Part shown: positions 1 through 64,000 of the stretch, one piece after another | How the letters are laid out: each line of letters opens with the position of its first letter | Numbering within the stretch: the first letter of the stretch is position 1 | From: Bradyrhizobium sp. CB1717 | GTDB taxonomy: Bacteria > Pseudomonadota > Alphaproteobacteria > Rhizobiales > Xanthobacteraceae | NCBI RefSeq assembly: GCF_029714325.1 | Contig: NZ_CP121666.1 | Span: 7,781,001 to 7,845,000 of the forward strand | Direction of reading: 5' to 3' | Length of the DNA: 64,000 nucleotides | Translations under genes and position numbers: made by a program | The notes under the pieces: generated by a model | Told to the model about the DNA's origin: nothing | Seen by the model: the letters and a program-made list of their open reading frames with translations, nothing else | Databases searched by the model: none

Positions 1-2218
1 CCGGCGGAACGCTGACCGATTCGATCCGCCAGTCGATCGTGAGGGTGCCGCCTGAACGGGGAAGGGCGACCGTGCCTCCAGGGCGACGTCCTTCAACGGT
101 CATCTCAACCAGAGGTCCGACCGTGATGAACGTGTCCCCGCTGCGTACGGCATCCATCCAGTTGCGATACGTGAAGTCGCGTTCGCCCAGCCGCACATAG
201 GTCCGCGAGCCCCCGAGGAGTGCGGCCGCGTCCATCTTGTCGGAGCCGGCTACCAGCGGCAGATGGTATCCGATGTTGAGGTAGCGATACCAGTCGGCAA
301 GACCAAATGCGCTGATCTGCGCCGTCCGCGGGTTGAACGACATCATTTCGATGGCGTCGACAAGGCCGAGCACAATGTCGGCCGCACGTTCCGCCTGCGG
401 GTTCGGCGCATGCGGCATTACGACCAGTCCCCCTTGCTGACGGCAGCGCTCCGCCCAGTCGGCCATGGTCGCTTCCAGAACATGGCCGATCGCAGCTTCG
501 TTGGATCCGCCGCAAGAGAGCGGATTGATCATCTCACCTTCGTAACCGAGCAGCGATATGTGCCCCAGAACCTGCATCCGGTTCTCCGTGCCGACCCGAA
601 CCAGGAATTCTCCGTCCCCGCCGAAATCCTTTGCCCCGATCGTCGTGCGTCCGTCGAAATCGGCGACGTTGGTGAATAGCTCGCCCCACTGTGCAGCGAG
701 CAAGTTGACGACGTTGACACCCTCCGCTTTGCCCTCAAGCAGCGCCGTCTGCGGGCTCAGGAAATGGACGTGCGTATCAGAGCTGACCCACCCCTGTTCG
801 CGCCAGCGCAGTACACGATCTAGCTCAAAGGTGAGATTGTCCGTCGTTGCAGTGATTTCGACGATGGTGCGCAGCGGGCGCACCTCAAAACCCCTGCAGA
901 TCTCTACGAACACGGGCCCGAGCGGCAAGTCCGCCTCGCAACTGCCGTCCACGTAGGCGTACTGGTTCAGCCCATTGGCAAATTCGCCCGAGAAGTCCTC
1001 GAACCTGCCGGTATTGACCTTGCGGTGATGTCCCTTGGGTGGCAGATACTCTCCGTGCGCACCGTGGACATGCAGCCGCGCGGCAACGCGCACGCCGCTG
1101 CCCTTCTCCACGATGCGAATCTTGACCGGCCTTGTGGCCGGTTCGACTGTCGCCACGGTGAGCGAGGCGCCGCCTGCGTTACCGCCATCTTCCAACGATC
1201 GAAGATCGTACATGTGCAAGCGGCCATCCTCGGAGCGCAGATAGAGCCTTGCGTCCGGATGCGCGGAGTACTCGACGATGACTTCGCTGGCGGAGCGCAC
1301 GGGCTGCACATCACCTTTGGCGCCCAGCCAATCCGCCCTGGAGTACTCGAGCACTGCGCGGGCCGAGATGACCGTGCCGAGGTCCATGCCGATCTGCTCG
1401 CCTCGATCGTCGACATCGAGCTCGCCAAGCTTGTTGAGATGAACCCCGGGCGGCAGCCTCACCTTCAGCTTGCAACGGCCCTGGAGGCGCAGCGGGTGCT
1501 GGGTGAGCTTTGTCGTGGTCACCGCGAACACGAGCGAGATTTCCTGTTCCGCGCGCAAGGTTAGCGCCGAAAGCTCCTTGTCCGGATAGGGATTCGGGAG
1601 CGCGTAAAGCCACAGGTTCTCACCCTGTCGATCCATGCGTCCCGATTGGGTGCGGGCCTCGCCCTGAAAGAAGCTCGCCCCCGGCGCTCTGCCGAGTACA
1701 AAGTCTTCGCCGGTGCTTGCATGCACGATGGGCGCGCGTAGCGGCAGGGCGGCGAACGCACTCGCACTCCAGGAGATGTGGTTCTGCTGGATCGCGAAGC
1801 GGCGCAGCACCGGCACTTCGGTCTCGGTCCCGTCGGCGTAGCGGAGCCCGTATGTCGCGATCCGGTCGCCAAGTAGATTGCCTTCCACAGGCAGCGTAGC
1901 CGGGCCGATCTCTCCAAAACCCTCGGGGCTTGTACCGGGGCGGTCTGCCGCCACTTGCACGAACAGCACATAGCTCGCCATTGCCCGCGGCAACGCAATT
2001 ACGGCAGGAGGGGCCCCGGGGCGCAGCTCCAGCACATCCGGCCCCGTTTCGCTGGCGAAGAGAAAGGGCATGCCACGATGGGTCTGGAGCCCGCGAAGCG
2101 AATCGATCCAGCCAGTGTCACCCGGGCGAGCGCCGAACCCTTCGGCTTTTGCGCGGCTGGCGTTGAAATGTCGGTTCAAGTCCACAGGCGTGAAGTGCGG
2201 CGATGAAGGTGTTTTCAT
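1..2218 (-). CDS. CehA/McbA-like PHP-type metallohydrolase (3' end beyond window)
   Basis: Reading the minus strand from the ATG at 2218, I find no stop codon for 739 codons, so the gene runs off the left edge and its C-terminus is missing. A GGAG lies 8 bases before the ATG. Around residue 480 there is a Ser-Asp-Thr-His-Val-His-Phe segment, the His-X-His signature of the CehA/McbA branch of PHP metallohydrolases; around residue 600 there is Met-Pro-His-Ala-Pro-Asn, a plausible further metal ligand. The first ~450 residues look like beta-rich N-terminal domains without a recognised motif. Family members hydrolyse esters and carbamates such as carbaryl, but the substrate here is unknown. The gene lies downstream of the MHS transporter on the same strand, which suggests uptake and hydrolysis of one compound. 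No signal peptide is obvious. Confidence 0.75.
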   Translation of the reverse strand, partial: MKTPSSPHFTPVDLNRHFNASRAKAEGFGARPGDTGWIDSLRGLQTHRGMPFLFASETGPDVLELRPGAPPAVIALPRAMASYVLFVQVAADRPGTSPEGFGEIGPATLPVEGNLLGDRIATYGLRYADGTETEVPVLRRFAIQQNHISWSASAFAALPLRAPIVHASTGEDFVLGRAPGASFFQGEARTQSGRMDRQGENLWLYALPNPYPDKELSALTLRAEQEISLVFAVTTTKLTQHPLRLQGRCKLKVRLPPGVHLNKLGELDVDDRGEQIGMDLGTVISARAVLEYSRADWLGAKGDVQPVRSASEVIVEYSAHPDARLYLRSEDGRLHMYDLRSLEDGGNAGGASLTVATVEPATRPVKIRIVEKGSGVRVAARLHVHGAHGEYLPPKGHHRKVNTGRFEDFSGEFANGLNQYAYVDGSCEADLPLGPVFVEICRGFEVRPLRTIVEITATTDNLTFELDRVLRWREQGWVSSDTHVHFLSPQTALLEGKAEGVNVVNLLAAQWGELFTNVADFDGRTTIGAKDFGGDGEFLVRVGTENRMQVLGHISLLGYEGEMINPLSCGGSNEAAIGHVLEATMADWAERCRQQGGLVVMPHAPNPQAERAADIVLGLVDAIEMMSFNPRTAQISAFGLADWYRYLNIGYHLPLVAGSDKMDAAALLGGSRTYVRLGERDFTYRNWMDAVRSGDTFITVGPLVEMTVEGRRPGGTVALPRSGGTLTIDWRIESVSVPP

Positions 2219-2408
2219 GCTTCGGACTCCAGTTTCAGCAACTCAGTGCCGCGTAAGCAGTCTTTGTGTTTTGAATGACTGCTCTCGCAAGGACGCTTGC
2301 GCCGACCCCATGCTCAAAGGGATACGCGCGAGCGCTCTTATGTTTTGCACCTGACGTGGACACTTTGCGTCTGCCGCGGGTACGGCGAAGCGCAGGGGCA
2401 GAGCGTGT

Positions 2409-3734
2409 TCATTCACCGATGTAGAGGCGCCCGCGCTTCTTGGCGATCTGGTAGACCAGCACGCTGAGGAGCGCGATCAACGATCCGTAGACGGGAAACA
2501 TCCAGGCGATGTGCTCGCGTTGCAACCAGACCAGCAGATAGGGTGACGTCCCGCCAAACAAAGAGACGCCGAGCGCATAGCCGAGAGCCACTCCGGTGGT
2601 CCGCACGGCGCGCGGCATCAGCGTGGTGGCGATGAAGTTATAGAGGGCCATGTTGAAGCCGACGATCGCGCCGCCGAACACCGTGACAAAGAAGAACGTG
2701 ACGATGCCTTTTTCCGAATAGAGCAGTGTCAGGAAGAAGCATGGGATGAGCAAAAGGCGCAGCATCGTGAACGCACGCGAGGGTCGCACCTTGTCCGCGA
2801 AAGCGCCGATAAGAGGCGCCGTTACCATCCAGATCAGGACCATCAGCGTCATGATCCCGTACACATACGTGCTGTTCTCCTTGAAGACTGTGTTTGCCAT
2901 GTTCGGCAGACCGGTGTTCCAGGCATAGTTGGCGATCTGCACCGACCCGATCACCAGGATGACGGCGAGCAGCGAAAGGCGGACGCTCCATAGCGTTTTC
3001 CACACACCGCCAGTCGTTTCCTGAATGCGCGAAGACTCGTCTTGACGATGCATGGCTCGATTGATCAAGGTTTCCGGCACCGTCGTGCGCAGATAGATGA
3101 TCAAAAGGCCGAGCACGCCACCGACCGCAAAGGGTATGCGCCAGGCCCACTCGCGCATGGCTTCAGGTGCGACGGAGGCGCTCACCAGGAAGGCAACCAG
3201 GCTGGATCCAAGGTTTCCTAACTGGATGAACGTGCCACCAATCAGACCGAGGTAGTGTCCCTCCTTTCCAGGTGGCGCCAATTCAATTGCAATGGCGTTG
3301 GCGACACCAGCCTCAGCGCCTGTGGCAAGCCCCTGAATTAGACGCATGATCAGCAGCGCTATGGCCGCCGTGACGCCGAGGTCCTTGTAAGTGGGCAGCA
3401 AGGATATCAAAAGCGAGCAAACCGCCATGGCCGTGACCGAGATCAGCATCACGCGCTTGTGGCTGATGCGATCTGCGACCGGCCCCAGCAAAACCGCGCC
3501 GAGCGGTCGTGCGCAAAAGCCCGCCCCATACACGGCCAGCCCCGCCAGCAGCGAGGTGGTGGGATCATCGGAAGGGAAGAAGTGCGGCGAGAGAAACGCT
3601 GCCATTACGCCGTAGACATTCCAGTCGTACCACTCCAGCGCCACCCCTCCTCCAAGGCCGGCGGTCATCCGCTTGTTGGCAGTTTGCTTGTCAAGCTGGA
3701 TGGGTCCAGCGCTGGGCTGAGCAATGATGTTCAT
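2409..3734 (-). CDS. MFS transporter, metabolite:H+ symporter (MHS) family
   Basis: A 441-residue inner-membrane protein with about 12 hydrophobic segments. The segment Leu-Glu-Trp-Tyr-Asp-Trp-Asn-Val-Tyr in helix 1 and the ARPLGAVLLGPVADR loop between helices 2 and 3 are typical of the MHS group (ShiA, ProP, KgtP, CitA relatives), which import organic acids or osmolytes with protons. The ATG at 3734 is chosen because GAGG stands 5 bases before it; an upstream start at 3809 would add 25 basic residues unlike a transporter N-terminus. It is transcribed divergently from the enoyl-CoA hydratase gene across a 700-base regulatory region and is followed by the metallohydrolase gene. The substrate cannot be read from sequence. 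Confidence 0.85.
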   Translation of the reverse strand: MNIIAQPSAGPIQLDKQTANKRMTAGLGGGVALEWYDWNVYGVMAAFLSPHFFPSDDPTTSLLAGLAVYGAGFCARPLGAVLLGPVADRISHKRVMLISVTAMAVCSLLISLLPTYKDLGVTAAIALLIMRLIQGLATGAEAGVANAIAIELAPPGKEGHYLGLIGGTFIQLGNLGSSLVAFLVSASVAPEAMREWAWRIPFAVGGVLGLLIIYLRTTVPETLINRAMHRQDESSRIQETTGGVWKTLWSVRLSLLAVILVIGSVQIANYAWNTGLPNMANTVFKENSTYVYGIMTLMVLIWMVTAPLIGAFADKVRPSRAFTMLRLLLIPCFFLTLLYSEKGIVTFFFVTVFGGAIVGFNMALYNFIATTLMPRAVRTTGVALGYALGVSLFGGTSPYLLVWLQREHIAWMFPVYGSLIALLSVLVYQIAKKRGRLYIGE

Positions 3735-3830
3735 GGGTCCTCGGGCTTTGTTGATGACGTTAATGATGTTGCGGGTCGCGCGAGAACGAGCAGCCGCTCG
3801 TCGGCTCAACTGCGCCCGCCGCGATGGGGT

Positions 3831-4046
3831 CTACGAGAGCGGCGGCCTTGAGCAGGCCGGACCCGCGGAAGCCAGGAGAAAAAGGTGCCCGGGATGCCGA
3901 CGGAAAGCCCGCCTGGCTTCATGTATTTGCGGGCCTCGCCTCACGAGTGGCCGTTGCACGACAATCGCGCAGGACGCCTCCATCGTTGCTTCCGACTTGC
4001 GCGGCGGCTCGCATAAAGCGCGCGCGACATTCCGTGCCATTCCCAT
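3831..4046 (-). CDS. Short ORF of unknown function with a strong ribosome binding site
   Basis: 71 codons starting with Met-Gly-Met-Ala-Arg-Asn. The only reason to list it is an AGGAGGAGGG sequence 6 bases before the ATG, stronger than most sites in this window. The protein sequence is rich in Arg, Ala and Pro and matches nothing I know; it may be the 5' remnant of a deleted gene or of a regulator that once bound the palindromes nearby. Confidence 0.25.
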   Translation of the reverse strand: MGMARNVARALCEPPRKSEATMEASCAIVVQRPLVRRGPQIHEARRAFRRHPGHLFLLASAGPACSRPPLS

Positions 4047-4216
4047 GGCTAACCCTCCTCCTGTTGCTCTAAGCGCGCTTCTGAAGAAGCTGATGTTCTT
4101 GTTGGACAGCGCGGCGTCGCAAGACCGCCGCAGCGTCAATGAGATCCTTCAGATGCGACCCACCGGCCGCACGCTTCCGGTTTCCCGCATTCATCGGGCA
4201 TTTTGACACCAATCTT

Positions 4217-4230
4217 TGAAATCGATTTCA
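4217..4230. promoter_or_regulatory. Palindromic operator-like site 1 (TGAAATCGATTTCA)
   Basis: A perfect 14-bp palindrome with a central CG, the form favoured by LacI-family repressors. It lies in the divergent region between the MHS transporter and enoyl-CoA hydratase genes. A second copy with the same 12-bp core begins at 4385; the centres are 167 bases apart, close to 16 helical turns, so both sites face the same side of the DNA. No LacI-type regulator gene is present in the window. Confidence 0.6.
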
Positions 4231-4384
4231 CGATCAATAGGAATTCGGAACCGTGGAGTCAAGCCGCTTTTCAAGGCTGAGGTCCGCCTTATGGGGCCCA
4301 TCTTCAGCCCGCCTAGAGCTTGTGGCGTCAGCGCCGCGTGCGGCTGATACCGTGAAAATAGCCCTCAAAGAGCGTCGTTGCTAA

Positions 4385-4396
4385 GAAATCGATTTC
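4385..4396. promoter_or_regulatory. Palindromic operator-like site 2 (GAAATCGATTTC)
   Basis: Second copy of the palindrome at 4217-4230, 45 bases before the enoyl-CoA hydratase start, a position where a repressor would block the promoter or the early transcript. The 12-bp core is identical in both copies. Confidence 0.6.
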
Positions 4397-4440
4397 AGTT
4401 TAAGGGCCTGACTCCCATATTCCTTCAGGAGAACCGCTCC

Positions 4441-5223
4441 ATGACGAAGACGTCCGATCTCATCCTGTCGACATCTGTCGCGCCCCACGTGCGCCTTTTG
4501 ACGCTGAACAGGAAATCGAAACGAAACGCCTTAAGCAACGACATGATCGTGGATCTAGGCGCCACCTTGCGCGATGCCGCAATCGACGAAGATGTCCGCT
4601 GTGTCGTGCTTTGTGGCAGTGATGCGTTCTTCTCTGCCGGCGCGGACATCAAGGAGATGCGAGAGCGCGGCTTTGAGGCAATCGACAATTCCGCGCGACG
4701 TTCTGCCTGGAGGGATGTCGTCAATTTCCCCAAGCCTCTCATTGCCGCAGTCGAGGGCATATGCTTCGGCGGCGGCCACGAATTGGCACTGCTCGCGGAT
4801 ATCGTGATAGCAGGCGAAGGGGCGGTATTTGGGCAGCCTGAGATCAACATCGGGATATTGCCGGGCGACGGCGCTACGCAAAGGCTGACACGCGTGGCTG
4901 GCAAGTCGCTGGCCATGCTGATGATCCTGAGCGGCCAATCCATCACGGCGCGGATCGCGATGCAGGCCGGCCTTGTGGCGGAAGTTGTCGAAAGCGGCAG
5001 GGCGCAGATTCGTGCGCTCGAACTAGCCGATCTGATTGCGCAAAAGCCTCCCCGTTCGGCTGAACTTGCCAAAGCCGCCGTTCTCGCCGCGTTTCAGACC
5101 ACGCTGGACGCCGGGCTCGAGTTTGAGCGCCAAGCGATCCGGTTTGCCTTCAGCACAGCTGACCAACAGGAAGGCATGAACGCCTTCTTCGAGAAGAGGC
5201 CGCCGAACTATCGCGGGAACTAG
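4441..5223 (+). CDS. Enoyl-CoA hydratase/isomerase family protein
   Basis: 260 residues, the usual length of the crotonase fold. An oxyanion-hole segment Ser-Ala-Gly-Ala-Asp-Ile-Lys-Glu-Met lies near residue 65 and the second one, Cys-Phe-Gly-Gly-Gly-His-Glu-Leu, near residue 110. The Pro-Glu-Ile-Asn-Ile-Gly-Ile-Leu-Pro-Gly stretch supplies the usual catalytic Glu region. The ATG at 4441 is preceded by AGGAG with 9 bases of spacing; an in-frame upstream start at 4378 overlaps operator site 2 and is less likely. The enzyme would hydrate or isomerise a CoA-thioester in a degradation pathway. It lies alone on the plus strand, convergent with the binding-protein gene that follows, and probably shares control with the divergent MHS transporter through the two palindromes. 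Confidence 0.9.
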   Translation: MTKTSDLILSTSVAPHVRLLTLNRKSKRNALSNDMIVDLGATLRDAAIDEDVRCVVLCGSDAFFSAGADIKEMRERGFEAIDNSARRSAWRDVVNFPKPLIAAVEGICFGGGHELALLADIVIAGEGAVFGQPEINIGILPGDGATQRLTRVAGKSLAMLMILSGQSITARIAMQAGLVAEVVESGRAQIRALELADLIAQKPPRSAELAKAAVLAAFQTTLDAGLEFERQAIRFAFSTADQQEGMNAFFEKRPPNYRGN

Positions 5224-5281
5224 GTATCGCGATCTGCCCGCATGCGGCCCCAGCGAAGCCGGCCCGTGCAACATGGGGCAT

Positions 5282-6502
5282 TCAACACTCCTTCGGGTCG
5301 ACCAGGCCGGCGCTACGGGCGACGATCTCGTATTGGCCGGCCCTTGCCACACCAACATACATGTTCATCCTGCAGTGGCGCCTGCCCGGCACCATCTCCG
5401 CCGGCCCGCCAGGCCCTTGCGCAAGCTTTGCGTGGTCGAGCGCGGCGGCGACCGCGTCGCGGTCAATTGTACCGGCTTCCTTGACTGCGGCTTCCCACAG
5501 CTTCAACCCTCGATAAGTGCCGGTCGCGGCGCTGCCTGCTGAGAACCGGAACTTGCCAGGAAACTGCTTTTCGTAAGTCGACTGAATTTTGGCGCTCACC
5601 GGATCTTCCACCGCGAACGCCCTGTAATAGTCCAGGCTGCTGGCGAGGCCTTCGATCTCGTGAGCCTGATTCATTTCGAGCGTGTTCTCGTCGTAGTAGA
5701 CGCAGCCCAGCTGCCCCCCATTCCTCGAAAAGCCCGCTTCATAAAGCTGTTTGAAGAAGGAGCCTACGCCCGGGGGGATGACGCTGTTGAATACCACGTC
5801 TACTTTGTTGGACGTGATGCGGCTCACGGTCGATGAAAAATCGATCTGGTCGAGGGGATAGTACTCCTCGAACACCACCTCCCCGCCGCTACTCTCGATC
5901 ACCTTGCGCGCATAGGCGTTGATTGTTTGTGGCCAGACGTAGTTGGAGCCAGGCAACGCGAAGCGTGTGCCACCATTCTTGATCAGCCAGGGGATGAACC
6001 GGTCGCAATTCTGCGCCGGTGCCGGGCCGGTGCAGAACAGATAGGGCGTGCACTCCCTGCCTTCGTAGGCCTGCGGATAGATGTAGAGCGTCTTGCCACG
6101 AGAGATGATGATGTCCTTGATGGCGTTGCGCATCGAGCTCGCAATGCCACCGAGCACCAGGTCGACCTTGTCTCGCTGAATCAGCTTGCGGACATTGCCA
6201 ACAGCGATGGACTCGTTGGACGCAGTGTCCTCGATCAGGAGCTCGATGGGGCGCCCCAGCAGACCACCAGTCTCGTTGATCTCATTGACCACCATGCGAG
6301 CGACATTGGCGTCGGTATTCCCGGCAAAGCCGAGTGCCCCCGTAAGGTCGGTGGCAATGCCTATCCTGATCGGGCCTTCGGCGGCGTTGGCCCAGTCAGG
6401 ACGGATCACCCAGCTGCCCGGCCCGGCCGCAATGGCCGCAGACGCAAAGGCGAAATTGCGGAGAAAGCGGCGGCGGCTGAGTTGTCGGTGATCATTCAAC
6501 AT
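5282..6502 (-). CDS. Tat-exported ABC transporter substrate-binding protein, UrtA-like (copy 1)
   Basis: 406 residues. The N-terminus has a twin-arginine signal (Ser-Arg-Arg-Arg-Phe-Leu) followed by a hydrophobic stretch and a likely cleavage after Ala-Asn-Ala, so the folded protein is sent to the periplasm. The mature part is a type I periplasmic binding fold of the urea/short-chain amide class (segments IGIATDLTG and LYIYPQAYEG). It is very similar along its whole length to the protein encoded at 10474-11694, including identical C-terminal residues. It follows the amidohydrolase gene after about 150 bases that contain a TGGGTAA-type site, so it may be transcribed both from its own promoter and by read-through. 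It probably delivers a second, related ligand to the same permease. Confidence 0.88.
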   Translation of the reverse strand: MLNDHRQLSRRRFLRNFAFASAAIAAGPGSWVIRPDWANAAEGPIRIGIATDLTGALGFAGNTDANVARMVVNEINETGGLLGRPIELLIEDTASNESIAVGNVRKLIQRDKVDLVLGGIASSMRNAIKDIIISRGKTLYIYPQAYEGRECTPYLFCTGPAPAQNCDRFIPWLIKNGGTRFALPGSNYVWPQTINAYARKVIESSGGEVVFEEYYPLDQIDFSSTVSRITSNKVDVVFNSVIPPGVGSFFKQLYEAGFSRNGGQLGCVYYDENTLEMNQAHEIEGLASSLDYYRAFAVEDPVSAKIQSTYEKQFPGKFRFSAGSAATGTYRGLKLWEAAVKEAGTIDRDAVAAALDHAKLAQGPGGPAEMVPGRRHCRMNMYVGVARAGQYEIVARSAGLVDPKEC

Positions 6503-6533
6503 TGGAACTGACCTCCCTTTAGCTCATGGCCCT

Positions 6534-6547
6534 GAAATCCACGTGCC
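6534..6547 (-). promoter_or_regulatory. Degenerate -24/-12-like sequence before binding protein copy 1
   Basis: On the minus strand GGCACGTGGATTTC has the -24 GG element but TC instead of GC at -12. It is listed because a very similar, better conforming sequence (GGCACGTGAATTGC) lies at nearly the same distance from the start codon of the sugar-binding-protein gene at 33295. It may be coincidence or a shared CACGTG-containing operator. Confidence 0.25.
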
Positions 6548-6624
6548 CTGCTCTTTCCGGCGGGCCGCGGCAGCCTGAAAGCTATCCCTCGTTTTGAGTT
6601 TCAATCAGCCTCTTCAGCTCATGT

Positions 6625-6644
6625 TTGGGTAAGATCGCGTAACG
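6625..6644 (+). promoter_or_regulatory. TGGGTAA-type direct-repeat site 1 (degenerate second half)
   Basis: TGGGTAAGAT followed directly by CGCGTAACGA: two 10-base units in tandem, the second keeping only GTAA. It lies about 120 bases before the start of the minus-strand binding-protein gene. It is the weakest of five such sites in the window (others at 12783, 17413, 23921, 33414). Confidence 0.4.
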
Positions 6645-6654
6645 AAGGCAGCAT

Positions 6655-7911
6655 TCAGGACAGTCTGAAAAACTCCTTCGCGTTCTCGCCAAGGATTCTG
6701 ATTGCCAAGCGCTCTGCGTCTCGCGACCGGAAGTAACCGTTCGCGACTTTTTCGTTCAGAACCTCGCCGATCAACCGGCGCGCGCCCTGTATCGCGGCAA
6801 ACGTCTCCTCAACGTGAAGACAATCTCCTCCAATCATCATTCGCGATTCATCTGGCAAGACTTCAATGGCTTCTTTGAGGGCGAGCTTGAAATGTGACGG
6901 GCTCAACAGAAAAGACCAGCACAAATCAAGCCAGACATTTCGGTACACAAAGGCCATTCCCAACAGGTCCCGGCTCCATGGATAGGCCAAATGCATCAGC
7001 AGAAAGCGGGTCCGAGGATGACGCTCAATCAACCCGGTCATGCGCAGGGGGTGGGAGCCGCTTATGATTGCCGTTCCAAGATGAGTTTGGACTGGCAGGT
7101 CGGCCTCGCCTGCGAGTTGGCAAAACAAGTCGACGACAAAGTCGCAGAACGCCTTGCGCGCCGCAGGGGATGGAGATCTTTGTCCCCAAGCCTGCCGAGC
7201 CAGTTCCTCATCCGGTTCGTCAAAGCTTAGATTCCGGTCATAGGCGAGTGCGTTTTTGAGCGCAACGTGATTGCGCCGGGCGCAGCCGGCTACGAGCTCA
7301 CGGATTGCGTCGCAATAATCATCGAAGGTTTTCACCTCCAGGCCGAGGCGCCGCAGCAACGTATGCCCACAATTTCCATTATGATCGCGAGATTCGGGAT
7401 GCCAGCCGAGGGCGAATGCGTTAATGCGCAGGACCGCATCGTAACTTTGCCCAAGGACCGGCCGCGGATCCATCAACGGATCGAGAAACGGGTCCGTTAC
7501 GATCCTTCCGATGCCGGCCCGCCCAATCACTTCACTTGGCCATGTCGCCTCCTTGTGACGCAAGCGCACTGACTCGTCTACCGCCTCCCAGTTGTCGCGC
7601 GTGATTCCAGTGTCGGCGACGCCGTAAAGCTCGGCGACTCCGCGGACGAGGTTACGGACGAATGCGTTCGATCCGCTCCTCTCGAGGAACGGAGCAAGGG
7701 CCTCCCAGTTGGTCGGCTCGGTAGGGCTAGATATCACTTCGATCGTTGCCTTGGGCTCGGATGGCAGCACGTGGCTCGTCCAAGCCGCATAGCTCTGTTG
7801 GAGCAGTTTCAACAGATTTACGTCCGGGCTGTGTGCGACCTCGGGCATGTGATGTTCATGGACATCGACGACTTGGCACGCATTGACAAAATCGCTGATG
7901 GTTTCGGACAT
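6655..7911 (-). CDS. Amidohydrolase-family metal-dependent hydrolase
   Basis: 418 residues from the ATG at 7911, which has GAGAGGG a few bases upstream; a GTG at 7962 is a longer alternative. Near the N-terminus Val-Asp-Val-His-Glu-His-His resembles the metal-binding His-X-His of the amidohydrolase superfamily. A His in Pro-Val-Gln-Thr-His-Leu-Gly, a His in Met-His-Leu-Ala-Tyr-Pro and an Asp in Gly-Gly-Asp-Cys fit the later metal and catalytic positions of the Amidohydro_2 (TIM-barrel) group. The gene follows the ABC ATPase by about 77 bases on the same strand and is probably the last or next-to-last gene of the transport operon. It likely hydrolyses or decarboxylates the imported compound, but the reaction is not identifiable. 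Confidence 0.8.
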   Translation of the reverse strand: MSETISDFVNACQVVDVHEHHMPEVAHSPDVNLLKLLQQSYAAWTSHVLPSEPKATIEVISSPTEPTNWEALAPFLERSGSNAFVRNLVRGVAELYGVADTGITRDNWEAVDESVRLRHKEATWPSEVIGRAGIGRIVTDPFLDPLMDPRPVLGQSYDAVLRINAFALGWHPESRDHNGNCGHTLLRRLGLEVKTFDDYCDAIRELVAGCARRNHVALKNALAYDRNLSFDEPDEELARQAWGQRSPSPAARKAFCDFVVDLFCQLAGEADLPVQTHLGTAIISGSHPLRMTGLIERHPRTRFLLMHLAYPWSRDLLGMAFVYRNVWLDLCWSFLLSPSHFKLALKEAIEVLPDESRMMIGGDCLHVEETFAAIQGARRLIGEVLNEKVANGYFRSRDAERLAIRILGENAKEFFRLS

Positions 7912-7988
7912 GGACCCTCTCTGCTCAGCCATCTCAAGGAACTCGAATGCGCCACCTTCCACCAGGGAGTGGCCGCCGGCGAACGCCT

Positions 7989-8684
7989 CTACGGCGCCAG
8001 ATACGTCAACAGCCGCGGGTCGTTGCGCAGTTGTTGCGCCGGGCCCGAAAGCGCGACACGGCCGCGATCGAGCACATAGGCCTGCTCCGCTACACGCATT
8101 GCGAGGTCGAGATGTTGCTCGACGATGATGATGGCGATCTCTCCGGCTAGCTCGACCAAGCGCTCGGTGATCTCCTCGATGACGCCGATCCAGACACCCT
8201 CGGTCGGCTCATCCAGCAGGAGGAGTTTCGGGTTTCCGAGGATCGCGCGCCCGATTGCGAGCATCTTGCGCTCGCCACCGGACAGCGTTCCGGCCGGCTG
8301 ATCGAGGCGCTGGCCGAGTTTCGGAAACATCCTCATCACCCGGTCCACTGCCGATCCATCGCGGTGCAAAAGCGATCCGACGGCGAGATTGTCACGCACG
8401 GAGAGGCGCGCGAACACTGAATGCTCTTGCGGCACATATCCAATGCCGGCCCGCACCCGCACTTCGGTCCGCCGGCCATCGATGTCTTGGCCGTTGAACT
8501 GCAGGCAGCCCTTCCATGCCGGCAGTTCGCCCACAATCGCTTTCATGAGCGTGCTCTTTCCGGCGCCGTTGCGGCCGAGGACGGCCACCCCGCCACGCCG
8601 CGGGATGGCCATATTGACTCCGAACAAGACTTGGCTACGTCCATAGCCGGCATCGAGATGCTTGATATTGAGGAATTCAGGCAC
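7989..8684 (-). CDS. ABC transporter ATP-binding protein, UrtE/LivF-like
   Basis: 231 residues. Walker A is Gly-Arg-Asn-Gly-Ala-Gly-Lys-Ser-Thr, the signature motif Leu-Ser-Gly-Gly-Glu, and Walker B Leu-Leu-Leu-Leu-Asp-Glu-Pro. The Asp-Glu-Pro-Thr-Glu-Gly-Val segment is typical of UrtE/LivF proteins. I choose the GTG at 8684, which overlaps the end of the upstream ATPase gene by 8 bases (GTGCCTGA) and begins the protein at the expected place; the longer frame to 8732 would add 16 atypical residues. It powers the permease pair encoded upstream. Confidence 0.9.
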   Translation of the reverse strand: MPEFLNIKHLDAGYGRSQVLFGVNMAIPRRGGVAVLGRNGAGKSTLMKAIVGELPAWKGCLQFNGQDIDGRRTEVRVRAGIGYVPQEHSVFARLSVRDNLAVGSLLHRDGSAVDRVMRMFPKLGQRLDQPAGTLSGGERKMLAIGRAILGNPKLLLLDEPTEGVWIGVIEEITERLVELAGEIAIIIVEQHLDLAMRVAEQAYVLDRGRVALSGPAQQLRNDPRLLTYLAP

Positions 8685-9411
8685 GGCGCAAATAAATCTC
8701 CTGGACGCTTCTGTTGGCTTGGATCTCGGCAACCGTTCCTGACGCCAGCACCTTGCCCTGATCGAGCACGGTCAGGCGGTCACAGATGTCGCGGATGAAA
8801 TCCAGGTCGTGCTCCACGATGACGATCGAGCAATGCGGTTTGACCGGCTGCAGCAATTCGCCGGTGACGCGGCGCTCCTCCAGGCTCATGCCGCCGGTGG
8901 GCTCGTCCAACAGCAGCAGACGCGGTCGGCATGCGAGCGCCATCGCGATCTCCAACCATTGCTGCTGCCCGTGAGATAGGGTCGCCGCAGCATCAAAGGC
9001 GCGATCGGCGAGCCGGAACTGGAGGAGCAGCGTCATGACCTCCTCGTGCAGTCGTCCCCGAGTGCGCGAGAACGCCAGGTCAAGCAGTGACGACCGGGCC
9101 TGCAGTGCGAGCAGAATGTTGTCGTAAAGCGTGAGGGTCGGTAGCACGGCGGTGATCTGGAATTTCAGGCTCATGCCGGCTCGCGCACGCTCTGGCGGCG
9201 TAAACGAGGTGACGTCAGTGTTGATGAACGTCACCTTACCTCGGGTCGGCACGAGCGCACCTGCAAGACACTTCATCAGCGTGCTCTTGCCCGAGCCGTT
9301 CGGCCCGATGAGGCCATGAAACTCACTCTCGCCGACGGTGAGCGCCGCTCCGTCCAGAGCGGTGAGCTTGCCAAAGACCTTGGAGATGCCGGCGGCTTCA
9401 AGGAGCGGCAT
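8677..9411 (-). CDS. ABC transporter ATP-binding protein, UrtD/LivG-like
   Basis: 244 residues. Walker A is Gly-Pro-Asn-Gly-Ser-Gly-Lys-Ser-Thr. Instead of the classical LSGGQ it has Leu-Ser-His-Gly-Gln-Gln-Gln-Trp-Leu-Glu-Ile, which is characteristic of UrtD-type ATPases and points to a urea/amide rather than a plain branched-chain amino acid transporter. Walker B is Leu-Leu-Leu-Leu-Asp-Glu-Pro-Thr-Gly-Gly. It overlaps the permease gene upstream by 14 bases and the second ATPase gene downstream by 8 bases, so translation is probably coupled. Confidence 0.9.
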   Translation of the reverse strand: MPLLEAAGISKVFGKLTALDGAALTVGESEFHGLIGPNGSGKSTLMKCLAGALVPTRGKVTFINTDVTSFTPPERARAGMSLKFQITAVLPTLTLYDNILLALQARSSLLDLAFSRTRGRLHEEVMTLLLQFRLADRAFDAAATLSHGQQQWLEIAMALACRPRLLLLDEPTGGMSLEERRVTGELLQPVKPHCSIVIVEHDLDFIRDICDRLTVLDQGKVLASGTVAEIQANRSVQEIYLRRA

Positions 9412-10474
9412 TGCGCTTCTCCTTGAGGCTCGGGCCGAAATGACCTACACGTTCCCGCTCGCCCAACACGAGGCTGATCAAGCCGAGGGGCCGGAACAGA
9501 ATGACGAGCAACAGCAGAACGCCGAGAATGATCGGCCAAATATCGCGATAGTTGTCGGACAGCCAGAAGCTGAGTCCCTCGACAATCGCCGTGCCGATGA
9601 CCGCACCGATCAATGTCCCGGAGCCGCCGAACAAGACGTAGAGCACGACCTGAGTCGACATGACCACGCCCAGCATGTTCGTCCAGACGAACCCCTCGTG
9701 AAACGCATAAAGGCTACCGGCAGTACCTGCAATCGCGCCGCTGATTGCGAATATGATCGCCTTCAAATGTTGCACTTTGTACCCGAAGAAGGCGATCCGC
9801 TGTTCGTTCTCTCGCAATCCCGCCAGCGCGAGGCCGAACTGGGATCGCAACAGAAAGCGCGACAGAAGGTAGATTAAAACTAGAATGGCGAGCACCAGGT
9901 AGTAGAAACCTGGGCCCTCGCTCAATTCGTGCGAGCCGATTGTCATCGGTTGGATCGACGGAATACCGTTCTGACCGCCAAGATAATGTGAACCTCTCGC
10001 CAGGCGGTCAGCTGCGTAAGCTCCGGTCATAGTGCCAAGCGAAACGAAGACCACACTGGAGGGGTGACGGCCGAGCAGCAGGAAGCCCGCCAGCAACAAT
10101 GCGGCCACAAAGCCTATCAGGGTTCCGGCCGGAAGAACGGCAAAGATCGATCCAACCCCGAAATCGCGAGAAAGCAGCGCCACACCGTAGCCGGCCATGC
10201 CGAAGAACAGCGACTGACCCAAGCTCAAGATACCCGCATAGCCCCACACCAGATCGAACGATAACGCGAAGAGGCACAGAATGAGCACTCGTGTCGCATA
10301 GACAGTGATGTAATCCCGCAAGACGAGAGGTGCGATGGAAGCGGCAATCAGCAACGCTAGTTCGAGAATCGGAAGCACCTTCTTTCGCCCTGCGAAGGCA
10401 GATGCCATGAGGGGCGAACGAGCAGCTTCAATGACGCGTGGCGGGGGCTGTATGCCAGTGCCGGTCGATGACAT
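9398..10474 (-). CDS. ABC transporter permease, UrtC/LivM-like
   Basis: 358 residues with about 9-10 hydrophobic segments. The motif region Phe-Asp-Leu-Val-Trp-Gly-Tyr-Ala-Gly-Ile-Leu-Ser-Leu-Gly-Gln is the conserved block of UrtC/LivM permeases. Translation probably starts at the ATG at 10474, which overlaps the stop of the binding-protein gene (TGATG); a GTG two codons upstream is possible. The N-terminal ~30 residues are cytoplasmic and variable. Confidence 0.9.
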   Translation of the reverse strand: MSSTGTGIQPPPRVIEAARSPLMASAFAGRKKVLPILELALLIAASIAPLVLRDYITVYATRVLILCLFALSFDLVWGYAGILSLGQSLFFGMAGYGVALLSRDFGVGSIFAVLPAGTLIGFVAALLLAGFLLLGRHPSSVVFVSLGTMTGAYAADRLARGSHYLGGQNGIPSIQPMTIGSHELSEGPGFYYLVLAILVLIYLLSRFLLRSQFGLALAGLRENEQRIAFFGYKVQHLKAIIFAISGAIAGTAGSLYAFHEGFVWTNMLGVVMSTQVVLYVLFGGSGTLIGAVIGTAIVEGLSFWLSDNYRDIWPIILGVLLLLVILFRPLGLISLVLGERERVGHFGPSLKEKRNAAP

Positions 10475-11694
10475 CAGCACTCCTTCGGATCGACCAGGCC
10501 GGCGCTGCGCGCGACGATCTCGTACTGGCCGCCCTTCGCCACTCCGATGTACATCTTCATCCTGCAGTGCCGCTTGCCGGGCGCCATCTCGGCAGGCCCG
10601 CCCGGCCCTTCCGCAATTTTCGCGTGGTCGAGGGCGGCGGCTACCGCGTCGCGGTCAATTGTACCGGCCTCCTTCACTGCAGCTTCCCACAGCTTCAGTC
10701 CTCGATAGGTGCCGGTAGCGGCGCTGCCTGCCGAGAACCGGAACTTGGCAGGGAATTGTTTGTCGTAAGCCGATTGAATCCTGGCGCTCACTGGATCCTC
10801 CGCCGCGAGCACCTTGTAGTAGTCGAGGCTGCTCGCAAGCCCTTCAATCTCATGGGCCTGGTTCATTTCCAGGAAGTTTTCGTCGTAATAGACGCAGCCC
10901 AGCCGCCCGCCGTTTTTGGAGAATCCGGCTTGGTAGAGCTGTTTGAAAAACGGGCTAACGCCGGGCGGGACAATGGCGTTGAAAACCACGTCTACTTTGT
11001 TGGATATGATGCGGTTAACCGTAGAGGAAAAGTCGATCTGATCGAGCGGGTAGTATTCTTCAAAGACGACTTCGCCACCACTGCTCTGGATCACCTTGCG
11101 CGCATAGGCGTTAATTGTTTGCGGCCAAACATAATTGGAGCCAGGTAGGGCAAAGCGTTTGCCACCATTTTTGATCAACCAGGGAATGAACTGGTCGCAA
11201 TTTTGAGCCGGTACCGGCCCGGTGCAGAACAGAGAGGGCGTGCACTCTTTGCCTTCGTAACCTTCCGGATAGATATAGAGCGTTTTGCCGCGAGAGATAA
11301 TGACGTCCTTGATCGCATTGCGCATCGAACTCGAGATACCGCCGATCACCAAGTCGACCTTGTCTCGCTGAATCAGCTTGCGCACATTTCCCACGGCGAC
11401 GGATTCGTCGGAGGCAGTATCCTCAATCAGGAGTTCGATCGGGCGTCCCAACAGGCCGCCGGAGTCGTTGATCTCCTTGACCAGCATGCGAGCGACATTG
11501 GCGTCGGTGTTGCCGGCAAAGCCGAGTGACCCCGTAAGATCGGTCGCAATGCCGAGCCTAATCGGACCTTCCGCAGCGTTCGCCCAGTCCGGGCGAATCA
11601 CCCAGCTCCCGGGGCCCGCGGCGATGGCCGCAGAAGCGAAGGCAAAATTGCCGAGAAAGCGGCGGCGGCTCAGTTGACGGTTGGCGTTGATCAT
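10474..11694 (-). CDS. Tat-exported ABC transporter substrate-binding protein, UrtA-like (copy 2)
   Basis: 406 residues with a twin-arginine signal (Leu-Ser-Arg-Arg-Arg-Phe-Leu-Gly) and the same type I binding fold as the copy at 5282-6502. The two differ by scattered conservative substitutions, indicating a duplication followed by modest divergence. The ATG at 11694 overlaps the stop of the upstream permease gene (ATGA) and is preceded by GAGGGG. Lying between the two permease genes, it is the operon's primary binding protein. Confidence 0.9.
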   Translation of the reverse strand: MINANRQLSRRRFLGNFAFASAAIAAGPGSWVIRPDWANAAEGPIRLGIATDLTGSLGFAGNTDANVARMLVKEINDSGGLLGRPIELLIEDTASDESVAVGNVRKLIQRDKVDLVIGGISSSMRNAIKDVIISRGKTLYIYPEGYEGKECTPSLFCTGPVPAQNCDQFIPWLIKNGGKRFALPGSNYVWPQTINAYARKVIQSSGGEVVFEEYYPLDQIDFSSTVNRIISNKVDVVFNAIVPPGVSPFFKQLYQAGFSKNGGRLGCVYYDENFLEMNQAHEIEGLASSLDYYKVLAAEDPVSARIQSAYDKQFPAKFRFSAGSAATGTYRGLKLWEAAVKEAGTIDRDAVAAALDHAKIAEGPGGPAEMAPGKRHCRMKMYIGVAKGGQYEIVARSAGLVDPKEC

Positions 11695-12554
11695 CGGTTG
11701 ACCCCTCTTCCCGAAATTAGGCCTTGCGGCCGGAACTTGATGAAAATGATGGCGAGCACGAACACCAGAACGTCGGCGATGACCGGCGACATCAGCCAAG
11801 GCAACCAGGCACTGAACGTGCCGATGACGCTGGCGCCCGCGACCGGGCCCGCGAAGGACCCGACGCCGCCGACCATCACGGCAACAAAACTCTGGATAAG
11901 AAATCGGATGCCGAGATCGGCGAACAGCGAAAAGACCGGCACGATCAGCGCGCCGGCGAGGCCCGCGAGCGCCGCGCCAAACGCAAAGGTGACGCTGTAG
12001 ATCATGCCCGTGGAGATGCCCGAGGCACGCGCTAGCTGTGGGTTCTCCAGCGAGGCGCGGACTCGCAGGCCGAACGAGGTATGGGCAAGCAGTGCATGGC
12101 TCGCGGCCATCACCAGCAAAGTGATTATGACGATGACGCTCCGCCAGGCGGCGAAATGCAGGCCACCGATCATGATAGAGCCACTGATTGGCTCCGGCAC
12201 GGAGAGATAGAGTCCGCCGGTCAGGCCGCGCACGGCTTCACGAATGATCAGCCCGAGCGCATAGGTGCCAAGCATGGCGACGATTGGAGCGGCGTAGAAC
12301 CGTCGCACCACGACTTTTTCCAGCACGAAACCAAGCGCGCCGACCGCGACGGGCGCAACAAGCATGCCGAGCGGGACCGGCAAACCGAGGCTGTGCACGA
12401 GATAAGTGACGTAGGCGCCCAGCAGGACGAACTCGCCCTGGGCGAAGTTGAAGATACCCATCATGCTGGCAATGATTCCGAGGCCGAGCACGACCAGGAC
12501 AACGATCGCGCCGAAGCTCAAGATTTCGAACATGGCGATAAGTAGCGTATCCAT
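11691..12554 (-). CDS. ABC transporter permease, UrtB/LivH-like
   Basis: 287 residues with about 8 membrane segments. The Gly-Ile-Phe-Asn-Phe-Ala-Gln-Gly-Glu-Phe block and the later Gly-Gly-Val-Gly-Ser-Phe-Ala-Gly-Pro-Val loop are the family hallmarks. It is the first gene of the transport operon (12554 down to 5282), and a TGGGTAA-type direct repeat lies about 230 bases upstream. Confidence 0.9.
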   Translation of the reverse strand: MDTLLIAMFEILSFGAIVVLVVLGLGIIASMMGIFNFAQGEFVLLGAYVTYLVHSLGLPVPLGMLVAPVAVGALGFVLEKVVVRRFYAAPIVAMLGTYALGLIIREAVRGLTGGLYLSVPEPISGSIMIGGLHFAAWRSVIVIITLLVMAASHALLAHTSFGLRVRASLENPQLARASGISTGMIYSVTFAFGAALAGLAGALIVPVFSLFADLGIRFLIQSFVAVMVGGVGSFAGPVAGASVIGTFSAWLPWLMSPVIADVLVFVLAIIFIKFRPQGLISGRGVNR

Positions 12555-12782
12555 GCCGCTGCCTCAGATTCCTTGAGATTGCGAGCACATCTTCTTCACC
12601 CCGATCGTTTGAAGGGGTGAGCTACTCGTTGGAAACGAAGGGCTGCTGGCACGAGAGTGCTCCTAGAAGGTCATCCCGGCAATGGGAGTTGCAGGCGATG
12701 GTGGGCTTCTCGGTCGGCCCGCCTATCGGCGCTTCATTCACGACATGCTGCGCGAGATTGCCTAGAGAAACGTAGGGAGGTC

Positions 12783-12802
12783 TGAGTAATGTTGGGTAAT
12801 GT
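12783..12802 (+). promoter_or_regulatory. TGGGTAA-type direct-repeat site 2
   Basis: TGAGTAATGT followed directly by TGGGTAATGT: two 10-base units differing at one position. It lies upstream of the minus-strand ABC transporter operon. The 10-base period places both half-sites on the same face of the helix. Confidence 0.55.
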
Positions 12803-13107
12803 TCGCCGGGCAACCGACATTGCGCCCGCGTAAAGAGAGCCGCCGGCGGGCCGCGAACGTTCTCGCCAGGCCAATTTCAATTCAGCCAAAACGATAGGAG
12901 AGCTACCCGCATGTCCTAACCGAGTCGCAGGGGGCGCAAATGCGTTCCGCCGCGAACGATGTCGAACCATTGGAAGAAATCAGGTGAAATGACGCACCAC
13001 TTGACTATGCCGCAGGCTGTTTGTTCAGTACTGAAAAGCTCATTGCGGCCGAAGCCTGCCTTGCCAACCAGCGGAAATGTAGATTCAATTCGCCCCGCAA
13101 ACCTGTT

Positions 13108-13332
13108 TTACAAGGTTTGAAGCAACTTGTCGGACGCCGGAGGCGTGTCATTATACTCTTCTAGCCGCCTGACGACGGCGCATGACAACCCGCTTCGGTC
13201 GGCGAACTCTTTCACCGACCAGTTCAGCATTACCGGGGCCTCGCAACTGCCTCCCGGTGAGCGTTCATACGGGCCGACGGTTGCGACGATCTTGGCGTGG
13301 CGTGAGCGGCGCATCGTGCCCCTCCAGTTCAT
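13108..13332 (-). pseudogene. Chimeric remnant: pyruvate kinase N-terminus joined to an XRE-like helix-turn-helix
   Basis: The 74-codon frame begins with a stretch like the first residues of pyruvate kinase (Arg-His-Ala-Lys-Ile-Val-Ala-Thr-Val-Gly-Pro). It switches within about 15 codons to a piece resembling a small Xre-type DNA-binding protein (Leu-Asn-Trp-Ser-Val-Lys-Glu-Phe-Ala-Asp-Arg-Ser-Gly-Leu-Ser). Neither half is long enough to function, so I read it as a deletion scar. The rest of 12803-13462 (apart from this remnant) shows nothing I recognise. Confidence 0.4.
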
Positions 13333-13462
13333 GAGATCATAGTTGCATGAAGCCCGGCAGGGCTCATAACGTGTTTATAGCGGTGCTGGTTGGCCATGCG
13401 CACTCTCGCTTTACTTCTGGTCCGTCGTCGCGGGGGAACAGGAGAGAACATTCGGCTTACGC

Positions 13463-15232
13463 TCATGATGCCGCCGCGGGCTGCTCCTGTCGCGCCGACC
13501 GCACGATGCTGTGGACCGCGCGGTAGGCGAACACGATCGCCGGCCCGATTGTAATGCCTGCCCCAGGATAGATTCCACGCATCGGCGAGGTCATGTCATT
13601 GCCGCAGGCATAAAGTCCTGCGATCGGCGCCCCATTTCCATTCAGGACCTGTCCCTCTGCATCTGTTGAGAGGCCGGTCGCCGTCCCAAGGGTTGCCGGG
13701 ACAATTGGGAGTGCGATGAATGGGCCGCTCTTGATAGGCCCAAGGTTCGGGTTTTTCTTTCCGACCGCCGGATCTCCCAGCGTGCGGTTGAAAGCCGATT
13801 CCCCCCGGTTGAAGAGCGGATCGCGTCCTTCAGCTGCGTGGGCATTGTGTTCTTCAACGGTCTTTTGGAGCTCGTCGGGGTCGAGCCCCAATTCCGCTGC
13901 AAGCTCCGCAATAGTCCGGCCGATCTCGATGTAGCCCAACCGGGCATACTTGTTGATACTCAATGTCCATGGCCAGGGGAGCAGATGTCCCATGCCCCTG
14001 AGGCGAACGAATTCCTTGTCGCAGATGAAATAGAACCGCTTGTCCGCCGGATAACCGTTGTTGAACATGGCAAGGCAGATATCATGATACGAATTGGATT
14101 CATTGACGAAGCGCTTGGCATTTGGCCCCACCGCGATGACGCCTGGACGGCCACGATCGAGCCAGCCGTACGGGACCACTTGCAAGGAGCGGCCGTTCCT
14201 GAGGATCGAGACGGGCGTCCAGAAGCCGCTCGATGCAACGTCATTATCGATCGCAGCTCCGAGCTTGCCTGCGAGCGCAATACCATCGCCGGTGACATCG
14301 CTGTGGGCGAGCGTATCATTGTGCTGGTGGGCTCCGCTGAGCTGGGCGCGTAATTTCCCGTTCCGCGCAAAGCCACCGGTTGCCAGGATCACTCCGTGCG
14401 AGGCGCGGACGCGGAGATCTCTGCCATCCCGCTTGAGGAGTGCGCCAGTAACTCTCCCTCCCTCCCTCGTCAGATCTACCGCCGGGCAGCGTGGCCGGAT
14501 TTCAACGCCATATCTACGAAGGCTTACCAATAACCGCGCAATCAGCGCATTCCCGCCACTGAGTTCAGTGCCCCTCCTGTAGCGCAGCCGGTCGCCTGCG
14601 TAGCGGCTGACCCGGCGCAGGACGTGTTTGAGCGAGGCAGCCGACTGGAAGGGGTTGAGGAAACTTCTGACCTCGCCGGACGAAATCATCATGCCGCCGA
14701 GCACGACGCGAATCGGATCACCTATCAGGTCGAAATCCTTGCCGAGAAGCCGTCCGTCGTAAGGTGCTGGGCTCAGCGCCCGCCCCTTGTCGACCCCGCC
14801 GATTTGGCTGGAATGATAATCTGGAGCGGAGGCCAGTGTGAACTTCACTTCGCTCCCATTCTCCAAGCTGGCGAGCGCCGTTGGGCCGTCTTCAAGATAA
14901 GCGTCCACGAACTCGGGGCGATAGTAATTGCCAAGTTCGTGTTGCAGATAGGTCTTCACTTTCGCAATCGAATCATCGATTTTCGCGGCTCGGGCCTGTA
15001 TTGAGCATGGAACCCAGATCATGCCGTTCGACAGGGCGGTCGTGCCACCGAGCCGGTCAGACTTCTCGCACACCGTCACGCGAAGCCCGGCCTTTGCCGC
15101 ATAGAGCGCTGCGGACAGTCCGGCCGCGCCGCTACCGATCACGAGCACGTCCGTCTCCAAATCGTGCGTTGGCTTGCTTGCTTTGGAGAAGGAAGCGGCA
15201 TTGGGTTTCAATTCGGCGACTGGGCTATTCAT
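13463..15232 (-). CDS. FAD-dependent oxidoreductase, fumarate reductase / ketosteroid dehydrogenase-like flavoprotein
   Basis: 589 residues. Residues ~28-60 form a Rossmann dinucleotide site (Val-Leu-Val-Ile-Gly-Ser-Gly-Ala-Ala-Gly-Leu-Ser-Ala) ending in an acidic residue. Later come Leu-Ala-Thr-Gly-Gly-Phe and, near the C-terminus, Gly-Leu-Tyr-Ala-Cys-Gly-Asn-Asp with Pro-Gly-Ala-Gly-Ile-Thr-Ile-Gly, all typical of the FAD_binding_2 family. Such enzymes reduce or dehydrogenate a C-C bond next to a carbonyl; the substrate is unknown. Its ATG overlaps the stop of the barrel-protein gene by 8 bases, so it is the third gene of the operon starting at 17331. No signal sequence is seen, so it is probably cytoplasmic. 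Confidence 0.85.
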   Translation of the reverse strand: MNSPVAELKPNAASFSKASKPTHDLETDVLVIGSGAAGLSAALYAAKAGLRVTVCEKSDRLGGTTALSNGMIWVPCSIQARAAKIDDSIAKVKTYLQHELGNYYRPEFVDAYLEDGPTALASLENGSEVKFTLASAPDYHSSQIGGVDKGRALSPAPYDGRLLGKDFDLIGDPIRVVLGGMMISSGEVRSFLNPFQSAASLKHVLRRVSRYAGDRLRYRRGTELSGGNALIARLLVSLRRYGVEIRPRCPAVDLTREGGRVTGALLKRDGRDLRVRASHGVILATGGFARNGKLRAQLSGAHQHNDTLAHSDVTGDGIALAGKLGAAIDNDVASSGFWTPVSILRNGRSLQVVPYGWLDRGRPGVIAVGPNAKRFVNESNSYHDICLAMFNNGYPADKRFYFICDKEFVRLRGMGHLLPWPWTLSINKYARLGYIEIGRTIAELAAELGLDPDELQKTVEEHNAHAAEGRDPLFNRGESAFNRTLGDPAVGKKNPNLGPIKSGPFIALPIVPATLGTATGLSTDAEGQVLNGNGAPIAGLYACGNDMTSPMRGIYPGAGITIGPAIVFAYRAVHSIVRSARQEQPAAAS

Positions 15233-16094
15233 TCGTGCCTCGGTGCAGATTCTGCAGTGGATGCTGACGCTCTCGCGTGAGCGGAACGGCTTTGAATTCA
15301 GCGGCAGCAGCCTTCACCGCCCGCTCGATCGGGATCCGTTCGATGGAGGAGGCGCCAACGAATCCGACACATCCGGTCGATCGGTAGACTTCCGAGGTAT
15401 CCTGGGGCTCAGCGATTGCCCCCCCATGGCAGAGAAGGGTGACGTCCGGGCGGACAGCTTGAGCTGCAGCATTGATGTCGTTGATGCGCCTGATGGCCTC
15501 TTCAATCGACTGTCCCTCCTCATGCCCCACAAGCCCGCCGCGCGTTGCGCCGACATGTGGGACGATGCAGTCGGCTCCCGCCGTTGCCATCGCTTTGGCG
15601 TCGTGCGGGCTTGCGACGTAGGCGAGCGAGAAGATGTTCTTCTTGCGAGCGGCCGCGATCATCTCAACTTCACGCTCAAAGCCGAGCCCGACGCGGCCTC
15701 GACGCTCACGCCATTTCTCACCCATCGTTGAAATGGTCGGGTAGTTGATCACGCCGGAGAAGCCGGCAGCCCAGAACTTGTCCAGAAGATCATCGAGGTC
15801 GAGCCGGAGGGGATCCCACGCCTCGACACCGCCTATAACAGGAACGGAGGAGACGACATTGCGGATCTCCGCCGCCAGCTCAAGCGTTCGCGCATTGGAA
15901 TCGCCGATCCGGCTCGTCGGCAGCCCCATCAACCGCGATAACCCAGTACTGTAGACCACGAGCATGTCAGCCCCGCCCAGAGCTGCGCATTTTGCGACGA
16001 GCCCGCAACTGCTCGCCGCGGCAAGCACTGCCTTTCCCGCCTCAACTTGAGCTGTGATCTTTGCGAGTATTTCGGGCCGATCAAACATCCGCAC
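15225..16094 (-). CDS. PEP-hydrolase-family TIM-barrel protein (Tm-1 C-terminal-domain-like)
   Basis: 289 residues, matching the phosphoenolpyruvate hydrolase-like family (the PEP mutase-related barrel also found as the C-terminal half of plant Tm-1 proteins). Visible landmarks are Gly-Phe-Ser-Gly-Val-Ile-Asn-Tyr-Pro-Thr near residue 112, Gly-Ala-Asp-Cys-Ile-Val-Pro-His-Val-Gly-Ala-Thr near 190 and Gly-Phe-Val-Gly-Ala-Ser-Ser near 245. The gene overlaps the Tm-1-like gene upstream by 14 bases and the flavoprotein gene downstream by 8 bases, so the three products should be made together. The bacterial family has no settled function; the context suggests an enzyme or ligand-binding protein in the degradation pathway. 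Confidence 0.85.
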   Translation of the reverse strand: MRMFDRPEILAKITAQVEAGKAVLAAASSCGLVAKCAALGGADMLVVYSTGLSRLMGLPTSRIGDSNARTLELAAEIRNVVSSVPVIGGVEAWDPLRLDLDDLLDKFWAAGFSGVINYPTISTMGEKWRERRGRVGLGFEREVEMIAAARKKNIFSLAYVASPHDAKAMATAGADCIVPHVGATRGGLVGHEEGQSIEEAIRRINDINAAAQAVRPDVTLLCHGGAIAEPQDTSEVYRSTGCVGFVGASSIERIPIERAVKAAAAEFKAVPLTRERQHPLQNLHRGTNE

Positions 16095-17331
16095 GGGAGG
16101 ACCCTCCTGGTGTCAGTCGTTCAACGATCCACGATGCGGCCGCGTCCGCAAATTCCGGATCGTTGATGTGACAATCCAGCTCGCGAGCGATGATCGAGGG
16201 CGGGAGGTTTTGCCTGACAGCATCGAACCAGGCTCTATCGGCTTCAGGATTTCGAAAGATTCCACCGTCCCGGTCATAGTCAGACACCCCCTTGGCCGGC
16301 CACAACACGAGGGCGGGCGCCTTTGCTTGCGAGAGGCGCTCTGCTGTGAGCGTGCCTATGCGCTCGTTCTCCGAGGCGGTCGTGCGCATGAGCGTCGTGA
16401 AGGGGGTATGCGAATAGAATTGGCGCCCCTTGAACTCGGCAGGCACGCTCGAGGGAGGGCCAAAGTTCACCATGTCGACAGCTCCCGGTGCGATAAGCTG
16501 AGGAATCATGCGGTGAGAAGCTGCTTTGAGCCGATCCGGACCTGCACTGGCCGTGCCGCCGACCAGCTCGTCAGCGAGCTCGGTTGTGGTCAAATCGATC
16601 ACCGCATCGAACTCACCGGCGGACACGAGCTGCTCCATCTTGCGGCCCCCAGCGCCATTGGCCGGAAAGACAACCGCGTCGACGCCTGCCTCTGCCAGCC
16701 GCGCTACACAGCGATTTGCCGCCGGCGTCGTGACCCCAAAGGCAGTGATCGCAACAGTCTTTCTCTTCCGCCGCTCTCGAGCAGGCACATAGCGCATCGC
16801 CGCAATGGCGCGCCCTGCATTGTCCAGAACGCGTTCGGTGAACGCGTTGATTCCGAACAGATCGATCAGGGTCGGATAGAGGATGATGTCATGGTGGAGG
16901 GCGAGTTCGGCCAGGAGGGCTGGCCTCGCGCTGCTCACCAGCAGCTTTGGGAATCCATACGGCAAATCCGATACAACTTCACCGAAGACTGCGCTACCTT
17001 TGCCGCCCGCCACTCCGACGGCGGCGTCGATCGCACCTGATCGGAGGAGCTTCTTGACTTCTTCACGCGCGCCCGCGGCTATTTCCCGTAAGAGCTCAGC
17101 GGGTGCAGCCACCCGTTCAGCGCTGCTATCCGCCTCGCTTCTGCACCTCCTGTTTGATGTGCCTACATCAATCGTAAGAGTCTTGCGGCCCCACTGTTCG
17201 ATGACGCGCGCGAGATAAGCGCTTTCGCGGCCCTTTGTGTCCAAGGTTGCGATAATCGCGACCTTGCCCGCAAGATCGGAGGCGTGACCATCCCGGACCG
17301 ACCTCAGGTCGCCCTCGCAATGGTGAGACAC
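16081..17331 (-). CDS. Tm-1-like ATP-binding domain protein (UPF0261)
   Basis: 416 residues, matching the UPF0261 / Tm-1 N-terminal family: Ala-Thr-Leu-Asp-Thr-Lys-Gly-Arg-Glu-Ser near residue 28, Ile-Asp-Val-Gly-Thr, a glycine-rich Gly-Val-Ala-Gly-Gly-Lys-Gly-Ser and Pro-Gly-Ala-Val-Asp-Met-Val-Asn-Phe-Gly. In plants the same domain is fused to a TIM barrel in Tm-1, the tomato mosaic virus resistance protein; here the two halves are separate, overlapping genes. I take the GTG at 17331 as start because AGGAGG lies just before it. It heads the three-gene operon and has a TGGGTAA-type site about 80 bases upstream. Confidence 0.85.
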   Translation of the reverse strand: MSHHCEGDLRSVRDGHASDLAGKVAIIATLDTKGRESAYLARVIEQWGRKTLTIDVGTSNRRCRSEADSSAERVAAPAELLREIAAGAREEVKKLLRSGAIDAAVGVAGGKGSAVFGEVVSDLPYGFPKLLVSSARPALLAELALHHDIILYPTLIDLFGINAFTERVLDNAGRAIAAMRYVPARERRKRKTVAITAFGVTTPAANRCVARLAEAGVDAVVFPANGAGGRKMEQLVSAGEFDAVIDLTTTELADELVGGTASAGPDRLKAASHRMIPQLIAPGAVDMVNFGPPSSVPAEFKGRQFYSHTPFTTLMRTTASENERIGTLTAERLSQAKAPALVLWPAKGVSDYDRDGGIFRNPEADRAWFDAVRQNLPPSIIARELDCHINDPEFADAAASWIVERLTPGGSSRADV

Positions 17332-17412
17332 GATCTTCCTCCTAGACGTTTCTGGACATTTGGAGGTCTAGATCGAAGTAAAATGGCTCATAAGCCCGGA
17401 TACGAGCGCACC

Positions 17413-17432
17413 TGGGTAAAGTTGGGTAGGTG
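17413..17432 (+). promoter_or_regulatory. TGGGTAA-type direct-repeat site 3
   Basis: TGGGTAAAGT followed directly by TGGGTAGGTG, about 80 bases upstream of the GTG of the Tm-1-like gene. Orientation relative to the gene is the same as at sites 1, 2 and 5 (repeat reads on the strand opposite the gene). Confidence 0.55.
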
Positions 17433-17737
17433 CCAAGCAGCCATATGAGCAGCAGCCGCTTCGCGGAGAACTCGAAATCCCAAACAATTAGATTCTGAGA
17501 CTGTCAGGGCTCGTCCAAGGCGATCAAAGTAACCCATTGAAACGGTCCCTTAATTGACGCCGCCTCCAGGCTCGTCTTAAACAGAACAGGAACGATCAAG
17601 CCAATCTTGGTGCAAAAATTTCCCGCGGGAGACCGCGCGCCGAACCCCGGAGCCGGAATCCCATGTCCCGCTTCACCGCACGATTGTCGCCCCAAGGGAC
17701 TGAACGCTTCGAGGTCAAGGCCGACGCCTGCAAGGGG

Positions 17738-19077
17738 CTAGCGATCCGAGTAACGGCTTCGGCAGGAAGAGCAGGCCGCGCGCAACCGCTTCGAGGAAGT
17801 GAAGGCCCGTGCCGATGCTACGGCAGCGGGCCAATTGACGGCAGCTTTGCCAGAGTTTTTCGCGCTAGGAAACGGCACGGCTCGTGGAATATTGCTGGAA
17901 AGGATGATCGGTTGCAGCGGCTGTCCTCCGATATGCTTCTTCAGTTGAAGGCCAGCAGTCCCAGCTTTGATGATAGTCAAGTTGACGTCAGTCACAAGGT
18001 CCAAGTCTACGCGGCGGCACTCGACAAAAGGCTGAAGTACTATCGCGCTGCCGGCTGCCGTGTTTTGCATAACAGTCGATGCCGAGACGTTAAGAACGGA
18101 CGTGGCGCTGCCGTTGAGGCCAACGCTTGTCCCAACGCCACCGCCCACGAACGCCGTATTGAAATGCACATGGGCCTGCGCTTTGGCCGATACGTTTATT
18201 GGAACCGAAGCATTCGGCCTTCTTGCCAGCCGACTGAGGCATCTCCGACAGTTATATCCGCGCTCGCGAATTCGGCGTTGTCGGGCGATATGTCCAGCGA
18301 AATGTCGCCCAAAAGGTCATCTCGCATGAGGCCAACTTTGTCGATCTCGCCATTCGCGTTCTTCGCGCGTACCGTGATGACGCGTGCGGACGCTTTCGCG
18401 TGGTAGCACATCCGCGAGAGCCGATCGCAACGCTTCACCGGAGAGTGCCACGTACAGGTTGTCTCCCGTGCGGTGCCAATTGCGGATCTTCGTGTCTACC
18501 GAAGCTTGCAGATGCGTCAGATTGGTTGCCGATCCGGACCGTGTTTCCGAACTTTGTTGGTCAGTCGCTGGGTTCGGCGGCGAGCCTCCCAGGATCCGGA
18601 CACCGTCTTCCGTGGGAAACGCGACCGTGAATGGAAATGGCTCATGGACGGCTACGCCGTGATAATCCGTCACAATTTGCGTGGATTCACCGCCTTGAAG
18701 GTCTGATTTTGACTTGATGCGATTTTGGTCGAGAAGGAGACGTCAGCCGGAAGGTCCACAGGGATGATAAGTTGATCTGCGAAAGACGAAAGGATACGCG
18801 CTGCGACTGCGTTTTCGAACAGGTGCCGCAAGCTCAGTTGTAGACTCCCGAATTTAATCTGCGGCGTTATGCGAATTGTAATTACCTGCAGGGCGACGAA
18901 CCTATGTGCTGTTGCGGGATCGGACGATTGAGGGATCAGCAGAGCGGAGACGTCGAGCTTTAGGGTCGCCTTAGACCAACTGGGCGCAACCCTGTCCGCT
19001 TCAGCAGCGCAAGTCGCGAGCAGGTTGAGCGCGGGATCAGATGTGCTTTGTCCGGATGCTAACCGGATATCGCCCAC
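17738..19077 (-). pseudogene. Decayed gene(s) of unknown function, several frames
   Basis: Four consecutive minus-strand open stretches (19077-18670, 18673-18317, 18438-18196, 18169-17738) read like protein but lie in different frames and join end to end. The junction at 18670 is GTGA, so it could also be a natural start/stop overlap. The pieces contain alternating hydrophobic beta-strand-like segments and no motif I can name. I interpret them as one or two frameshifted genes. The stretch 17433-17737 before them and 19078-19587 after them contain only short, unconvincing frames. Confidence 0.35.
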
Positions 19078-19587
19078 GGGATTATGCTCGTGCTTCGTTT
19101 CCGAGGGCTAGCAAATGAGTTGAATACCGCCTGCTCGGTTATTATCCGCGAAGCAGGAACGCGTACTCAAAGGCATCGAGAGGTCTTGCGTCGCGTCTGA
19201 CTGGAAAGCCGACGCAGCCTGCATCTTCCCTCGTCCGTCGCGTTTTGGTTGATTCGAGGCTTTTGAATAGGCGTGTGGCTATCTCGTATGGCAATGGAAA
19301 GGCAGCGATCTGAACGACGCGCATTCGGCAGCCTGGCTGCCTATGCCGATGTCACCTAAACCTATGTGGCGTTTCGAGCAGCAGAAGCAAGCTACCGATC
19401 CTGGCGCAGTTGGTCCGACGCGTCGAAAAAGCTGGCCGCTATTCAGATATCATCCGGCATCTGCGGCGTTCCTCCGGCCACGCTCAGGACTAGCGACCTA
19501 GATGTCTCGTCCACTGTCGGTTGGCGCCTTCTGGCGGCCGCCTGATGAGCGCGCGATCATCGCGCTTCGGCAGATTTCCCGTTCGCT

Positions 19588-20931
19588 TTAACGCGGACGG
19601 GTCGTTGGCAGCTCTTCGGCGTCGTCGGTTGCGATCGTCGGATCCGCCAAATCGTAACCGAAGCCTTCGTAAACGAACGCGCTACGGATCAATTCGCAGT
19701 CACGCTCGCTGACGCCAACCTGTCGGCAGACCCTATACCAGGACTCCCCAATGATCGCTTTCATGCCGTCGACGATTGCCGTTGCCTCTTCTTTTGATAA
19801 GAGGAAACGTTCACTCTGCGAGAGCAAATTGAGCCGGTTGGCGTAACGCCCCCAGTTGCCGAACGCCATCGCCAGGTCCCGGCGCTCCAAGGCAATCATC
19901 GGGTTCGGGGTGAGGTCGTATGCCGGTGACAGAGACCACGCTTGGTCCTTTGCCAAGATGGCATGGTTACGTGGATGATCGTCGGTATTGGAGATGAGAG
20001 CGTTGAAGCACACCCGCCGAAACAGCTCTGGCAGATCTTTCGACTGACTTCCGGATGCGGCTCGCCGAATTTCGTCAGCCAGCAGGAGATATGACCATTT
20101 TTGACGCTTATCGGCAGCATCAGGCGTGTCATCGGCATCGAGCAGCGTCAAGGCGCTCACCATCCTGCTGCGGTGGTAACCCTTCTCCGTCTTATTCCGA
20201 TCGAACCGTTTAATCAGGACGACATCTTTATCGCCGATCGTGGTCATCTGGCTCTCTGCGCACGAGATCCCGCACCCGCGAGCAAGGGTCAGTATGGCGT
20301 GCTCGACCCGAGGGTTATTCCATCGATCGTCGCGGTGGGGGAATTTCGCGAGCCAAAGCGCACCCTCGTCCTCGACAGTGGCCTTCGGCCGCGCGCCCCC
20401 CATCGAAGTGCCCGCGCGCATCAACGCCTCTGCCTGTTCAGCGTCAGCACCTGCTGGTGCTGCTGCTGCTGGATCCTTCTCGGCGGCAACGATCTGGTCG
20501 GCTACTTCGATTAAACGCGCCAAGTCCAGCGTCTTGTTGAACGTACGAACAGGTGCCGGCGGTTGCACGTTGAGACCAAAGCCCAAGGCGCCGGCGCGAT
20601 CGTCGGGTGAATTGAGCAGATATTGAATTTCGCTCGGCGACGGATTGCCCAGACGAGTTTCCATCAGCTTGCGTCCCCAGGCGTCCGGAGAGCTGTCGCG
20701 CAACGCGCCAAAATTGCCCCGCAGCTTCGTTGTTCGGAATGGCGGAACTTGAATCTTGAGCTCGACCGGATCGAACTCGACGCGATCCTTTCGCTCGAGG
20801 TAGCTGCGGCCATAGACGAATTGTCCAACGGCGGCACCTTGGCGTGTCGTGTCGAGCTGATACCGCCCGGCCGTAACCGGTTCTGTCTGGCCTGGCAGCG
20901 TGATATAGACGAAACATTCCTCAGAAGGCAT
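19588..20931 (-). CDS. hipA: HipA-family serine/threonine kinase toxin (apparently intact copy)
   Basis: 447 residues, normal for HipA. The glycine-rich loop Gly-Thr-Ser-Met-Gly-Gly-Ala-Arg-Pro-Lys-Ala lies near residue 175. Val-Leu-Ile-Lys-Arg-Phe-Asp-Arg follows, then the catalytic block Ile-Ser-Asn-Thr-Asp-Asp-His-Pro-Arg-Asn-His and the metal-binding region Ala-Tyr-Asp-Leu-Thr-Pro. HipA kinases phosphorylate targets such as glutamyl-tRNA synthetase and slow growth. The start at 20931 overlaps the end of the antitoxin gene by 11 bases. A run of nine G residues (coding strand) sits just before the start. Confidence 0.9.
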   Translation of the reverse strand: MPSEECFVYITLPGQTEPVTAGRYQLDTTRQGAAVGQFVYGRSYLERKDRVEFDPVELKIQVPPFRTTKLRGNFGALRDSSPDAWGRKLMETRLGNPSPSEIQYLLNSPDDRAGALGFGLNVQPPAPVRTFNKTLDLARLIEVADQIVAAEKDPAAAAPAGADAEQAEALMRAGTSMGGARPKATVEDEGALWLAKFPHRDDRWNNPRVEHAILTLARGCGISCAESQMTTIGDKDVVLIKRFDRNKTEKGYHRSRMVSALTLLDADDTPDAADKRQKWSYLLLADEIRRAASGSQSKDLPELFRRVCFNALISNTDDHPRNHAILAKDQAWSLSPAYDLTPNPMIALERRDLAMAFGNWGRYANRLNLLSQSERFLLSKEEATAIVDGMKAIIGESWYRVCRQVGVSERDCELIRSAFVYEGFGYDLADPTIATDDAEELPTTRPR

Positions 20932-21262
20932 TGCTTGGTCCCCCCCCCTGTCGCGCACGCTCGCGCTCATCGAGGCCGCTTAGAGCGAGCCCCTCCTCAT
21001 CGTTCTTCGGGTTGGCAACGTCGGCAAGAGACGGGAGAAGATTCATTGCCCACAGCATGCCGAGATACACGCCGGCACTGGTGCTCAATTTCCCGTTCTC
21101 AGCATCGGCGATGACGTGCCGATCTACGCCCAGCTTAGTTGCCAGCTCTGTATGGCTCAGGTTGCGGCGCAGGCGCGCGGTCCGGAGGTTGTTGCCCAAG
21201 CGCTTGGTCGCCTCCTGAACGGCAGAGGGTGGTGCGCTGATAAACTTACTGCGAGGAGGCAT
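20921..21262 (-). CDS. hipB: HipB-like XRE-family antitoxin/repressor
   Basis: 113 residues with a central helix-turn-helix of the XRE type (Leu-Ser-His-Thr-Glu-Leu-Ala-Thr-Lys-Leu-Gly-Val-Asp-Arg-His). It precedes and overlaps hipA, the standard antitoxin-toxin order, and should both neutralise the kinase and repress the operon through the repeated TTGGCGCCTTAA sites just upstream. The extreme C-terminus is encoded by the G9 tract, so slippage there would change the last residues and the overlap with hipA. Confidence 0.88.
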   Translation of the reverse strand: MPPRSKFISAPPSAVQEATKRLGNNLRTARLRRNLSHTELATKLGVDRHVIADAENGKLSTSAGVYLGMLWAMNLLPSLADVANPKNDEEGLALSGLDERERARQGGGPSNAF

Positions 21263-21291
21263 GGCGTCTTAAGGCTCCCTTAAAAGGCTTA

Positions 21292-21389
21292 TTGGCGCCT
21301 TATGGCACCGAGGGATATAGCACCGTTCGCTGGCGATGTCAACTACTTGGCGCCTTAAGCTACCGCAAAGCCACATATTGGCGCCTTAA
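21292..21389. promoter_or_regulatory. hipBA operator region: three TTGGCGCCTTA(A) sites
   Basis: TTGGCGCCTTA occurs at 21292-21302 and TTGGCGCCTTAA at 21347-21358 and 21378-21389; each contains the palindrome GGCGCC. A degenerate form (ATGGCGTCTTAA) starts at 21261, overlapping the antitoxin start codon. Repeated operators of this sort before hipB genes bind HipB dimers for autoregulation. Confidence 0.65.
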
Positions 21390-21728
21390 CACGCCAATAA
21401 TTCCCTAAAGGCTGAGAATTTACCGTGCGCACTTGTGCCTCAACATGGGCCCGCTGACCCCCGATCCCGACATGCATCAGATGGGAAACAAATTGACGGC
21501 GGCCTCGCGAGTACATAACAGGAACATCGAAGACTGCCCTTTCAATCTCCCTCAATGCGGCAAAGCCAGTTCTTTGCCAAAGAGCGGGCGATTTCTGCCC
21601 GGCTCAAAAGTGCGGATTGCGTGGAAAAGGGCGGCGACCGGCGAACAGCATGTAGACATCGCCGCCGCAGACGGCCCAATCGCACTTGGATCGATTTTCA
21701 ATCCAGACCGGTCGGAATGGGGAAGTTC

Positions 21729-22638
21729 ATGAACTTTAAAGCAATCGCAGCCGGCGCTTCAACTGAACCGACCCTGCAATGCCCCAACTGCAATCACGAG
21801 ATCCACCTGACGGAATCATTGGCTGCTCCGCTGCTCGCGGAAACGCGTCAGCGCTTTCAGGAACAGCTGGCGAGCAAGGACGCCGAGTTGGCTCGAAAAG
21901 TCGAGGCGCTGCGGCTGGAACGCGAGCAACTTACGAGGGAACGCGAGCAACTTGAAGATCGGGTCGCACAACGATTGGCGATAGAGAGGGCGCAACTTGC
22001 CGCTAGCGAGGGAAGGAAGGCGCGCGAGGCGGCTGCCGCTGAGCTACAAGCGAAGGAAGCGGAGGCTGCAGAGCTAAGGGCCAGCTTGGCCAACAACAAC
22101 CTCAAGCTGGCCGAGGCCCAGAAGCAACAAGCCGAGTTGATGCGACAGCAACGAGCGCTCGAAGAGGAAAAGCGGGAGCTCGACTTAACCATAGAAAAAC
22201 GCGTGCACGCATCCATCGGGGGAATCCAGACTAAGGCAAGGCAGGATGCCGACGAAGCCGCGCGCTTGCGCGTTGCGGAAAAGGACCAAACAATCGAATC
22301 CATGGCCCGCACGATCGAAGAGTTGAAGCGCAAGGCCGAGAGGACAGCAGACCAAGATGGAGCAGGTCTACCAATACCTGACCGGCACAAAATTCCGCCA
22401 GCGGGTGGATGCCGTGGTCGAGAAGTTTAACGATATGCGCGAGGATTTGGATAAGGAGCGCAAATTCTTGGGAAGGCAGTGGGCCAAGCGCGAAACGCAA
22501 ATATTGGCCGTGATCGAATCGACCGTCGGCATGGTTGGTGACCTGCAAGCGATTGCCGGCAAGGCGATGCCGGAGATTCCCAGTCTAGAGGTCCCAATGT
22601 TGGAAGCCGCAGGCGAACCTGACTGGAAAGTAGGATAA
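21729..22638 (+). pseudogene. DUF2130 protein gene with internal deletion and frameshift
   Basis: The ATG at 21729 follows GGGGAAG. The first ~205 codons encode the DUF2130 N-terminus: a zinc-ribbon-like Cys-Pro-Asn-Cys-Asn-His and a long, Glu/Arg/Gln-rich coiled coil. At about 22355 the frame jumps. A second open piece (22357-22638) encodes the family's C-terminal part (Gln-Tyr-Leu-Thr-Gly-Thr-Lys-Phe-Arg-Gln-Arg-Val-Asp-Ala). The intervening globular, nuclease-like middle (roughly 120-150 residues in intact members, from memory) is missing, so the protein is almost certainly non-functional. Confidence 0.75.
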
Positions 22639-22746
22639 GCATATCTATCCCCGCCATTCGCCTTAGTCGAACGGAGAGTTGGGCGTGCCCCAAAACAACC
22701 GCATGAACAGGTACCACATTGCTTTAACACCCGAAGAACAAGAGCT

Positions 22747-23269
22747 TTGATTGATCTTCGGGATGACTTGCTCGTTGCGATCGATCCACACGCAGTCTAC
22801 CAAAGCAATCGCGTACCGATTTTGGCGCTGATGAAATCTCTCATCGATCGTGGGGCGATACCTCAGCATCGCGTCAGTTTTTTCACGGATCCCAAGTACA
22901 AGCCAGGTCGCCTGAAGGGGTCTCGGCAAAGCCTCTTCGAAAGAAACGGCACCAGAGCTGAAGAGATCTTCGAGCACCCTCGCTTCAAGCCGTATCTTAG
23001 ATATTTCTGCACGGATGCGAATTACCGACCGGGGCAATTTCCGAATTCGAACGGGAAGTCGACAACCCCGAGTGGGTCAGCGGGAGCGATGGGATCGATC
23101 TTGCGAAGAAGGCCATCGCAATTTGCCGACGGCACCGCATTCCCGAGCACGAAGTCGTCGAACAATTTTTCAAGCTCACGCTGGATATGGGAATAAGTTT
23201 CTCTCAGGCGAACACGATACTTGTCGGTTGCGCAAGGATTCGATTGCACGGCGAAGGTCGGTTAACCCA
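22747..23269 (+). pseudogene. Frameshifted gene of unknown function
   Basis: The first ~97 codons (Met-Ile-Asp-Leu-Arg-Asp-Asp-Leu-Leu-Val) read as a normal soluble protein. At about 23031-23043 one base seems to be missing: continuing in the next frame gives another ~75 well-formed codons (Glu-Phe-Glu-Arg-Glu-Val-Asp-Asn-Pro-Glu-Trp-Val) to a stop at 23269. I do not recognise the family. The 16-codon frame just upstream (22703-22750, Met-Asn-Arg-Tyr-His-Ile-Ala-Leu-Thr-Pro) resembles the start of an IS630-type transposase and may be an IS scar. Confidence 0.5.
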
Positions 23270-23920
23270 TTGAACTTACACACATGGTAGGCTCATTGGG
23301 GGATATTAGCGTCCGAGGTCCTTAGCCAGCCAAGAGCGTGCCGGGGCCTGCCGCATCATCGAAAGAATCGCTCGCGATGGAGCGACCTGACGGGGCCCTC
23401 TGCGTTTCGATGAAGGCGCCCGATGAGGTACAGCAGTTCCGAAACAAGGTGATTGAGCGCCACCGTGTGGATTGGAAGCCGCCTCCCATGAACCGACCGG
23501 GGCAAGCGTGGCTGGCGGATATTTGATGAATGTAGGCTCCGGCATGGTCGCGAGCCGTCCAATTCCGCGACACCAGTTTTCTCGCGCGGCGAGGCGCGGT
23601 CCGAGTCAAAAAGATGCCGCTGCCGGAGTTTCCAGCAGCGGCGCCAGTCAGGGAGGAAGCAGACGAGCCGGTCTGCTAGCGGATCCGTAGGGCGCAGATA
23701 GCTCGCCCGAATTTTTTACCCGAGACGCTTCACGGCCGTCTTTCACCGCGAGCCGAGCTCGCTCAGTACCCTGCAGCAAATCGCATCCGGCACTCAGGAT
23801 GGCGCGGAGAGCCCAGTTAAGCAGCCAGGAGGAACGGCGCCGACCATTCCTTCCGATAACGATCGACGTCGTGGTCTAGACCTGGATGAAGCGGCGTGTA
23901 AGATCGGCGGAAGCATCAAT
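23270..23920. other. Stretch without a recognisable gene
   Basis: Only short overlapping frames on both strands. A minus-strand frame ending at 23306 starts with Met-Pro-Glu-Pro-Thr-Phe-Ile-Lys, and another minus-strand frame near 41815 starts with the same eight residues, which suggests two scraps of one repeated element. Nothing else can be supported. Confidence 0.4.
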
Positions 23921-23940
23921 TGGGTAGGGTTGGGTAGAAA
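23921..23940 (+). promoter_or_regulatory. TGGGTAA-type direct-repeat site 4
   Basis: TGGGTAGGGT followed directly by TGGGTAGAAA. Unlike the other sites it precedes a plus-strand gene, lying about 60 bases before the ATG at 24003 and just before an alternative GTG at 23943. Confidence 0.5.
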
Positions 23941-24002
23941 CCGTGAGAGCCAATGTTTTGGGTCGCCTTGCCGCAAGTCTCTCCTCGTCTCGCGGTGATC
24001 AG

Positions 24003-24554
24003 ATGACGATCTATGCGCCGTCACTGCGGACCCTTCCACAGAACGCCATGCTAGTCATGGCCACGCTTCCCGTCATCGACTGGAACGACTGTCTCCTGCG
24101 GGACCTGCAAGCGGGACTCAAAGTGCCCCCTTCCTGCTATGCAGCGATCGTCATGATCGACCCGTTTGCATGCTGGGAAGATCTTGGTGATTTGTTGAAA
24201 GATGCAAGGATGACCGGAGTGACGAACTTTCCGCCGGCCTCCATGATTGAACGGACACCGGCAGGAGTGCCGCTAGATCGCGGTCAGGAACTTGAATTTC
24301 GCCGTATGGAGTGGTTTGCAAGCCGAGGGTTCAAAGTCCTGTTTGTCGCGGCGGACGAGGCAAAGATGACAGCAGCGGAGCAACGGCTAGGTTCGCAGCT
24401 GGATGGGTCCGTCTATCTGCGACCCGAGGCGCTTGCACTGCCGATTGGATCGGACATCGGGCTCGTAAGCCTTGGCTCTCATGGATCGTCGTCGGTACCG
24501 AAGTTCTCCCTGGAGCAGGCCGCCACGGCCAAGCAGCCGCTCCGACGGGCATGA
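24003..24554 (+). CDS. Reduced PEP-hydrolase-family barrel-like protein
   Basis: 183 residues from the ATG at 24003; an in-frame GTG at 23943 would add 20. The segment Met-Thr-Gly-Val-Thr-Asn-Phe-Pro-Pro and the following acidic, charged region align with Gly-Val-Ile-Asn-Tyr-Pro and Gly-Val-Thr-Asn-Phe-Pro in the two larger barrel proteins of this cluster. Its length is about two thirds of the family, so it is either a shortened, specialised relative or a decaying copy. It is convergent with the regulator gene, ending 4 bases from that gene's end, and carries its own direct-repeat site. Confidence 0.55.
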   Translation: MTIYAPSLRTLPQNAMLVMATLPVIDWNDCLLRDLQAGLKVPPSCYAAIVMIDPFACWEDLGDLLKDARMTGVTNFPPASMIERTPAGVPLDRGQELEFRRMEWFASRGFKVLFVAADEAKMTAAEQRLGSQLDGSVYLRPEALALPIGSDIGLVSLGSHGSSSVPKFSLEQAATAKQPLRRA

Positions 24555-24558
24555 GGCC

Positions 24559-26313
24559 TTATTCGAGGATCCGCAGTTTCTTGATTTTGTTGTAGAGGGT
24601 TTTGCGCGAAAGCCCGAGAGAGCGAGCAGTCTTGCCGCGGTGAAGCCGGTTTCTCTTCAGGCCCTCGATAATCCAGTCTCGCTCGGACAGCGTGGCCGCG
24701 GGCCGTGCGCCCGAAGGTGGCTCCAACAACGGCTTTAGCACCATTCCCGTGATGTGACTTGATGGCAGGGTCACGAGCTGGTTCACGATCTGCCGCAACT
24801 CGCGCAAATTGCCTGGCCAATCGTGCCCGGCGAGCGCAAGGAATGCAGAGTTTTCTATCGTGAGCGTCTGGGCGCTGGAATCTCCTTTGGCTTCGACGGT
24901 GAAGTGTTGAACGAGTTGCGGCAGATCTTCAAGCCTGTCGGGTAGCGAAGGTAACTGGACATCCAGCCCGGTAAAAAGGTCGAGAAGCCGCGCGCCCAGA
25001 ACCGTTTCAAGCCCAGCGCCTCGGGCCACCGTCGCGGTCGCAATGATCCGGGCGTGGGAACGCATGACAGTGACCCCGTTCAGAGGGGTAAACCCGCCTG
25101 TCTCCAGGTAATCGGCGAGGCGTTCCTGGCCTTCGCGCGAAAGCTGGTCAACATGCAGCAGCAAGACGGCGCCGTCGCTCGACGCCTCCAGGAGCGACAA
25201 TTGGCGTCTGCCACTCTCAAGGCGCTCGGCGCCGAAAAACGGGCCGAGTGTATCCATCGCCGGACCTGGTCGGCAATGAAACAGCGTTGCCTTGGCGTGC
25301 CTGCGGTCGCTGAACGCGTGAATAAGGTTTGCTATTCTACGCTTGCCGGAGCCGGCCTCTCCCCAGATGAGGACTGGGCTTGGGGTTGCGGCAAGGCGTT
25401 TGGTCATCTCCAGGACGCGCTTCATTGCCGAGGACTGCGCGATCACGCCGTGCCTGAAGCCACTCAACTGCAGCTTCCTTTCGAGCAGATCCACCTTCTC
25501 GCGCAACAGGTAGATGGTCTTGAAGCCCGACGTCACCTCGAGGACCGACATCTCCAGAGGCACGCGGTCTAGCGAAGAGCCTCCGATGAACCCCTGGATT
25601 CCGGTTTCGCGGCAGATGTCCAAGAGCTCGTCTGGCTTTGTGATCGGGCCGCCCCCAAGCAAGCAGATGGTGCTCTTGTTGACGGATTGAGCTACGCGCG
25701 CAACGGCATTCGTACGCGCTGCAAGTTCAGACATGCTGATCGACGGATCGGGCCCGCTTTCAACCGCGCGATTTAGATTGAAGTTGATGCAAATGGCCTC
25801 GGCGCCGGCTTCGACCATTCGACGCGCTTCAGATTGACTGCGCGTATAGGCAATCGTCATCAGGCCGCGTTTTGCAGCCTTCACAAGGAGCTCGATCTCT
25901 CGGGAATAGCCAAGGCCCGACTTCTCGAGCAACGACCTGCGGTCATCATCGATGTGTATGACCGAAGGGAAGTTGGTCACGCCAGCAAATCCCCATTTGA
26001 TGATCCGGTCGAGCCATCGATCCAGATCAAGCTCGGGGTCGAATGTACAGGTGCCGAAGAAGACCGGCAGCTTCGTATTTGGCAGGATCTCGGTCCGTCC
26101 GAACCCCGCTACGAACTCGTTACTATTGCGGATTGGAAGAATGGAGGCGGGCGAGGCCCCGCCCATGGCACGAAAACGGCCAGCATTGAGTGCGAGCACA
26201 AAATCGGCGCCCGCCCGCTCCGCGGCCCTGGCCGTCATGCCCGATCCGATGCCGGCACCAAGGACAAACGAGCGGGAATTCCGGAAGAACTGCCTGATTC
26301 CTGCTCCCTTCAC
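24559..26313 (-). CDS. Regulator: PEP-hydrolase-like barrel + AAA+ domain + Fis-type HTH
   Basis: 584 residues in three parts. Residues ~1-275 are a PEP-hydrolase-family barrel (Gly-Phe-Ala-Gly-Val-Thr-Asn-Phe-Pro at 108-116; Gly-Phe-Ile-Gly-Gly-Ser-Ser near 241). Residues ~290-510 are an AAA+ module like that of NtrC-type activators: Walker A Gly-Glu-Ala-Gly-Ser-Gly-Lys at 318-324, a Walker B-like Leu-Leu-Leu-His-Val-Asp-Gln near 384-390. The C-terminus (~555-584) is a Fis-type helix-turn-helix (Thr-Ala-Arg-Ser-Leu-Gly-Leu-Ser-Arg-Lys-Thr-Leu-Tyr). The GAFTGA loop that contacts sigma-54 is absent and the Walker B Glu is Gln, so it probably acts on ordinary promoters and may not hydrolyse ATP efficiently. 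It is the last gene of the sugar-transport operon. The GTG start at 26313 is the frame's first usable codon and its binding site is weak. Confidence 0.8.
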   Translation of the reverse strand: MKGAGIRQFFRNSRSFVLGAGIGSGMTARAAERAGADFVLALNAGRFRAMGGASPASILPIRNSNEFVAGFGRTEILPNTKLPVFFGTCTFDPELDLDRWLDRIIKWGFAGVTNFPSVIHIDDDRRSLLEKSGLGYSREIELLVKAAKRGLMTIAYTRSQSEARRMVEAGAEAICINFNLNRAVESGPDPSISMSELAARTNAVARVAQSVNKSTICLLGGGPITKPDELLDICRETGIQGFIGGSSLDRVPLEMSVLEVTSGFKTIYLLREKVDLLERKLQLSGFRHGVIAQSSAMKRVLEMTKRLAATPSPVLIWGEAGSGKRRIANLIHAFSDRRHAKATLFHCRPGPAMDTLGPFFGAERLESGRRQLSLLEASSDGAVLLLHVDQLSREGQERLADYLETGGFTPLNGVTVMRSHARIIATATVARGAGLETVLGARLLDLFTGLDVQLPSLPDRLEDLPQLVQHFTVEAKGDSSAQTLTIENSAFLALAGHDWPGNLRELRQIVNQLVTLPSSHITGMVLKPLLEPPSGARPAATLSERDWIIEGLKRNRLHRGKTARSLGLSRKTLYNKIKKLRILE

Positions 26314-26370
26314 CTCAGTGGTCCGCGTGTCGATCCTGAGCCGGCATCATCGCACGGCTCGACGTCAAGA

Positions 26371-27483
26371 CTAGCTCCAAGTCGCAGGTGCTTGCAACCG
26401 CCGTACCGCCTTTCCGTTGCTCATGAACAAGTGGCAATCGGCTGGAGCGGCGGTCAGGCCGAGCTTTCCGGCGCTTTTGCGCGAGCCGGATTTTGGGGCC
26501 CTGGCGACGACCGTTTCGTCTCCAACGTTGCCGTAGATGTACGTGACGCTACCGAGATGCTCAACGAAATCCACGTCGAGTCCAATGGAGATCTCCTGCT
26601 GGTTGGGTGCCGGCGAGGAGAAGTCATCCGGGCGGATTCCGACAGTGACCGGCTTACCAACTAGCATTTGGTCCGGCTGGACCGGAACGGAGATCGTAGA
26701 ACCGGCCTCCAGTCGGACGTCAAGGCCATGCTCGTGAGCTGCCTCGACCTTGCCGCCCAGGAAGTTCATCTTCGGCGAGCCGATGAATCCTGCCACAAAG
26801 CGCGAGGCGGGATTGTGATATAGATCGTGGGGGCTGCCGACCTGTTCGATGTTGCCGTCCTTGAGGACGACAATCTTGTCGGCCATGGTCATCGCCTCGA
26901 CCTGATCATGCGTCACATAGATCATGGTATTTCCGAGTTGCTTGTGGAGCTTGGCGATTTGAACCCGCATTTGCACGCGCAACTCGGTGTCCAGGTTGGA
27001 CAGGGGCTCATCGAACAGGAACACTTTTGGTTCTCGCATAATGGCGCGCCCGATTGCGACGCGCTGGCGTTGCCCGCCTGAAAGTTGTCGAGGCTTGCGA
27101 TCCAATAGATGGTCGATCTGCAATAGCGACGCTGTTTTGGCTATCTTGGCGGCGATCTCGGCCTTCGAGGCTTTGGCCATGCGCAGGGGAAAGGCCAGGT
27201 TCTCTCTCACCGTCATATGCGGATAGAGAGCGTAACTCTGAAAGACCATGCCGAGGTTACGATCGGCCGCATCGATGTCGTTGACGAGCTCATTGTCGAT
27301 GAGGAGCCTCCCACCGCTGATGGGCTCGAGCCCGCCAATCATGCGCAGAAGGGTGGATTTGCCTGACCCGGACGGACCAACGAAGACGACAAATTCGCCG
27401 TGATCGATGGTCAGGTCGACATTACGCAGGATCTCGATGGTCCCGTAGGCCTTCCAGAGGCCCTCCAGGCGAACGTTGGCCAT
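26371..27483 (-). CDS. Carbohydrate ABC transporter ATP-binding protein, UgpC/MalK-like
   Basis: 370 residues: an ATPase domain (Walker A Gly-Pro-Ser-Gly-Ser-Gly-Lys-Ser-Thr, signature Leu-Ser-Gly-Gly-Gln-Arg-Gln-Arg, Walker B Phe-Leu-Phe-Asp-Glu-Pro) and a C-terminal MalK-type OB-fold/regulatory region from about 235 containing Val-Gly-Ile-Arg-Pro-Asp-Asp. The ATG overlaps the stop of the HAD gene (TAATG). It energises the two permeases encoded at 30008-31842. Confidence 0.92.
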   Translation of the reverse strand: MANVRLEGLWKAYGTIEILRNVDLTIDHGEFVVFVGPSGSGKSTLLRMIGGLEPISGGRLLIDNELVNDIDAADRNLGMVFQSYALYPHMTVRENLAFPLRMAKASKAEIAAKIAKTASLLQIDHLLDRKPRQLSGGQRQRVAIGRAIMREPKVFLFDEPLSNLDTELRVQMRVQIAKLHKQLGNTMIYVTHDQVEAMTMADKIVVLKDGNIEQVGSPHDLYHNPASRFVAGFIGSPKMNFLGGKVEAAHEHGLDVRLEAGSTISVPVQPDQMLVGKPVTVGIRPDDFSSPAPNQQEISIGLDVDFVEHLGSVTYIYGNVGDETVVARAPKSGSRKSAGKLGLTAAPADCHLFMSNGKAVRRLQAPATWS

Positions 27484-28310
27484 TATGCCCTCCTCTGTCG
27501 CGCCTGAGCCGCGCGAGCAGCACTTACCTCAATTTCGCGCAAGCTCGATACGATGAAGTCGGGGGCCATCAAGAATGGATCCTGACGCATCGGCACGCCG
27601 GTTGTGACAAGCACCGTGGCAAGACCCGCCCTCTTTCCGGCTTGGATATCAGTAGGAACTTGGTCTCCGATCATAATGGTCGAAGCGCGGTTCGTGCCGA
27701 GGCGTGAGAGCGCTGTCTCGATCATCGGCACTTGCGGCTTTCCGGCGATCGAAGGCTGCACTTGCGTGGCGGCAGCCACAGCTGCAATCGTCGCGCCAGC
27801 CCCAGGTTCAAACCCGCTGGCCGTCGGCAGCAGAAGATCGGGATTGGTTCCGATGAAGACAGCGCCATTGAGGATCGCCTCAACGGCAATTCGCATCTTC
27901 TCGTGCGTGATATCCCGGTCAAGCCCCATCACAACGGCTTCGGGCGTTCGGTCAGTGACCTCCAGCCCAACATCGCGCATGGCCGTGACAAGCGAGGGAG
28001 CGCCGATGACATAGATTCGCGTCAACTGCGGATAATTCGCTCGAATGAGTTCTGCGGCGGTGATGGCGCTTGTAACGACCTCTGACGGTGCGATGGAAAG
28101 ACCAAATCCTCTCAGCTTGCGGACGACGTCCTCCGGGGTATGCGTGGAATTGTTCGTCACAAAACAGAACGGCAGGCCGGCTTTCTGCCATCGCGTAAAT
28201 GCTTCTATGGCATCCGCCATTGCGGTGCTGCCACGATAGACGACGCCATCCAGATCGGAGATGATCCCTTCTATCGGCGGCCAGTTGACGTTGGAGCCGG
28301 TGCTAACCAT
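27483..28310 (-). CDS. HAD-superfamily phosphatase, NagD-like (class IIA)
   Basis: 275 residues. HAD motif I is Asp-Leu-Asp-Gly-Val-Val-Tyr-Arg-Gly, motif II Val-Thr-Asn-Asn-Ser, motif III a Lys in Ile-Ala-Gly-Lys-Pro and motif IV Gly-Asp-Gln-Val-Pro-Thr-Asp-Ile. This is the IIA cap subclass, which dephosphorylates small sugar or nucleotide phosphates. Its start overlaps the end of the SDR gene. In this operon it probably removes phosphate from a sugar-phosphate intermediate. Confidence 0.9.
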   Translation of the reverse strand: MVSTGSNVNWPPIEGIISDLDGVVYRGSTAMADAIEAFTRWQKAGLPFCFVTNNSTHTPEDVVRKLRGFGLSIAPSEVVTSAITAAELIRANYPQLTRIYVIGAPSLVTAMRDVGLEVTDRTPEAVVMGLDRDITHEKMRIAVEAILNGAVFIGTNPDLLLPTASGFEPGAGATIAAVAAATQVQPSIAGKPQVPMIETALSRLGTNRASTIMIGDQVPTDIQAGKRAGLATVLVTTGVPMRQDPFLMAPDFIVSSLREIEVSAARAAQARQRRA

Positions 28311-29073
28311 TCATCAGCATCCCGCCATTCACATGGACAATCTGTCCGGTCATGTAGGACGCAGCGGGGCTCGCCAGGAACACCGCGAGCCCTGCGATAT
28401 CTTCAGGCAATCCGACCCGGCCCAGCGGAATTCGGCCACTGTGGCGCGCTTCGGTCTCCTCCCGCGGGCGCCCGTGCATGGGTGTATCGATAATCCCGGG
28501 TGCGATCGCGTTGACGTTGATCTTGAGCGGAGCACATTCATAAGCGAGCAGCTTTGTCACGTCGTGCACGATGGCCTTTGACAAGCAATAATCAGCGCCG
28601 CCCGCCTGGTAGTTGAAAACCGCGCCTTGAGATGACAACGAGGACCCGACATTGACGATGCGGCCGCCTTTGCTCTTCATGAAGCGCTCGATCGTTTGCT
28701 TGGCACAGCGAAGCACTGCGACGGAGTTGATCCGTATGGTTTTTTCGATTCTACCGGCATCGCCGGTTAGAAGCGGCTGAGCCGATTTTATTCCGGCGTT
28801 GTTGATCAGGACATCGAGCCTGCCGAAGCGCTTGGCGATCTCATCAAGCACCCTACCGACATCGTCTTCTCGAGACACGTCCATGCTCATGGGCAGGATG
28901 CCATTGCCGTGCGGCAAGCGCGTCAGAATGTCCCGGAGATTTTCCACATTTAGGTCGGTTGCCAGGACGTTCGCGCCGCCTTGACGAAAAGCATTGGCAA
29001 TGGCTGAGCCAATGCCCCCACCCGCACCGGTCACGAGCACGGTCCTGTCTGCAACTGAGAACTTTTCGGTCAT
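28303..29073 (-). CDS. Short-chain dehydrogenase/reductase (SDR)
   Basis: 256 residues. Cofactor site Val-Thr-Gly-Ala-Gly-Gly-Gly-Ile-Gly at about 12-20, Asn-Asn-Ala-Gly near 90, catalytic Ser-Ser in Val-Gly-Ser-Ser-Leu and Tyr-Cys-Leu-Ser-Lys supplying the Tyr-X-X-X-Lys pair. The Asp in Leu-Ala-Thr-Asp-Leu after the second strand favours NAD(H). The ATG at 29073 overlaps the ribokinase-family gene stop (ATGA). It likely oxidises a sugar or polyol. Confidence 0.92.
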   Translation of the reverse strand: MTEKFSVADRTVLVTGAGGGIGSAIANAFRQGGANVLATDLNVENLRDILTRLPHGNGILPMSMDVSREDDVGRVLDEIAKRFGRLDVLINNAGIKSAQPLLTGDAGRIEKTIRINSVAVLRCAKQTIERFMKSKGGRIVNVGSSLSSQGAVFNYQAGGADYCLSKAIVHDVTKLLAYECAPLKINVNAIAPGIIDTPMHGRPREETEARHSGRIPLGRVGLPEDIAGLAVFLASPAASYMTGQIVHVNGGMLMNG

Positions 29074-30011
29074 TCCAACTCCAAGATCGTTTGAGAATTC
29101 AGAAATTCGTCGACGGCCCAACCGCTGGGCATCGAGCTTTGGGCGCCGCGTCGCGTCACACATAACGCGGCAACCGCGAGCGCCTTTTTGATCGCTTCTC
29201 TTATCGGCAACCGATGGGCAAGAGAGGCTGCGAAGGCTCCATTAAAGGCGTCGCCCGCCGCGGTCGTATCAACGACCTTCACTGGAAATGCCCGTAGCGC
29301 AAAAGACGCGCTGGCATCAGCGTAGTAGGCCCCCTGCGCACCAAGCGTGATCAGGGCGGCTCTTGGCCCGAGATCGAGAAGCTTTCCGGCCGCATGAGCG
29401 GCGCTGTCGAAGTCGTGCACCTCGACACCGGTGAGCTCGAAAGCTTCCGTCTGGTTTGGAGTGACGAAATCAACACTCCTCCACGCCGCCGCGGACAGGC
29501 CCGCCCTCACGGGGGCCGGATTGAAAATGAGATCGAAACCTTTGACGCTCTTCATTGCAAAGAGATGATTGAGCGCGGGGATCGGCATGCCCATCTCGGC
29601 CACGACGATTGCGTCCCGCTGAATGAATTCAGCAGCCTTTTCGACCATGCTTGGTGTGACATTTGCATTGGCGCCCGGGTCTATGACGATCATGTTGGAG
29701 CCGTCGTCACCGACAAGGACGAGAGCAGAACCCGATATCTCCCCTGGGCACACCGCTATGGCATCGAGACGGACGCCTGCCTCACGCAGCGCTTGCAGCA
29801 ATGATCGACCGGCGTCGTCATCGCCAAGTCGGGTGTAGAAGCTCGGCCGAAGGCCCAATCGAGCGGCGGCGACCGCCTGATTGGCGCCCTTGCCTCCCGC
29901 ATTCCGCTTCAAGCTTCCCATCAAGCTTTCACCCGGCGTTGGAATCCGCTCGACGTTGAAGCAGAGGTCGAGATTTGTCGTGCCGAAGAACATCAATGGT
30001 CTGGGGCTCAT
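29070..30011 (-). CDS. PfkB-family carbohydrate kinase, ribokinase-like
   Basis: 313 residues. An N-terminal Gly-Gly-Lys-Gly-Ala-Asn-Gln-Ala block (substrate side) and a C-terminal Asp-Thr-Thr-Ala-Ala-Gly-Asp-Ala-Phe-Asn-Gly-Ala-Phe signature, where the Asp of Gly-Asp is the catalytic base. In most members the signature is Asp-Thr-Thr-Gly-Ala-Gly-Asp, so one Gly is replaced by Ala. The ATG at 30011 overlaps the permease stop (ATGA); the longer frame to 30212 is the permease region in another frame. It phosphorylates the imported sugar or a derivative. Confidence 0.9.
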   Translation of the reverse strand: MSPRPLMFFGTTNLDLCFNVERIPTPGESLMGSLKRNAGGKGANQAVAAARLGLRPSFYTRLGDDDAGRSLLQALREAGVRLDAIAVCPGEISGSALVLVGDDGSNMIVIDPGANANVTPSMVEKAAEFIQRDAIVVAEMGMPIPALNHLFAMKSVKGFDLIFNPAPVRAGLSAAAWRSVDFVTPNQTEAFELTGVEVHDFDSAAHAAGKLLDLGPRAALITLGAQGAYYADASASFALRAFPVKVVDTTAAGDAFNGAFAASLAHRLPIREAIKKALAVAALCVTRRGAQSSMPSGWAVDEFLNSQTILELE

Positions 30012-30868
30012 TTCACTGCCCCGAAGGTAAGACCACGTTCGAGATGACGCTGGCCAAGGATGATCAGGACGACCGGCACAATCATGGTCACCACCAGACC
30101 CGCAGCCATCACCGGATAGAACTGAACGCCCGGATTGAGCAGCTTGAGCAGGGCGACGGTGACTGGTGCTTTCGTCGAACTGAGGATCAGGCCGAGCGCG
30201 AAGTTGTGCCACGCGAGCAGGAAGATAAGCAAAGAAGCGCCTATCAAGCCGGGCTTTAGAAGCGGAAGAACGATGTGCCAGACAACCCGGATTGGCTTTG
30301 CGCCATCCATGGCGGCCGCCTCCTCAATGTCCTTTGGGATGTCCTCGATATATGAACGGCTCAGCCAAATGATCATTGGCAGCGTGACGACTTGATAGAC
30401 CCAGATCATACCGAAATAGGTGTCGTAAAGGCCGACTGCCTGAAACACGCTGAACAGAGGTATGACGACAAGTAGAGCCGGCGCGAAGCGGAAGCCCAGA
30501 ATGAAGAATGCGATGTCCTCCTTCATTGGGATATCACGCCTCGCCAGGACGTAGCCTGCCGGTATCCCGGCAACGAGCGATACGAGCACCGCACCAAGCG
30601 AGATCACGACGCTATTAGTGACCGGGGTCAGGAAATCAACCTTGATGGTGCCGTAGCTTGTTGCCCCGGCCTGGGCGGCATCGAACAAAACGCGGAAGTT
30701 TTCAAATGTTGGAGTGAAGATAAAGCGCGGCGGCCAGGTCATGACCTCGGCCTGCTGCTTCAGCGACATCATCACGATCCAGACCAACGGAAATGTCAGG
30801 ATCAGCGTACAAGCCACAACCAGCAGATTAAGGAACAAGCTTGCAGGCGTTGAGCGACTGAAACGCAT
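30008..30868 (-). CDS. Carbohydrate ABC transporter permease, MalG-like
   Basis: 286 residues with six predicted membrane segments and the EAA loop Ile-Glu-Glu-Ala-Ala-Ala-Met-Asp-Gly-Ala that docks on the ATPase. GAGGAGG lies 5 bases before the ATG at 30868, 11 bases after the end of the partner permease gene. Confidence 0.92.
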   Translation of the reverse strand: MRFSRSTPASLFLNLLVVACTLILTFPLVWIVMMSLKQQAEVMTWPPRFIFTPTFENFRVLFDAAQAGATSYGTIKVDFLTPVTNSVVISLGAVLVSLVAGIPAGYVLARRDIPMKEDIAFFILGFRFAPALLVVIPLFSVFQAVGLYDTYFGMIWVYQVVTLPMIIWLSRSYIEDIPKDIEEAAAMDGAKPIRVVWHIVLPLLKPGLIGASLLIFLLAWHNFALGLILSSTKAPVTVALLKLLNPGVQFYPVMAAGLVVTMIVPVVLIILGQRHLERGLTFGAVK

Positions 30869-30879
30869 GTCAGCCTCCT

Positions 30880-31842
30880 CTAGCTTACGCGGTGCCGGAC
30901 CAACCGCCACAATCTCACCATGACAAAGGTCCCGAGAAGCACGATCATCCAATTGACAACCATGAGCGCGGCACCACGCCCGAAGGCGAGATTTTGAAAG
31001 GCCGTGATGTAGGCGCGAACCGAGAGCACGGAAGTACTGTCACCCGGCCCCCCCTGGGTTGTTCCGAAGATGATATCAAACTGATTGAGCGATTCGATCA
31101 GCCGAAATACCGCGGCGATCAGGATGTACGGTGCAATGAGCGGAAGCTCGATATGGAGGAACGTTGCCCAACCCCGCGCGCCATTGACCCGCGCGGCTTC
31201 TCTGACCTCATCGTTGATGCCCTGCAAGCCGGCGAAGATGATTAGCGCAAAAAATGGTGTGTAAGTCCATATGTCGATGAGAACCAGCGAGCACATCGCC
31301 GTGCTGGCATCCGAAATCCATGCGAACCGACCGATCCCAATGAGCGAAAGCAAATAGTTCAGGATCCCATTCTGCGGATCCATCATTGTGGTCCACATCA
31401 AAGCGACGCTCATTGGCGGCAGAACCAGGGGAAGGAGAATGACGGGCCGCATCAGCCGGGCAAGGAACACCCCACTTGCGAATAGTTTGGCGAGCGCAAG
31501 GCCAAAGAACGCTTCGGCGAGCACGGCGGAGCAGGCATACGCCATAGTTGCCCGCACGCTATTCCAGAAATCTTGGCTCTTGATTGCCACTTCATAGTTG
31601 GTGAATCCAATGAACCGAACCACGGGACGGCCAAACTTGAGATCGGTCAGTGATTGAAAGACCCCATAGAAAAACAGAAAAAGAAATCCAAGCAGGATGA
31701 TGATTGCGGGGGCAATCGCAGCGAGGCTCAACCAGTCAAGAGCATTCTGCTCGGCCTTTTGCGCCTGCTCGTTTTTGGACGAGACCAGCTGGTCTGCCGA
31801 TGATTGTAGCGTCACGATTGCGTCGATGCCTTGAAGGTCCAT
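30880..31842 (-). CDS. Carbohydrate ABC transporter permease, MalF-like
   Basis: 320 residues with six main membrane segments after a ~35-residue cytoplasmic N-terminus. The EAA loop is Glu-Ala-Ala-Arg-Val-Asn-Gly-Ala-Arg. It lies between the binding-protein gene (67 bases upstream) and the second permease gene. Confidence 0.92.
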   Translation of the reverse strand: MDLQGIDAIVTLQSSADQLVSSKNEQAQKAEQNALDWLSLAAIAPAIIILLGFLFLFFYGVFQSLTDLKFGRPVVRFIGFTNYEVAIKSQDFWNSVRATMAYACSAVLAEAFFGLALAKLFASGVFLARLMRPVILLPLVLPPMSVALMWTTMMDPQNGILNYLLSLIGIGRFAWISDASTAMCSLVLIDIWTYTPFFALIIFAGLQGINDEVREAARVNGARGWATFLHIELPLIAPYILIAAVFRLIESLNQFDIIFGTTQGGPGDSTSVLSVRAYITAFQNLAFGRGAALMVVNWMIVLLGTFVMVRLWRLVRHRVS

Positions 31843-31909
31843 CGCTCACTTCTCAAAAGATACTCGGGCGTGGTTGGGGCGACAAACCCTTATGCCGCCC
31901 CCGACCGCC

Positions 31910-33295
31910 TTACATGGAGGAGCGGATCTCGGAGGCGAGGTCGGTCAACGTCGCCTTCACGTCCGCGCCGTTGACCATTTTCTGCATGGCAATTGCCCAG
32001 GCGTTCATTGCCTCGGCAAATCCTACGCGCGGCGTAAAGGCCAATGCAGCCCTGTCCTGCACGATTTTGAAGGTATCCACGAAGTTCGTGAATTCCGGTT
32101 TAGCCGCGTAGTCGAGCCAAACCTTGTCGCTCCAGGTGGAGGCGCGCGGAGAGTTGACGAGCTTCCCGGCGACGGCACCGTTGAGCTCGACCTGCTTTGA
32201 CGTCGCCCACTGGATGAACAGCCAGGCTGCTCCCTTTTTCTGAGAGGCCGCATTCATGGCGAGGGACCAGATCCAGATGTTCGATTCGAAATTCTTGCCG
32301 TTTGGAGCGCGCAGAGGGGGAGCGAATGCAATCTTGCCCGAAGCGGGCTTGCCGGCGACATCGTTCCAGAACCCGAACATGTTGGAATCGATCGCCATCG
32401 CTGTCCGACCCGAATTGATGCCATCGACCACCTGATACCAGTTGTCGTTGGCAAAGGATGGAGCCGCGCACTTCTTGATCATCTCCACATAATCCTTGTG
32501 GAAGGCGACCGACTCAGGCGAATCGAGACCAGTTTCTAATTTGCCGTCCTTAACCACGAAGTCGTGCACACCGTAAGACTTTGCAATCGAGATTGCGGCC
32601 GTGTGGATGCTGCTCCAAAAGCGGACTCCCCGCACGCCCAGAGGTGTGATCGCCGGATCCGCAGATTTCAGCTTCTCGCAAGCCGCGGACATCTCCGACG
32701 GGGTTGTCGGAACCTTGATACCGTGCTTGTCCAGAATGTCCTTACGGTAGAATAATTGGATGTTTTCGAACCCGTGCGGGATAGCCCACACCTGACCCCG
32801 GCCCGCTTCGATTTGCCCGCCATTAACTTGCCACGTCAGCGCGTCACGCAACGCGGGGAAGAAGTCCTTGTAATCATAGCTTGCCGAGGTGAGCTTGGGG
32901 TTGTTCAGATAGCGGTCGAGCGGCTCGAGTAGTTGACTGGGCGCGAGATCCCAAGCCGGCTGAATCCCCGTGCCGACGACGTCCCACGAGGGCGACTTCG
33001 TGCTCAGCTGGATTGTCAGCTTATTCCAGTAGGCGTCGTCCGGATAAAGTTCGGGCGTCACTTTGATGCCTGTCAACTTCTCGAACTCAGGCAGCTGTGC
33101 TGCAACGGCGTCAGCATATGGATGGATGTCGTAAGCCCACACGAGCGAAGAGCCCTCGAACTGGCGCCAGTTGATATCCTCCGCTTTGGCCTGGACGAAA
33201 GATGCGGCCGCACCGGCCAAGAGCGTTGAGCAAATCAGAGCGGTTTTGACGAAATGAGCCGAATGGCCGCGCAAAGCGCCTGGCGTCCTTGGCAT
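31910..33295 (-). CDS. Carbohydrate ABC transporter substrate-binding protein
   Basis: 461 residues with an N-terminal signal peptide (basic start, hydrophobic Leu-Ile-Cys-Ser-Thr-Leu-Leu-Ala-Gly, likely cleavage after Gln-Ala-Lys-Ala). The mature protein has the Family 1 solute-binding fold of MalE/UgpB relatives, with Leu-Thr-Gly-Ile-Lys-Val near residue 75 of the precursor. GAGGAGG lies 6 bases before the ATG at 33295. It is the first gene of the eight-gene operon ending with the regulator at 24559. Confidence 0.92.
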   Translation of the reverse strand: MPRTPGALRGHSAHFVKTALICSTLLAGAAASFVQAKAEDINWRQFEGSSLVWAYDIHPYADAVAAQLPEFEKLTGIKVTPELYPDDAYWNKLTIQLSTKSPSWDVVGTGIQPAWDLAPSQLLEPLDRYLNNPKLTSASYDYKDFFPALRDALTWQVNGGQIEAGRGQVWAIPHGFENIQLFYRKDILDKHGIKVPTTPSEMSAACEKLKSADPAITPLGVRGVRFWSSIHTAAISIAKSYGVHDFVVKDGKLETGLDSPESVAFHKDYVEMIKKCAAPSFANDNWYQVVDGINSGRTAMAIDSNMFGFWNDVAGKPASGKIAFAPPLRAPNGKNFESNIWIWSLAMNAASQKKGAAWLFIQWATSKQVELNGAVAGKLVNSPRASTWSDKVWLDYAAKPEFTNFVDTFKIVQDRAALAFTPRVGFAEAMNAWAIAMQKMVNGADVKATLTDLASEIRSSM

Positions 33296-33322
33296 TAGTC
33301 CCTCCTCTGGGCTCTTTGACCC

Positions 33323-33336
33323 GCAATTCACGTGCC
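33323..33336 (-). promoter_or_regulatory. Candidate sigma-54 promoter (-24/-12) before the sugar transport operon
   Basis: On the minus strand GGCACGTGAATTGC has GG and GC separated by exactly 10 bases, within the consensus TGGCACG-N4-TTGC. It stands 28 bases before the start codon, which would give a short leader containing the ribosome site. The operon's own regulator lacks GAFTGA, so another activator would be needed, or the match is accidental. Confidence 0.35.
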
Positions 33337-33413
33337 CCTTCTCTTCCAGGGCCGCGAGTGTTGGAAACGCTAACCGCCATTTTCCGCCCATATGCACCCA
33401 TTCAGATCGAAGT

Positions 33414-33433
33414 TGGGTAACATTGGGTAAGTC
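33414..33433 (+). promoter_or_regulatory. TGGGTAA-type direct-repeat site 5
   Basis: TGGGTAACAT followed directly by TGGGTAAGTC, the best conserved pair. It lies about 120 bases before the start of the sugar-binding-protein gene and about 80 bases upstream of the candidate -24/-12 sequence. Confidence 0.6.
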
Positions 33434-33818
33434 AAGAAAAGCAGCATCACATGAGCGCCGTAGCGGGAGATAATCAATGCCGGCGCATGTTCAGGCCCCG
33501 CGAAGCCACCGTCCAAAGGAGTATCGATCCTGGCCAAGTGCTCGCGCTTTTGCATCAGTAACTGGTTCAAATGCTCTATTGATCCCGCCGCTCGTCATAG
33601 ACGCGTCTTGAGTGGCAGCCTCAATAGAGACGACAACTCGCTGCAGAATAACGACAGATGGTCGCAACCTTTCGCAATCTCCCATCGCACCGACGATCTG
33701 GTCGCTCGATCGGCCGAACGGCGGTGCGATAAGCGCTGCGCCCGCAGCGTGGGGAAGTGTCTGATCTGCTTTCCTCGAAGCAACAGCTCAGCAGGACGGT
33801 GTGCAGATGGATTTTGCA

Positions 33819-33927
33819 AGCGTTCCAGCAGTCGCGCGGCGCAGGACGCCCTTTTCGAGCACCCCCGCCTTCAGCCATTTGTCAATCATCAGGTTTTCTG
33901 CCCAATCAGCGACAGCCCCTTCTTCGA
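33819..33927 (-). pseudogene. Group II intron reverse transcriptase fragment
   Basis: A minus-strand stretch encodes Lys-Trp-Leu-Lys-Ala-Gly-Val-Leu-Glu followed by Arg-Arg-Ala-Thr-Ala-Gly-Thr, which matches the segment of group II intron maturases just before their Gly-Thr-Pro-Gln-Gly motif. It breaks down at that point and reaches a stop. The remainder of 33434-34325 contains no other recognisable coding sequence. Confidence 0.45.
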
Positions 33928-34325
33928 ATTTCTAACGGGGCGCGCGCACGCCCTGCACATTCATGCTGCGCTGCATGCGGCGTTTCGATGGGACAAGGTG
34001 CGGCGTTTCACCAGGGATGACTTGTATGACAACACAGGATCAAGAGGTTTCTCACCTTAACCAGCCATCTCTCTGTTAGCATCCTTGCGTGCTGCCAAGC
34101 AGCTGAATGACCATGCCGCACGCGTGAACATCACACCGTTTACCGCCCAGGAATCAAGGCAATGACCGCACGGTGCGATGCGCTCGAAGGGCGCTTCGGA
34201 AAAGAAATGCACAACGAATATGGCTGGGCCTAGGTTGCTCTCAAAAATACCAAGCCCAACTTCGCGCAGATTGAAAAAGCCGCGTCCCTTGACCATTGCG
34301 GGCACGGTAGCATAGCAAAAGACAA

Positions 34326-34592
34326 CTATGCGCCTGGTGCGGCGCGGCGCCGCGCAATACGAGCATGGCTGGCGCGCGCAACCATCTGGATAGCGATAAG
34401 GATGGCCGCGTTCTCCATGCTCGAGATTGGATGAGCGTTGTTTTCACTATAAACGGCCAAGTCCACCTCGACGCCAAACCCAGGGACAGCAACCGTCTGA
34501 CGCAACTTTCTGATGCCACTCACAGTTCGAGAGCAGATGAAGCACTCGCCGTCATATAAACTTCGGAATGGGATTCGTTGCTCGCGCATCAT
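34326..34592 (-). CDS. Small hypothetical protein
   Basis: 88 codons from the ATG at 34592. Composition is protein-like, with Tyr-Asp-Gly-Glu-Cys-Phe-Ile-Cys near residue 13, superficially like the start of DCC-type thiol proteins, but the rest does not continue that family. No strong ribosome site. The following 34593-34992 holds nothing I recognise. Confidence 0.35.
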   Translation of the reverse strand: MMREQRIPFRSLYDGECFICSRTVSGIRKLRQTVAVPGFGVEVDLAVYSENNAHPISSMENAAILIAIQMVARASHARIARRRAAPGA

Positions 34593-34992
34593 CACCGGCC
34601 TTGATGACTCATGGGAACTTTGGACGCCCGCGCTGCGTTCGCGCCTCGATATCATCGCTACACGCCGCGCGAAAACATCATCGCTCTCACGATATTAGCG
34701 CGATTCGCGCGCTATGATCGTTTGGTCAGCAGCTTCACATTGCAGGATTTCAGCAGATTAGCCTGTAGTTTTGTCCAATTCCGTCCCGTCCGGGGCTTTG
34801 TCGTGCAGTTAAAGCCGGCGAAGGACCTCCTCTCGCGAACTGGCGCACCGCTGAGTGCCGTCTAGCCGCGCTCGAGATCGCGCGCAACTACAAGCTGATC
34901 TAGCAGAAATACGCACGATCATGCCCCTCAAACGCCGCAGAACGTCCTGGTTGCAATGTTAGCATCCCTCGCCGATCGGCTGGGGAACAAGC

Positions 34993-35256
34993 ATGCTTAA
35001 AGCATTTCGCAATACTGTCATGGCACTCACTTTTGTCACCGTCGCCGGCAGTAACATAATTTGGAGTTTGCTGGATGACTACGTCGCCTGCGGCCTAGCG
35101 GTAGCCGCTTCAGTCACCGCCGGCTTTTGCGCCGAGCGCGCCTTCGTCAAACGGTCCCATCGCGAAATGATCCGTCAACACGGCGCAGACTGGCAGCCTG
35201 GTAGCGAGCGCATAGAGTCTGGCGGACCAACTAGGACGGCGAAGGCAGAGAAATGA
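34993..35256 (+). CDS. Small membrane protein of unknown function
   Basis: 87 residues with two closely spaced hydrophobic helices (about 8-25 and 30-48) and a charged C-terminal tail. The ATG follows GGGGAA by a few bases. The stop overlaps the start of the next gene (ATGA), so the two form a small operon. Confidence 0.6.
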   Translation: MLKAFRNTVMALTFVTVAGSNIIWSLLDDYVACGLAVAASVTAGFCAERAFVKRSHREMIRQHGADWQPGSERIESGGPTRTAKAEK

Positions 35257-35483
35257 CAATCGACCGGAACATCGAGAGCGGCACGAAGCGGGAGGCGCCC
35301 AAGCTGGAGGTGCTCGATTGCCAAACCCCGTCGCGACAGTTGCTAGCCCATGCATCGGCGATCGAGGCATTGCGCGCCTGGTACGCCATGCAGTCAACCG
35401 TCAATACCGTCGCGCTCTACGACGCCGCAGCAGCGCTGTTCAGCTCGGATTTCGACCGGGCCGAATACCACGAAGTCGAGTGA
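35253..35483 (+). CDS. Small hypothetical protein, second gene of a two-gene operon
   Basis: 76 residues, soluble, acidic at the end, containing Ile-Glu-Ala-Leu-Arg-Ala-Trp-Tyr-Ala-Met. It begins inside the stop codon of the membrane-protein gene. Function unknown. The 250 bases that follow contain no gene. Confidence 0.55.
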   Translation: MTIDRNIESGTKREAPKLEVLDCQTPSRQLLAHASAIEALRAWYAMQSTVNTVALYDAAAALFSSDFDRAEYHEVE

Positions 35484-35733
35484 ATATATCTGATCTCGAC
35501 GCGCTTGCAGTTGGGAAAGCGCGGGCCGAAGTCCAGATTATCTTACGCCGACGGAACGGGTGAAAGCTTCTAGTTCGATTCCTTCCGTTACGTCGCGAGG
35601 CGGCCACCATAAGTCCCTGCCTCACAATAGAAGAGGCAGGCGATCAGCCTGAGATTATTTAATGGCGCCCTTAAGGGGAGGTTGCTCGATCGAGACAACA
35701 CTCTATCTGCTCGACCGGCGGTTAGACAAAGAT

Positions 35734-36540
35734 TCACGAGATCGTAGATCGCGCGGGCGCGTTCGCTAGGCCAAAGCGCTGAGATTTACGCGAACGCCTC
35801 AAGTAGTCGTAGGCCAGGACCTCGATGCCGTCTTCAAGCATGTCGGAATAAGGGTGAAAGATATCGACGGGCACCGGCCGCAAGAGGATGCGTTCGTCAG
35901 CCGTCAAACCAAGTTTGTTTCGCGTAAGTGGAGGGTCGTGAAACGGGCCCCTTGTAGCTGATCTTGCTTTCATGAGAGCTTGCGGCGGAAGAGTTCGAAT
36001 TCTTGCTGATCCACCGGGACCACGATGCCGCTTTCGTCATAGACCCAGGCGCCACCTCGGCGAAACCCGCTTTAAGAATGCTTCGCCGAGGTGCGCTTCA
36101 TTGCGCAACCTAAAATCCAGATCCTCGGAAAAGCGATAGGTTCCGACTAAGCATGTTTTCAGACAGGTACCGCCCTTGAAGACCTAGCCTTTCGGCGAGT
36201 TCCTCATGCGCGCAGACGCCGGCGATAAATCAGCCGAGAACGCAGTCTTTTCGACAACATGCGGAACGAGCGAGGTCTGTCCTGCGACAGCAAGAATTGC
36301 GCGCTTGCCGATCAATGTCTGCCTCCGCGAACCCAGGTCGACGGAATGAAGAGCCGCCATCTTGAGACGGGGCGCGAATAAATCCAGCGTGGGATCAAGC
36401 TTCGCATTTCCTCCGTGCGCCGTGTGCGGCACAGTTCGGCAAGTGATACGCCGTCCGAACGTCGCTACGCAAGAAAGCCAAGTTGCTTGAACACGACGCC
36501 GTTGCCGAGCCGCTCACCATGTTCATGAGCGCTTGATCAT
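35734..36540 (-). pseudogene. Decayed AbiE-type toxin-antitoxin pair (AbiEi antitoxin end + AbiEii nucleotidyltransferase)
   Basis: Read along the minus strand, fragments in alternating frames match an antitoxin C-terminus (Asn-Gly-Val-Val-Phe-Lys-Gln-Leu-Gly-Phe-Leu, then Asn-Ala-Lys-Leu-Asp-Pro-Thr-Leu-Asp). The toxin start follows (Ile-Leu-Ala-Val-Ala-Gly-Gln-Thr-Ser-Leu-Val-Pro-His-Val-Val-Glu-Lys). The nucleotidyltransferase core is visible as Phe-Lys-Gly-Gly-Thr-Cys-Leu-Lys-Thr-Cys and Tyr-Arg-Phe-Ser-Glu-Asp-Leu-Asp-Phe. A longer intact piece at 35973-35734 has Val-Asp-Ile-Phe-His-Pro-Tyr-Ser-Asp. Several frameshifts make both genes inactive. Confidence 0.65.
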
Positions 36541-36910
36541 TGCGATCGATCCGCTTGAGATAGATACTCTCGCGGATCAGACACCCGCTGAATGCCGCCG
36601 CTCAGTGCGGCATATCGATGAGCGATCCGAAGACCCCCTTATGCCTTTGACTCAAATAGACTTTTCGCGACCATGTCCAGCGATTATTGTGGTCGTCCGA
36701 TTTGAACAGATGGCCGTAGCGGTCCTTGACCTAATGACTGCTATGGCCGGCAAAGTTTTCAGCTGCTTTAGTTCAGGCCGGCCTCGATCCACAGGATACC
36801 GCGAAATGCCGCAAGGCGTGCCACTTAAAGCGTAATCCGGCATCTTGCGCGTTTTTCGACCGAAGTGTGGCGATCGGGCAGGCCTATTTTGCTCACCGAA
36901 TTCTCTGAGT

Positions 36911-36940
36911 GCGTCAGCTTGTCGACAGCTGGTCCTAATA
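36911..36940 (+). promoter_or_regulatory. tts box (TtsI-dependent type III secretion promoter)
   Basis: GTCAGCTTGTCGACAGCT followed by N3-CC-type spacing fits the rhizobial tts box. It lies about 35 bases before the ATG of the effector candidate at 36974. TtsI is the flavonoid/NodD-induced regulator of rhizobial type III effectors. Confidence 0.7.
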
Positions 36941-36973
36941 GAGCGAGAGCGACACCTCGAACCGGGGGCGGAC

Positions 36974-38098
36974 ATGGACCCATTTAACACCATCAACACA
37001 TTCGCCCCAGAGTTCTCTGCTTACAGCGCCGGGGTGCCGCAGGCGCAACAGCAGCAAGCGGATTTTGAGCCGTACTTGGATGAAGTGCCGCAAGTTGGCA
37101 CCTCTGCGATCGCAGAGGATCCTGTCTCTGCTGATCCCTACTATCCTCATCTGTCGGAAGAAGGCCTTAGACTCGCCGAGACCTTCGGACTTGAGTACCA
37201 CAGGGCCGACGGTTCTCATCCCGAACATGCAGTCACCGGACGCGAGGACGCCGCTACCCTGATGGATGAGGACTACACCGGCCAGTTGAGGCCTGCGAAG
37301 AGGCAGCGGACACTAAGCCAGACGCAACGCGATGCCATTGAGCACCAGCCCAGCGAGCCTAGCAATTCAGCCGCTCGCGAGCCGATTGAAGAGGCCGGCA
37401 CACCGTTTCGAGCCAGCGGTCCGTTGATCATTCCTGAGGACGACTGCGTTCAGGATCTGCTGTGGGCGATGCTGGAAAACGCCGGCTCATCGTCGTCTCT
37501 CGAGCCAACCGAGCGTCATGACCGCGCCGTGGATTCAGGAGCGGCCGTTCGTTCCTTTAACTCGTGGCAGGACGACCAGCGCACGTCAGGCGCGCATGAG
37601 GGTAGCAGCGTCCCGCCGAGCCAGGACACCCCACCCGCTCCTTTCATAGTTCATAACGACCGCTTCAGCTTCACGGCGCTGTTCGTGCCCGCGGCGGCGA
37701 TGAGGGGCGGCTCTCCACTCAATTTGTCAGGCGCACCCATTCATTTCGGATCTCCACCGGATAGCGTTTCGCAGCCGAGCGCACAGCCGGCGAATCGGCC
37801 CTCGCCAGCACTGCTTGCGCAGACGATGGAGCAAGCCGCTCCGGCGTCCGCCAGAGCTGAGACGACGCCGCCGCCGGCCCGCGAGATTTACGCCGCATCA
37901 TTCGCCGTTCCTGAGGGCTTTTCGCACGGCACACAACCCGCCCCAATCGCGATGATCTCGAGGCTCGGCCACTGGGGCCTCTTGCCGGACGCAGCGCAGC
38001 CGATGAAGCAATACGACATTCGCGGCGAGCGTTACACGGCCCTCTTGGGGCCGGGAGGACCGAACGACGTTCGGCTCATCCACCATCCACAGATGTAG
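36974..38098 (+). CDS. Candidate type III secreted effector (Nop-like, unnamed)
   Basis: 374 residues from the ATG at 36974, directly behind a tts box. The protein is rich in Ser, Pro, Gln and acidic residues over its first ~300 positions, lacks a signal peptide and membrane helices, and contains a possible basic nuclear-import-like patch (Arg-Pro-Ala-Lys-Arg-Gln-Arg). The last ~70 residues form a compact module with Gly-Leu-Leu-Pro-Asp near 340 and Tyr-Asp-Ile-Arg-Gly-Glu-Arg-Tyr-Thr-Ala, shared with the candidate at 55199-55774. The same kind of module occurs, as I recall, in other Bradyrhizobium effectors, but I cannot assign a name. The frame extends upstream to 36845 but that part overlaps the tts box. 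Confidence 0.7.
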   Translation: MDPFNTINTFAPEFSAYSAGVPQAQQQQADFEPYLDEVPQVGTSAIAEDPVSADPYYPHLSEEGLRLAETFGLEYHRADGSHPEHAVTGREDAATLMDEDYTGQLRPAKRQRTLSQTQRDAIEHQPSEPSNSAAREPIEEAGTPFRASGPLIIPEDDCVQDLLWAMLENAGSSSSLEPTERHDRAVDSGAAVRSFNSWQDDQRTSGAHEGSSVPPSQDTPPAPFIVHNDRFSFTALFVPAAAMRGGSPLNLSGAPIHFGSPPDSVSQPSAQPANRPSPALLAQTMEQAAPASARAETTPPPAREIYAASFAVPEGFSHGTQPAPIAMISRLGHWGLLPDAAQPMKQYDIRGERYTALLGPGGPNDVRLIHHPQM

Positions 38099-38809
38099 AC
38101 ACCAGCGATAGTCGCTACGTCAGGGGCCGCTCCAGACAGCTCAGGTAGCGGACATGGTGATGGACCATAGCTTGCTTGAGCGACTCTTGCGAGCTTAGTG
38201 GGGCTCAGGGCGGTGCGGATAAGCACTGCCGGCCCCAACGAATTTGCGGGCGCCAACGCTTAGCGGCTCCTTGTTGAGCCGAACAGCCATGGCCCCTTCC
38301 TGTTTGTGAACAGCGTGATCACGTTGCGGCTGGTTGCGGCGAGTTGATAGTGCAGAAAAAATCGGAGGTGACTGCCGACCCCTCAGGGGCCGCTCGTCGC
38401 TATAATGTCTGCCGATGTATCCACTTTCTTTCTGGCAAGGCACCGGGACGAATGGGGATTGACGCATTCGGCCCCTGCTCTTGAAGGTCTTGATGAAGGT
38501 CTTGTCGGCGGCTTGCAGGGTCGCGAGAAAGTCCGGCGTGCCGCCGCGCTGAGAGTCCACAGGTCACGATCACTCGCCTCCTTGATCGGCGCGGATCTTT
38601 GCCCGGAATCCCACCGACCTGCAGCCCCTTCCAGCCTCACCCGATGCCGGTGCCGCGGAAGGCGATCCGGACCAAGCAGCCGAAACCAATCCAGAGGAAC
38701 TCCAAATTGCGATGAAGGCGCGGATAGATGACCCTACCAATTCGTGCAGGAGATTTCGCAGCTCACGTCAGTTAGCTTGCTCGGTGTTAGTGACTGGGAG
38801 ATTTCTTCG
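38099..38809. other. Stretch without a recognisable gene
   Basis: A minus-strand frame (38560-38195) contains a protein-like segment Ala-Ala-Asp-Lys-Thr-Phe-Ile-Lys-Thr-Phe-Lys and could be a gene fragment, but I cannot place it. A plus-strand Asp/Glu/Pro-rich stretch at about 38600-38740 is equally unassigned. Confidence 0.3.
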
Positions 38810-39247
38810 ATGTTGATTGTTGAAACTATTTTGAAGCCAGACCAGTTTGGCGGTATTGGACTTTTCTCTGCGACTCGTTTGCCTAAAGGCGCGCTACTTT
38901 GGATTCACAACCCGATCGTTGACATTGCGGTGACGCGCGAACAATACGAAGCTCTCGCTCCAACATTTCAAGCTCTACTTGATAAGCATGCCTATCCGAG
39001 AGACCACAAGGTTAATGACGGCGTCGTAGAGTATAATGCTGACAACGCTCGCTTCATGAATCACAGCAGTCATCCAAACACATATCAAGACTATCATTGC
39101 AGAATTTTCACAGCCCGTGACGTACAACCTGGTGAAGAACTGACTTGCGATTACTTGTCTTTCGAGGGTGACTTATCGTGGAATAAGGAGCTATTGCCGA
39201 TCTCCAGCTCCTGCTTTCCAAGCCTGGAGCCGGCTCGGACAGGTTGA
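38810..39247 (+). CDS. SET-domain protein (putative protein-lysine methyltransferase)
   Basis: 145 residues. Near residue 14 Gly-Gly-Ile-Gly-Leu-Phe-Ser-Ala matches the first SET motif. Asn-Ala-Arg-Phe-Met-Asn-His-Ser-Ser-His-Pro-Asn-Thr matches the Arg-Phe-Ile-Asn-His-Ser core that binds S-adenosylmethionine, and Gly-Glu-Glu-Leu-Thr-Cys-Asp-Tyr supplies the catalytic Tyr. The whole protein is little more than the SET core. The DNA looks more A+T-rich than its neighbours, suggesting recent acquisition. SET domains are mainly eukaryotic; in bacteria they occur in some pathogens and symbionts. A host-directed role is possible but no tts box is evident. Confidence 0.8.
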   Translation: MLIVETILKPDQFGGIGLFSATRLPKGALLWIHNPIVDIAVTREQYEALAPTFQALLDKHAYPRDHKVNDGVVEYNADNARFMNHSSHPNTYQDYHCRIFTARDVQPGEELTCDYLSFEGDLSWNKELLPISSSCFPSLEPARTG

Positions 39248-39651
39248 TCCTGCGCCGTACGCGTTGTTCTAGTGATTCAGTGAGCAGTTCTCGACAACCT
39301 AAAAATTCTCGCCATCCAATCGCACGGCGGAGCAGTGTCGCTTTTGGAGCGGACTCGCGACGTTCAGGACGTCAGACGCTGCAATCGCATGCAAAAGCAG
39401 GTCATAAAGCCGGGATTCTGCATATGAGAGTTGTATTTTGAGTGAATTCACCAGGGTGAGTGTGTGAAGCTGCTTTGCACCTAGGCAGCTTCGGCACCGG
39501 ACGTGTCTGCAAAGAGGGTTGGCACAGAAGCGAGTTGGTGGGATTGCTTATTGACCCGAGATTCGACGCTTCGAAGTAGGCGCATGTAGTCCCCGCCAAC
39601 TGCGCTCTGCTCGCCCGGAATAGTTTTAGGATGGAGGCTCCCTGAAATCTG

Positions 39652-40218
39652 ATGCCGTCTAAGCTGTCAGGATTGAAAAGACGGCTCGGAAAGAGCCCTG
39701 TCGCGAGTCAGGATGTGCTCAGGCGATTCACGTGGGAGATCAGAGCCATTAATGTGTGTCTGGACGACCTTCGTTCTTTCCAGGCGCATGCGCTGGGCAT
39801 TGCTGCACCACAAATGATGATCTTGATGGCGTTGATCGACTTGGAAAGGGACGGCGGAGTTCCGGTCAACGTGGTTGCAAAGTTGATGAAGGTTGAGTCC
39901 GCCTTCATTACGAGGCATTCGAAAGAGCTTGAGGATAAGCGATTTGTGCGACGTAAGCGCTGCGCGAACGATGCACGAATCGTCAACCTGTCGCTAACCG
40001 ATAGCGCTCGCAGACAACTTGCGAGCATCGCGGCGCAGCAGGAAGAACTCGATGAGTTTGTTGCTGGTTATCTCGATATTACGGACTTTGCAAAGCTGGC
40101 TAGTTGCCTTAGCGGAGTCAGGCAACGGCTGGAAAAGGCTCGCCTGCACGCCGCGTTGAAGATGCAAGAACCTTCAAGAGAGCAGCAGCTGCGGGACGCT
40201 AGCCGGTCAACAACTTGA
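39652..40218 (+). CDS. MarR-family transcriptional regulator
   Basis: 188 residues with a winged helix at about 45-125: recognition helix region Val-Glu-Ser-Ala-Phe-Ile-Thr-Arg-His-Ser-Lys-Glu-Leu-Glu and a wing with Lys-Arg-Cys-Ala-Asn-Asp-Ala-Arg. The flanking helices fit the MarR dimerisation domain. It stands alone between two gene-poor stretches (39248-39651 and 40219-40853, nothing recognisable in either), so its targets are not apparent. Confidence 0.75.
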   Translation: MPSKLSGLKRRLGKSPVASQDVLRRFTWEIRAINVCLDDLRSFQAHALGIAAPQMMILMALIDLERDGGVPVNVVAKLMKVESAFITRHSKELEDKRFVRRKRCANDARIVNLSLTDSARRQLASIAAQQEELDEFVAGYLDITDFAKLASCLSGVRQRLEKARLHAALKMQEPSREQQLRDASRSTT

Positions 40219-40853
40219 GCCCACGAACCGACTCGCCGCCAACGAGCACCCAAATCCTGGATCGGGAGCTTGGATTTACTATGTCGCTCTGCAACACAGC
40301 TCGGGCCGGTGCCCAGTGATCAAATTCGGTGCTCCAAGCTATGGCTGTGCGCATGCTGAAGGAGCCATGCGCCGACAGAAGCTCCAACGCAGCGATTACG
40401 TCTACTCTAGCAATGGTTTCTGCATCTTCTTCCGTCAGACGATGATAAGCGATAACTCTGCGGCATTTGGAGGCGCGGTGTTCTACGAGCGCGGCCCAGA
40501 GCGCTATCGGCTATCCTCAACAGCTCGTCGCGTCGTTCTCGGTTGAGTAAGAATGATTTCACCATCTAATTTGAGGACAACTGACCGAGATGCGTTCATT
40601 TTGCACGAGGCAGGACCCTACACCGTTGCTTGATACTTCTCTTCTGTTAAGAACGCATTATTTTGCAGCCAACCACGACGTGCCATCGAATTGCGGCGAG
40701 CACCATCGTCGATGTCTTACAGCAGAGAAGCAGGGATTCCTGGACAACTGCCCCTGCCGGCAGTCGGCTGGTTGAGAGCAGTGGCGCTACGTGATCAAGC
40801 GCGCCTGAGCGAGGGCGCATCCTGTGTTCTCGCGTCTTCATAGCAATTGTCAC

Positions 40854-41345
40854 ATGACTCCTATTGAAGCAATCAAACGTTGGTACGTGTCCCTGGACGA
40901 CGAACTTCAATCAGACATCGCGTATATGTTCGTATCTCTTACGCTGGGAGACTGCCAGTTTTCGCCTGCTGCAGCCGTTCGAAGACTGCTGCAATGGTTC
41001 GACCTGCGCAGCGCAGGCACGGAATATGAGGATGCGCTAGCCGCGGTCGTGTTTCGCGCCTCGTTCGAATACATGTTTGCCGACCGCTTCACAGCCGCCG
41101 GGTGGACCTTTCCCGAACAATTGTTCAAAGACGTGATCCGCGAGGCTGCTGAAGGGAAGGAGGCAAGCAAGTTCGCAACGAGGGCATTTCGGTTGCTGCG
41201 TAACCTTCCGGACCGAAAAACGAAATGGAGAGAGGCAGGTGAGAATTGGAACGCCTTGGTCAACTCGGTACTCAACGACGATGCGCTGAAGCAATGGACC
41301 CACGACCAATTCCTGGCGAGCGACTTCGGGCCGGCGCAAGACTGA
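40854..41345 (+). CDS. Hypothetical protein
   Basis: 163 residues from the ATG at 40854 (an in-frame GTG at 40824 is the alternative). The protein appears helical and soluble, with Trp/Phe-rich segments and no motif I recognise. Codon use looks normal for the region, so it is probably a real gene. Confidence 0.5.
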   Translation: MTPIEAIKRWYVSLDDELQSDIAYMFVSLTLGDCQFSPAAAVRRLLQWFDLRSAGTEYEDALAAVVFRASFEYMFADRFTAAGWTFPEQLFKDVIREAAEGKEASKFATRAFRLLRNLPDRKTKWREAGENWNALVNSVLNDDALKQWTHDQFLASDFGPAQD

Positions 41346-42004
41346 AAATACCCGCTAATATTGCGAGAGCGCCGATTCGGAATGAAATTGCGTGAGACTA
41401 GGCAGCGCGACGATTAGAACGGCAACTTCCAAAGAGAGTAGAAAAGGCACCCGAGAGCGCCCCAAAAGAGCACCGCCGCGACAGGGAAATATCGTGATCT
41501 AACCAATGGCCGGTTTCCCTTAGGAGGATGTTTGGCGATGTAGCATTGCAACAAGCAGGATAGCGGCGCTTGTAAAGGCTTCGGGGCCGTATTTCTGCTC
41601 GGAATTGGCGCTTAGTGGCCGAGTGCATCAATACTCGGGCAGCCAATCAGAGCAGTGGGGCCGCCCTGGCTCACCGCACAGGGCGACCCGTCGCCAATCT
41701 GCTGCGGCCGCCGGGCCAAATCGAGAACCGCAGCCGGCCCACTAATGTTAGGACAGATCGCCCGATAATTTTCGGCTTCTTGGAGGGCTGTCTTGATGAA
41801 TGTCGGCTCAGGCACTGCCTCGAACGGCTGTTATACTCCTCATTTGTCTGTGGCGGAGAAGCACAGGGCTTTAGATATCCGCGGGCCTGGCCGGCATCGG
41901 AGAAAAGGCGAGCGCAGAAAAGGTGAGCGAACGAACGCAACAGGAGCCTGCCCGGGCAAATGTTTCAAATCCGCCGCTTGGCTTACCAGCAATTCTGCTT
42001 CACA
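41346..42004. other. Stretch without a recognisable gene
   Basis: Short minus-strand frames only. The one at 41815-41612 begins Met-Pro-Glu-Pro-Thr-Phe-Ile-Lys like the frame near 23545, suggesting a dispersed element of unknown nature. Confidence 0.35.
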
Positions 42005-42271
42005 TCAGCGCGATTGTCTTCGTTGCTGCCCGAAAGCATAGGTCGGATTGATGCCGCAATAGGCGTATGTACCTGATGCAGTAGCCATGCACTGGTCGTA
42101 GGTCGAGAACTGGCAATTGCCCGGATATCCCCAACTGCGTCCCTGCAGACAATAGACGTCCTGGCGTACCGGTGGCGTGTACGAATGAGCCCGCGAACCA
42201 GCCGTCGAACGCGATCCTGAGCCGACGAGGATGGGAAGTGCGAGCACTCCGATAAGGAGAAGGTAGCGCAT
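42005..42271 (-). CDS. DUF3551-like small secreted protein
   Basis: 88 residues from the ATG at 42271, which has AGAGGT a few bases upstream. An N-terminal signal peptide (Leu-Leu-Leu-Ile-Gly-Val-Leu-Ala-Leu) is followed by a mature part with Tyr-Cys-Leu-Gln-Gly and Cys-Gln-Phe-Ser-Thr-Tyr-Asp-Gln-Cys, the four-cysteine pattern of DUF3551 proteins, which are abundant in Bradyrhizobium and have no known function. Confidence 0.75.
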   Translation of the reverse strand: MRYLLLIGVLALPILVGSGSRSTAGSRAHSYTPPVRQDVYCLQGRSWGYPGNCQFSTYDQCMATASGTYAYCGINPTYAFGQQRRQSR

Positions 42272-42709
42272 AAGACCTCTTGCCTCCGTTAAGTTCACCA
42301 CGATACAGGATCTGAATTGCATCCTTTGATCTTAGTCAATGGCAGATTGCCGGGGTCACTCCGCGGGCTAGCGCCGGAAAGAGGATTCAGGGCGACTGGT
42401 GCCTGCGGGCGTGACCGAAGTTGAGCGGGACCGTGGGTACACAAAGGCGCAAACAATAAGACGACCCAACGGTACGGCCCCGCGGTCAGGGGGGCCTCGA
42501 ACGTCGTCAAACCTAGGCGCAGCTTTCCTGCTACTTTCCCCGGCAGCGGGCCTCTTATACGCGCTTCGGCAGTGTTTGTGCGGACCCGCTAGGAGGCAAA
42601 ATGTACGACCTATACATTCGTTAGCTCCCCGTGACGAACACCGTGCCCGGCCAACATCATGGACGTTCTGGGAGGCCTGCGTGATACTGAGGGGGTGCCG
42701 CTATCGAGG

Positions 42710-42889
42710 CATTGGAAAGCGCTTCGCGACCGATTTGTTTCAGCCGATCGGGCCTCGTCTCACCTGTGCTGGCACCTCCAGAATTTTCAAGGTGACATCA
42801 ACGCGATCGCTCGTCTCGTACCGGGAGAGGCTCACGCAGACCTCATCGAGGACCAACCGTGATAGCGCAGCTGTAGCGGCGCTCAACAT
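42710..42889 (-). pseudogene. Remnant of a small conserved hypothetical protein
   Basis: The minus strand reads Leu-Asp-Glu-Val-Cys then Ser-Arg-Tyr-Glu-Thr and Lys-Ile-Leu-Glu, and after one frame change Asp-Arg-Leu-Lys-Gln-Ile-Gly-Arg-Glu-Ala-Leu-Ser-Asn-Ala. From memory this resembles a short helical protein common in Bradyrhizobium. Its surroundings (42272-42709 and 42890-43727) contain nothing recognisable. Confidence 0.35.
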
Positions 42890-43727
42890 TTGGAGATCCC
42901 ACAGTGCCGACAGGCGAGCCAGTGTAGGTGCGCAGCAACTCCATAGCGATCAAGCAGAACTCCCGCGAACTAGTCTGCCCTCGCCCAATCCTAGTGGAGT
43001 CAAGGTGTAATCCTCAACCCAGGCAATCGCGAGGCAACCCGGAGCAGAGCGCCGCAATGATGGAGGAAGAAGCTGCCTCTTCTACATTCTTGTGCGCGTA
43101 TTTGTCCTAAAACTGCATTCTCGCGCAGCTCTTGAGCGTCGTCCGGCCGTTTGCCGCGGATTCTTTGCCGCAGGCTTGATTACGAAGCTGAACGAAGGCT
43201 CACATCGATTCTGTTGCAGCCCACCGCCTGCTAGCGCAGGTCGATCCCGGCGGGCTGATTGAGTAGAAACCAGTTCAGCGTATATAGCCTATGCTTGGGC
43301 AAACGGCCTTCACTCGTATCGTGCCACGCTGGTGCGCGGCACCAACGATACGACTTCTTCTTTTTATACAAGCTTGTTACAACACTCGCGGCCCCCCGCA
43401 GATTGCGCGCGACATTGAAAAACGATCGATTCAGTCATTATAATCTTTCAGTGATTCAGGGGTGCCGGATTATGTTTGTAAGTATCACCAGAGACCAACG
43501 ATCTTGCCATAATGCGCTTAATGAGCTCGGCATATCGAGCCTGTCAATCCGATCGCGTCGCCCATCGGACAGCAGTTTGTATGTCCGTACCGTGTTGATC
43601 GCCAGCTGAGTGCATGCAAACCGTAACTCGGACGAGCATGAGGCGGCGCAGCAACGGCTATCGGACAGCCGTTCGGCGAGCACGCCGATATCGGAATGAA
43701 TGAGCTCGTGGTTGCGCTCGACTCCCT

Positions 43728-44711
43728 TCAACTGATGGATGATCCGTATCCTAGATCCCCTTTCAGAACGTGTTCGCAATACTTGGCTCGCGTGCCCAAA
43801 GCCGTTGCCAATCGCTCGATAACAGTGTTCTCCAATCCCTCGTTTTGCGCGCGCGTGCGAATGTCCGGCACCAGGTCAGGGATCTGCCCGGCCATGGAGA
43901 TCAGTGTAGCAATGAGCACGTCCGCATCAACACGCGTCTCGCGCGCAACTTTTTTTCCACTGACGCAAGCCAATTTGACCGAGCTTGTATTCACCCCCGA
44001 CTTTCATGGCGAGTTTGATCTTGCGCTGATCGACGTGGTCATAGGGAAGAATGCTGGCGACGTCGTAGAGGGGGGCGAGACGCACGAGAGGACCGCTGGC
44101 CAGAAGCAATGAATAGTTTTTGGCGTGAGCATCAGAACCTCCGATGAGGCAGTTGAAGACCAAAGCGCTGACGAACGTCTCAAGGTCAGCCTCGCGGTCT
44201 GTCGAGTAGGTACGCAAGAGCTCGACCACATCGGCAGGCGTTGGTCCGCCCTCGTTCTGGTATTTCTTGGTCGGCGGGATGCCCATGGCCTGACAGATAT
44301 CTTCCTGATGAACGCGGATGATGTCGTTCCCGCTGACCTGCCGATCGTAGCGTTCAATCACGATCGCGATTTCCTGTTCGAAGCGCATCACCTTGGTTTC
44401 AGCGGCTGGCAGCCCGAGTTCGCGTGCGAGCTGCAGGCAGATATGCTCATTCTCGGCGTGACCATCGAAATGGCCCGTCGGTGGTTTCAAAATGTGGGTG
44501 GTCGGTATACGCCCGGACGGAATGCCCCATTTGTTGTCTTTGAGGACAAGCGCGGTTTTCGGCTGGCCGCCTGCAAGACAGAATTGACCCGTGTCGCGGG
44601 GCAGACGCCAGGCAGCGTGATCCTCTCGCAAGACTCGAAGCCGGTTTGCAATTTCCGGCTTATCCAGCCATTCGATCTTGTCGTCTTTGCCTGTTTTCAG
44701 AGCCTGCAATC
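43728..44711 (-). pseudogene. hipA: hipA copy 2, 3' part (interrupted by IS66)
   Basis: Minus-strand reading from the IS66 border gives the body of a HipA kinase: Val-Glu-Arg-like Ile-Glu-Trp-Leu-Asp-Lys-Pro, then Lys-Thr-Ala-Leu-Val-Leu, His-Ala-Glu-Asn-Glu, Val-Ile-Glu-Arg-Tyr-Asp-Arg and the catalytic Ile-Gly-Gly-Ser-Asp-Ala-His-Ala-Lys-Asn. In a run of seven A (coding strand, 43956-43950) the frame breaks; with six A it would continue for another ~70 codons to 43728 (Arg-Glu-Thr-Arg-Val-Asp-Ala-Asp). Joined to 47580-47911 after removing the IS and one target copy it restores a continuous kinase sequence. Confidence 0.85.
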
Positions 44712-44794
44712 GTAAGCGGCGTGTTTCCCGCACCTTGTTGCTGTTGAGCAGATCGGCAATATGCGTTCCGTCTTGAAGAGGACGGTTTGTATAG

Positions 44795-45052
44795 ATGATC
44801 GAGCGTGTTTTCGACGCATCGCAGCTACGGGTCCAGCGGCGCTGGAGCGACGAGGTCAAGAGACGGATTGTCTCGGAATCCTTTGTGCCGGGCGCGATCG
44901 TCTCGGACGTCGCGCGGCGCCATGATCTGTCGCCGCAGCATTTGTCGGCCTGGCGCAAGGCGGTGCGCGACGGGTTGTTGAAGATGCCGGAAGGCACAGA
45001 GCCGGTGGCGATGGAGCCGGCTGGATCGGTCGCGATCCAGGAAGCGAGTTCA
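44795..45052 (+). pseudogene. tnpA: Truncated IS66 tnpA from a second element
   Basis: About 80 codons with the TnpA helix-turn-helix region: Arg-Arg-Trp-Ser-Asp-Glu-Val-Lys-Arg-Arg-Ile-Val and Val-Ala-Arg-Arg-His-Asp-Leu-Ser-Pro-Gln-His-Leu. The corresponding stretch in the complete tnpA at the other end reads Arg-Arg-Trp-Ser-Asp-Ala-Val-Lys-Gly-Arg-Ile-Val. It is cut off where the tnpC stop region begins; the long open frame beyond this point is antisense to tnpC. Confidence 0.75.
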
Positions 45053-46666
45053 TCAAGCGGTGAGGCTGTTAGCTTGCTCGGCGCTCCACGCCCAGGGCAT
45101 GAGTTCGTCCAGACGCGAGGCCGGCCAGAGGTTGACGAGTCTGGTGAGGACGTCGGTCAGATAGGCCTGCGGCTCGACGCCGCAGAGCTTGCAGGTCTCG
45201 ATCAGCGAAGCGATGCAGGCCCAGTTCTCCGCGCCCTCATCATGCCCAGCGAACAGCGCATTCTTGCGATTAAGGACAAGAGGACGGATGCTCCGCTCGA
45301 CAATATTTGTGTCGAGCTCGATGCGGCCGTCGTCGAGGAATCGCGTCAGGCCACCCCAGTGGTTCAAAGCGTAACGGATGTGCTCGGCGATTGTCGCTTT
45401 GCCCGAGACGCGGGTGAGTTGCTGCTCGAACCAGGCCTTGAGCGCCGCGACCTGCGGCTTGCTGCGCTCCTGGCGGACGGCACGGCGCTCATCGGCGCTG
45501 CGGCCCCTGATCGTCTTCTCGACGGCATAGAGAGCGGCGATACGCTCGAGAGCTTCACTGGCGATCGGGGCAGGACCGTCCTGGACAACGTCGAAGAAGC
45601 GCCGCCGCAGATGAGCCCAGCAGAAGGCGAGCGTGATCGCCGCGTCAGGCGCGGTGTTGGCAATGGTCTTGTAGACGGTATAGCCGTCGCATTGCACGAT
45701 GCCGCGATAACCGTCGAGCAGCTTCAGCGCGTGGACGGCGCCGCGACCGGGCGCGTAAGTGTAGGCCACTGCCGGCGGATCGGCTCCGCCCCACGGCCGA
45801 TCGTCGCGTGCGATGGCCCAGAAGAAGCCCTTCTTGGTGCGGCCGCGGCCGGGATCGAGCACTGGCGCTGTGGTCTCGTCGACCGCGATGTTGCGCGCGG
45901 TCAGAATGGTCTCGCGCAGCCTGAGCCAGAGCGGACGAAGCTCCGCGGCCGCATAGCCGACCCAGAACGCCAGAACCGAGCGCTTGATGTCGATGCCCTG
46001 CGCCAGCAGCATCTGAGCCTGCCGATAGAGCGGCAGGTGCCAGGCATATTTGGCGACCAGCACATGGGCGACCATCGCCTCGGTCGGCAAGCCGCCCTTG
46101 ATCAGCCGCTCCGGCGCCGGCGCCTGAACCACGCCATCCGTGCAGGCCCGACAGGCGTATTTGGGACGGTGGGTGACGATCACGCGGAACTGCGCCGGGA
46201 CGACGTCGAGCCGCCGTGAGGTCTCCTCACCGATCACATGCAGAGGCGCGCGGCAGCACGGGCAGCAGGTCACTTCCGGGGCAATCGTGACGTCGATATG
46301 CGGCAGATGGGCCGGAAGCGCACCACGGCTGGCGCGACGCCGTTCAGCGCGCTGGCGTGCGCCTGCCGTGTCCTTCCGGTCCTGAGCCGCCTCGTCGCTG
46401 GCAATGGCCTGCTCGATGTCTTCGATCGCCAGCTGCAACTGCTCAGGATCGAGCTTCTCCGAGCGGCGACCGAACTGCGCGCGTTGCAGCTGGCGCAAGA
46501 GATGCTGAAGGCGATCCATTTGCGACAGCGCCTGGTCGCGTTCGGCGATCGCAGCGTCGCACTTTGCGATCGCAGCGTCGCGCTCCGCGCATGCCGCGGC
46601 AACCAGCGCCTGCAGCGCCTCAATATCGGTCGGAAGCTGATCCGTGGTCTCGCTCACGCCCGGCAC
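45053..46666 (-). CDS. tnpC: IS66 transposase TnpC
   Basis: 537 residues, a normal length. An N-terminal coiled coil leads to a zinc-finger-like region (Cys-Cys-Pro-Cys-Cys-Arg-Ala and Cys-Arg-Ala-Cys). The DDE catalytic domain has Val-Asp-Glu-Thr-Thr, Gln-Cys-Asp-Gly-Tyr-Thr-Val-Tyr and the C-terminal Glu in Val-Glu-Arg-Ser-Ile-Arg-Pro. The start is probably the GTG at 46666. It appears intact, so the element may still be able to move. Confidence 0.92.
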   Translation of the reverse strand: MPGVSETTDQLPTDIEALQALVAAACAERDAAIAKCDAAIAERDQALSQMDRLQHLLRQLQRAQFGRRSEKLDPEQLQLAIEDIEQAIASDEAAQDRKDTAGARQRAERRRASRGALPAHLPHIDVTIAPEVTCCPCCRAPLHVIGEETSRRLDVVPAQFRVIVTHRPKYACRACTDGVVQAPAPERLIKGGLPTEAMVAHVLVAKYAWHLPLYRQAQMLLAQGIDIKRSVLAFWVGYAAAELRPLWLRLRETILTARNIAVDETTAPVLDPGRGRTKKGFFWAIARDDRPWGGADPPAVAYTYAPGRGAVHALKLLDGYRGIVQCDGYTVYKTIANTAPDAAITLAFCWAHLRRRFFDVVQDGPAPIASEALERIAALYAVEKTIRGRSADERRAVRQERSKPQVAALKAWFEQQLTRVSGKATIAEHIRYALNHWGGLTRFLDDGRIELDTNIVERSIRPLVLNRKNALFAGHDEGAENWACIASLIETCKLCGVEPQAYLTDVLTRLVNLWPASRLDELMPWAWSAEQANSLTA

Positions 46667-46729
46667 TCAAGCTGATTCGTGGGCCGTTGTGGAATATTGC
46701 AGCCGACGTGATTCAATTGGTCAAAGGGT

Positions 46730-47083
46730 TTATGACGTTGCGGTCGGCTGAGCAATGTCGCGGGCATGCAGGCGCGACCAGTCCAGGCCGTCCATCAGCG
46801 CGGCGAGCTGTGAGGCAGACAAACGCATCACGCCATCGCTGATCGGTGGCCAGCGGAACGAGCTATGCTCCAGCCGCTTCCACAGCAGCACGAGCCCGGA
46901 CCCGTCCCAGGCAAAAATCTTCAAACGATCCGCGCGCTTTGAACGGAAGACGAAAATCGTTCCCGCGAATGGATCATCATGGAGTTGCTCGCGCACCAGC
47001 GCGGCCAGACCATCCGCACCTTTACGGAAGTCCACCGGCCGCGTCGCGATCATGATCCGTACGCCCGCCGAAGCCGCGATCAT
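46730..47083 (-). CDS. tnpB: IS66 accessory protein TnpB
   Basis: 117 residues from the ATG at 47083, which overlaps the tnpA stop (ATGA). Typical segments are Arg-Pro-Val-Asp-Phe-Arg-Lys-Gly-Ala-Asp-Gly-Leu, Phe-Val-Phe-Arg-Ser-Lys-Arg-Ala-Asp-Arg-Leu-Lys and Trp-Asp-Gly-Ser-Gly. TnpB (Orf2) is required for IS66 transposition, with unknown biochemical role. Confidence 0.92.
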   Translation of the reverse strand: MIAASAGVRIMIATRPVDFRKGADGLAALVREQLHDDPFAGTIFVFRSKRADRLKIFAWDGSGLVLLWKRLEHSSFRWPPISDGVMRLSASQLAALMDGLDWSRLHARDIAQPTATS

Positions 47084-47496
47084 GTCGTCGCCCTCACGGC
47101 CCGCAGCACATCGCGCAGCCACCCCGGATCGACCCCGGCCGCTGCCCGAACCACCGCATCACCAATCTCGATGCTGATCGTTGTTGCGTTCCGCCTTGCC
47201 GCTTCCGCGGTCGTCCCAGCGGCGGGGTGCAGCTCCGATACCACCGGAACAAAGAATGGCCCATCCTCCGCCGGCAAGCTCAGCACACCGGCACGCGCGG
47301 CCTTGCGCCAAACGAAGAGATGTTGCGGCGCGAGGCCGTGCCGGCGCGCCACCTCGGACGCAACAGCGCCCGGCGCATACGACTCTGCCACGATCCGCCC
47401 CTTGACCGCGTCGCTCCACCGCCGCCGACGCCCCGCTCCGACCTGGATATCCACCCGGCCCCGTGGCTCCGAAGCGTCAACCATATCGTCAACCAT
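47080..47496 (-). CDS. tnpA: IS66 accessory protein TnpA
   Basis: 138 residues, with an N-terminal helix-turn-helix of the IS3/IS66 type (Arg-Trp-Ser-Asp-Ala-Val-Lys ... Val-Ala-Arg-Arg-His-Gly-Leu-Ala-Pro-Gln-His-Leu-Phe-Val-Trp-Arg). It is the first gene of the tnpABC set and starts about 80 bases from the right end of the element. Confidence 0.88.
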   Translation of the reverse strand: MVDDMVDASEPRGRVDIQVGAGRRRRWSDAVKGRIVAESYAPGAVASEVARRHGLAPQHLFVWRKAARAGVLSLPAEDGPFFVPVVSELHPAAGTTAEAARRNATTISIEIGDAVVRAAAGVDPGWLRDVLRAVRATT

Positions 47497-47579
47497 ATAT
47501 GCGAACCTAACTGTAAATGACGGCTCGCATGTTGCCGATCAGCTCACGCCGAACAAGGTGCGGGAGACACGCCGCTTAC

Positions 47580-47911
47580 CTGCAATCGATCAGGCGTGAC
47601 GAATTGGATGGCCCCGGCGCAATCCTCGCCGACGTTAGAGATGAGGCAAACACGTTGCGCGCCGATACCTGAAATTTCTTGGCCCAGCGCTCGAGCACCT
47701 GCTCGTTGTCAGGAAGCAGCCCCCACAAGAAGGCCTGAACAGTGGCTGGACCGTGCTCCTCGGCCGCAAGCGGCATGGAAAGCGACAGGGGGTAGGCCCC
47801 CTCCGCGTTGCGCCATGCATTCTCATAGACGAAGGTCAGCCGGCCGCGCGCGTCACTGCGGACGCGACCGACTTCGGTGCCATCCAAGAGTGCAATGAGC
47901 TCGACCATCAT
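47580..47911 (-). pseudogene. hipA: hipA copy 2, 5' part (interrupted by IS66)
   Basis: Encodes the HipA N-terminal domain: Gly-Arg-Leu-Thr-Phe-Val-Tyr, Tyr-Pro-Leu-Ser-Leu-Ser-Met-Pro and Phe-Leu-Trp-Gly-Leu-Leu-Pro-Asp-Asn. At about 47645 one base is missing after Asn-Val-Phe-Ala; in the corrected frame the sequence goes on Ile-Ser-Asn-Val-Gly-Glu-Asp-Cys-Ala-Gly-Ala and reaches the IS66 border at Asp-Arg-Leu-Gln. The element lies exactly after this codon. Confidence 0.85.
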
Positions 47912-47984
47912 GTCTTGCCTTTCTTGGCCTTGGTGACCATGGCGTTGATATCAACTGCGGAGGTAGACCCGGGCTGGTAGGCGC

Positions 47985-48207
47985 TCAACTATTGGCGTCC
48001 ACCTGGATGCCGAGAACGTCGAGAGCACGAAGAAGAAGGGCCACCTCTGCGCGGGAATGACCGTGCTCGACGTCGATCACCCATTGACGGCTAACGCCAA
48101 TCCGCTTGGCCAGTGTCGACTGGTCTAGCTTGAGGCGTTTGCGTCTATTGCGAATGACGGCGCCGACGTCGGGGCGGGTCTGAGAAGATGATGACGTTGC
48201 GAGCCAT
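47985..48207 (-). pseudogene. hipB: hipB copy 2, frameshifted XRE antitoxin
   Basis: The central part is an XRE helix-turn-helix (Leu-Asp-Gln-Ser-Thr-Leu-Ala-Lys-Arg-Ile-Gly-Val-Ser-Arg-Gln-Trp). The ATG at 48207 with a strong GGGGAGG upstream is in a different frame, so a frameshift lies within the first ~15 codons. A second one near 47990 ends the protein early: in the next frame it would continue to overlap the hipA start at 47911. The locus is non-functional as it stands. Confidence 0.65.
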
Positions 48208-48323
48208 GCTGCGCCTCCCCGCTCGATGCGAGGCTGCAACCCATGCTTCGGTGATTCACCTCTACCGGCCAAGTAGAGCCCACAACCCTGGCCCGTGGAT
48301 AAGGCGCACAACTACTCCGATAT

Positions 48324-48671
48324 TTAAAGTCGGACCTTACTCGCGATGCCGGTTCTCAGGGAGAACAAGGCGCCGCGGCTCAGGTCGCGGCGGAATTTTT
48401 GGTGAAACCGATACAGGAAGTCCGCCGCCCGCTGGGCATTGGACGAGATCTTGAAGATCGCGCGTTTGTCGTTCTTCAGCACCTTGATCCAAGAAGGGAT
48501 ATAAGAGGCGTGCCCCTCCCTCACGTCCGGTGTCAGGCCGAGATCGGCGGACAGGAAGGCGGCGCCAAGCTCTGCGACCAACTCTTCCATAGCATAGCCT
48601 TCATCGCCGAAGCGCTTGCGGCCAAACTCGCGATTCAGGTGGCTCTCCTGGCATGTAGGGTCCAATGCCAT
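48324..48671 (-). pseudogene. ArdC-like antirestriction/zincin protein, C-terminal fragment
   Basis: The minus strand encodes Arg-Phe-Gly-Asp-Glu-Gly-Tyr-Ala-Met-Glu-Glu-Leu-Val-Ala-Glu-Leu-Gly-Ala-Ala-Phe and Trp-Ile-Lys-Val-Leu-Lys-Asn-Asp-Lys-Arg-Ala-Ile-Phe, the C-terminal region of ArdC-type metallopeptidase proteins of plasmids and ICEs. The zinc-binding His-Glu motif upstream is not preserved, so only a fragment remains. From 48672 to 49102 I see nothing else beyond possible decayed sequence. Confidence 0.65.
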
Positions 48672-49102
48672 TCATTGCGCACGTCGCGGCAGAAATGGAA
48701 GTACGTGGCCCTCACCTTTTCAGGTGGTGTACCGACCTTCGCCAGAGTACCTGCGAAGCTTGTGGAGATGGCCACCACGATCGGTCGGAGCGAGATGTAA
48801 AACAGTGCGGGCGCGGCTCGTTGCTAACCGGACCCGGGGGCTGAAACCAGGCCAACTAGTCCGTACCACATCCGCACTGCCGCTGAGACTAGCGGAAAGA
48901 TGACTCGGCGCTGATCGATCTGGAGCAATAGCGCTGTCCCTGCCATATCCCGTTAACCCCAAAAGACTCTGTATCTGTGATAGCTTACCGCAAGCTGACA
49001 GGCCTTTGCGCAGTCGGTCAATGATACGTGTGGGCTATCAATACCCGCTCAATCTGCCACGGAAATTCCTGCAATCGCTCAGACATCGTCACGACTGCAG
49101 GA

Positions 49103-49435
49103 TCAGCCGGACGGTTCAGGCTGCTGATCGGTGACACATTGTCGGTTGCGGACCGTACCATCGTAGATACTCCACCCGTTAGCGGGCAGGTCTCGCTGTG
49201 GCGTCAAAATTGCGAATTCGGTGCTTTGAGCCGCCCATACCTCCGCCGTGCATATTGTACTGCCATGTTCTTCGCACTCCGCGTATCGGTCGATTGCCGG
49301 AATGCATTTGTGGAATTGCAGTGAGCCTTCAACCGGGGCATCCTGAGGATTGACGAAAAAGCGAGCAAGATGAGGATTGCACACTTTTGGCTCGCTGATA
49401 CGAGAGAAATACAGCATCGCACGACTGAGCGACAT
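49103..49435 (-). CDS. Hypothetical protein beside the IS5 element
   Basis: 110 codons from an internal ATG at 49435, just outside the IS5 border; the open frame itself begins inside the element. Composition is protein-like but no motif is recognised and no ribosome site is seen, so the IS may have removed the true start. Confidence 0.3.
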   Translation of the reverse strand: MSLSRAMLYFSRISEPKVCNPHLARFFVNPQDAPVEGSLQFHKCIPAIDRYAECEEHGSTICTAEVWAAQSTEFAILTPQRDLPANGWSIYDGTVRNRQCVTDQQPEPSG

Positions 49436-49469
49436 AACGCCGGTCAGCACTAGCAGGCTGTTGAAGAAC

Positions 49470-49814
49470 TCAGCCGCGTTCGCAAACGAAGCCTGACTCC
49501 TCGCCATTGTGGATGCAGAAGTGGCCGACGAGCCTGCCTGCAGTGCCGATCATGACCCATCCGGGACCGCAGACGGGATCATTCTCGTCGTGCCCTTCCC
49601 ATGAGAACTCCGCGCAGGCCGAACCGTCTCGCGCGCCGTAGCGGACATCGAGAAAGCCCTTCAGCGCACCGAAGGCAATTTCACCGTCGGACTTGCCCTC
49701 AAAGGTGAGATGCGCCTCTTCGACAAGATCGAGGAAGTCGCTGTCCCAGTTGTCCATTTCGACGATGCGCCATCGGCCGGCAAAGGCCTTGGCGAAGCCG
49801 GGCACCTTGGCCAT
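49470..49814 (-). CDS. IS5 passenger protein of unknown function
   Basis: 114 residues: Met-Ala-Lys-Val-Pro-Gly-Phe-Ala-Lys-Ala-Phe-Ala-Gly-Arg-Trp, then an acidic middle and Gly-Trp-Val-Met-Ile-Gly-Thr-Ala-Gly-Arg-Leu-Val-Gly-His. Its ATG overlaps the transposase stop (TGATG), so it is translationally coupled to the transposase and lies inside the element's ends. A beta-rich, lipocalin-like small protein is possible but unproven. Confidence 0.7.
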   Translation of the reverse strand: MAKVPGFAKAFAGRWRIVEMDNWDSDFLDLVEEAHLTFEGKSDGEIAFGALKGFLDVRYGARDGSACAEFSWEGHDENDPVCGPGWVMIGTAGRLVGHFCIHNGEESGFVCERG

Positions 49815-50905
49815 CAGCCGGCCTCCGCTATCAGCTTGGGCAGCCGCACCAGATTGTAGGCGGCGGCAGCGAAGGTGAAGGCCCATCCGACGCGATCACG
49901 GCCACGGAAGCTGGTCTTCTCTTGCCCGGCTACCGTCTTGATCCAGCCGAATGCCTCCTCGATGCGCTTGCGGATGCGCTGGCTGACGGCATAGCCGCCG
50001 TGCCGGGTCGTTCGCCCGTCGATCGTAGAGCTGCGGCCACTGGTGTTCTGCGCAACGTGCGGCGTCACGTTCATCGAGCGCAGCTCGTTGACGAAGTCTT
50101 CTGCATCGTAGGCCTTGTCGGCGCCAAGCGTGATCGCTGTCGGCCGGTCGGCATGAGGCTCGATCATGTGCAGCGCGGCCACCCGTTCGGCATGCCCATC
50201 GGCCTGCGTCAGGCAGGCGTGGACCAGCAGGCCGTGGCGGTTCTCCATCAGCCCATGCCCGATGAAGCACAGCTTCGTCTCCTTGCCTTTGCCCTTGCGA
50301 TAGAGCCTGGCATCGGGATCGGTGGTCGAAGCATGGGTGTCGTTCGAGCGTTTCTGGCCGTGAAAGTCAGCTTCCGCATTGCGCCCGCCGCCTTGCGCCG
50401 GCGGCTCGCCAAAGCTGTCCTTCGGCTTGACGCTCTTCATCGAGGCCCACGCCTCGATCAGCGTACCATCAACCGAGAAGTGATCGCTCGATAGCAGCTT
50501 TTTCACCTTGGGCTGCGCCAGCACCGCGGCGAGGAACTTGGCCGCTATGTCGCCTTCCAGCAGCCGGTCGCGGTTCTTGGAGAACACCGAATGGTCCCAG
50601 GCTGCGTCGTCAACGCCGATGCCGACGAACCAGCGGAACAGTAGATCGTATTCCAGCCGCTCCATCAGAAGCCGCTCCGAACGGATCGAATAAAACGCCT
50701 GCAACAGCATCGCCCGCAGCAGCTTCTCCGGCGGGATCGATGGCCGCCCAATTGGCGAATAGAGCGCGGCAAACTCGCGCTCCAGCGCCGACAGCGCCTC
50801 GTTCACGATGGTCCGGATCGCGCGTAGCGGATGATCACGCCGTACCCGCGCTTCCAGGTCAACGTAGCTGAACAGTTCGCCCGTTCGATTGTCGCCCCCG
50901 CGCAC
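49814..50905 (-). CDS. IS5-family transposase
   Basis: 363 residues. The N-terminal domain has Arg-Arg-Asp-His-Pro-Leu-Arg-Ala-Ile and Ser-Ile-Pro-Pro-Glu-Lys-Leu-Leu-Arg-Ala. The catalytic domain has Ser-Val-Asp-Gly-Thr-Leu-Ile-Glu-Ala-Trp (first Asp), Leu-Gly-Ala-Asp-Lys-Ala-Tyr-Asp (second Asp) and Arg-Ile-Glu-Glu-Ala-Phe-Gly-Trp (Glu). It appears intact. Confidence 0.93.
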   Translation of the reverse strand: MRGGDNRTGELFSYVDLEARVRRDHPLRAIRTIVNEALSALEREFAALYSPIGRPSIPPEKLLRAMLLQAFYSIRSERLLMERLEYDLLFRWFVGIGVDDAAWDHSVFSKNRDRLLEGDIAAKFLAAVLAQPKVKKLLSSDHFSVDGTLIEAWASMKSVKPKDSFGEPPAQGGGRNAEADFHGQKRSNDTHASTTDPDARLYRKGKGKETKLCFIGHGLMENRHGLLVHACLTQADGHAERVAALHMIEPHADRPTAITLGADKAYDAEDFVNELRSMNVTPHVAQNTSGRSSTIDGRTTRHGGYAVSQRIRKRIEEAFGWIKTVAGQEKTSFRGRDRVGWAFTFAAAAYNLVRLPKLIAEAG

Positions 50906-51344
50906 GCACCATCTCCGAATCTCGTCGGAGCTAATGAATCACGGTCGCCGCTCGGCGGCGAGTGCCTTTTTCAACAGCCTGCTAGACGGAAATCAGCGTG
51001 GACGCGACTTGGTGCCTATCGAGGGGACTTGATGAAAAAGGCGCTATCGCTATCCGCATCCGCACCGCCAATGAAGTTAGCCACGGGATCGAGAGGATGG
51101 CGCACCGGTATGCCGCGAGGGCTGTTCACACGAAATGCCCCGTGGGTATTAACGTAACGAGAAATCGACCTTGAGTCACCTACCCGGACTGATAGGCGAG
51201 ACTAAGGGGTGGCTGATCGCTCGGATTCACCTCCAGGGAGATACTATAGTCTGCGGAGAATGAGCAAAGACGGGCTTGCTGGCGCCGCCGCCGATAACGG
51301 CGTCCGCCAAGCGTCATCATTGAAGTAGATCTTAGTCCTCGACA

Positions 51345-53468
51345 TCACTCATCGACAAGCCGCTGGGATGCATAAGTATATTCCAAAGAGATCCGGCGTG
51401 CCTGTTCAATGAGGTTGGCGGCGGCGCTATGGCCCCCGTCGATATTCTCATAGTAGAGGTACGGTTGGCCCAACGCAGCGAGCCTCGCCGCTGCCTTGCG
51501 GCCATGCGCTGGATGCACGCGGTCGTCCTTGGTGGACGTGAGAATAAAGGGGGACGGGTAGGTCGTGCCTGGCACCAACCTCTGATAGGGCGAGTAGGCC
51601 TCGAGCCATTTGCGCTGTTCGGGAATAGTGGGATCGCCATACTCGCCGATCCAGGAGGCTCCGGCGCCCAGCTTGGTGAACCGAACCATGTCGAACAGCG
51701 GAACCTGTAAGATGGCCGCATTGAAGAGCTCGGGTCGTTGGGTGATTGCTGTCCCTACCAGGAGGCCTCCTTGGCTACCGCCGACTACGCCCAGCCGGCG
51801 GGGAGAAGTGATTTTGCGCCGGATCAAGTCCTCCGCGACGGCGATAAAGTCATCCCATGTGCGCTGCTTCGTTGCTCCTTGGGCAGTCTGGTGCCATTGG
51901 GGCCCGAACTCACCCCCGCCACGCAGGTTCGCAACAACATACGTGTTGCCCTGCTCGAGCCAGAGTCGTCCAGTGAGGCCCAGGTAAGAGGGGACGAGCG
52001 GAGTCTGAAACCCACCATAGCCATAGAGAAGCGTTGGAGTTGATCCGTCAAACCTTGCGCTCTTGGGGCGTAGCAGAAAGTAAGGAATGCGGGTGCCATC
52101 GCGCGAGATTGCCTCAAACTGTTCGACGACAAGTCTCGAGGCGTCGAACCTAGGAGGTGTCGCCTTCAGCGTCTCAAGGCGTTCGGTTGCAGCGTCGAAG
52201 TACCAGAGCATCGTCGGGCTAAGAAAGCTGGAGACGGTGAACATCGCCTCGTCCGTTTCATGCGATGCCGCAGCCAGACCGACGCTCGCATTCTCTGGAA
52301 GCGGGATCGGCGTGGCCTGCCAGGCGCCCTGATGGTACTTGTAGACGAACGCCCTACTCTGAACATTGTCGAGAATCGTTAGGATTAACAAGTTTCTTGT
52401 GGCGGTGAATCCGCTCAGTGCTTGTCGAGGCCCAGGCTTGAAAACGAGCGTGGGTCTGGCGCGCAGCGGATCCTGCTTCCATTCGGCCAGGTCATACGAG
52501 ATGATCGAGCCGGCTGAGAAGGAGGTGTCGCCGGACGGTGACGTCCAGTCTTCGTTTAGCGTCACCAGCAGGCGACCACTCGCGATGCCCCCGATGGTCG
52601 CCTTCTTTGGCAGATTGAGCTTAGTCGGCTTGAACCCAAAGCGAACATATTCGTGCTCGAATGCACTGATGCTGCGGACGGCGCCGGTCGCATGGACCGT
52701 GCCCTCACTATCGCGCAGCACGAATGGTGTGGCCCCGACATCGGTCGGCTCGCCCCGGAAGACCTCGTGCGCTTCCACGAGCGACTGAGCGCGCTTGAGC
52801 TCCTTCACAACGAAAGGGTAACCGGCTTGCGTCATGGTCCCTTCGCCCCAATCTCGTGCAATGAGGACCGTGTCGCTGTCTACCCAAGTGACCTCCTGTT
52901 TTCCCTCGGGAAGTGCGAAGCCGTTCGTAACGAAGGTTTTGGCGACTGCGTCGAACTCCCGGACGAACACAGCGTCCTTTCCGCCCTCGGACAGGTTGAG
53001 CAAGCATAGGCGCTCTTCGGGCGGGAGGCAGCTCACCCCTTTAAGAACCCAGTTCTTCTTGTCCGCGTCAGCGAGAGCATCCACGTCGAGGATGGTCTCC
53101 CATTGAGGGCTCTGGGTGCGATAGCTTTCAAGCGTCGTACGCCGCAAGACGCCGCGCACCTGGTTCTCGTCCTGCCAGAAATTATCGAGACCGCGCCGTC
53201 CCAATGAGACGTACGGAATCCGGTCCTTGGCCTGAAGAATGTAGAGCGCATCGCCGTAGAAGCGCTGGTAACGTGGATCGGATTGGAGCGCACTGAATGT
53301 CTTGTCGTTCTGGGTGTGAGCCCAAGCCAATGCGCGCGGCCCTTCGATCTCCTCAAGCCAAAGAAAAGGATCCTCGGCTCCGGTCGCAGGCCCTAGCGTC
53401 TGGGACAGTCCCGCGGCCATCAAACAGCTCATGGATAGCGACGCTGCAAGAAAAAGCGAATTCTTCAT
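51345..53468 (-). CDS. Exported prolyl oligopeptidase (peptidase family S9A)
   Basis: 707 residues, normal for the family, with an N-terminal signal peptide (Leu-Ala-Ala-Ser-Leu-Ser-Met-Ser-Cys-Leu) that may include a lipobox-like Cys. The beta-propeller half covers roughly 40-430. The C-terminal hydrolase half carries the nucleophile in Gly-Gly-Ser-Gln-Gly-Gly, the acid in Lys-Asp-Asp-Arg-Val and the His in Asp-Gly-Gly-His-Ser. Family members cleave short proline-containing peptides. AGGA lies 7 bases before the ATG. It is isolated from other genes; a role in processing host or own peptides in the periplasm is conjecture. Confidence 0.92.
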   Translation of the reverse strand: MKNSLFLAASLSMSCLMAAGLSQTLGPATGAEDPFLWLEEIEGPRALAWAHTQNDKTFSALQSDPRYQRFYGDALYILQAKDRIPYVSLGRRGLDNFWQDENQVRGVLRRTTLESYRTQSPQWETILDVDALADADKKNWVLKGVSCLPPEERLCLLNLSEGGKDAVFVREFDAVAKTFVTNGFALPEGKQEVTWVDSDTVLIARDWGEGTMTQAGYPFVVKELKRAQSLVEAHEVFRGEPTDVGATPFVLRDSEGTVHATGAVRSISAFEHEYVRFGFKPTKLNLPKKATIGGIASGRLLVTLNEDWTSPSGDTSFSAGSIISYDLAEWKQDPLRARPTLVFKPGPRQALSGFTATRNLLILTILDNVQSRAFVYKYHQGAWQATPIPLPENASVGLAAASHETDEAMFTVSSFLSPTMLWYFDAATERLETLKATPPRFDASRLVVEQFEAISRDGTRIPYFLLRPKSARFDGSTPTLLYGYGGFQTPLVPSYLGLTGRLWLEQGNTYVVANLRGGGEFGPQWHQTAQGATKQRTWDDFIAVAEDLIRRKITSPRRLGVVGGSQGGLLVGTAITQRPELFNAAILQVPLFDMVRFTKLGAGASWIGEYGDPTIPEQRKWLEAYSPYQRLVPGTTYPSPFILTSTKDDRVHPAHGRKAAARLAALGQPYLYYENIDGGHSAAANLIEQARRISLEYTYASQRLVDE

Positions 53469-54062
53469 GGAGTAGTCCTAAAGTTGGCCAGCCGGACTTG
53501 AGCGTCTTGCTAGGTGAGCGGAAGCATCGGAGGATGCATACTCGGCTTCAAAGCGCGGGCATGCGGGAATTGCGTCCGCTGGCTTTCGGTGGAGCAAGCA
53601 GCGTGCCGGTTGAAAATTGGAGGTTCTCCAGTCGCTCCAACCCATGTAAGTGTCGACTTTTGGACGTCCGTCTCAAACCTGACAATCGGTTCTTACTAAG
53701 GGCGGCATGTTGCGCAGCGGCCGCCTTGCTCATCGTCGCAGTAGGTAAATCCTCGATGATCGCTTGCGCCACCGCTCGGCCACTCACAACTCGGCGCTGC
53801 GGGCAGCATCGTCCGCCGAAAGTTTCGACTTTAGGTGTGAAGTGCGAGCACAAGTCCGATCTTCGCGGCCTGCTGATCGCGTTGGCTGGCACCATCGGCG
53901 CCCCGCGCAGGCCGCCGGTACTCGACGTCATTTGTGGCCTGTTGGCTGGGAGAGACTCGAGGCGATTGGCGTTCAGCAACGCCTTTGTCCGCCAGCCAAA
54001 CGCGTAACCTGCGGTAGGTTCGGTGGCCTAGCCTGTATGGAAGGCGCTAGACGCCACGATTG
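53469..54062. other. Stretch without a recognisable gene
   Basis: Overlapping short frames exist on both strands (for example minus 53979-53548) but none shows a motif, a good ribosome site or consistent codon use. Confidence 0.35.
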
Positions 54063-54371
54063 CTATATTCCGCAGCGGGATCCCTTCTGAGCAACCGTGA
54101 CCGCGGCGAGCCCCAACATCACGTCGCCGGTGAACCCGAAATGGAGACGATAGAGCCACCAGATTGCGCAGCACCGGTCGAGATCGTACATGGCGAGCGC
54201 GCGCCTTCTTGCTACAGCCATCCGGGCCATCGGCTTCATGCCTAGTATTATCTGGAAACCTCGACGTCTCGGGGCCAGCACTCTCCATTTGAAGACTTTT
54301 TGGTCGGTGATGGCTCGCTGTCCGCCGCGTGCAGCTGCAATAGATTGGGACGTGAGATTGATGTTCGTCAT
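54063..54371 (-). CDS. Small hypothetical protein
   Basis: 102 codons from the ATG at 54371, preceded by GAAGAAGG. It begins Met-Thr-Asn-Ile-Asn-Leu-Thr-Ser and ends with a hydrophobic stretch (Phe-Thr-Gly-Asp-Val-Met-Leu-Gly-Leu-Ala-Ala-Val). Not recognised; could be a decayed gene. Confidence 0.35.
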   Translation of the reverse strand: MTNINLTSQSIAAARGGQRAITDQKVFKWRVLAPRRRGFQIILGMKPMARMAVARRRALAMYDLDRCCAIWWLYRLHFGFTGDVMLGLAAVTVAQKGSRCGI

Positions 54372-54828
54372 AGCGCCTTCTTCCCGGTTCGAAGCTGTTT
54401 GCACACGCCTATGTGCATGCGGCTTTGCTGTGATCCTAAGGAGGAGGCAGTGCTTGCAAAACGCCCAGATCTGGTAGCGCCAATTGACAGGATCGCGATC
54501 CAATAAACTCGCCCAATCCCACTGCTACGCAAAGCGACTGAGCCACTTGCGACGATCGTTGCAGATATGTAACCTTTGCTTCCGCCTCCCTCAGAATACC
54601 TCCGCGCCCACAAGGCTATGTAGGCTCGCACCGCCTACGCCGCTCCCGCGTATACCTTGCACGGCTACCGGTTTCGCCGCCCAATTTGCGCGAACCCAGC
54701 CGACATCGAGCGCTGGTCGGCGGCCGAGTAGCCCTGCCTGAGCGCGCCGGCAAGTCTCCGCCTCGCTGAGCAACACCGGACAGCTCGGGCCCCCGCAAGC
54801 ACACCATCGTGCAGCATTTGTTGGGACC

Positions 54829-54858
54829 GCTCAGACGCAAAGCAGCCGAGACGATCAT
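54829..54858 (+). repeat. 30-bp dispersed repeat, copy 1
   Basis: Thirty bases beginning GCTCAGACGCAAAGCAGC are identical to 56292-56321, and weaker similarity (GCGTGTAATGGG) follows 40-50 bases later in both. Probably two scraps of one mobile element or gene family. The surrounding 54504-55198 contains no convincing gene. Confidence 0.6.
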
Positions 54859-55198
54859 CCCGCGCACGGCTAGAGGTACGGCGCTGGCCGCGTGTAATGG
54901 GCCCAGTCCTCCTGCGTGCCATGGTGCAACCTCGGACTGGTCGACGGCAGTAGCCACATCACTCAAGGGAAAGTAACATCCTCAGGTTAGGCAATACGGG
55001 TTATATTGCAGGCCGGATGACACGTCGGCACCACCCAAACGAAATGGCCAGGATGGCCGTGAATCTCGTGGGCTCCCAGTGGGTCCGATGATGCGAACCC
55101 ACTGGTTGCTGAGCGGTGAATTATCTATCCGGGTAAGGACAACCGAAGTGACCGCAGGGCTCCAGTCCGGCGCGATCGCTTCACCGTCGGGTTGCGTC

Positions 55199-55774
55199 TC
55201 ATACCCGCGTAAGCTTAACGAACCCTCCTTCGGCTAATTCGGCTTTGTAGGCCCGTCCGTTAAGCTGGATTGTTGTCGGGTTCCTTTCGGTCGGCATGAA
55301 ACCTTCTTCGCGCAGCTTGTCCATCAGGGCAGGTGTGGCCCATTGCTGTGCTAGCGGCGTTCCGAAGCGCCGGTGCTCCGTCCAGAAAGCTCCGAATTCC
55401 GGTAGCCCCGCCCGGCCGGCCGCAACCACTTGGTCCTCCGCAGGGTTATGAAAAAGAAGAACGCGATTGGACCCATCCAAACCGGCCGTGTAGCGGTGAC
55501 CTCGGATTTCATAGGTCATCGTCGGCTGGTCCGAGTCCGGCAAGAGACCTTGGTGGAACAGCCTCTCGACCATGAAGTCAGGGGCGATTTGCGAACCGTG
55601 TGAGAATCTCGGGGGAGCGGCGAATGAGACATCTACCGCTTCCTCAGGTACGGCAGATGATGATGGTCCCGCTTCATTCATGATCTGACTGAACAAATCA
55701 TGATCTTCTTGTGTCCAGACGTGCGCCGTTGGTGATTCTGGTGAACGGGCATTGTCGACTCGGTTCGGATCCAT
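55199..55774 (-). CDS. Candidate type III secreted effector with a duplicated module
   Basis: 191 residues from the ATG at 55774, which follows GGAGAG by 4 bases. A tts box lies about 120 bases upstream on the same strand. The N-terminus is Asn/Ser/Pro/Glu-rich without a signal peptide. The rest consists of two related units: one with Gly-Leu-Leu-Pro-Asp and Tyr-Glu-Ile-Arg-Gly-His-Arg-Tyr-Thr-Ala, the other with Gly-Phe-Met-Pro-Thr and Ile-Gln-Leu-Asn-Gly-Arg-Ala-Tyr-Lys-Ala. The first unit matches the C-terminal module of the effector candidate at 36974-38098. Function unknown. Confidence 0.7.
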   Translation of the reverse strand: MDPNRVDNARSPESPTAHVWTQEDHDLFSQIMNEAGPSSSAVPEEAVDVSFAAPPRFSHGSQIAPDFMVERLFHQGLLPDSDQPTMTYEIRGHRYTAGLDGSNRVLLFHNPAEDQVVAAGRAGLPEFGAFWTEHRRFGTPLAQQWATPALMDKLREEGFMPTERNPTTIQLNGRAYKAELAEGGFVKLTRV

Positions 55775-55893
55775 AAAGCTCTCCTTTCTATTATGAGAAC
55801 AAAGGCCTCTTGAAGATCTCCCCATGGAGTGAGCTGAAGTTCGTCACGAATTTAGACATTGGCGGCTTCGTCATCGAGAGGCCAAGCTTGAGT

Positions 55894-55923
55894 GTTAAAG
55901 AGGCTGGCTTTCGAGAAGCTGAC
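55894..55923 (-). promoter_or_regulatory. tts box (TtsI-dependent promoter)
   Basis: Minus strand GTCAGCTTCTCGAAAGCC, then CC and a TAACAC further on, is an excellent match to the rhizobial tts box and points toward the effector candidate starting at 55774. Confidence 0.75.
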
Positions 55924-55925
55924 AA

Positions 55926-57478
55926 AGGTCGAAGAAGGGAGACAAACCCGCGACCACATCTGCCACGCCTGATGCGATCATCTGCGAGCCAAATCTCGTT
56001 CCGCCTGACCTCCCAATCGGCGCGCAGGTCTGCGTCGTGCATTGCATTCACCTGGCGGTGAAGCTGGTTAGGAGGTCCAGGCGATGCGGACCGCGGCCAG
56101 ATCCAGCCTTGCATCGAACGCGTGCATTTCGATCTCTGCTCTCGACCAGTCGTTCTGGCTTACACTTCGAGCCTATGCACTGGCCGCTAACCGTAGCCGC
56201 ACCAGCGCGAAAACGGACGAGAGCGCGACCTACGTGAGGGTCCGGCAACCGCGGAGCGAACTGCTCACCTGGTTGGATGAAGAACGAAATTGCTCAGACG
56301 CAAAGCAGCCGAGACGATCATTCAGGTGCGGTCGTGCCGGTGGTCCCGGGACTGCGGATGGCACTGCGTGTAATGGGAGTTCGCGACGTCCCCAGTGCCT
56401 CTGATCCTGCGCGCCATCATGGAACTTCGGACCGACAGCCGGAGCTACATCGGTCGAGCGGATGCTACATCCTCGGGTGAGCCAATACGAAGGGCCCAAT
56501 TTGTCCTCGCTGCTATTGACGCTCTGCGTCATGCAGATGGCGCTCGTGTCAGGGCGCGCTTAGAGGAAGCGGACATTTCAGCGGCGAGTTCGACACCGCG
56601 CACGAATTACGACGATTTTCCTTATTCAGGGAGACGAGTGAATTCTCTTTCCAACGGTCCGTGGGGATGAAACGTAGGCCACATTCGTGCTCGCCCCTCC
56701 GGGCACACGAACGGTAGCCCGCACGTTGTGTGGCGTCACTGATTTGCGTTAACAGCTCCTCAAGTGGTTGACCAAGATGTACGCCCCTGAAACTTTGTCA
56801 GCGCTCACAAACGACTTGACTCGGCATCGTCGGCGTCGAGGCCCCGCGCCTTGTCCCCGTCCTCAGGACGCCCTCGCGCCGGAGATAGCTGAGATGCACG
56901 GCGGGCGGCTCCGAACGCACGGATGACGGACGGTCTGGGTCTTGATTGTCTCCAGATGCGAGCGGCCCCTGAGCAGACGGGTCGCCCGCTCGCTGGCGAC
57001 CCGGCCGTGGCCGCAGGTGGAGCACCGATAAGTGGTGATCAGGCGCGAGAAACCGCCGCAGGCTAAGCGGCGGCAAGCGCCTTGGCGATGAAGGGCCTAG
57101 CCCATTAGCTCCTTAGGGAGCGGACGCAACCTGGCCGAGGCGGAATGCCTCGAGTCGTCGTCAGTCGTGTGCGACGCCCGTCAATTTTGTCGCACACTCG
57201 CCGCAGCAGCGCAAAAGTCTGCAGCCACCTGACGAATGCAGCAGGTTCGCATATTTGTCTTTGCCGCCCATGCCAGCGATCAAATCAAGGGCTAAATGGT
57301 GGCGGAGAGGCAGGCATTTTTATTGCAGACGTTACGGTGAGCTTCGTCGTGACACGCCTCAGCAACATCTTGCTTGGCGAAATGGCCGTGTGAGACGGGA
57401 GCGGGCAGTGCAATGCAACAGTGCGACCTACCTGGCCAAAATATTTGGGCAGAGATCGCGCTTCAGATTAGGTTGAGG
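55926..57478. other. Gene-poor stretch with decayed sequences
   Basis: Contains the second copy of a 30-bp repeat (56292-56321). A minus-strand piece at about 57060-56860 reads Thr-Tyr-Arg-Cys-Ser-Thr-Cys-Gly in one frame and looks like a broken zinc-ribbon gene. No intact coding sequence is supported. Confidence 0.4.
56292..56321 (+). repeat. 30-bp dispersed repeat, copy 2
   Basis: Identical over 30 bases to 54829-54858, same orientation, about 1.5 kb away, with the effector candidate gene and its tts box between the two copies. Confidence 0.6.
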
Positions 57479-58825
57479 ATGTCGAGGCAATCTACTCGAG
57501 AGGGGCTGGAGCCGGTCCTCGATCCCGTAGACGAACGCTTGACGAGCCGCGCCGTGTTGGGCGCAACCATCGGCAATATTCTCGAATTCTACGACTTCGG
57601 GACCTACAGCTTTTTCGCGATACAGATCGGCCAAGCGTTCTTCCCGGCAACCGACTCGTTCGCTAGCCTCATGCTATCACTCGCAACCTTCGGCGCAGGT
57701 TTTGTGACCAGACCAATCGGGGCCATCGTACTCGGCTCGTATTCGGATCGGGCCGGCCGGCGGCCCGCGATGACCGCGAGCTTTGCCATGATGAGTGCCG
57801 CGGTCCTATTGTTAGCTATCACGCCATCGTATGAGACAATAGGACTTGCCGCTCCGTCACTGGTCGTCTTCGCACGCTTGCTGCAAGGCTTTGCTCTCGG
57901 AGGTGAAGTGGGGCCGACGACCGCCTACTTGATGGAAGCAGCTCCCGCTGACGCGCGTGGTCTTGCTGTCTCCTTTCAGCCCGCGAGCCAACAGATAGCT
58001 GCGACGGCCGGAGCGTTGGTTGGAGAAATGCTCTCGCTCAGCATGACAAGCGAAGCGCTCAATGCGTACGGATGGCGGATCGCGCTGTTGCTCGGCGCCG
58101 CTACGTTGCCGTTTGGACTTTGGTTGCGAAGCGTCTTACCCGAAACGTTGCACCGGCCCGAGACGCACGTCCTGGTCACCCAGCCTGGAGGGCAAGCGCA
58201 TTCCAATCGCCGCATCATGAGCTTGGGATTTGTCATTTTGACCAGCTGCACGATCACTACTTATGTAACGGGATATATGACCACCTACGCCTTGAACACC
58301 CTCCACGTTTCCGCGCCGCTCGCCTTTGGTACCACGCTCATCAGCAATGCGGTCGGGATTGCTGCAGCACTGCTGGGCGGCCTGCTCGCCGACCGCGCAG
58401 GCCGTCGTCGCATCATGATATGGCCGCAGGTCACTGCATTGCTGATGACCTATCCGGTGTTCTTGTGGATTGCAGAGAGCCGCAGTGCCTTCGCACTTCT
58501 AGGAGGTCTCGGCGCCCTCACCCTGATCGGAACGATTCCGTATAGCGCCTTCTACGTGAGCATGGCCGAAGGGCTGCCGAGGAACATTCGTGGTGGCGCC
58601 TTCGCGACGATCTACGCTTTTGCGATAGCGATTTTCGGAGGCACAGCTCAACCAATCGTCACCTGGCTGATCCACCTTACCGGGAGTGCACTCGTGCCCG
58701 CCTGGTACATGCTTTTCGCTAGCGCGGCCGGGCTCTTTGCCATGCTCATGATGCCGGAGACGGCACCACTCAATTTCACACCCAACCATAAACGAAACGT
58801 CGTCACGCCACGACGGCTACCCTAG
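57479..58825 (+). CDS. MFS transporter, MHS family (citrate/tricarballylate-like)
   Basis: 448 residues from the ATG at 57479, with about 12 membrane segments. Asn-Ile-Leu-Glu-Phe-Tyr-Asp-Phe-Gly-Thr-Tyr in helix 1, Arg-Pro-Ile-Gly-Ala-Ile-Val-Leu-Gly-Ser-Tyr-Ser-Asp-Arg in the 2-3 loop and Gly-Gly-Glu-Val-Gly-Pro-Thr-Thr fit the citrate/tricarballylate transporter branch. It belongs to the same family as the transporter at 2409-3734 but the two are not close. In a symbiotic bacterium it may take up plant organic acids. No operon partner is visible; 58826-59201 holds nothing recognisable. Confidence 0.88.
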   Translation: MSRQSTREGLEPVLDPVDERLTSRAVLGATIGNILEFYDFGTYSFFAIQIGQAFFPATDSFASLMLSLATFGAGFVTRPIGAIVLGSYSDRAGRRPAMTASFAMMSAAVLLLAITPSYETIGLAAPSLVVFARLLQGFALGGEVGPTTAYLMEAAPADARGLAVSFQPASQQIAATAGALVGEMLSLSMTSEALNAYGWRIALLLGAATLPFGLWLRSVLPETLHRPETHVLVTQPGGQAHSNRRIMSLGFVILTSCTITTYVTGYMTTYALNTLHVSAPLAFGTTLISNAVGIAAALLGGLLADRAGRRRIMIWPQVTALLMTYPVFLWIAESRSAFALLGGLGALTLIGTIPYSAFYVSMAEGLPRNIRGGAFATIYAFAIAIFGGTAQPIVTWLIHLTGSALVPAWYMLFASAAGLFAMLMMPETAPLNFTPNHKRNVVTPRRLP

Positions 58826-59201
58826 GCATAGCGGGAACAATGGACATCCATGGCGTCCGAAATGCGAACCATTGAATGGAAGAGCGCTATGGGCGTGGCA
58901 TGGAAAGCAAGAGAAATTCGACCAGTTTTAGTCGAGCTGGGGCTCGCATCGGAACAGATCGTGGGGGTCTAAAACGACTTTTCCCGTTTACGCCACGTTC
59001 GCCGATGCGGCGGTTGCCCATTGGGCAGTAGTCACCGATGGGCTGAAAGACCAATCACTTTGATCATCTTAAGAGAATTAAGACGGCGCCGCTTGCACCA
59101 TCTGCCATTGTAACCGTACGGCACGAGGACGCGGCCGCTGTCGGAGCAAGCGGCCGCACGAGGCTCAATCCTCGTTTCTCTACTTGACTTGTTTTCAGTC
59201 C

Positions 59202-59408
59202 TCAGTGTCGCACGCACGAGGGATCGGTCAAACAAAAGAACAGGTCGCAGATACCTTCCAAGGGGTCGTCCGCGCACTGAGGATATGATGTATCGGCTAC
59301 CTCCACCCTGCCGGCAACCGGTTGCGCGGCAACTTTGGCAGAAAAAGGAGGCACCACCGCCGTTGCAAGCGCGAAGGCGCTCGCCGTCACTAACACAGAC
59401 TTTTTCAT
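59202..59408 (-). CDS. Small secreted cysteine-containing peptide
   Basis: 68 residues: a clear signal peptide (Met-Lys-Lys-Ser-Val-Leu-Val-Thr-Ala-Ser-Ala-Phe-Ala-Leu) with likely cleavage after Val-Ala-Ala or nearby, then a ~38-residue mature peptide with four Cys (Pro-Gln-Cys, Gly-Ile-Cys, Phe-Phe-Cys, Pro-Ser-Cys) that could form two disulfides. The mature part is acidic. I do not recognise the family. Confidence 0.6.
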   Translation of the reverse strand: MKKSVLVTASAFALATAVVPPFSAKVAAQPVAGRVEVADTSYPQCADDPLEGICDLFFCLTDPSCVRH

Positions 59409-59424
59409 TCGAGAAATCGCTTCC

Positions 59425-59703
59425 CTAGCTTAGCCCCAACCGTCCTCGACGGTCTATATGACGATCCTGTAAGCGGTAAAATTGATTTTCTTGATCAGAT
59501 CTATCTACGGAATGGATAAGCTCGGACATGACCGTATGGCTCAATCTTAACCCGCTCGGAACCTGCAAATCTGCTTCATGATCGAACGCTCGACGAGCCT
59601 CGGAGCCGTCGATGTATGTGCCGGAGCGCTCGAGAGCAGCCTCTTTTGGATTTAACTTGTAGTGTCTGAGCGAGGCCGCAGTCGGTTGCATGGTCGCGAA
59701 CAT
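59425..59703 (-). CDS. Hypothetical protein, possibly a fragment
   Basis: 92 codons from the ATG at 59703. Hydrophilic, with Leu-Asn-Pro-Lys-Glu-Ala-Ala-Leu-Glu-Arg and a His/Arg-rich end. No motif recognised; it may be the tail of a lost gene. Confidence 0.3.
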   Translation of the reverse strand: MFATMQPTAASLRHYKLNPKEAALERSGTYIDGSEARRAFDHEADLQVPSGLRLSHTVMSELIHSVDRSDQENQFYRLQDRHIDRRGRLGLS

Positions 59704-59899
59704 GCGCTCCCCGAACGCAGTTGCGTTACACTTTGACCCGCTTCCATCACCGCGTCGGCGGAGCCGATCTCTGCGGCATGCTAGCAGCCAGCGTGACTGC
59801 ATTCGTGACCAGAGCTTGCCACCGCCGAATATGGTTGTTGGACGTAGCCTTTCCCGATCTCAAATTAGCCAGCCGAAGAGTTAAGACGGGATAGGGACG

Positions 59900-61042
59900 A
59901 TGGCGGCATCTCGGCTGAACTCATCTCAGGAAATTGACAACAGGTCACCACCAAAGCAAGGGCTCAGATTTTCTCAAGCGATGGCAATAGTCAGCTTATC
60001 GACGGCTCAGCATCCTAGCATGGAATATCTCGTTTCAGAAAAGAGGCTCGACCTGATCAGCTCAAATCTGGAAGAGGAGAATGGGCCGGATCCCCTCAAC
60101 AGACCGAGTCGTTCGAGAACCGGAGCGTGCGGCGGACTAAGCCGGCCCGCAAATCCTTTTCTCGCTGACGCAGAGCCGACGGAAGCTACGCCCCGACCGC
60201 TACACGAGGTTGTCGAAAATTGGTTGGGACAGGACCCAATTACACTGGCAACGTAAGGCCTCGCCGACGAGCCCGGTGCGCTAGGCTATGCTCCTTTCCT
60301 CGACCGGCTTGCCGGCACGGTGAATTACCGCAATGAGGAATTTCGGCAGGCCGTGGGCGAGGATCTGAGGCAGGCCGCGGTGAGGGCTCGACTGTCCAGC
60401 TGGCCTCCGATGCGTGCGCGAGGTGTGAGGATCGGGTCACTTTGTCGTGGAACGGGATGCTGACCGCACGGCTGAACGCGGACATCGAGGACGGCCTGTA
60501 CGACGATCGGCTCGCCGAGTTGCTCCAGCATGCCCGCGTCATGTTCCGCTTGGAGGCGCTGGACGGGATAGCGCGCTATACGGTCAATGCGTTTAGTCTC
60601 ACCATACCGGTCGACGAGATCGAGATCTATCTTGCCTACCAGACTCAGTTGCGCGACCTACCGGAGCTGCGACACTTCGCTCTCGACATGCGATCTTTAA
60701 CGGTGTCTCACGTCAACGGCGACGACCTTGAGAGAGCGATCGCAACGGTGCGGGAGCAGGAAGCGACAAGCTTTGCGTACTATCTAGCAACGCGTTGGCA
60801 ACCTTGGGAAACAGTGCTGAGGCGTATTGCCCCCGAAGATCATGCATCAATGGAGGAGCGGCTCGTCGAGGCGATGGGCGACGAGTTTCACACTCGGCTG
60901 AACCAACGGCTCGCCGAAGCAGGCCTAACGGGCGATGCCGATGCCTAGCGAACGTAAGGACCTCAAGTCGTTAGCTAGATCGCCCGCTACATCAAAGGCG
61001 AGGTGATGCACCGGGTGCTTAGGGCGCATGGCATCGAGCTGT
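59900..61042 (+). pseudogene. nopM: nopM-like (IpaH/NEL family) type III effector pseudogene
   Basis: The first ~118 codons give an effector-type N-terminus running straight into the start of the NEL domain (Pro-Leu-His-Glu-Val-Val-Glu-Asn-Trp-Leu), so the leucine-rich repeats are absent. After a 2-base loss near 60255 the next frame continues Gly-Leu-Ala-Asp-Glu-Pro-Gly-Ala-Leu-Gly. A further shift leads to the catalytic Arg-Cys-Glu-Asp-Arg-Val and the long NEL body at 60442-60948 (Asp-Ile-Glu-Asp-Gly-Leu-Tyr-Asp). The C-terminus (Tyr-Ile-Lys-Gly-Glu-Val-Met-His) is reached at 61042 after more stops. NEL effectors are E3 ubiquitin ligases delivered to host cells; this copy is inactive. Confidence 0.85.
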
Positions 61043-61814
61043 AAAAGACGGTCAGACCTATGTCCGGGCTGCTGTCGTGAGCTCGGGCCCTGCCTCAATG
61101 GACAGCCTCCGCCAAGCTGATCGGGCGGTGGAGGCTGCTCTTCGGGCGATGCCGCCGTCGGTCGCTCGTGACGCCGACTGAACAAGCAGCGACATGACTG
61201 ACCATACGCCCATGTATTGGGATTGTCGGAGCCGCTCGGCGCGCCATTGCAGTTGAAGCAAAGCACCTCAGACGTCACTCGGCTCGAGACGCTCAAGGAA
61301 GAACGACGAGCCCCAGCATCTCTTGGGGGCCAACGAGGCGTGATGCTGGGGCCGTAGTTTTTACAAGAGTAGCAAACAGGCAGCGTTGTTGTGCACCGCC
61401 CGGTTTGATTCGTCAAAGCGACCGAGATGCTCAGCTCCCGTGCACCCGGACCAACCACGATCTGTTGAAGCTCTGCCGAGCGCACCAGTTTGCCGCGGGC
61501 AGGCAGGTGAAAGCACTGTTACATCCGGGCGGATCGCCGCGGGCATCAGGTACATGTTTTCCATCCGCAATACTCAGCGGCCTAACTTCTCGCATGGGCG
61601 CCGATGTTCGCCACAGCTCGGAATGGCAGCTTGCTTGTGGAACAACCGACAATTCTCCGGACCGCCGGCTGATACCCCTGCCGTGAGATGTGTTCTCTCG
61701 CGGGCTTTCATCCTTTTGTAGATGGGCTCGGCGCTGCTCAGGCAATCCGCCGCGGCAGTCCGGAGGCATGAACGCTGCCACCGAACGGCTCACCGCCGCA
61801 AGGGAACCAGCTCA
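61043..61814. other. Stretch without a recognisable gene
   Basis: A short plus-strand frame at about 61047-61178 (Met-Asp-Ser-Leu-Arg-Gln-Ala-Asp-Arg-Ala) looks protein-like but has no start signal and may be the tail of a deleted gene. Other frames on both strands are unconvincing. Confidence 0.35.
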
Positions 61815-64000
61815 CTAGATCCCCAGTCGAGCCATCTGCGCTGAAACGTGCTCCGGATCGGAAAGGGGCTGCCACGGCTGGCCAGCGGCGGTGCTCAACA
61901 AGGACCTACAAAACGCAGGCGTAAGCTTGCCCCGGTGGATCACGACTTTGTCGTGGCCCTCGGCCGCACGAGCGTTCTGCCAATGCCGATTGTATCCGCG
62001 CTGTTCGTCGGACTTCACATGGCATGCGGCGAATTCGCGATCGCTAAGCGTTGCCAATTGCCAGGCATAAACCGGCCACTCGGTATGGATGTGCGCCCAC
62101 ATCGGCCTTGGCGTCGCGCCGCTACGCAGCGCCTTAGGCTGCAGCTTGATCTCGAATAGCTTACCTGGCTCGCCCTTCAGCGCGTGCGGCGGTCCCACCG
62201 ACTCCAATTCCCCCGCCGCGCGCAACTGCTCGAGATACGTTTGCGATGGAAACGAGTAGGTCTTCATGCAATCGCTGGTAATTGCTGGTTTCCGCGCTTT
62301 CAATGAGTTTGCCTGTCCCTGCAGCTCGGACAACATCCCGTTGAGCCGCGTTAACTTGTCGTGCACTTCGGGAACTTGCGAAGGGGTGAGCAGGCCACGT
62401 CGGCGACGCTCCTGCAACGCAGTTACACAGGCCTCAATTTCTTCGGCTTGCGTCTGCAAGCGCGTAATTACGCAATCCAAGACGTGTTCGGCGTCCTCGG
62501 GCTTCATCTGGCGCGTTTGCGAGACGCTCCTTTGCTGGGACGGCAGATCGAACTGCAGCAGCTTGTCCAATCGCTCAAGTAATCCCGCCAGTGCCTCCTT
62601 GGACGGCGGCGCCTGCCACATCTGGAGGTGCTCGGTTGCAGCGGAAGAGGTGCGTGCTTCCTCCGTGGTGGCGATTTTCTTTGTCCCGAGATCGGAGCGC
62701 ACGATAACCCTCCGCGTCGGAGCCGTAGCGGTATCAGGCCTGCCTAGTTGCGACTCGTATGAGCTGGCCGTTGAGCTTCCCTCGCCTCCAGCCGCTGCGC
62801 GCCTTCCTTTGCCCTTTCTGCGGCGCGGATTGACTTCGCCCACGACGCCAGCATTTTCAGGCGGCGCAGCCCAATCCGGCGATTCGATCGTGACCGGTGT
62901 TGTTGGCTGTAGTGCCAGCAGCCGCATGACCTCGTTCGCTGTCGCCCACGCACCTTCCACAATCTCATCCAGCAACTGCAGCGGAAGGTCTGCTCCCGTT
63001 CCGGCCCCCCTCAAACTGGCAACGATGCCGCTCAGCCCTGATGCAAATTCCGAAAGCCGCTCCATGACTCCTTCCAGAACGGCGCGATGCCCCGCGTCGA
63101 GCACTGCTCCGTCGCTGTATAGAACGGCTTGGTTCGTCGAGATGAATGCCGGAAAAACATCCTCCACGAAGGTCCCGAGCAGACGCACCCGCCCGCTCTC
63201 GTCCATGAGAGCATTGCGCACGTGTGGGTCGAGCATGCTCGCTCGCGCGTCAATCAAGAGCTCAGCGAGCGCGATCCGCGATTGCAGATGCATGCACTTC
63301 ATATTAAGAGCCCAGCCGGTTTGCAGTCTTAGTGCTGTCTCTTCGGCCTTGCGCATCTCGGGCGTGCTACTTGGCAAGTTGGCAGTAGCCGCCCAGACAG
63401 ACTGCATCCGCTCCAAGCGCAACACCTTCTTTCCCCACCATTCCATGCAGGCTGCATAGTAGTTTGCCACGCTTGCAAACGCGCCGCTCACCTGGGCAGG
63501 CGTACCGGTGTTTCTAATCCTCCCAAGCCAGCCTGTTGCTTTCTTTCTGTCCTCCTCCAGCTTATAGACAATCTGGGTGGCGACTGCGTTACATTCATCG
63601 GCCGCGTGCAGCGTGTCATCGCGGAGCCGGCGAGCCTGATCGTCCGGCAGGATGCGGCGCGCCAAATTGGCAGGCAGGTCCGCGTAGTACTCCAGAACTG
63701 TTGAGCCTGATTTGACGACTTGATCGATCAGCTCTTGCGCCTCTGGTAGATTCTGGGCGCGCGTCGCCGCTCGACGGCTAGCCTCAAGCTCCCCAAGCAG
63801 GTTGTCCATTTTTTGCCTTGCTGCCTTGATCTCGCTGCGCGTTGGCGCTGCCAGATTCGAAGCTGGCTTGCCAAGCACCGCGGTTCTGTCTTGAGTGCCA
63901 GAGCGCATCCGCTCGATGGCGGCATCGAAGGACTGACTGCGTCCTCCCGGGAGTAGGCTGGGCTCCGGGCTCGAACGGCTTATGTCCCCGCTGCTGTCGG
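61815..64000 (-). CDS. Large effector-like protein (5' end beyond window)
   Basis: The frame stays open from 61815 to the right edge, past the first internal ATG at 63908, and the extra upstream codons (Ser-Arg-Ser-Ser-Pro-Glu-Pro-Ser-Leu-Leu-Pro-Gly-Gly) read like the Ser/Pro-rich N-terminus of a type III effector. At least 728 residues are visible. They are mostly helical and lack membrane segments, and a basic Arg-Arg-Arg-Lys-Gly-Lys-Gly-Arg-Arg patch lies mid-protein. The C-terminal ~120 residues form a compact Trp/His-rich domain (Trp-Ala-His-Ile-His-Thr-Glu-Trp-Pro-Val-Tyr). The length and helical build recall XopP/RipH-like effectors, but I cannot confirm this. The promoter region is not in the window. 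Confidence 0.65.
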   Translation of the reverse strand, partial: DSSGDISRSSPEPSLLPGGRSQSFDAAIERMRSGTQDRTAVLGKPASNLAAPTRSEIKAARQKMDNLLGELEASRRAATRAQNLPEAQELIDQVVKSGSTVLEYYADLPANLARRILPDDQARRLRDDTLHAADECNAVATQIVYKLEEDRKKATGWLGRIRNTGTPAQVSGAFASVANYYAACMEWWGKKVLRLERMQSVWAATANLPSSTPEMRKAEETALRLQTGWALNMKCMHLQSRIALAELLIDARASMLDPHVRNALMDESGRVRLLGTFVEDVFPAFISTNQAVLYSDGAVLDAGHRAVLEGVMERLSEFASGLSGIVASLRGAGTGADLPLQLLDEIVEGAWATANEVMRLLALQPTTPVTIESPDWAAPPENAGVVGEVNPRRRKGKGRRAAAGGEGSSTASSYESQLGRPDTATAPTRRVIVRSDLGTKKIATTEEARTSSAATEHLQMWQAPPSKEALAGLLERLDKLLQFDLPSQQRSVSQTRQMKPEDAEHVLDCVITRLQTQAEEIEACVTALQERRRRGLLTPSQVPEVHDKLTRLNGMLSELQGQANSLKARKPAITSDCMKTYSFPSQTYLEQLRAAGELESVGPPHALKGEPGKLFEIKLQPKALRSGATPRPMWAHIHTEWPVYAWQLATLSDREFAACHVKSDEQRGYNRHWQNARAAEGHDKVVIHRGKLTPAFCRSLLSTAAGQPWQPLSDPEHVSAQMARLGI

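Follow-up and report, generated by a model that had tools for sequence, protein, structure and literature searches.

The regulator encoded at 24559-26313 probably has its operators in five tandem pairs of TGGGTA units in the 64-kb window (the whole stretch of DNA analysed here) and would use them to co-activate three operons, probably via sigma70; we put the chance that this reading is correct at roughly three in four. The support, all of it in silico, comes from the motif, its conservation, its co-occurrence with the regulator, its spacing, the loss of GAFTGA from the regulator and a difference in promoter type, and from these we infer regulator binding, activation, an effector and a class I contact.

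Tandem repeats in the window and in the home genome

The sites and genes concerned are as follows, with mismatches counted against TGGGTARNNNTGGGTAR.

6626..6642, + strand: predicted operator pair (TGGGTAAGATCGCGTAA) whose second unit is degenerate, before Urt-type binding protein copy 1; 2 mismatches
12783..12799, + strand: predicted operator pair (TGAGTAATGTTGGGTAA), upstream of the UrtB-like transporter operon; 1 mismatch
17413..17429, + strand: predicted operator pair, upstream of the UPF0261/PEP_hydrolase/FAD operon; exact
23921..23937, + strand: predicted operator pair, directly before the small barrel gene; exact
33414..33430, + strand: predicted operator pair, upstream of the sugar ABC operon whose last gene is the regulator; exact
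5282..6502, - strand: Urt-type binding protein copy 1 (PF13458, PF13433; TIGR03407 under cut-off)
6655..11799, - strand: remaining Urt-like operon, with binding protein, permease, two ATPases and amidohydrolase (Pfam, NCBIfam)
11691..12554, - strand: UrtB-like permease, head of the Urt-like operon (PF02653; TIGR03409 under cut-off)
13463..15232, - strand: FAD-dependent oxidoreductase, PRK06134-like (PF00890; NF004789 above cut-off)
15225..16094, - strand: PEP_hydrolase-like barrel protein (PF09370 E 6.9e-89; 2P10 Mll9387 E 1e-53)
16081..17331, - strand: UPF0261 / Tm-1-like protein (PF06792, PF23189; matches solved Tm-1 and UPF0261 chains)
17365..17393, - strand: predicted sigma70-type promoter of the UPF0261 operon, from the operator-relative signal: TTATGA (17393-17388), 17 bp, TAGACC (17370-17365)
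23943..24554, + strand: truncated gene for a small barrel of 203 aa, the divergent partner; its frame is open in divergent relatives at 54-60% identity
24559..26313, - strand: regulator, with PEP_hydrolase (TIM-barrel) sensor, degenerate sigma54-activator AAA+ and Fis-type HTH, no GAFTGA (Pfam, alignment)
26371..33295, - strand: sugar ABC operon (Pfam; revised start 33295)

Three exact TGGGTA-N2..5-TGGGTA pairs occur in the window, each with a spacer of N4, and none appeared in 100 dinucleotide shuffles. At up to 2 mismatches to TGGGTARNNNTGGGTAR, the scan returned the five listed sites alone, compared with 0.34 expected and a maximum of 2 in any of 100 shuffles, which confirmed the tandem pairs of the original prediction. 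All five show TGGGTA when read along the + strand, and none falls within a gene called in the window; by eye, none of the window sites is palindromic. The degenerate pair, originally placed at 6625, is real but starts at 6626 and has CGCGTAA as its second unit. Of the 11 relatives' stretches fetched, 10 include the start of the orthologous binding-protein gene, and TGGGTAAAATCGCGTA stands at the same place in 7 of these 10 and is missing in 3; in another family (L133), a TTGCGTA form precedes both paralogues. A conserved third unit beside the pairs of window-type loci was considered and is not general. One or two extra degenerate units flank the pair in L011, L012, L016, L017, L018 and L020.

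Across the whole genome (9,232,581 bases), four matches were found at up to 1 mismatch, all of them inside the window cluster. The pattern read backwards also gave four genome matches, and so the rarity lies in the clustering of the sites, not in their number.

The sugar ABC operon encodes a binding protein, two permeases, a PfkB kinase, an SDR, a HAD phosphatase and a MalK-like ATPase. Its binding-protein ORF was called from 33397, but judging from the sequence the true start is very probably the ATG at 33295, behind GAGGAGGG, which would place the 33414 site about 119 bp upstream of the start and not 17. Because CUT1 and Urt-type transporters are encoded together with an amidohydrolase/amidase, the PfkB kinase, the SDR and the HAD phosphatase, our guess is that the pathway substrate is a sugar- and amide-bearing compound.

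A barrel-AAA-HTH regulator that has lost GAFTGA

The regulator gene is the last of the sugar ABC operon. Its product combines a PEP_hydrolase barrel (PF09370, E 7.4e-86; E 5.4e-38 against the solved relative 2P10), which is paralogous to the enzyme encoded at 15225-16094, with a sigma54-interaction AAA+ domain (PF00158, E 9.8e-17, 61.6 bits against a cut-off of 20.2), PF25601 and a C-terminal Fis-type HTH (PF02954, E 2.9e-08); Pfam detected no sigma-factor domain in it. In sequence and alignment, the GAFTGA sigma54-contact motif is absent, its loop being deleted, and the acidic Walker B is lost, reading LLLHVDQ. Unlike a classical NtrC-type activator, the protein should therefore not open sigma54 polymerase. 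GAFTGA is absent from all 28 Bradyrhizobium regulators checked, and one clade of the tree takes 45 of the 47 GAFTGA-less rows. Although the AAA+ part has decayed, the recognition-helix core SRKTLYNK of the HTH is preserved without change in 35 of the 41 regulators aligned. The product of the small barrel gene gave a fold model whose best match is also 2P10 (TMq 0.48).

Conservation of the sites and co-occurrence with the regulator

We searched 242 Bradyrhizobium genomes for the strict form TGGGTARNNTTGGGTAR and found it in 44/44 with a regulator orthologue and in 1/198 without (Fisher p ~1e-47, uncorrected for kinship; the 44 regulator-bearing genomes are interrelated and thus not independent samples). 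The original prediction had named occurrence at background frequency as a finding that would speak against it; with four sites in 9.23 Mb, all in the cluster, and a single regulator-less genome with the strict form, the repeats are not at background. In genome G095, which lacks the regulator, a site precedes a truncated sugar operon.

Conservation upstream of orthologues, likewise proposed as a check, was borne out. At up to 1 mismatch the sugar operon site is present in 28/28 loci, with the operon partly deleted in L028 and L029, and the UrtB operon site in 6 of 7 relatives, the seventh having 2 mismatches. The UPF0261 operon site is exact in 13/13 relatives, and the distance from the far end of the pair to the gene start is constant at 98-99 bp. 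Before the small barrel gene, where the pair ends 5 bp short of the start codon, a site at up to 1 mismatch was found in 20 of the 23 relatives possessing that gene. In several relatives (L072, L073, L078, L081, L083), one pair sits between the small barrel gene and a divergent UPF0261 operon. The sites read TGGGTA before the small barrel gene and TACCCA before UPF0261, and the two may descend from one ancestral site.

We also analysed a divergent set of 37 loci, in which the regulator is mostly 31-39% identical to that of the window. The motif is present at up to 1 mismatch in 29 of these; the other eight (L100, L122, L138, L139, L140, L147, L148, L149) have no match at this threshold although each encodes the regulator, in full or in part, and L139, L140 and L147 among them have single half-sites near a sigma54 promoter. 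A recognised gene start (UPF0261, UrtB, binding-protein, permease or small-barrel) follows within 420 bp for 28 of the 40 matches, which fall in 25 loci. The reversed pattern gave 10 matches in 7 of the 37 loci, 7 of the 10 near gene starts, a control that we read as conservative since it can match true sites with an AAAA spacer. In a blind search, TGGGTA at period 10 was the most widespread tandem 6-mer (20 loci; 18 for the runner-up), and among periods of 7 to 30 no tandem TGGGTA other than at 10 was found in the set. Neighbouring genes vary across the 37 loci, whereas the regulator and the motif mostly persist. In far relatives, Urt-like transporter and UPF0261 genes form one same-strand run behind one such site, so the two metabolic clusters do belong together, in support of their proposed union in a single regulon.

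Promoter type follows the state of the regulator

In all six loci whose regulator keeps GAFTGA, one exact TGGCAC-N5-TTGC lies 48-98 bp downstream of the TGGGTA units, compared with 0/58 GAFTGA-less loci, the window included, in which an exact match has a half-site within 200 bp upstream; only exact matches were scored. Promoter type thus tracks the GAFTGA state of the regulator, in a comparison that spans about four lineages. The GAFTGA-less loci instead show a sigma70-like -35/-10 pair that peaks at a single offset from the motif, +20 (5.47 of 12 matches, against a maximum of 4.42 in 200 shuffles, for 38 clusters, and 5.23 against 4.65 for 26 stricter clusters), the clusters behind this signal being partly homologous. 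In the profile of 59 clusters, TT falls at +20/+21 and positions +43 to +49 form a TA-rich box, corresponding to a -35, 17 bp and a -10, so that window-type sites stand at a fixed spacing upstream of the promoter signal, centred at about -63. In the UrtB and sugar-operon promoters of the window, TT is absent at +20 and the sigma70-like signal is weak. A TTATAC-like stretch some 20 bp off the motif had suggested a class II site overlapping the -35; the 59-cluster profile ruled this out as the general arrangement, although it may still fit the UrtB promoter of the window. A permease gene named y4oQ is reported as strongly down-regulated in RpoN-deficient Bradyrhizobium DOA9 (PMC13207237); if y4oQ corresponds to the sugar permease of the window, a sigma54 input, direct or indirect, is possible.

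Proposed mechanism and alternatives

We propose that the N-terminal barrel probably senses the pathway substrate or an intermediate, and that the Fis-type HTHs would bind TGGGTA(A/G) units spaced by one turn of the helix, an arrangement that would set several HTHs side by side on one DNA face. From about -63, the regulator would probably recruit sigma70 polymerase in class I fashion, co-activating the Tm-1-like enzyme operon, the sugar-type transporter/kinase operon including its own gene, and the Urt-like transporter with the amidohydrolase. Fis-type HTH dimers mostly bind inverted repeats, and the unusual direct repeat counts against the operator reading. We further lean towards the view that one regulator family changed its polymerase partner, from sigma54 to sigma70, under a fixed operator. 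Ancestral GAFTGA-bearing barrel-AAA-Fis activators would have served sigma54 promoters from arrays in which TGGGTA units precede inverted ones (TACCCA). One large alphaproteobacterial clade would then have lost GAFTGA together with the ATPase residues and retained a direct repeat of two units, shifted to about -63 relative to a sigma70 promoter, turning a looping enhancer into a recruiting class I site. In this view the truncated small barrel, whose gene lies at the divergent start, may modulate the sensor.

The regulator could also bind the same sites as a repressor, blocking the promoters when ligand is absent, as the position of the small-barrel pair, typical of repression, would suit, and TyrR is both repressor and activator. 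We consider this unlikely, since before the other operons the pair sits upstream of the predicted -35 and the GAFTGA-bearing relatives have sigma54 promoters, a type that requires an activator. That the sites serve some other transcription factor encoded in the same genomes, with the barrel-AAA-HTH protein a mere neighbour, we hold to be quite improbable: direct repeats are commoner among other regulator classes, the co-occurrence is with the whole cluster rather than the regulator alone, and the G095 site has no regulator, but in the divergent loci it is the neighbours that change, the promoter class follows the regulator's GAFTGA state and its recognition helix is nearly invariant.

The 5-bp distance between the small-barrel pair and the start codon might also suggest a leader element that acts as RNA or by attenuation; this is ruled out, to a very small residual probability, by the occurrence of the element in both orientations relative to genes and by single sites serving two divergent genes (L072 and the four loci like it), and pairs also lie upstream of predicted promoters. 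Chance or copied repeats devoid of function would be in keeping with a common origin of the UPF0261 and small-barrel sites, yet the pairs are far above chance and are kept between diverged flanks and across families, which leaves this explanation hardly credible.

With the sites read as operators of the barrel-AAA-HTH regulator, a class for which we found no study in the literature searched gains a predicted DNA target and regulon, and its sensor is a paralogue of an enzyme probably under its control. Beyond the original prediction, we find that the regulator has lost its sigma54-contact motif and that in relatives keeping this motif the same half-site goes with sigma54 promoters. Because the family has members of both the sigma54 type and the sigma70 type on a single operator word, an activator's change of polymerase partner becomes directly testable via natural relatives. 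The regulon also offers a way into the function of the Tm-1/PEP_hydrolase proteins of bacteria, which are related to a gene for virus resistance in plants.

Comparison with known systems

Among the matches listed in our literature searches, we found no published description of this operator or regulon. Predicted TBST/PEP_hydrolase (PF09370) proteins fused to sigma54-activator domains, named 'putative TIM-barrel enzyme/transcriptional regulator with AAA-type ATPase domain' by the sources, have a domain set identical to that of the window regulator; no operator, regulon or sigma assignment for such fusions was found among those matches. Co-evolution of bacterial UPF0261 and TBST, the pair from which plant Tm-1 derives, is reported (PMC5028733), and both families are encoded side by side in the window. 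The NGR234 symbiotic plasmid carries a regulator homologue (37% identical). In the symbiosis island of B. japonicum CPAC 15, y4pA (bjs_08283, 58,369-60,123) has the same length as the window regulator gene, 1755 bp, and the source counts it as a sigma-54 factor copy (PMC9069715), whereas the window regulator has neither a sigma-factor domain nor GAFTGA. The labelling of relatives as sigma-54-dependent, and of y4pA as a sigma-54 factor, is contradicted by the sequence of the GAFTGA-less type and calls for correction.

With NtrC-family sigma54 enhancer-binding proteins, the window regulator shares the AAA+ and Fis HTH domains, but it lacks GAFTGA and the acidic Walker B, and no exact -24/-12 promoter lies near its predicted sites. 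VpsR, among the solved structures that it matches, is also without GAFTGA, and DhaR is its best NCBIfam match, far below the cut-off (118.4 of 551 bits). GAFTGA-defective TyrR, DhaR, HupR and Caulobacter NtrC are described as sigma70-type regulators (PMC3162934, PMC12421884). Like them, the window regulator joins an NtrC-type AAA+ domain to a Fis HTH, has lost GAFTGA and is associated, here in silico, with sigma70-type promoters; unlike them, it has a PEP_hydrolase-type barrel as its sensor and a 10-bp direct repeat as its predicted operator, and relatives of the same architecture with intact GAFTGA and sigma54 promoters share its half-site.

Clustering and Conservation of the Paired Repeats

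Tandem TGGGTA units had been noticed by eye ahead of several transcription units, and pairs were found at the places named. Exact TGGGTA-N4-TGGGTA occurs three times in the window versus none across 100 shuffles, and five matches with at most two mismatches to TGGGTARNNNTGGGTAR (6626, 12783, 17413, 23921 and 33414) compare with 0.34 expected. Allowing one mismatch, the whole genome holds four matches, every one inside the window cluster; the same pattern read backwards likewise gives four, so that it is the clustering of the sites and not their number that is telling. The chromosome measures 9.23 Mb, and the window spans 7.781-7.845 Mb. It probably lies in or near the symbiosis region (symbiosis island), since nifH (G000:C1:7915294-7916112) is 70 kb past its end.

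The repeats are conserved ahead of orthologous operons. Scanning genome contigs yielded 33 loci (L numbers), 28 of which are Bradyrhizobium loci with a full-length regulator, the protein of 24559-26313 (- strand) proposed to bind the pairs. With at most one mismatch, the sugar-operon site was found in 28/28 loci, including L028 and L029, where the operon behind it is partly deleted, and the UrtB site in 6/7, the seventh having two mismatches. The UPF0261 site was exact in all 13 loci reaching the UPF0261 gene, the far end of the pair always standing 98-99 bp ahead of that gene, and the small-barrel site was present (≤1 mismatch) in 20 of the 23 loci having the small barrel gene. For the degenerate 6626 pair, 11 additional stretches were fetched; among the 10 containing the gene start, TGGGTAAAATCGCGTA is kept in seven and absent in three. 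In L133, from another family, a pair of this type reads TGGGTAAA(G/A)TTGCGTA ahead of both paralogues.

A full-length regulator orthologue was present in 44/242 Bradyrhizobium genomes (in G178 as two pieces), and each of the 44 contains the strict motif TGGGTARNNTTGGGTAR. Among the remaining 198 genomes it occurs only in G095, once, ahead of a truncated sugar operon, giving 143 sites in 45 genomes versus three matches for the reversed control across the same 242. The looser pattern (≤1 mismatch) matches in 160/242 genomes and is therefore not discriminating alone. G210, with a 39% identical regulator, carries TGGGTAGAACTGGGTAA directly upstream of its UPF0261 gene and scored negative for the strict form because a single C differs.

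Several other features were observed at these loci. L072 holds a second, decayed UPF0261/PEP_hydrolase/FAD operon (7777-10611) whose operator is intact, along with an incomplete small barrel gene. In L084 (10295-13415, G178) the regulator gene is in two pieces about 1.3 kb apart, and the operators are still present. A further operator class (C/TGGGTA..TTGGGTAA) stands ahead of other genes at L071 8077, L073 8593, L080 486 and L083 9063. For window ORF 31910-33397, the first start codon, at 33397, is probably not the true one: a strong ribosome-binding site (GAGGAGGG) precedes ATG 33295, and tblastn matches in divergent relatives often start several to 28 residues in. A HipA-like gene (19588-20970) separates the Tm-1 operon from the small barrel gene; among the stretches fetched from the 28 relatives, it recurs in just three (L006, L008 and L031).

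The Motif at Loci with More Divergent Regulators

We also analyzed 37 loci whose regulators are more distant, mostly 31-39% identical (L120, L121 and L133, 60-64%; L148 and L149, partial). With at most one mismatch, the motif was present in 29 loci, with 40 matches versus 10 for the reversed pattern (17 versus 1 for exact matches), and absent from L100, L122 (the Azospirillum record), L138, L139, L140, L147, L148 and L149. Of the 40 matches, 28 (25 loci) had a recognised target start no more than 420 bp downstream, as did 7 of the 10 reversed matches, some of these 7 probably being true sites. When all identical 6-mer pairs with periods of 7-30 were counted blindly, TGGGTA at period 10 ranked first (20/37 loci), and no other period had a TGGGTA pair; GCCGCC at period 18 came second (18 loci) and looks like codon-periodic GC repeats.

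The original prediction joined the amide-type and sugar-type clusters into one regulon. This gains support from other families of the class, where 6/7 loci (not L100) have Urt-like transporter genes and UPF0261 behind one site in a same-strand run, which also includes PEP_hydrolase where the fetched stretch extends far enough, thus tying together clusters that stand apart in the window. Named records bearing the cluster include Shinella, Phyllobacterium, Azospirillum, Mesorhizobium japonicum pMLa, Rhizobium gallicum and Sinorhizobium fredii pNGR234a. Among further operons preceded by such sites in other species is one in which an amidase gene comes before a second sugar transporter (annotated in L132, with one mismatch; assigned in L032 and L083 from position and an ORF of equal length).

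The Proposed Regulator and the Predicted Promoters

The regulator gene closes the sugar operon and encodes a PEP_hydrolase barrel (PF09370), a sigma54-activator AAA+ domain and a Fis-type HTH. The barrel would likely confer ligand-controlled activation. In the AAA+ domain, both the sigma54-contact motif GAFTGA and the acidic Walker B are missing. The small barrel gene is kept at 54-60% identity in divergent Bradyrhizobium, and its product is probably a truncated relative of the PEP_hydrolase family, as the best match of its predicted model (mean pLDDT 72) is 2P10, a PEP_hydrolase-family structure from Mesorhizobium (TMq 0.48).

Within the recognition helix, SRKTLYNK is exact in 35/41 aligned regulators (exceptions L100, L121, L128, L137, L146 and the partial L149), and GAFTGA occurs only in those of L136, L139, L140, L144, L146 and L147, about four lineages. 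In all six GAFTGA loci, TGGGTA units stand 48-98 bp upstream of an exact sigma54 promoter (TGGCACGGCACTTGC or TGGCACGGCTCTTGC), an arrangement seen in no other of the 64 loci scanned; in four (L136, L140, L144 and L146) the arrays of units include an exact inverted TACCCA. The 58 GAFTGA-less loci, which include the window and the 28 Bradyrhizobium loci (all 28 checked for its absence), hold an exact sigma54 promoter in three cases in 1.32 Mb, none with a half-site within 200 bp upstream. Near the operators of L135 (8280) and L143 (8305), both with GAFTGA-less regulators, the upstream regions contain TGGCACGGATCTTCC, which could be the remnant of a sigma54 promoter or a chance match.

For a tree of 79 proteins, we chose the rows from two protein listings and added the aligned loci; its 47 GAFTGA-less rows require two changes, also with the GAFTGA columns left out. 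Forty-five form one clade (SH-aLRT 100) surrounded by GAFTGA-bearing rows; the second loss comprises L100 and protein row P0081, with several long branches making details unsure.

Read in the direction of the UPF0261, sugar and Urt genes, the motif of GAFTGA-less loci is TACCCA-N4-TACCCA. A profile of 59 clusters (<70% mutual identity) from 138 sites (≤1 mismatch), some probably spurious, shows T in 40 of the clusters at +20 and in 36 at +21, with a less pronounced TA-rich box following at +43 to +49. When the sigma70-type pattern TTGACA-N16..18-TATAAT was scored on just the 97 exact sites, +20 gave the best fit, with 5.47/12 matches in 38 clusters (maximum in 200 shuffles, 4.42) and 5.23 in 26 clusters below 50% identity (shuffle maximum, 4.65). 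The motif would then be centred around -63, close to where CRP sits at class I promoters. In the window, the UPF0261 promoter fits (TTATGA, 17 bp, TAGACC), and those of UrtB and the sugar operon fit poorly.

Comparison with Known Systems

Among the papers listed in our literature searches, we saw no account of the operator, of the regulon, or of one family in which both types of promoter share a half-site. One result points the other way: a gene called y4oQ is reported as down in RpoN-deficient DOA9 (PMC13207237), so a sigma54 input, direct or not, may exist if y4oQ is the sugar permease of the window. Loss of GAFTGA with sigma70 dependence is itself already known from TyrR, DhaR, HupR and Caulobacter NtrC (PMC3162934, PMC12421884).
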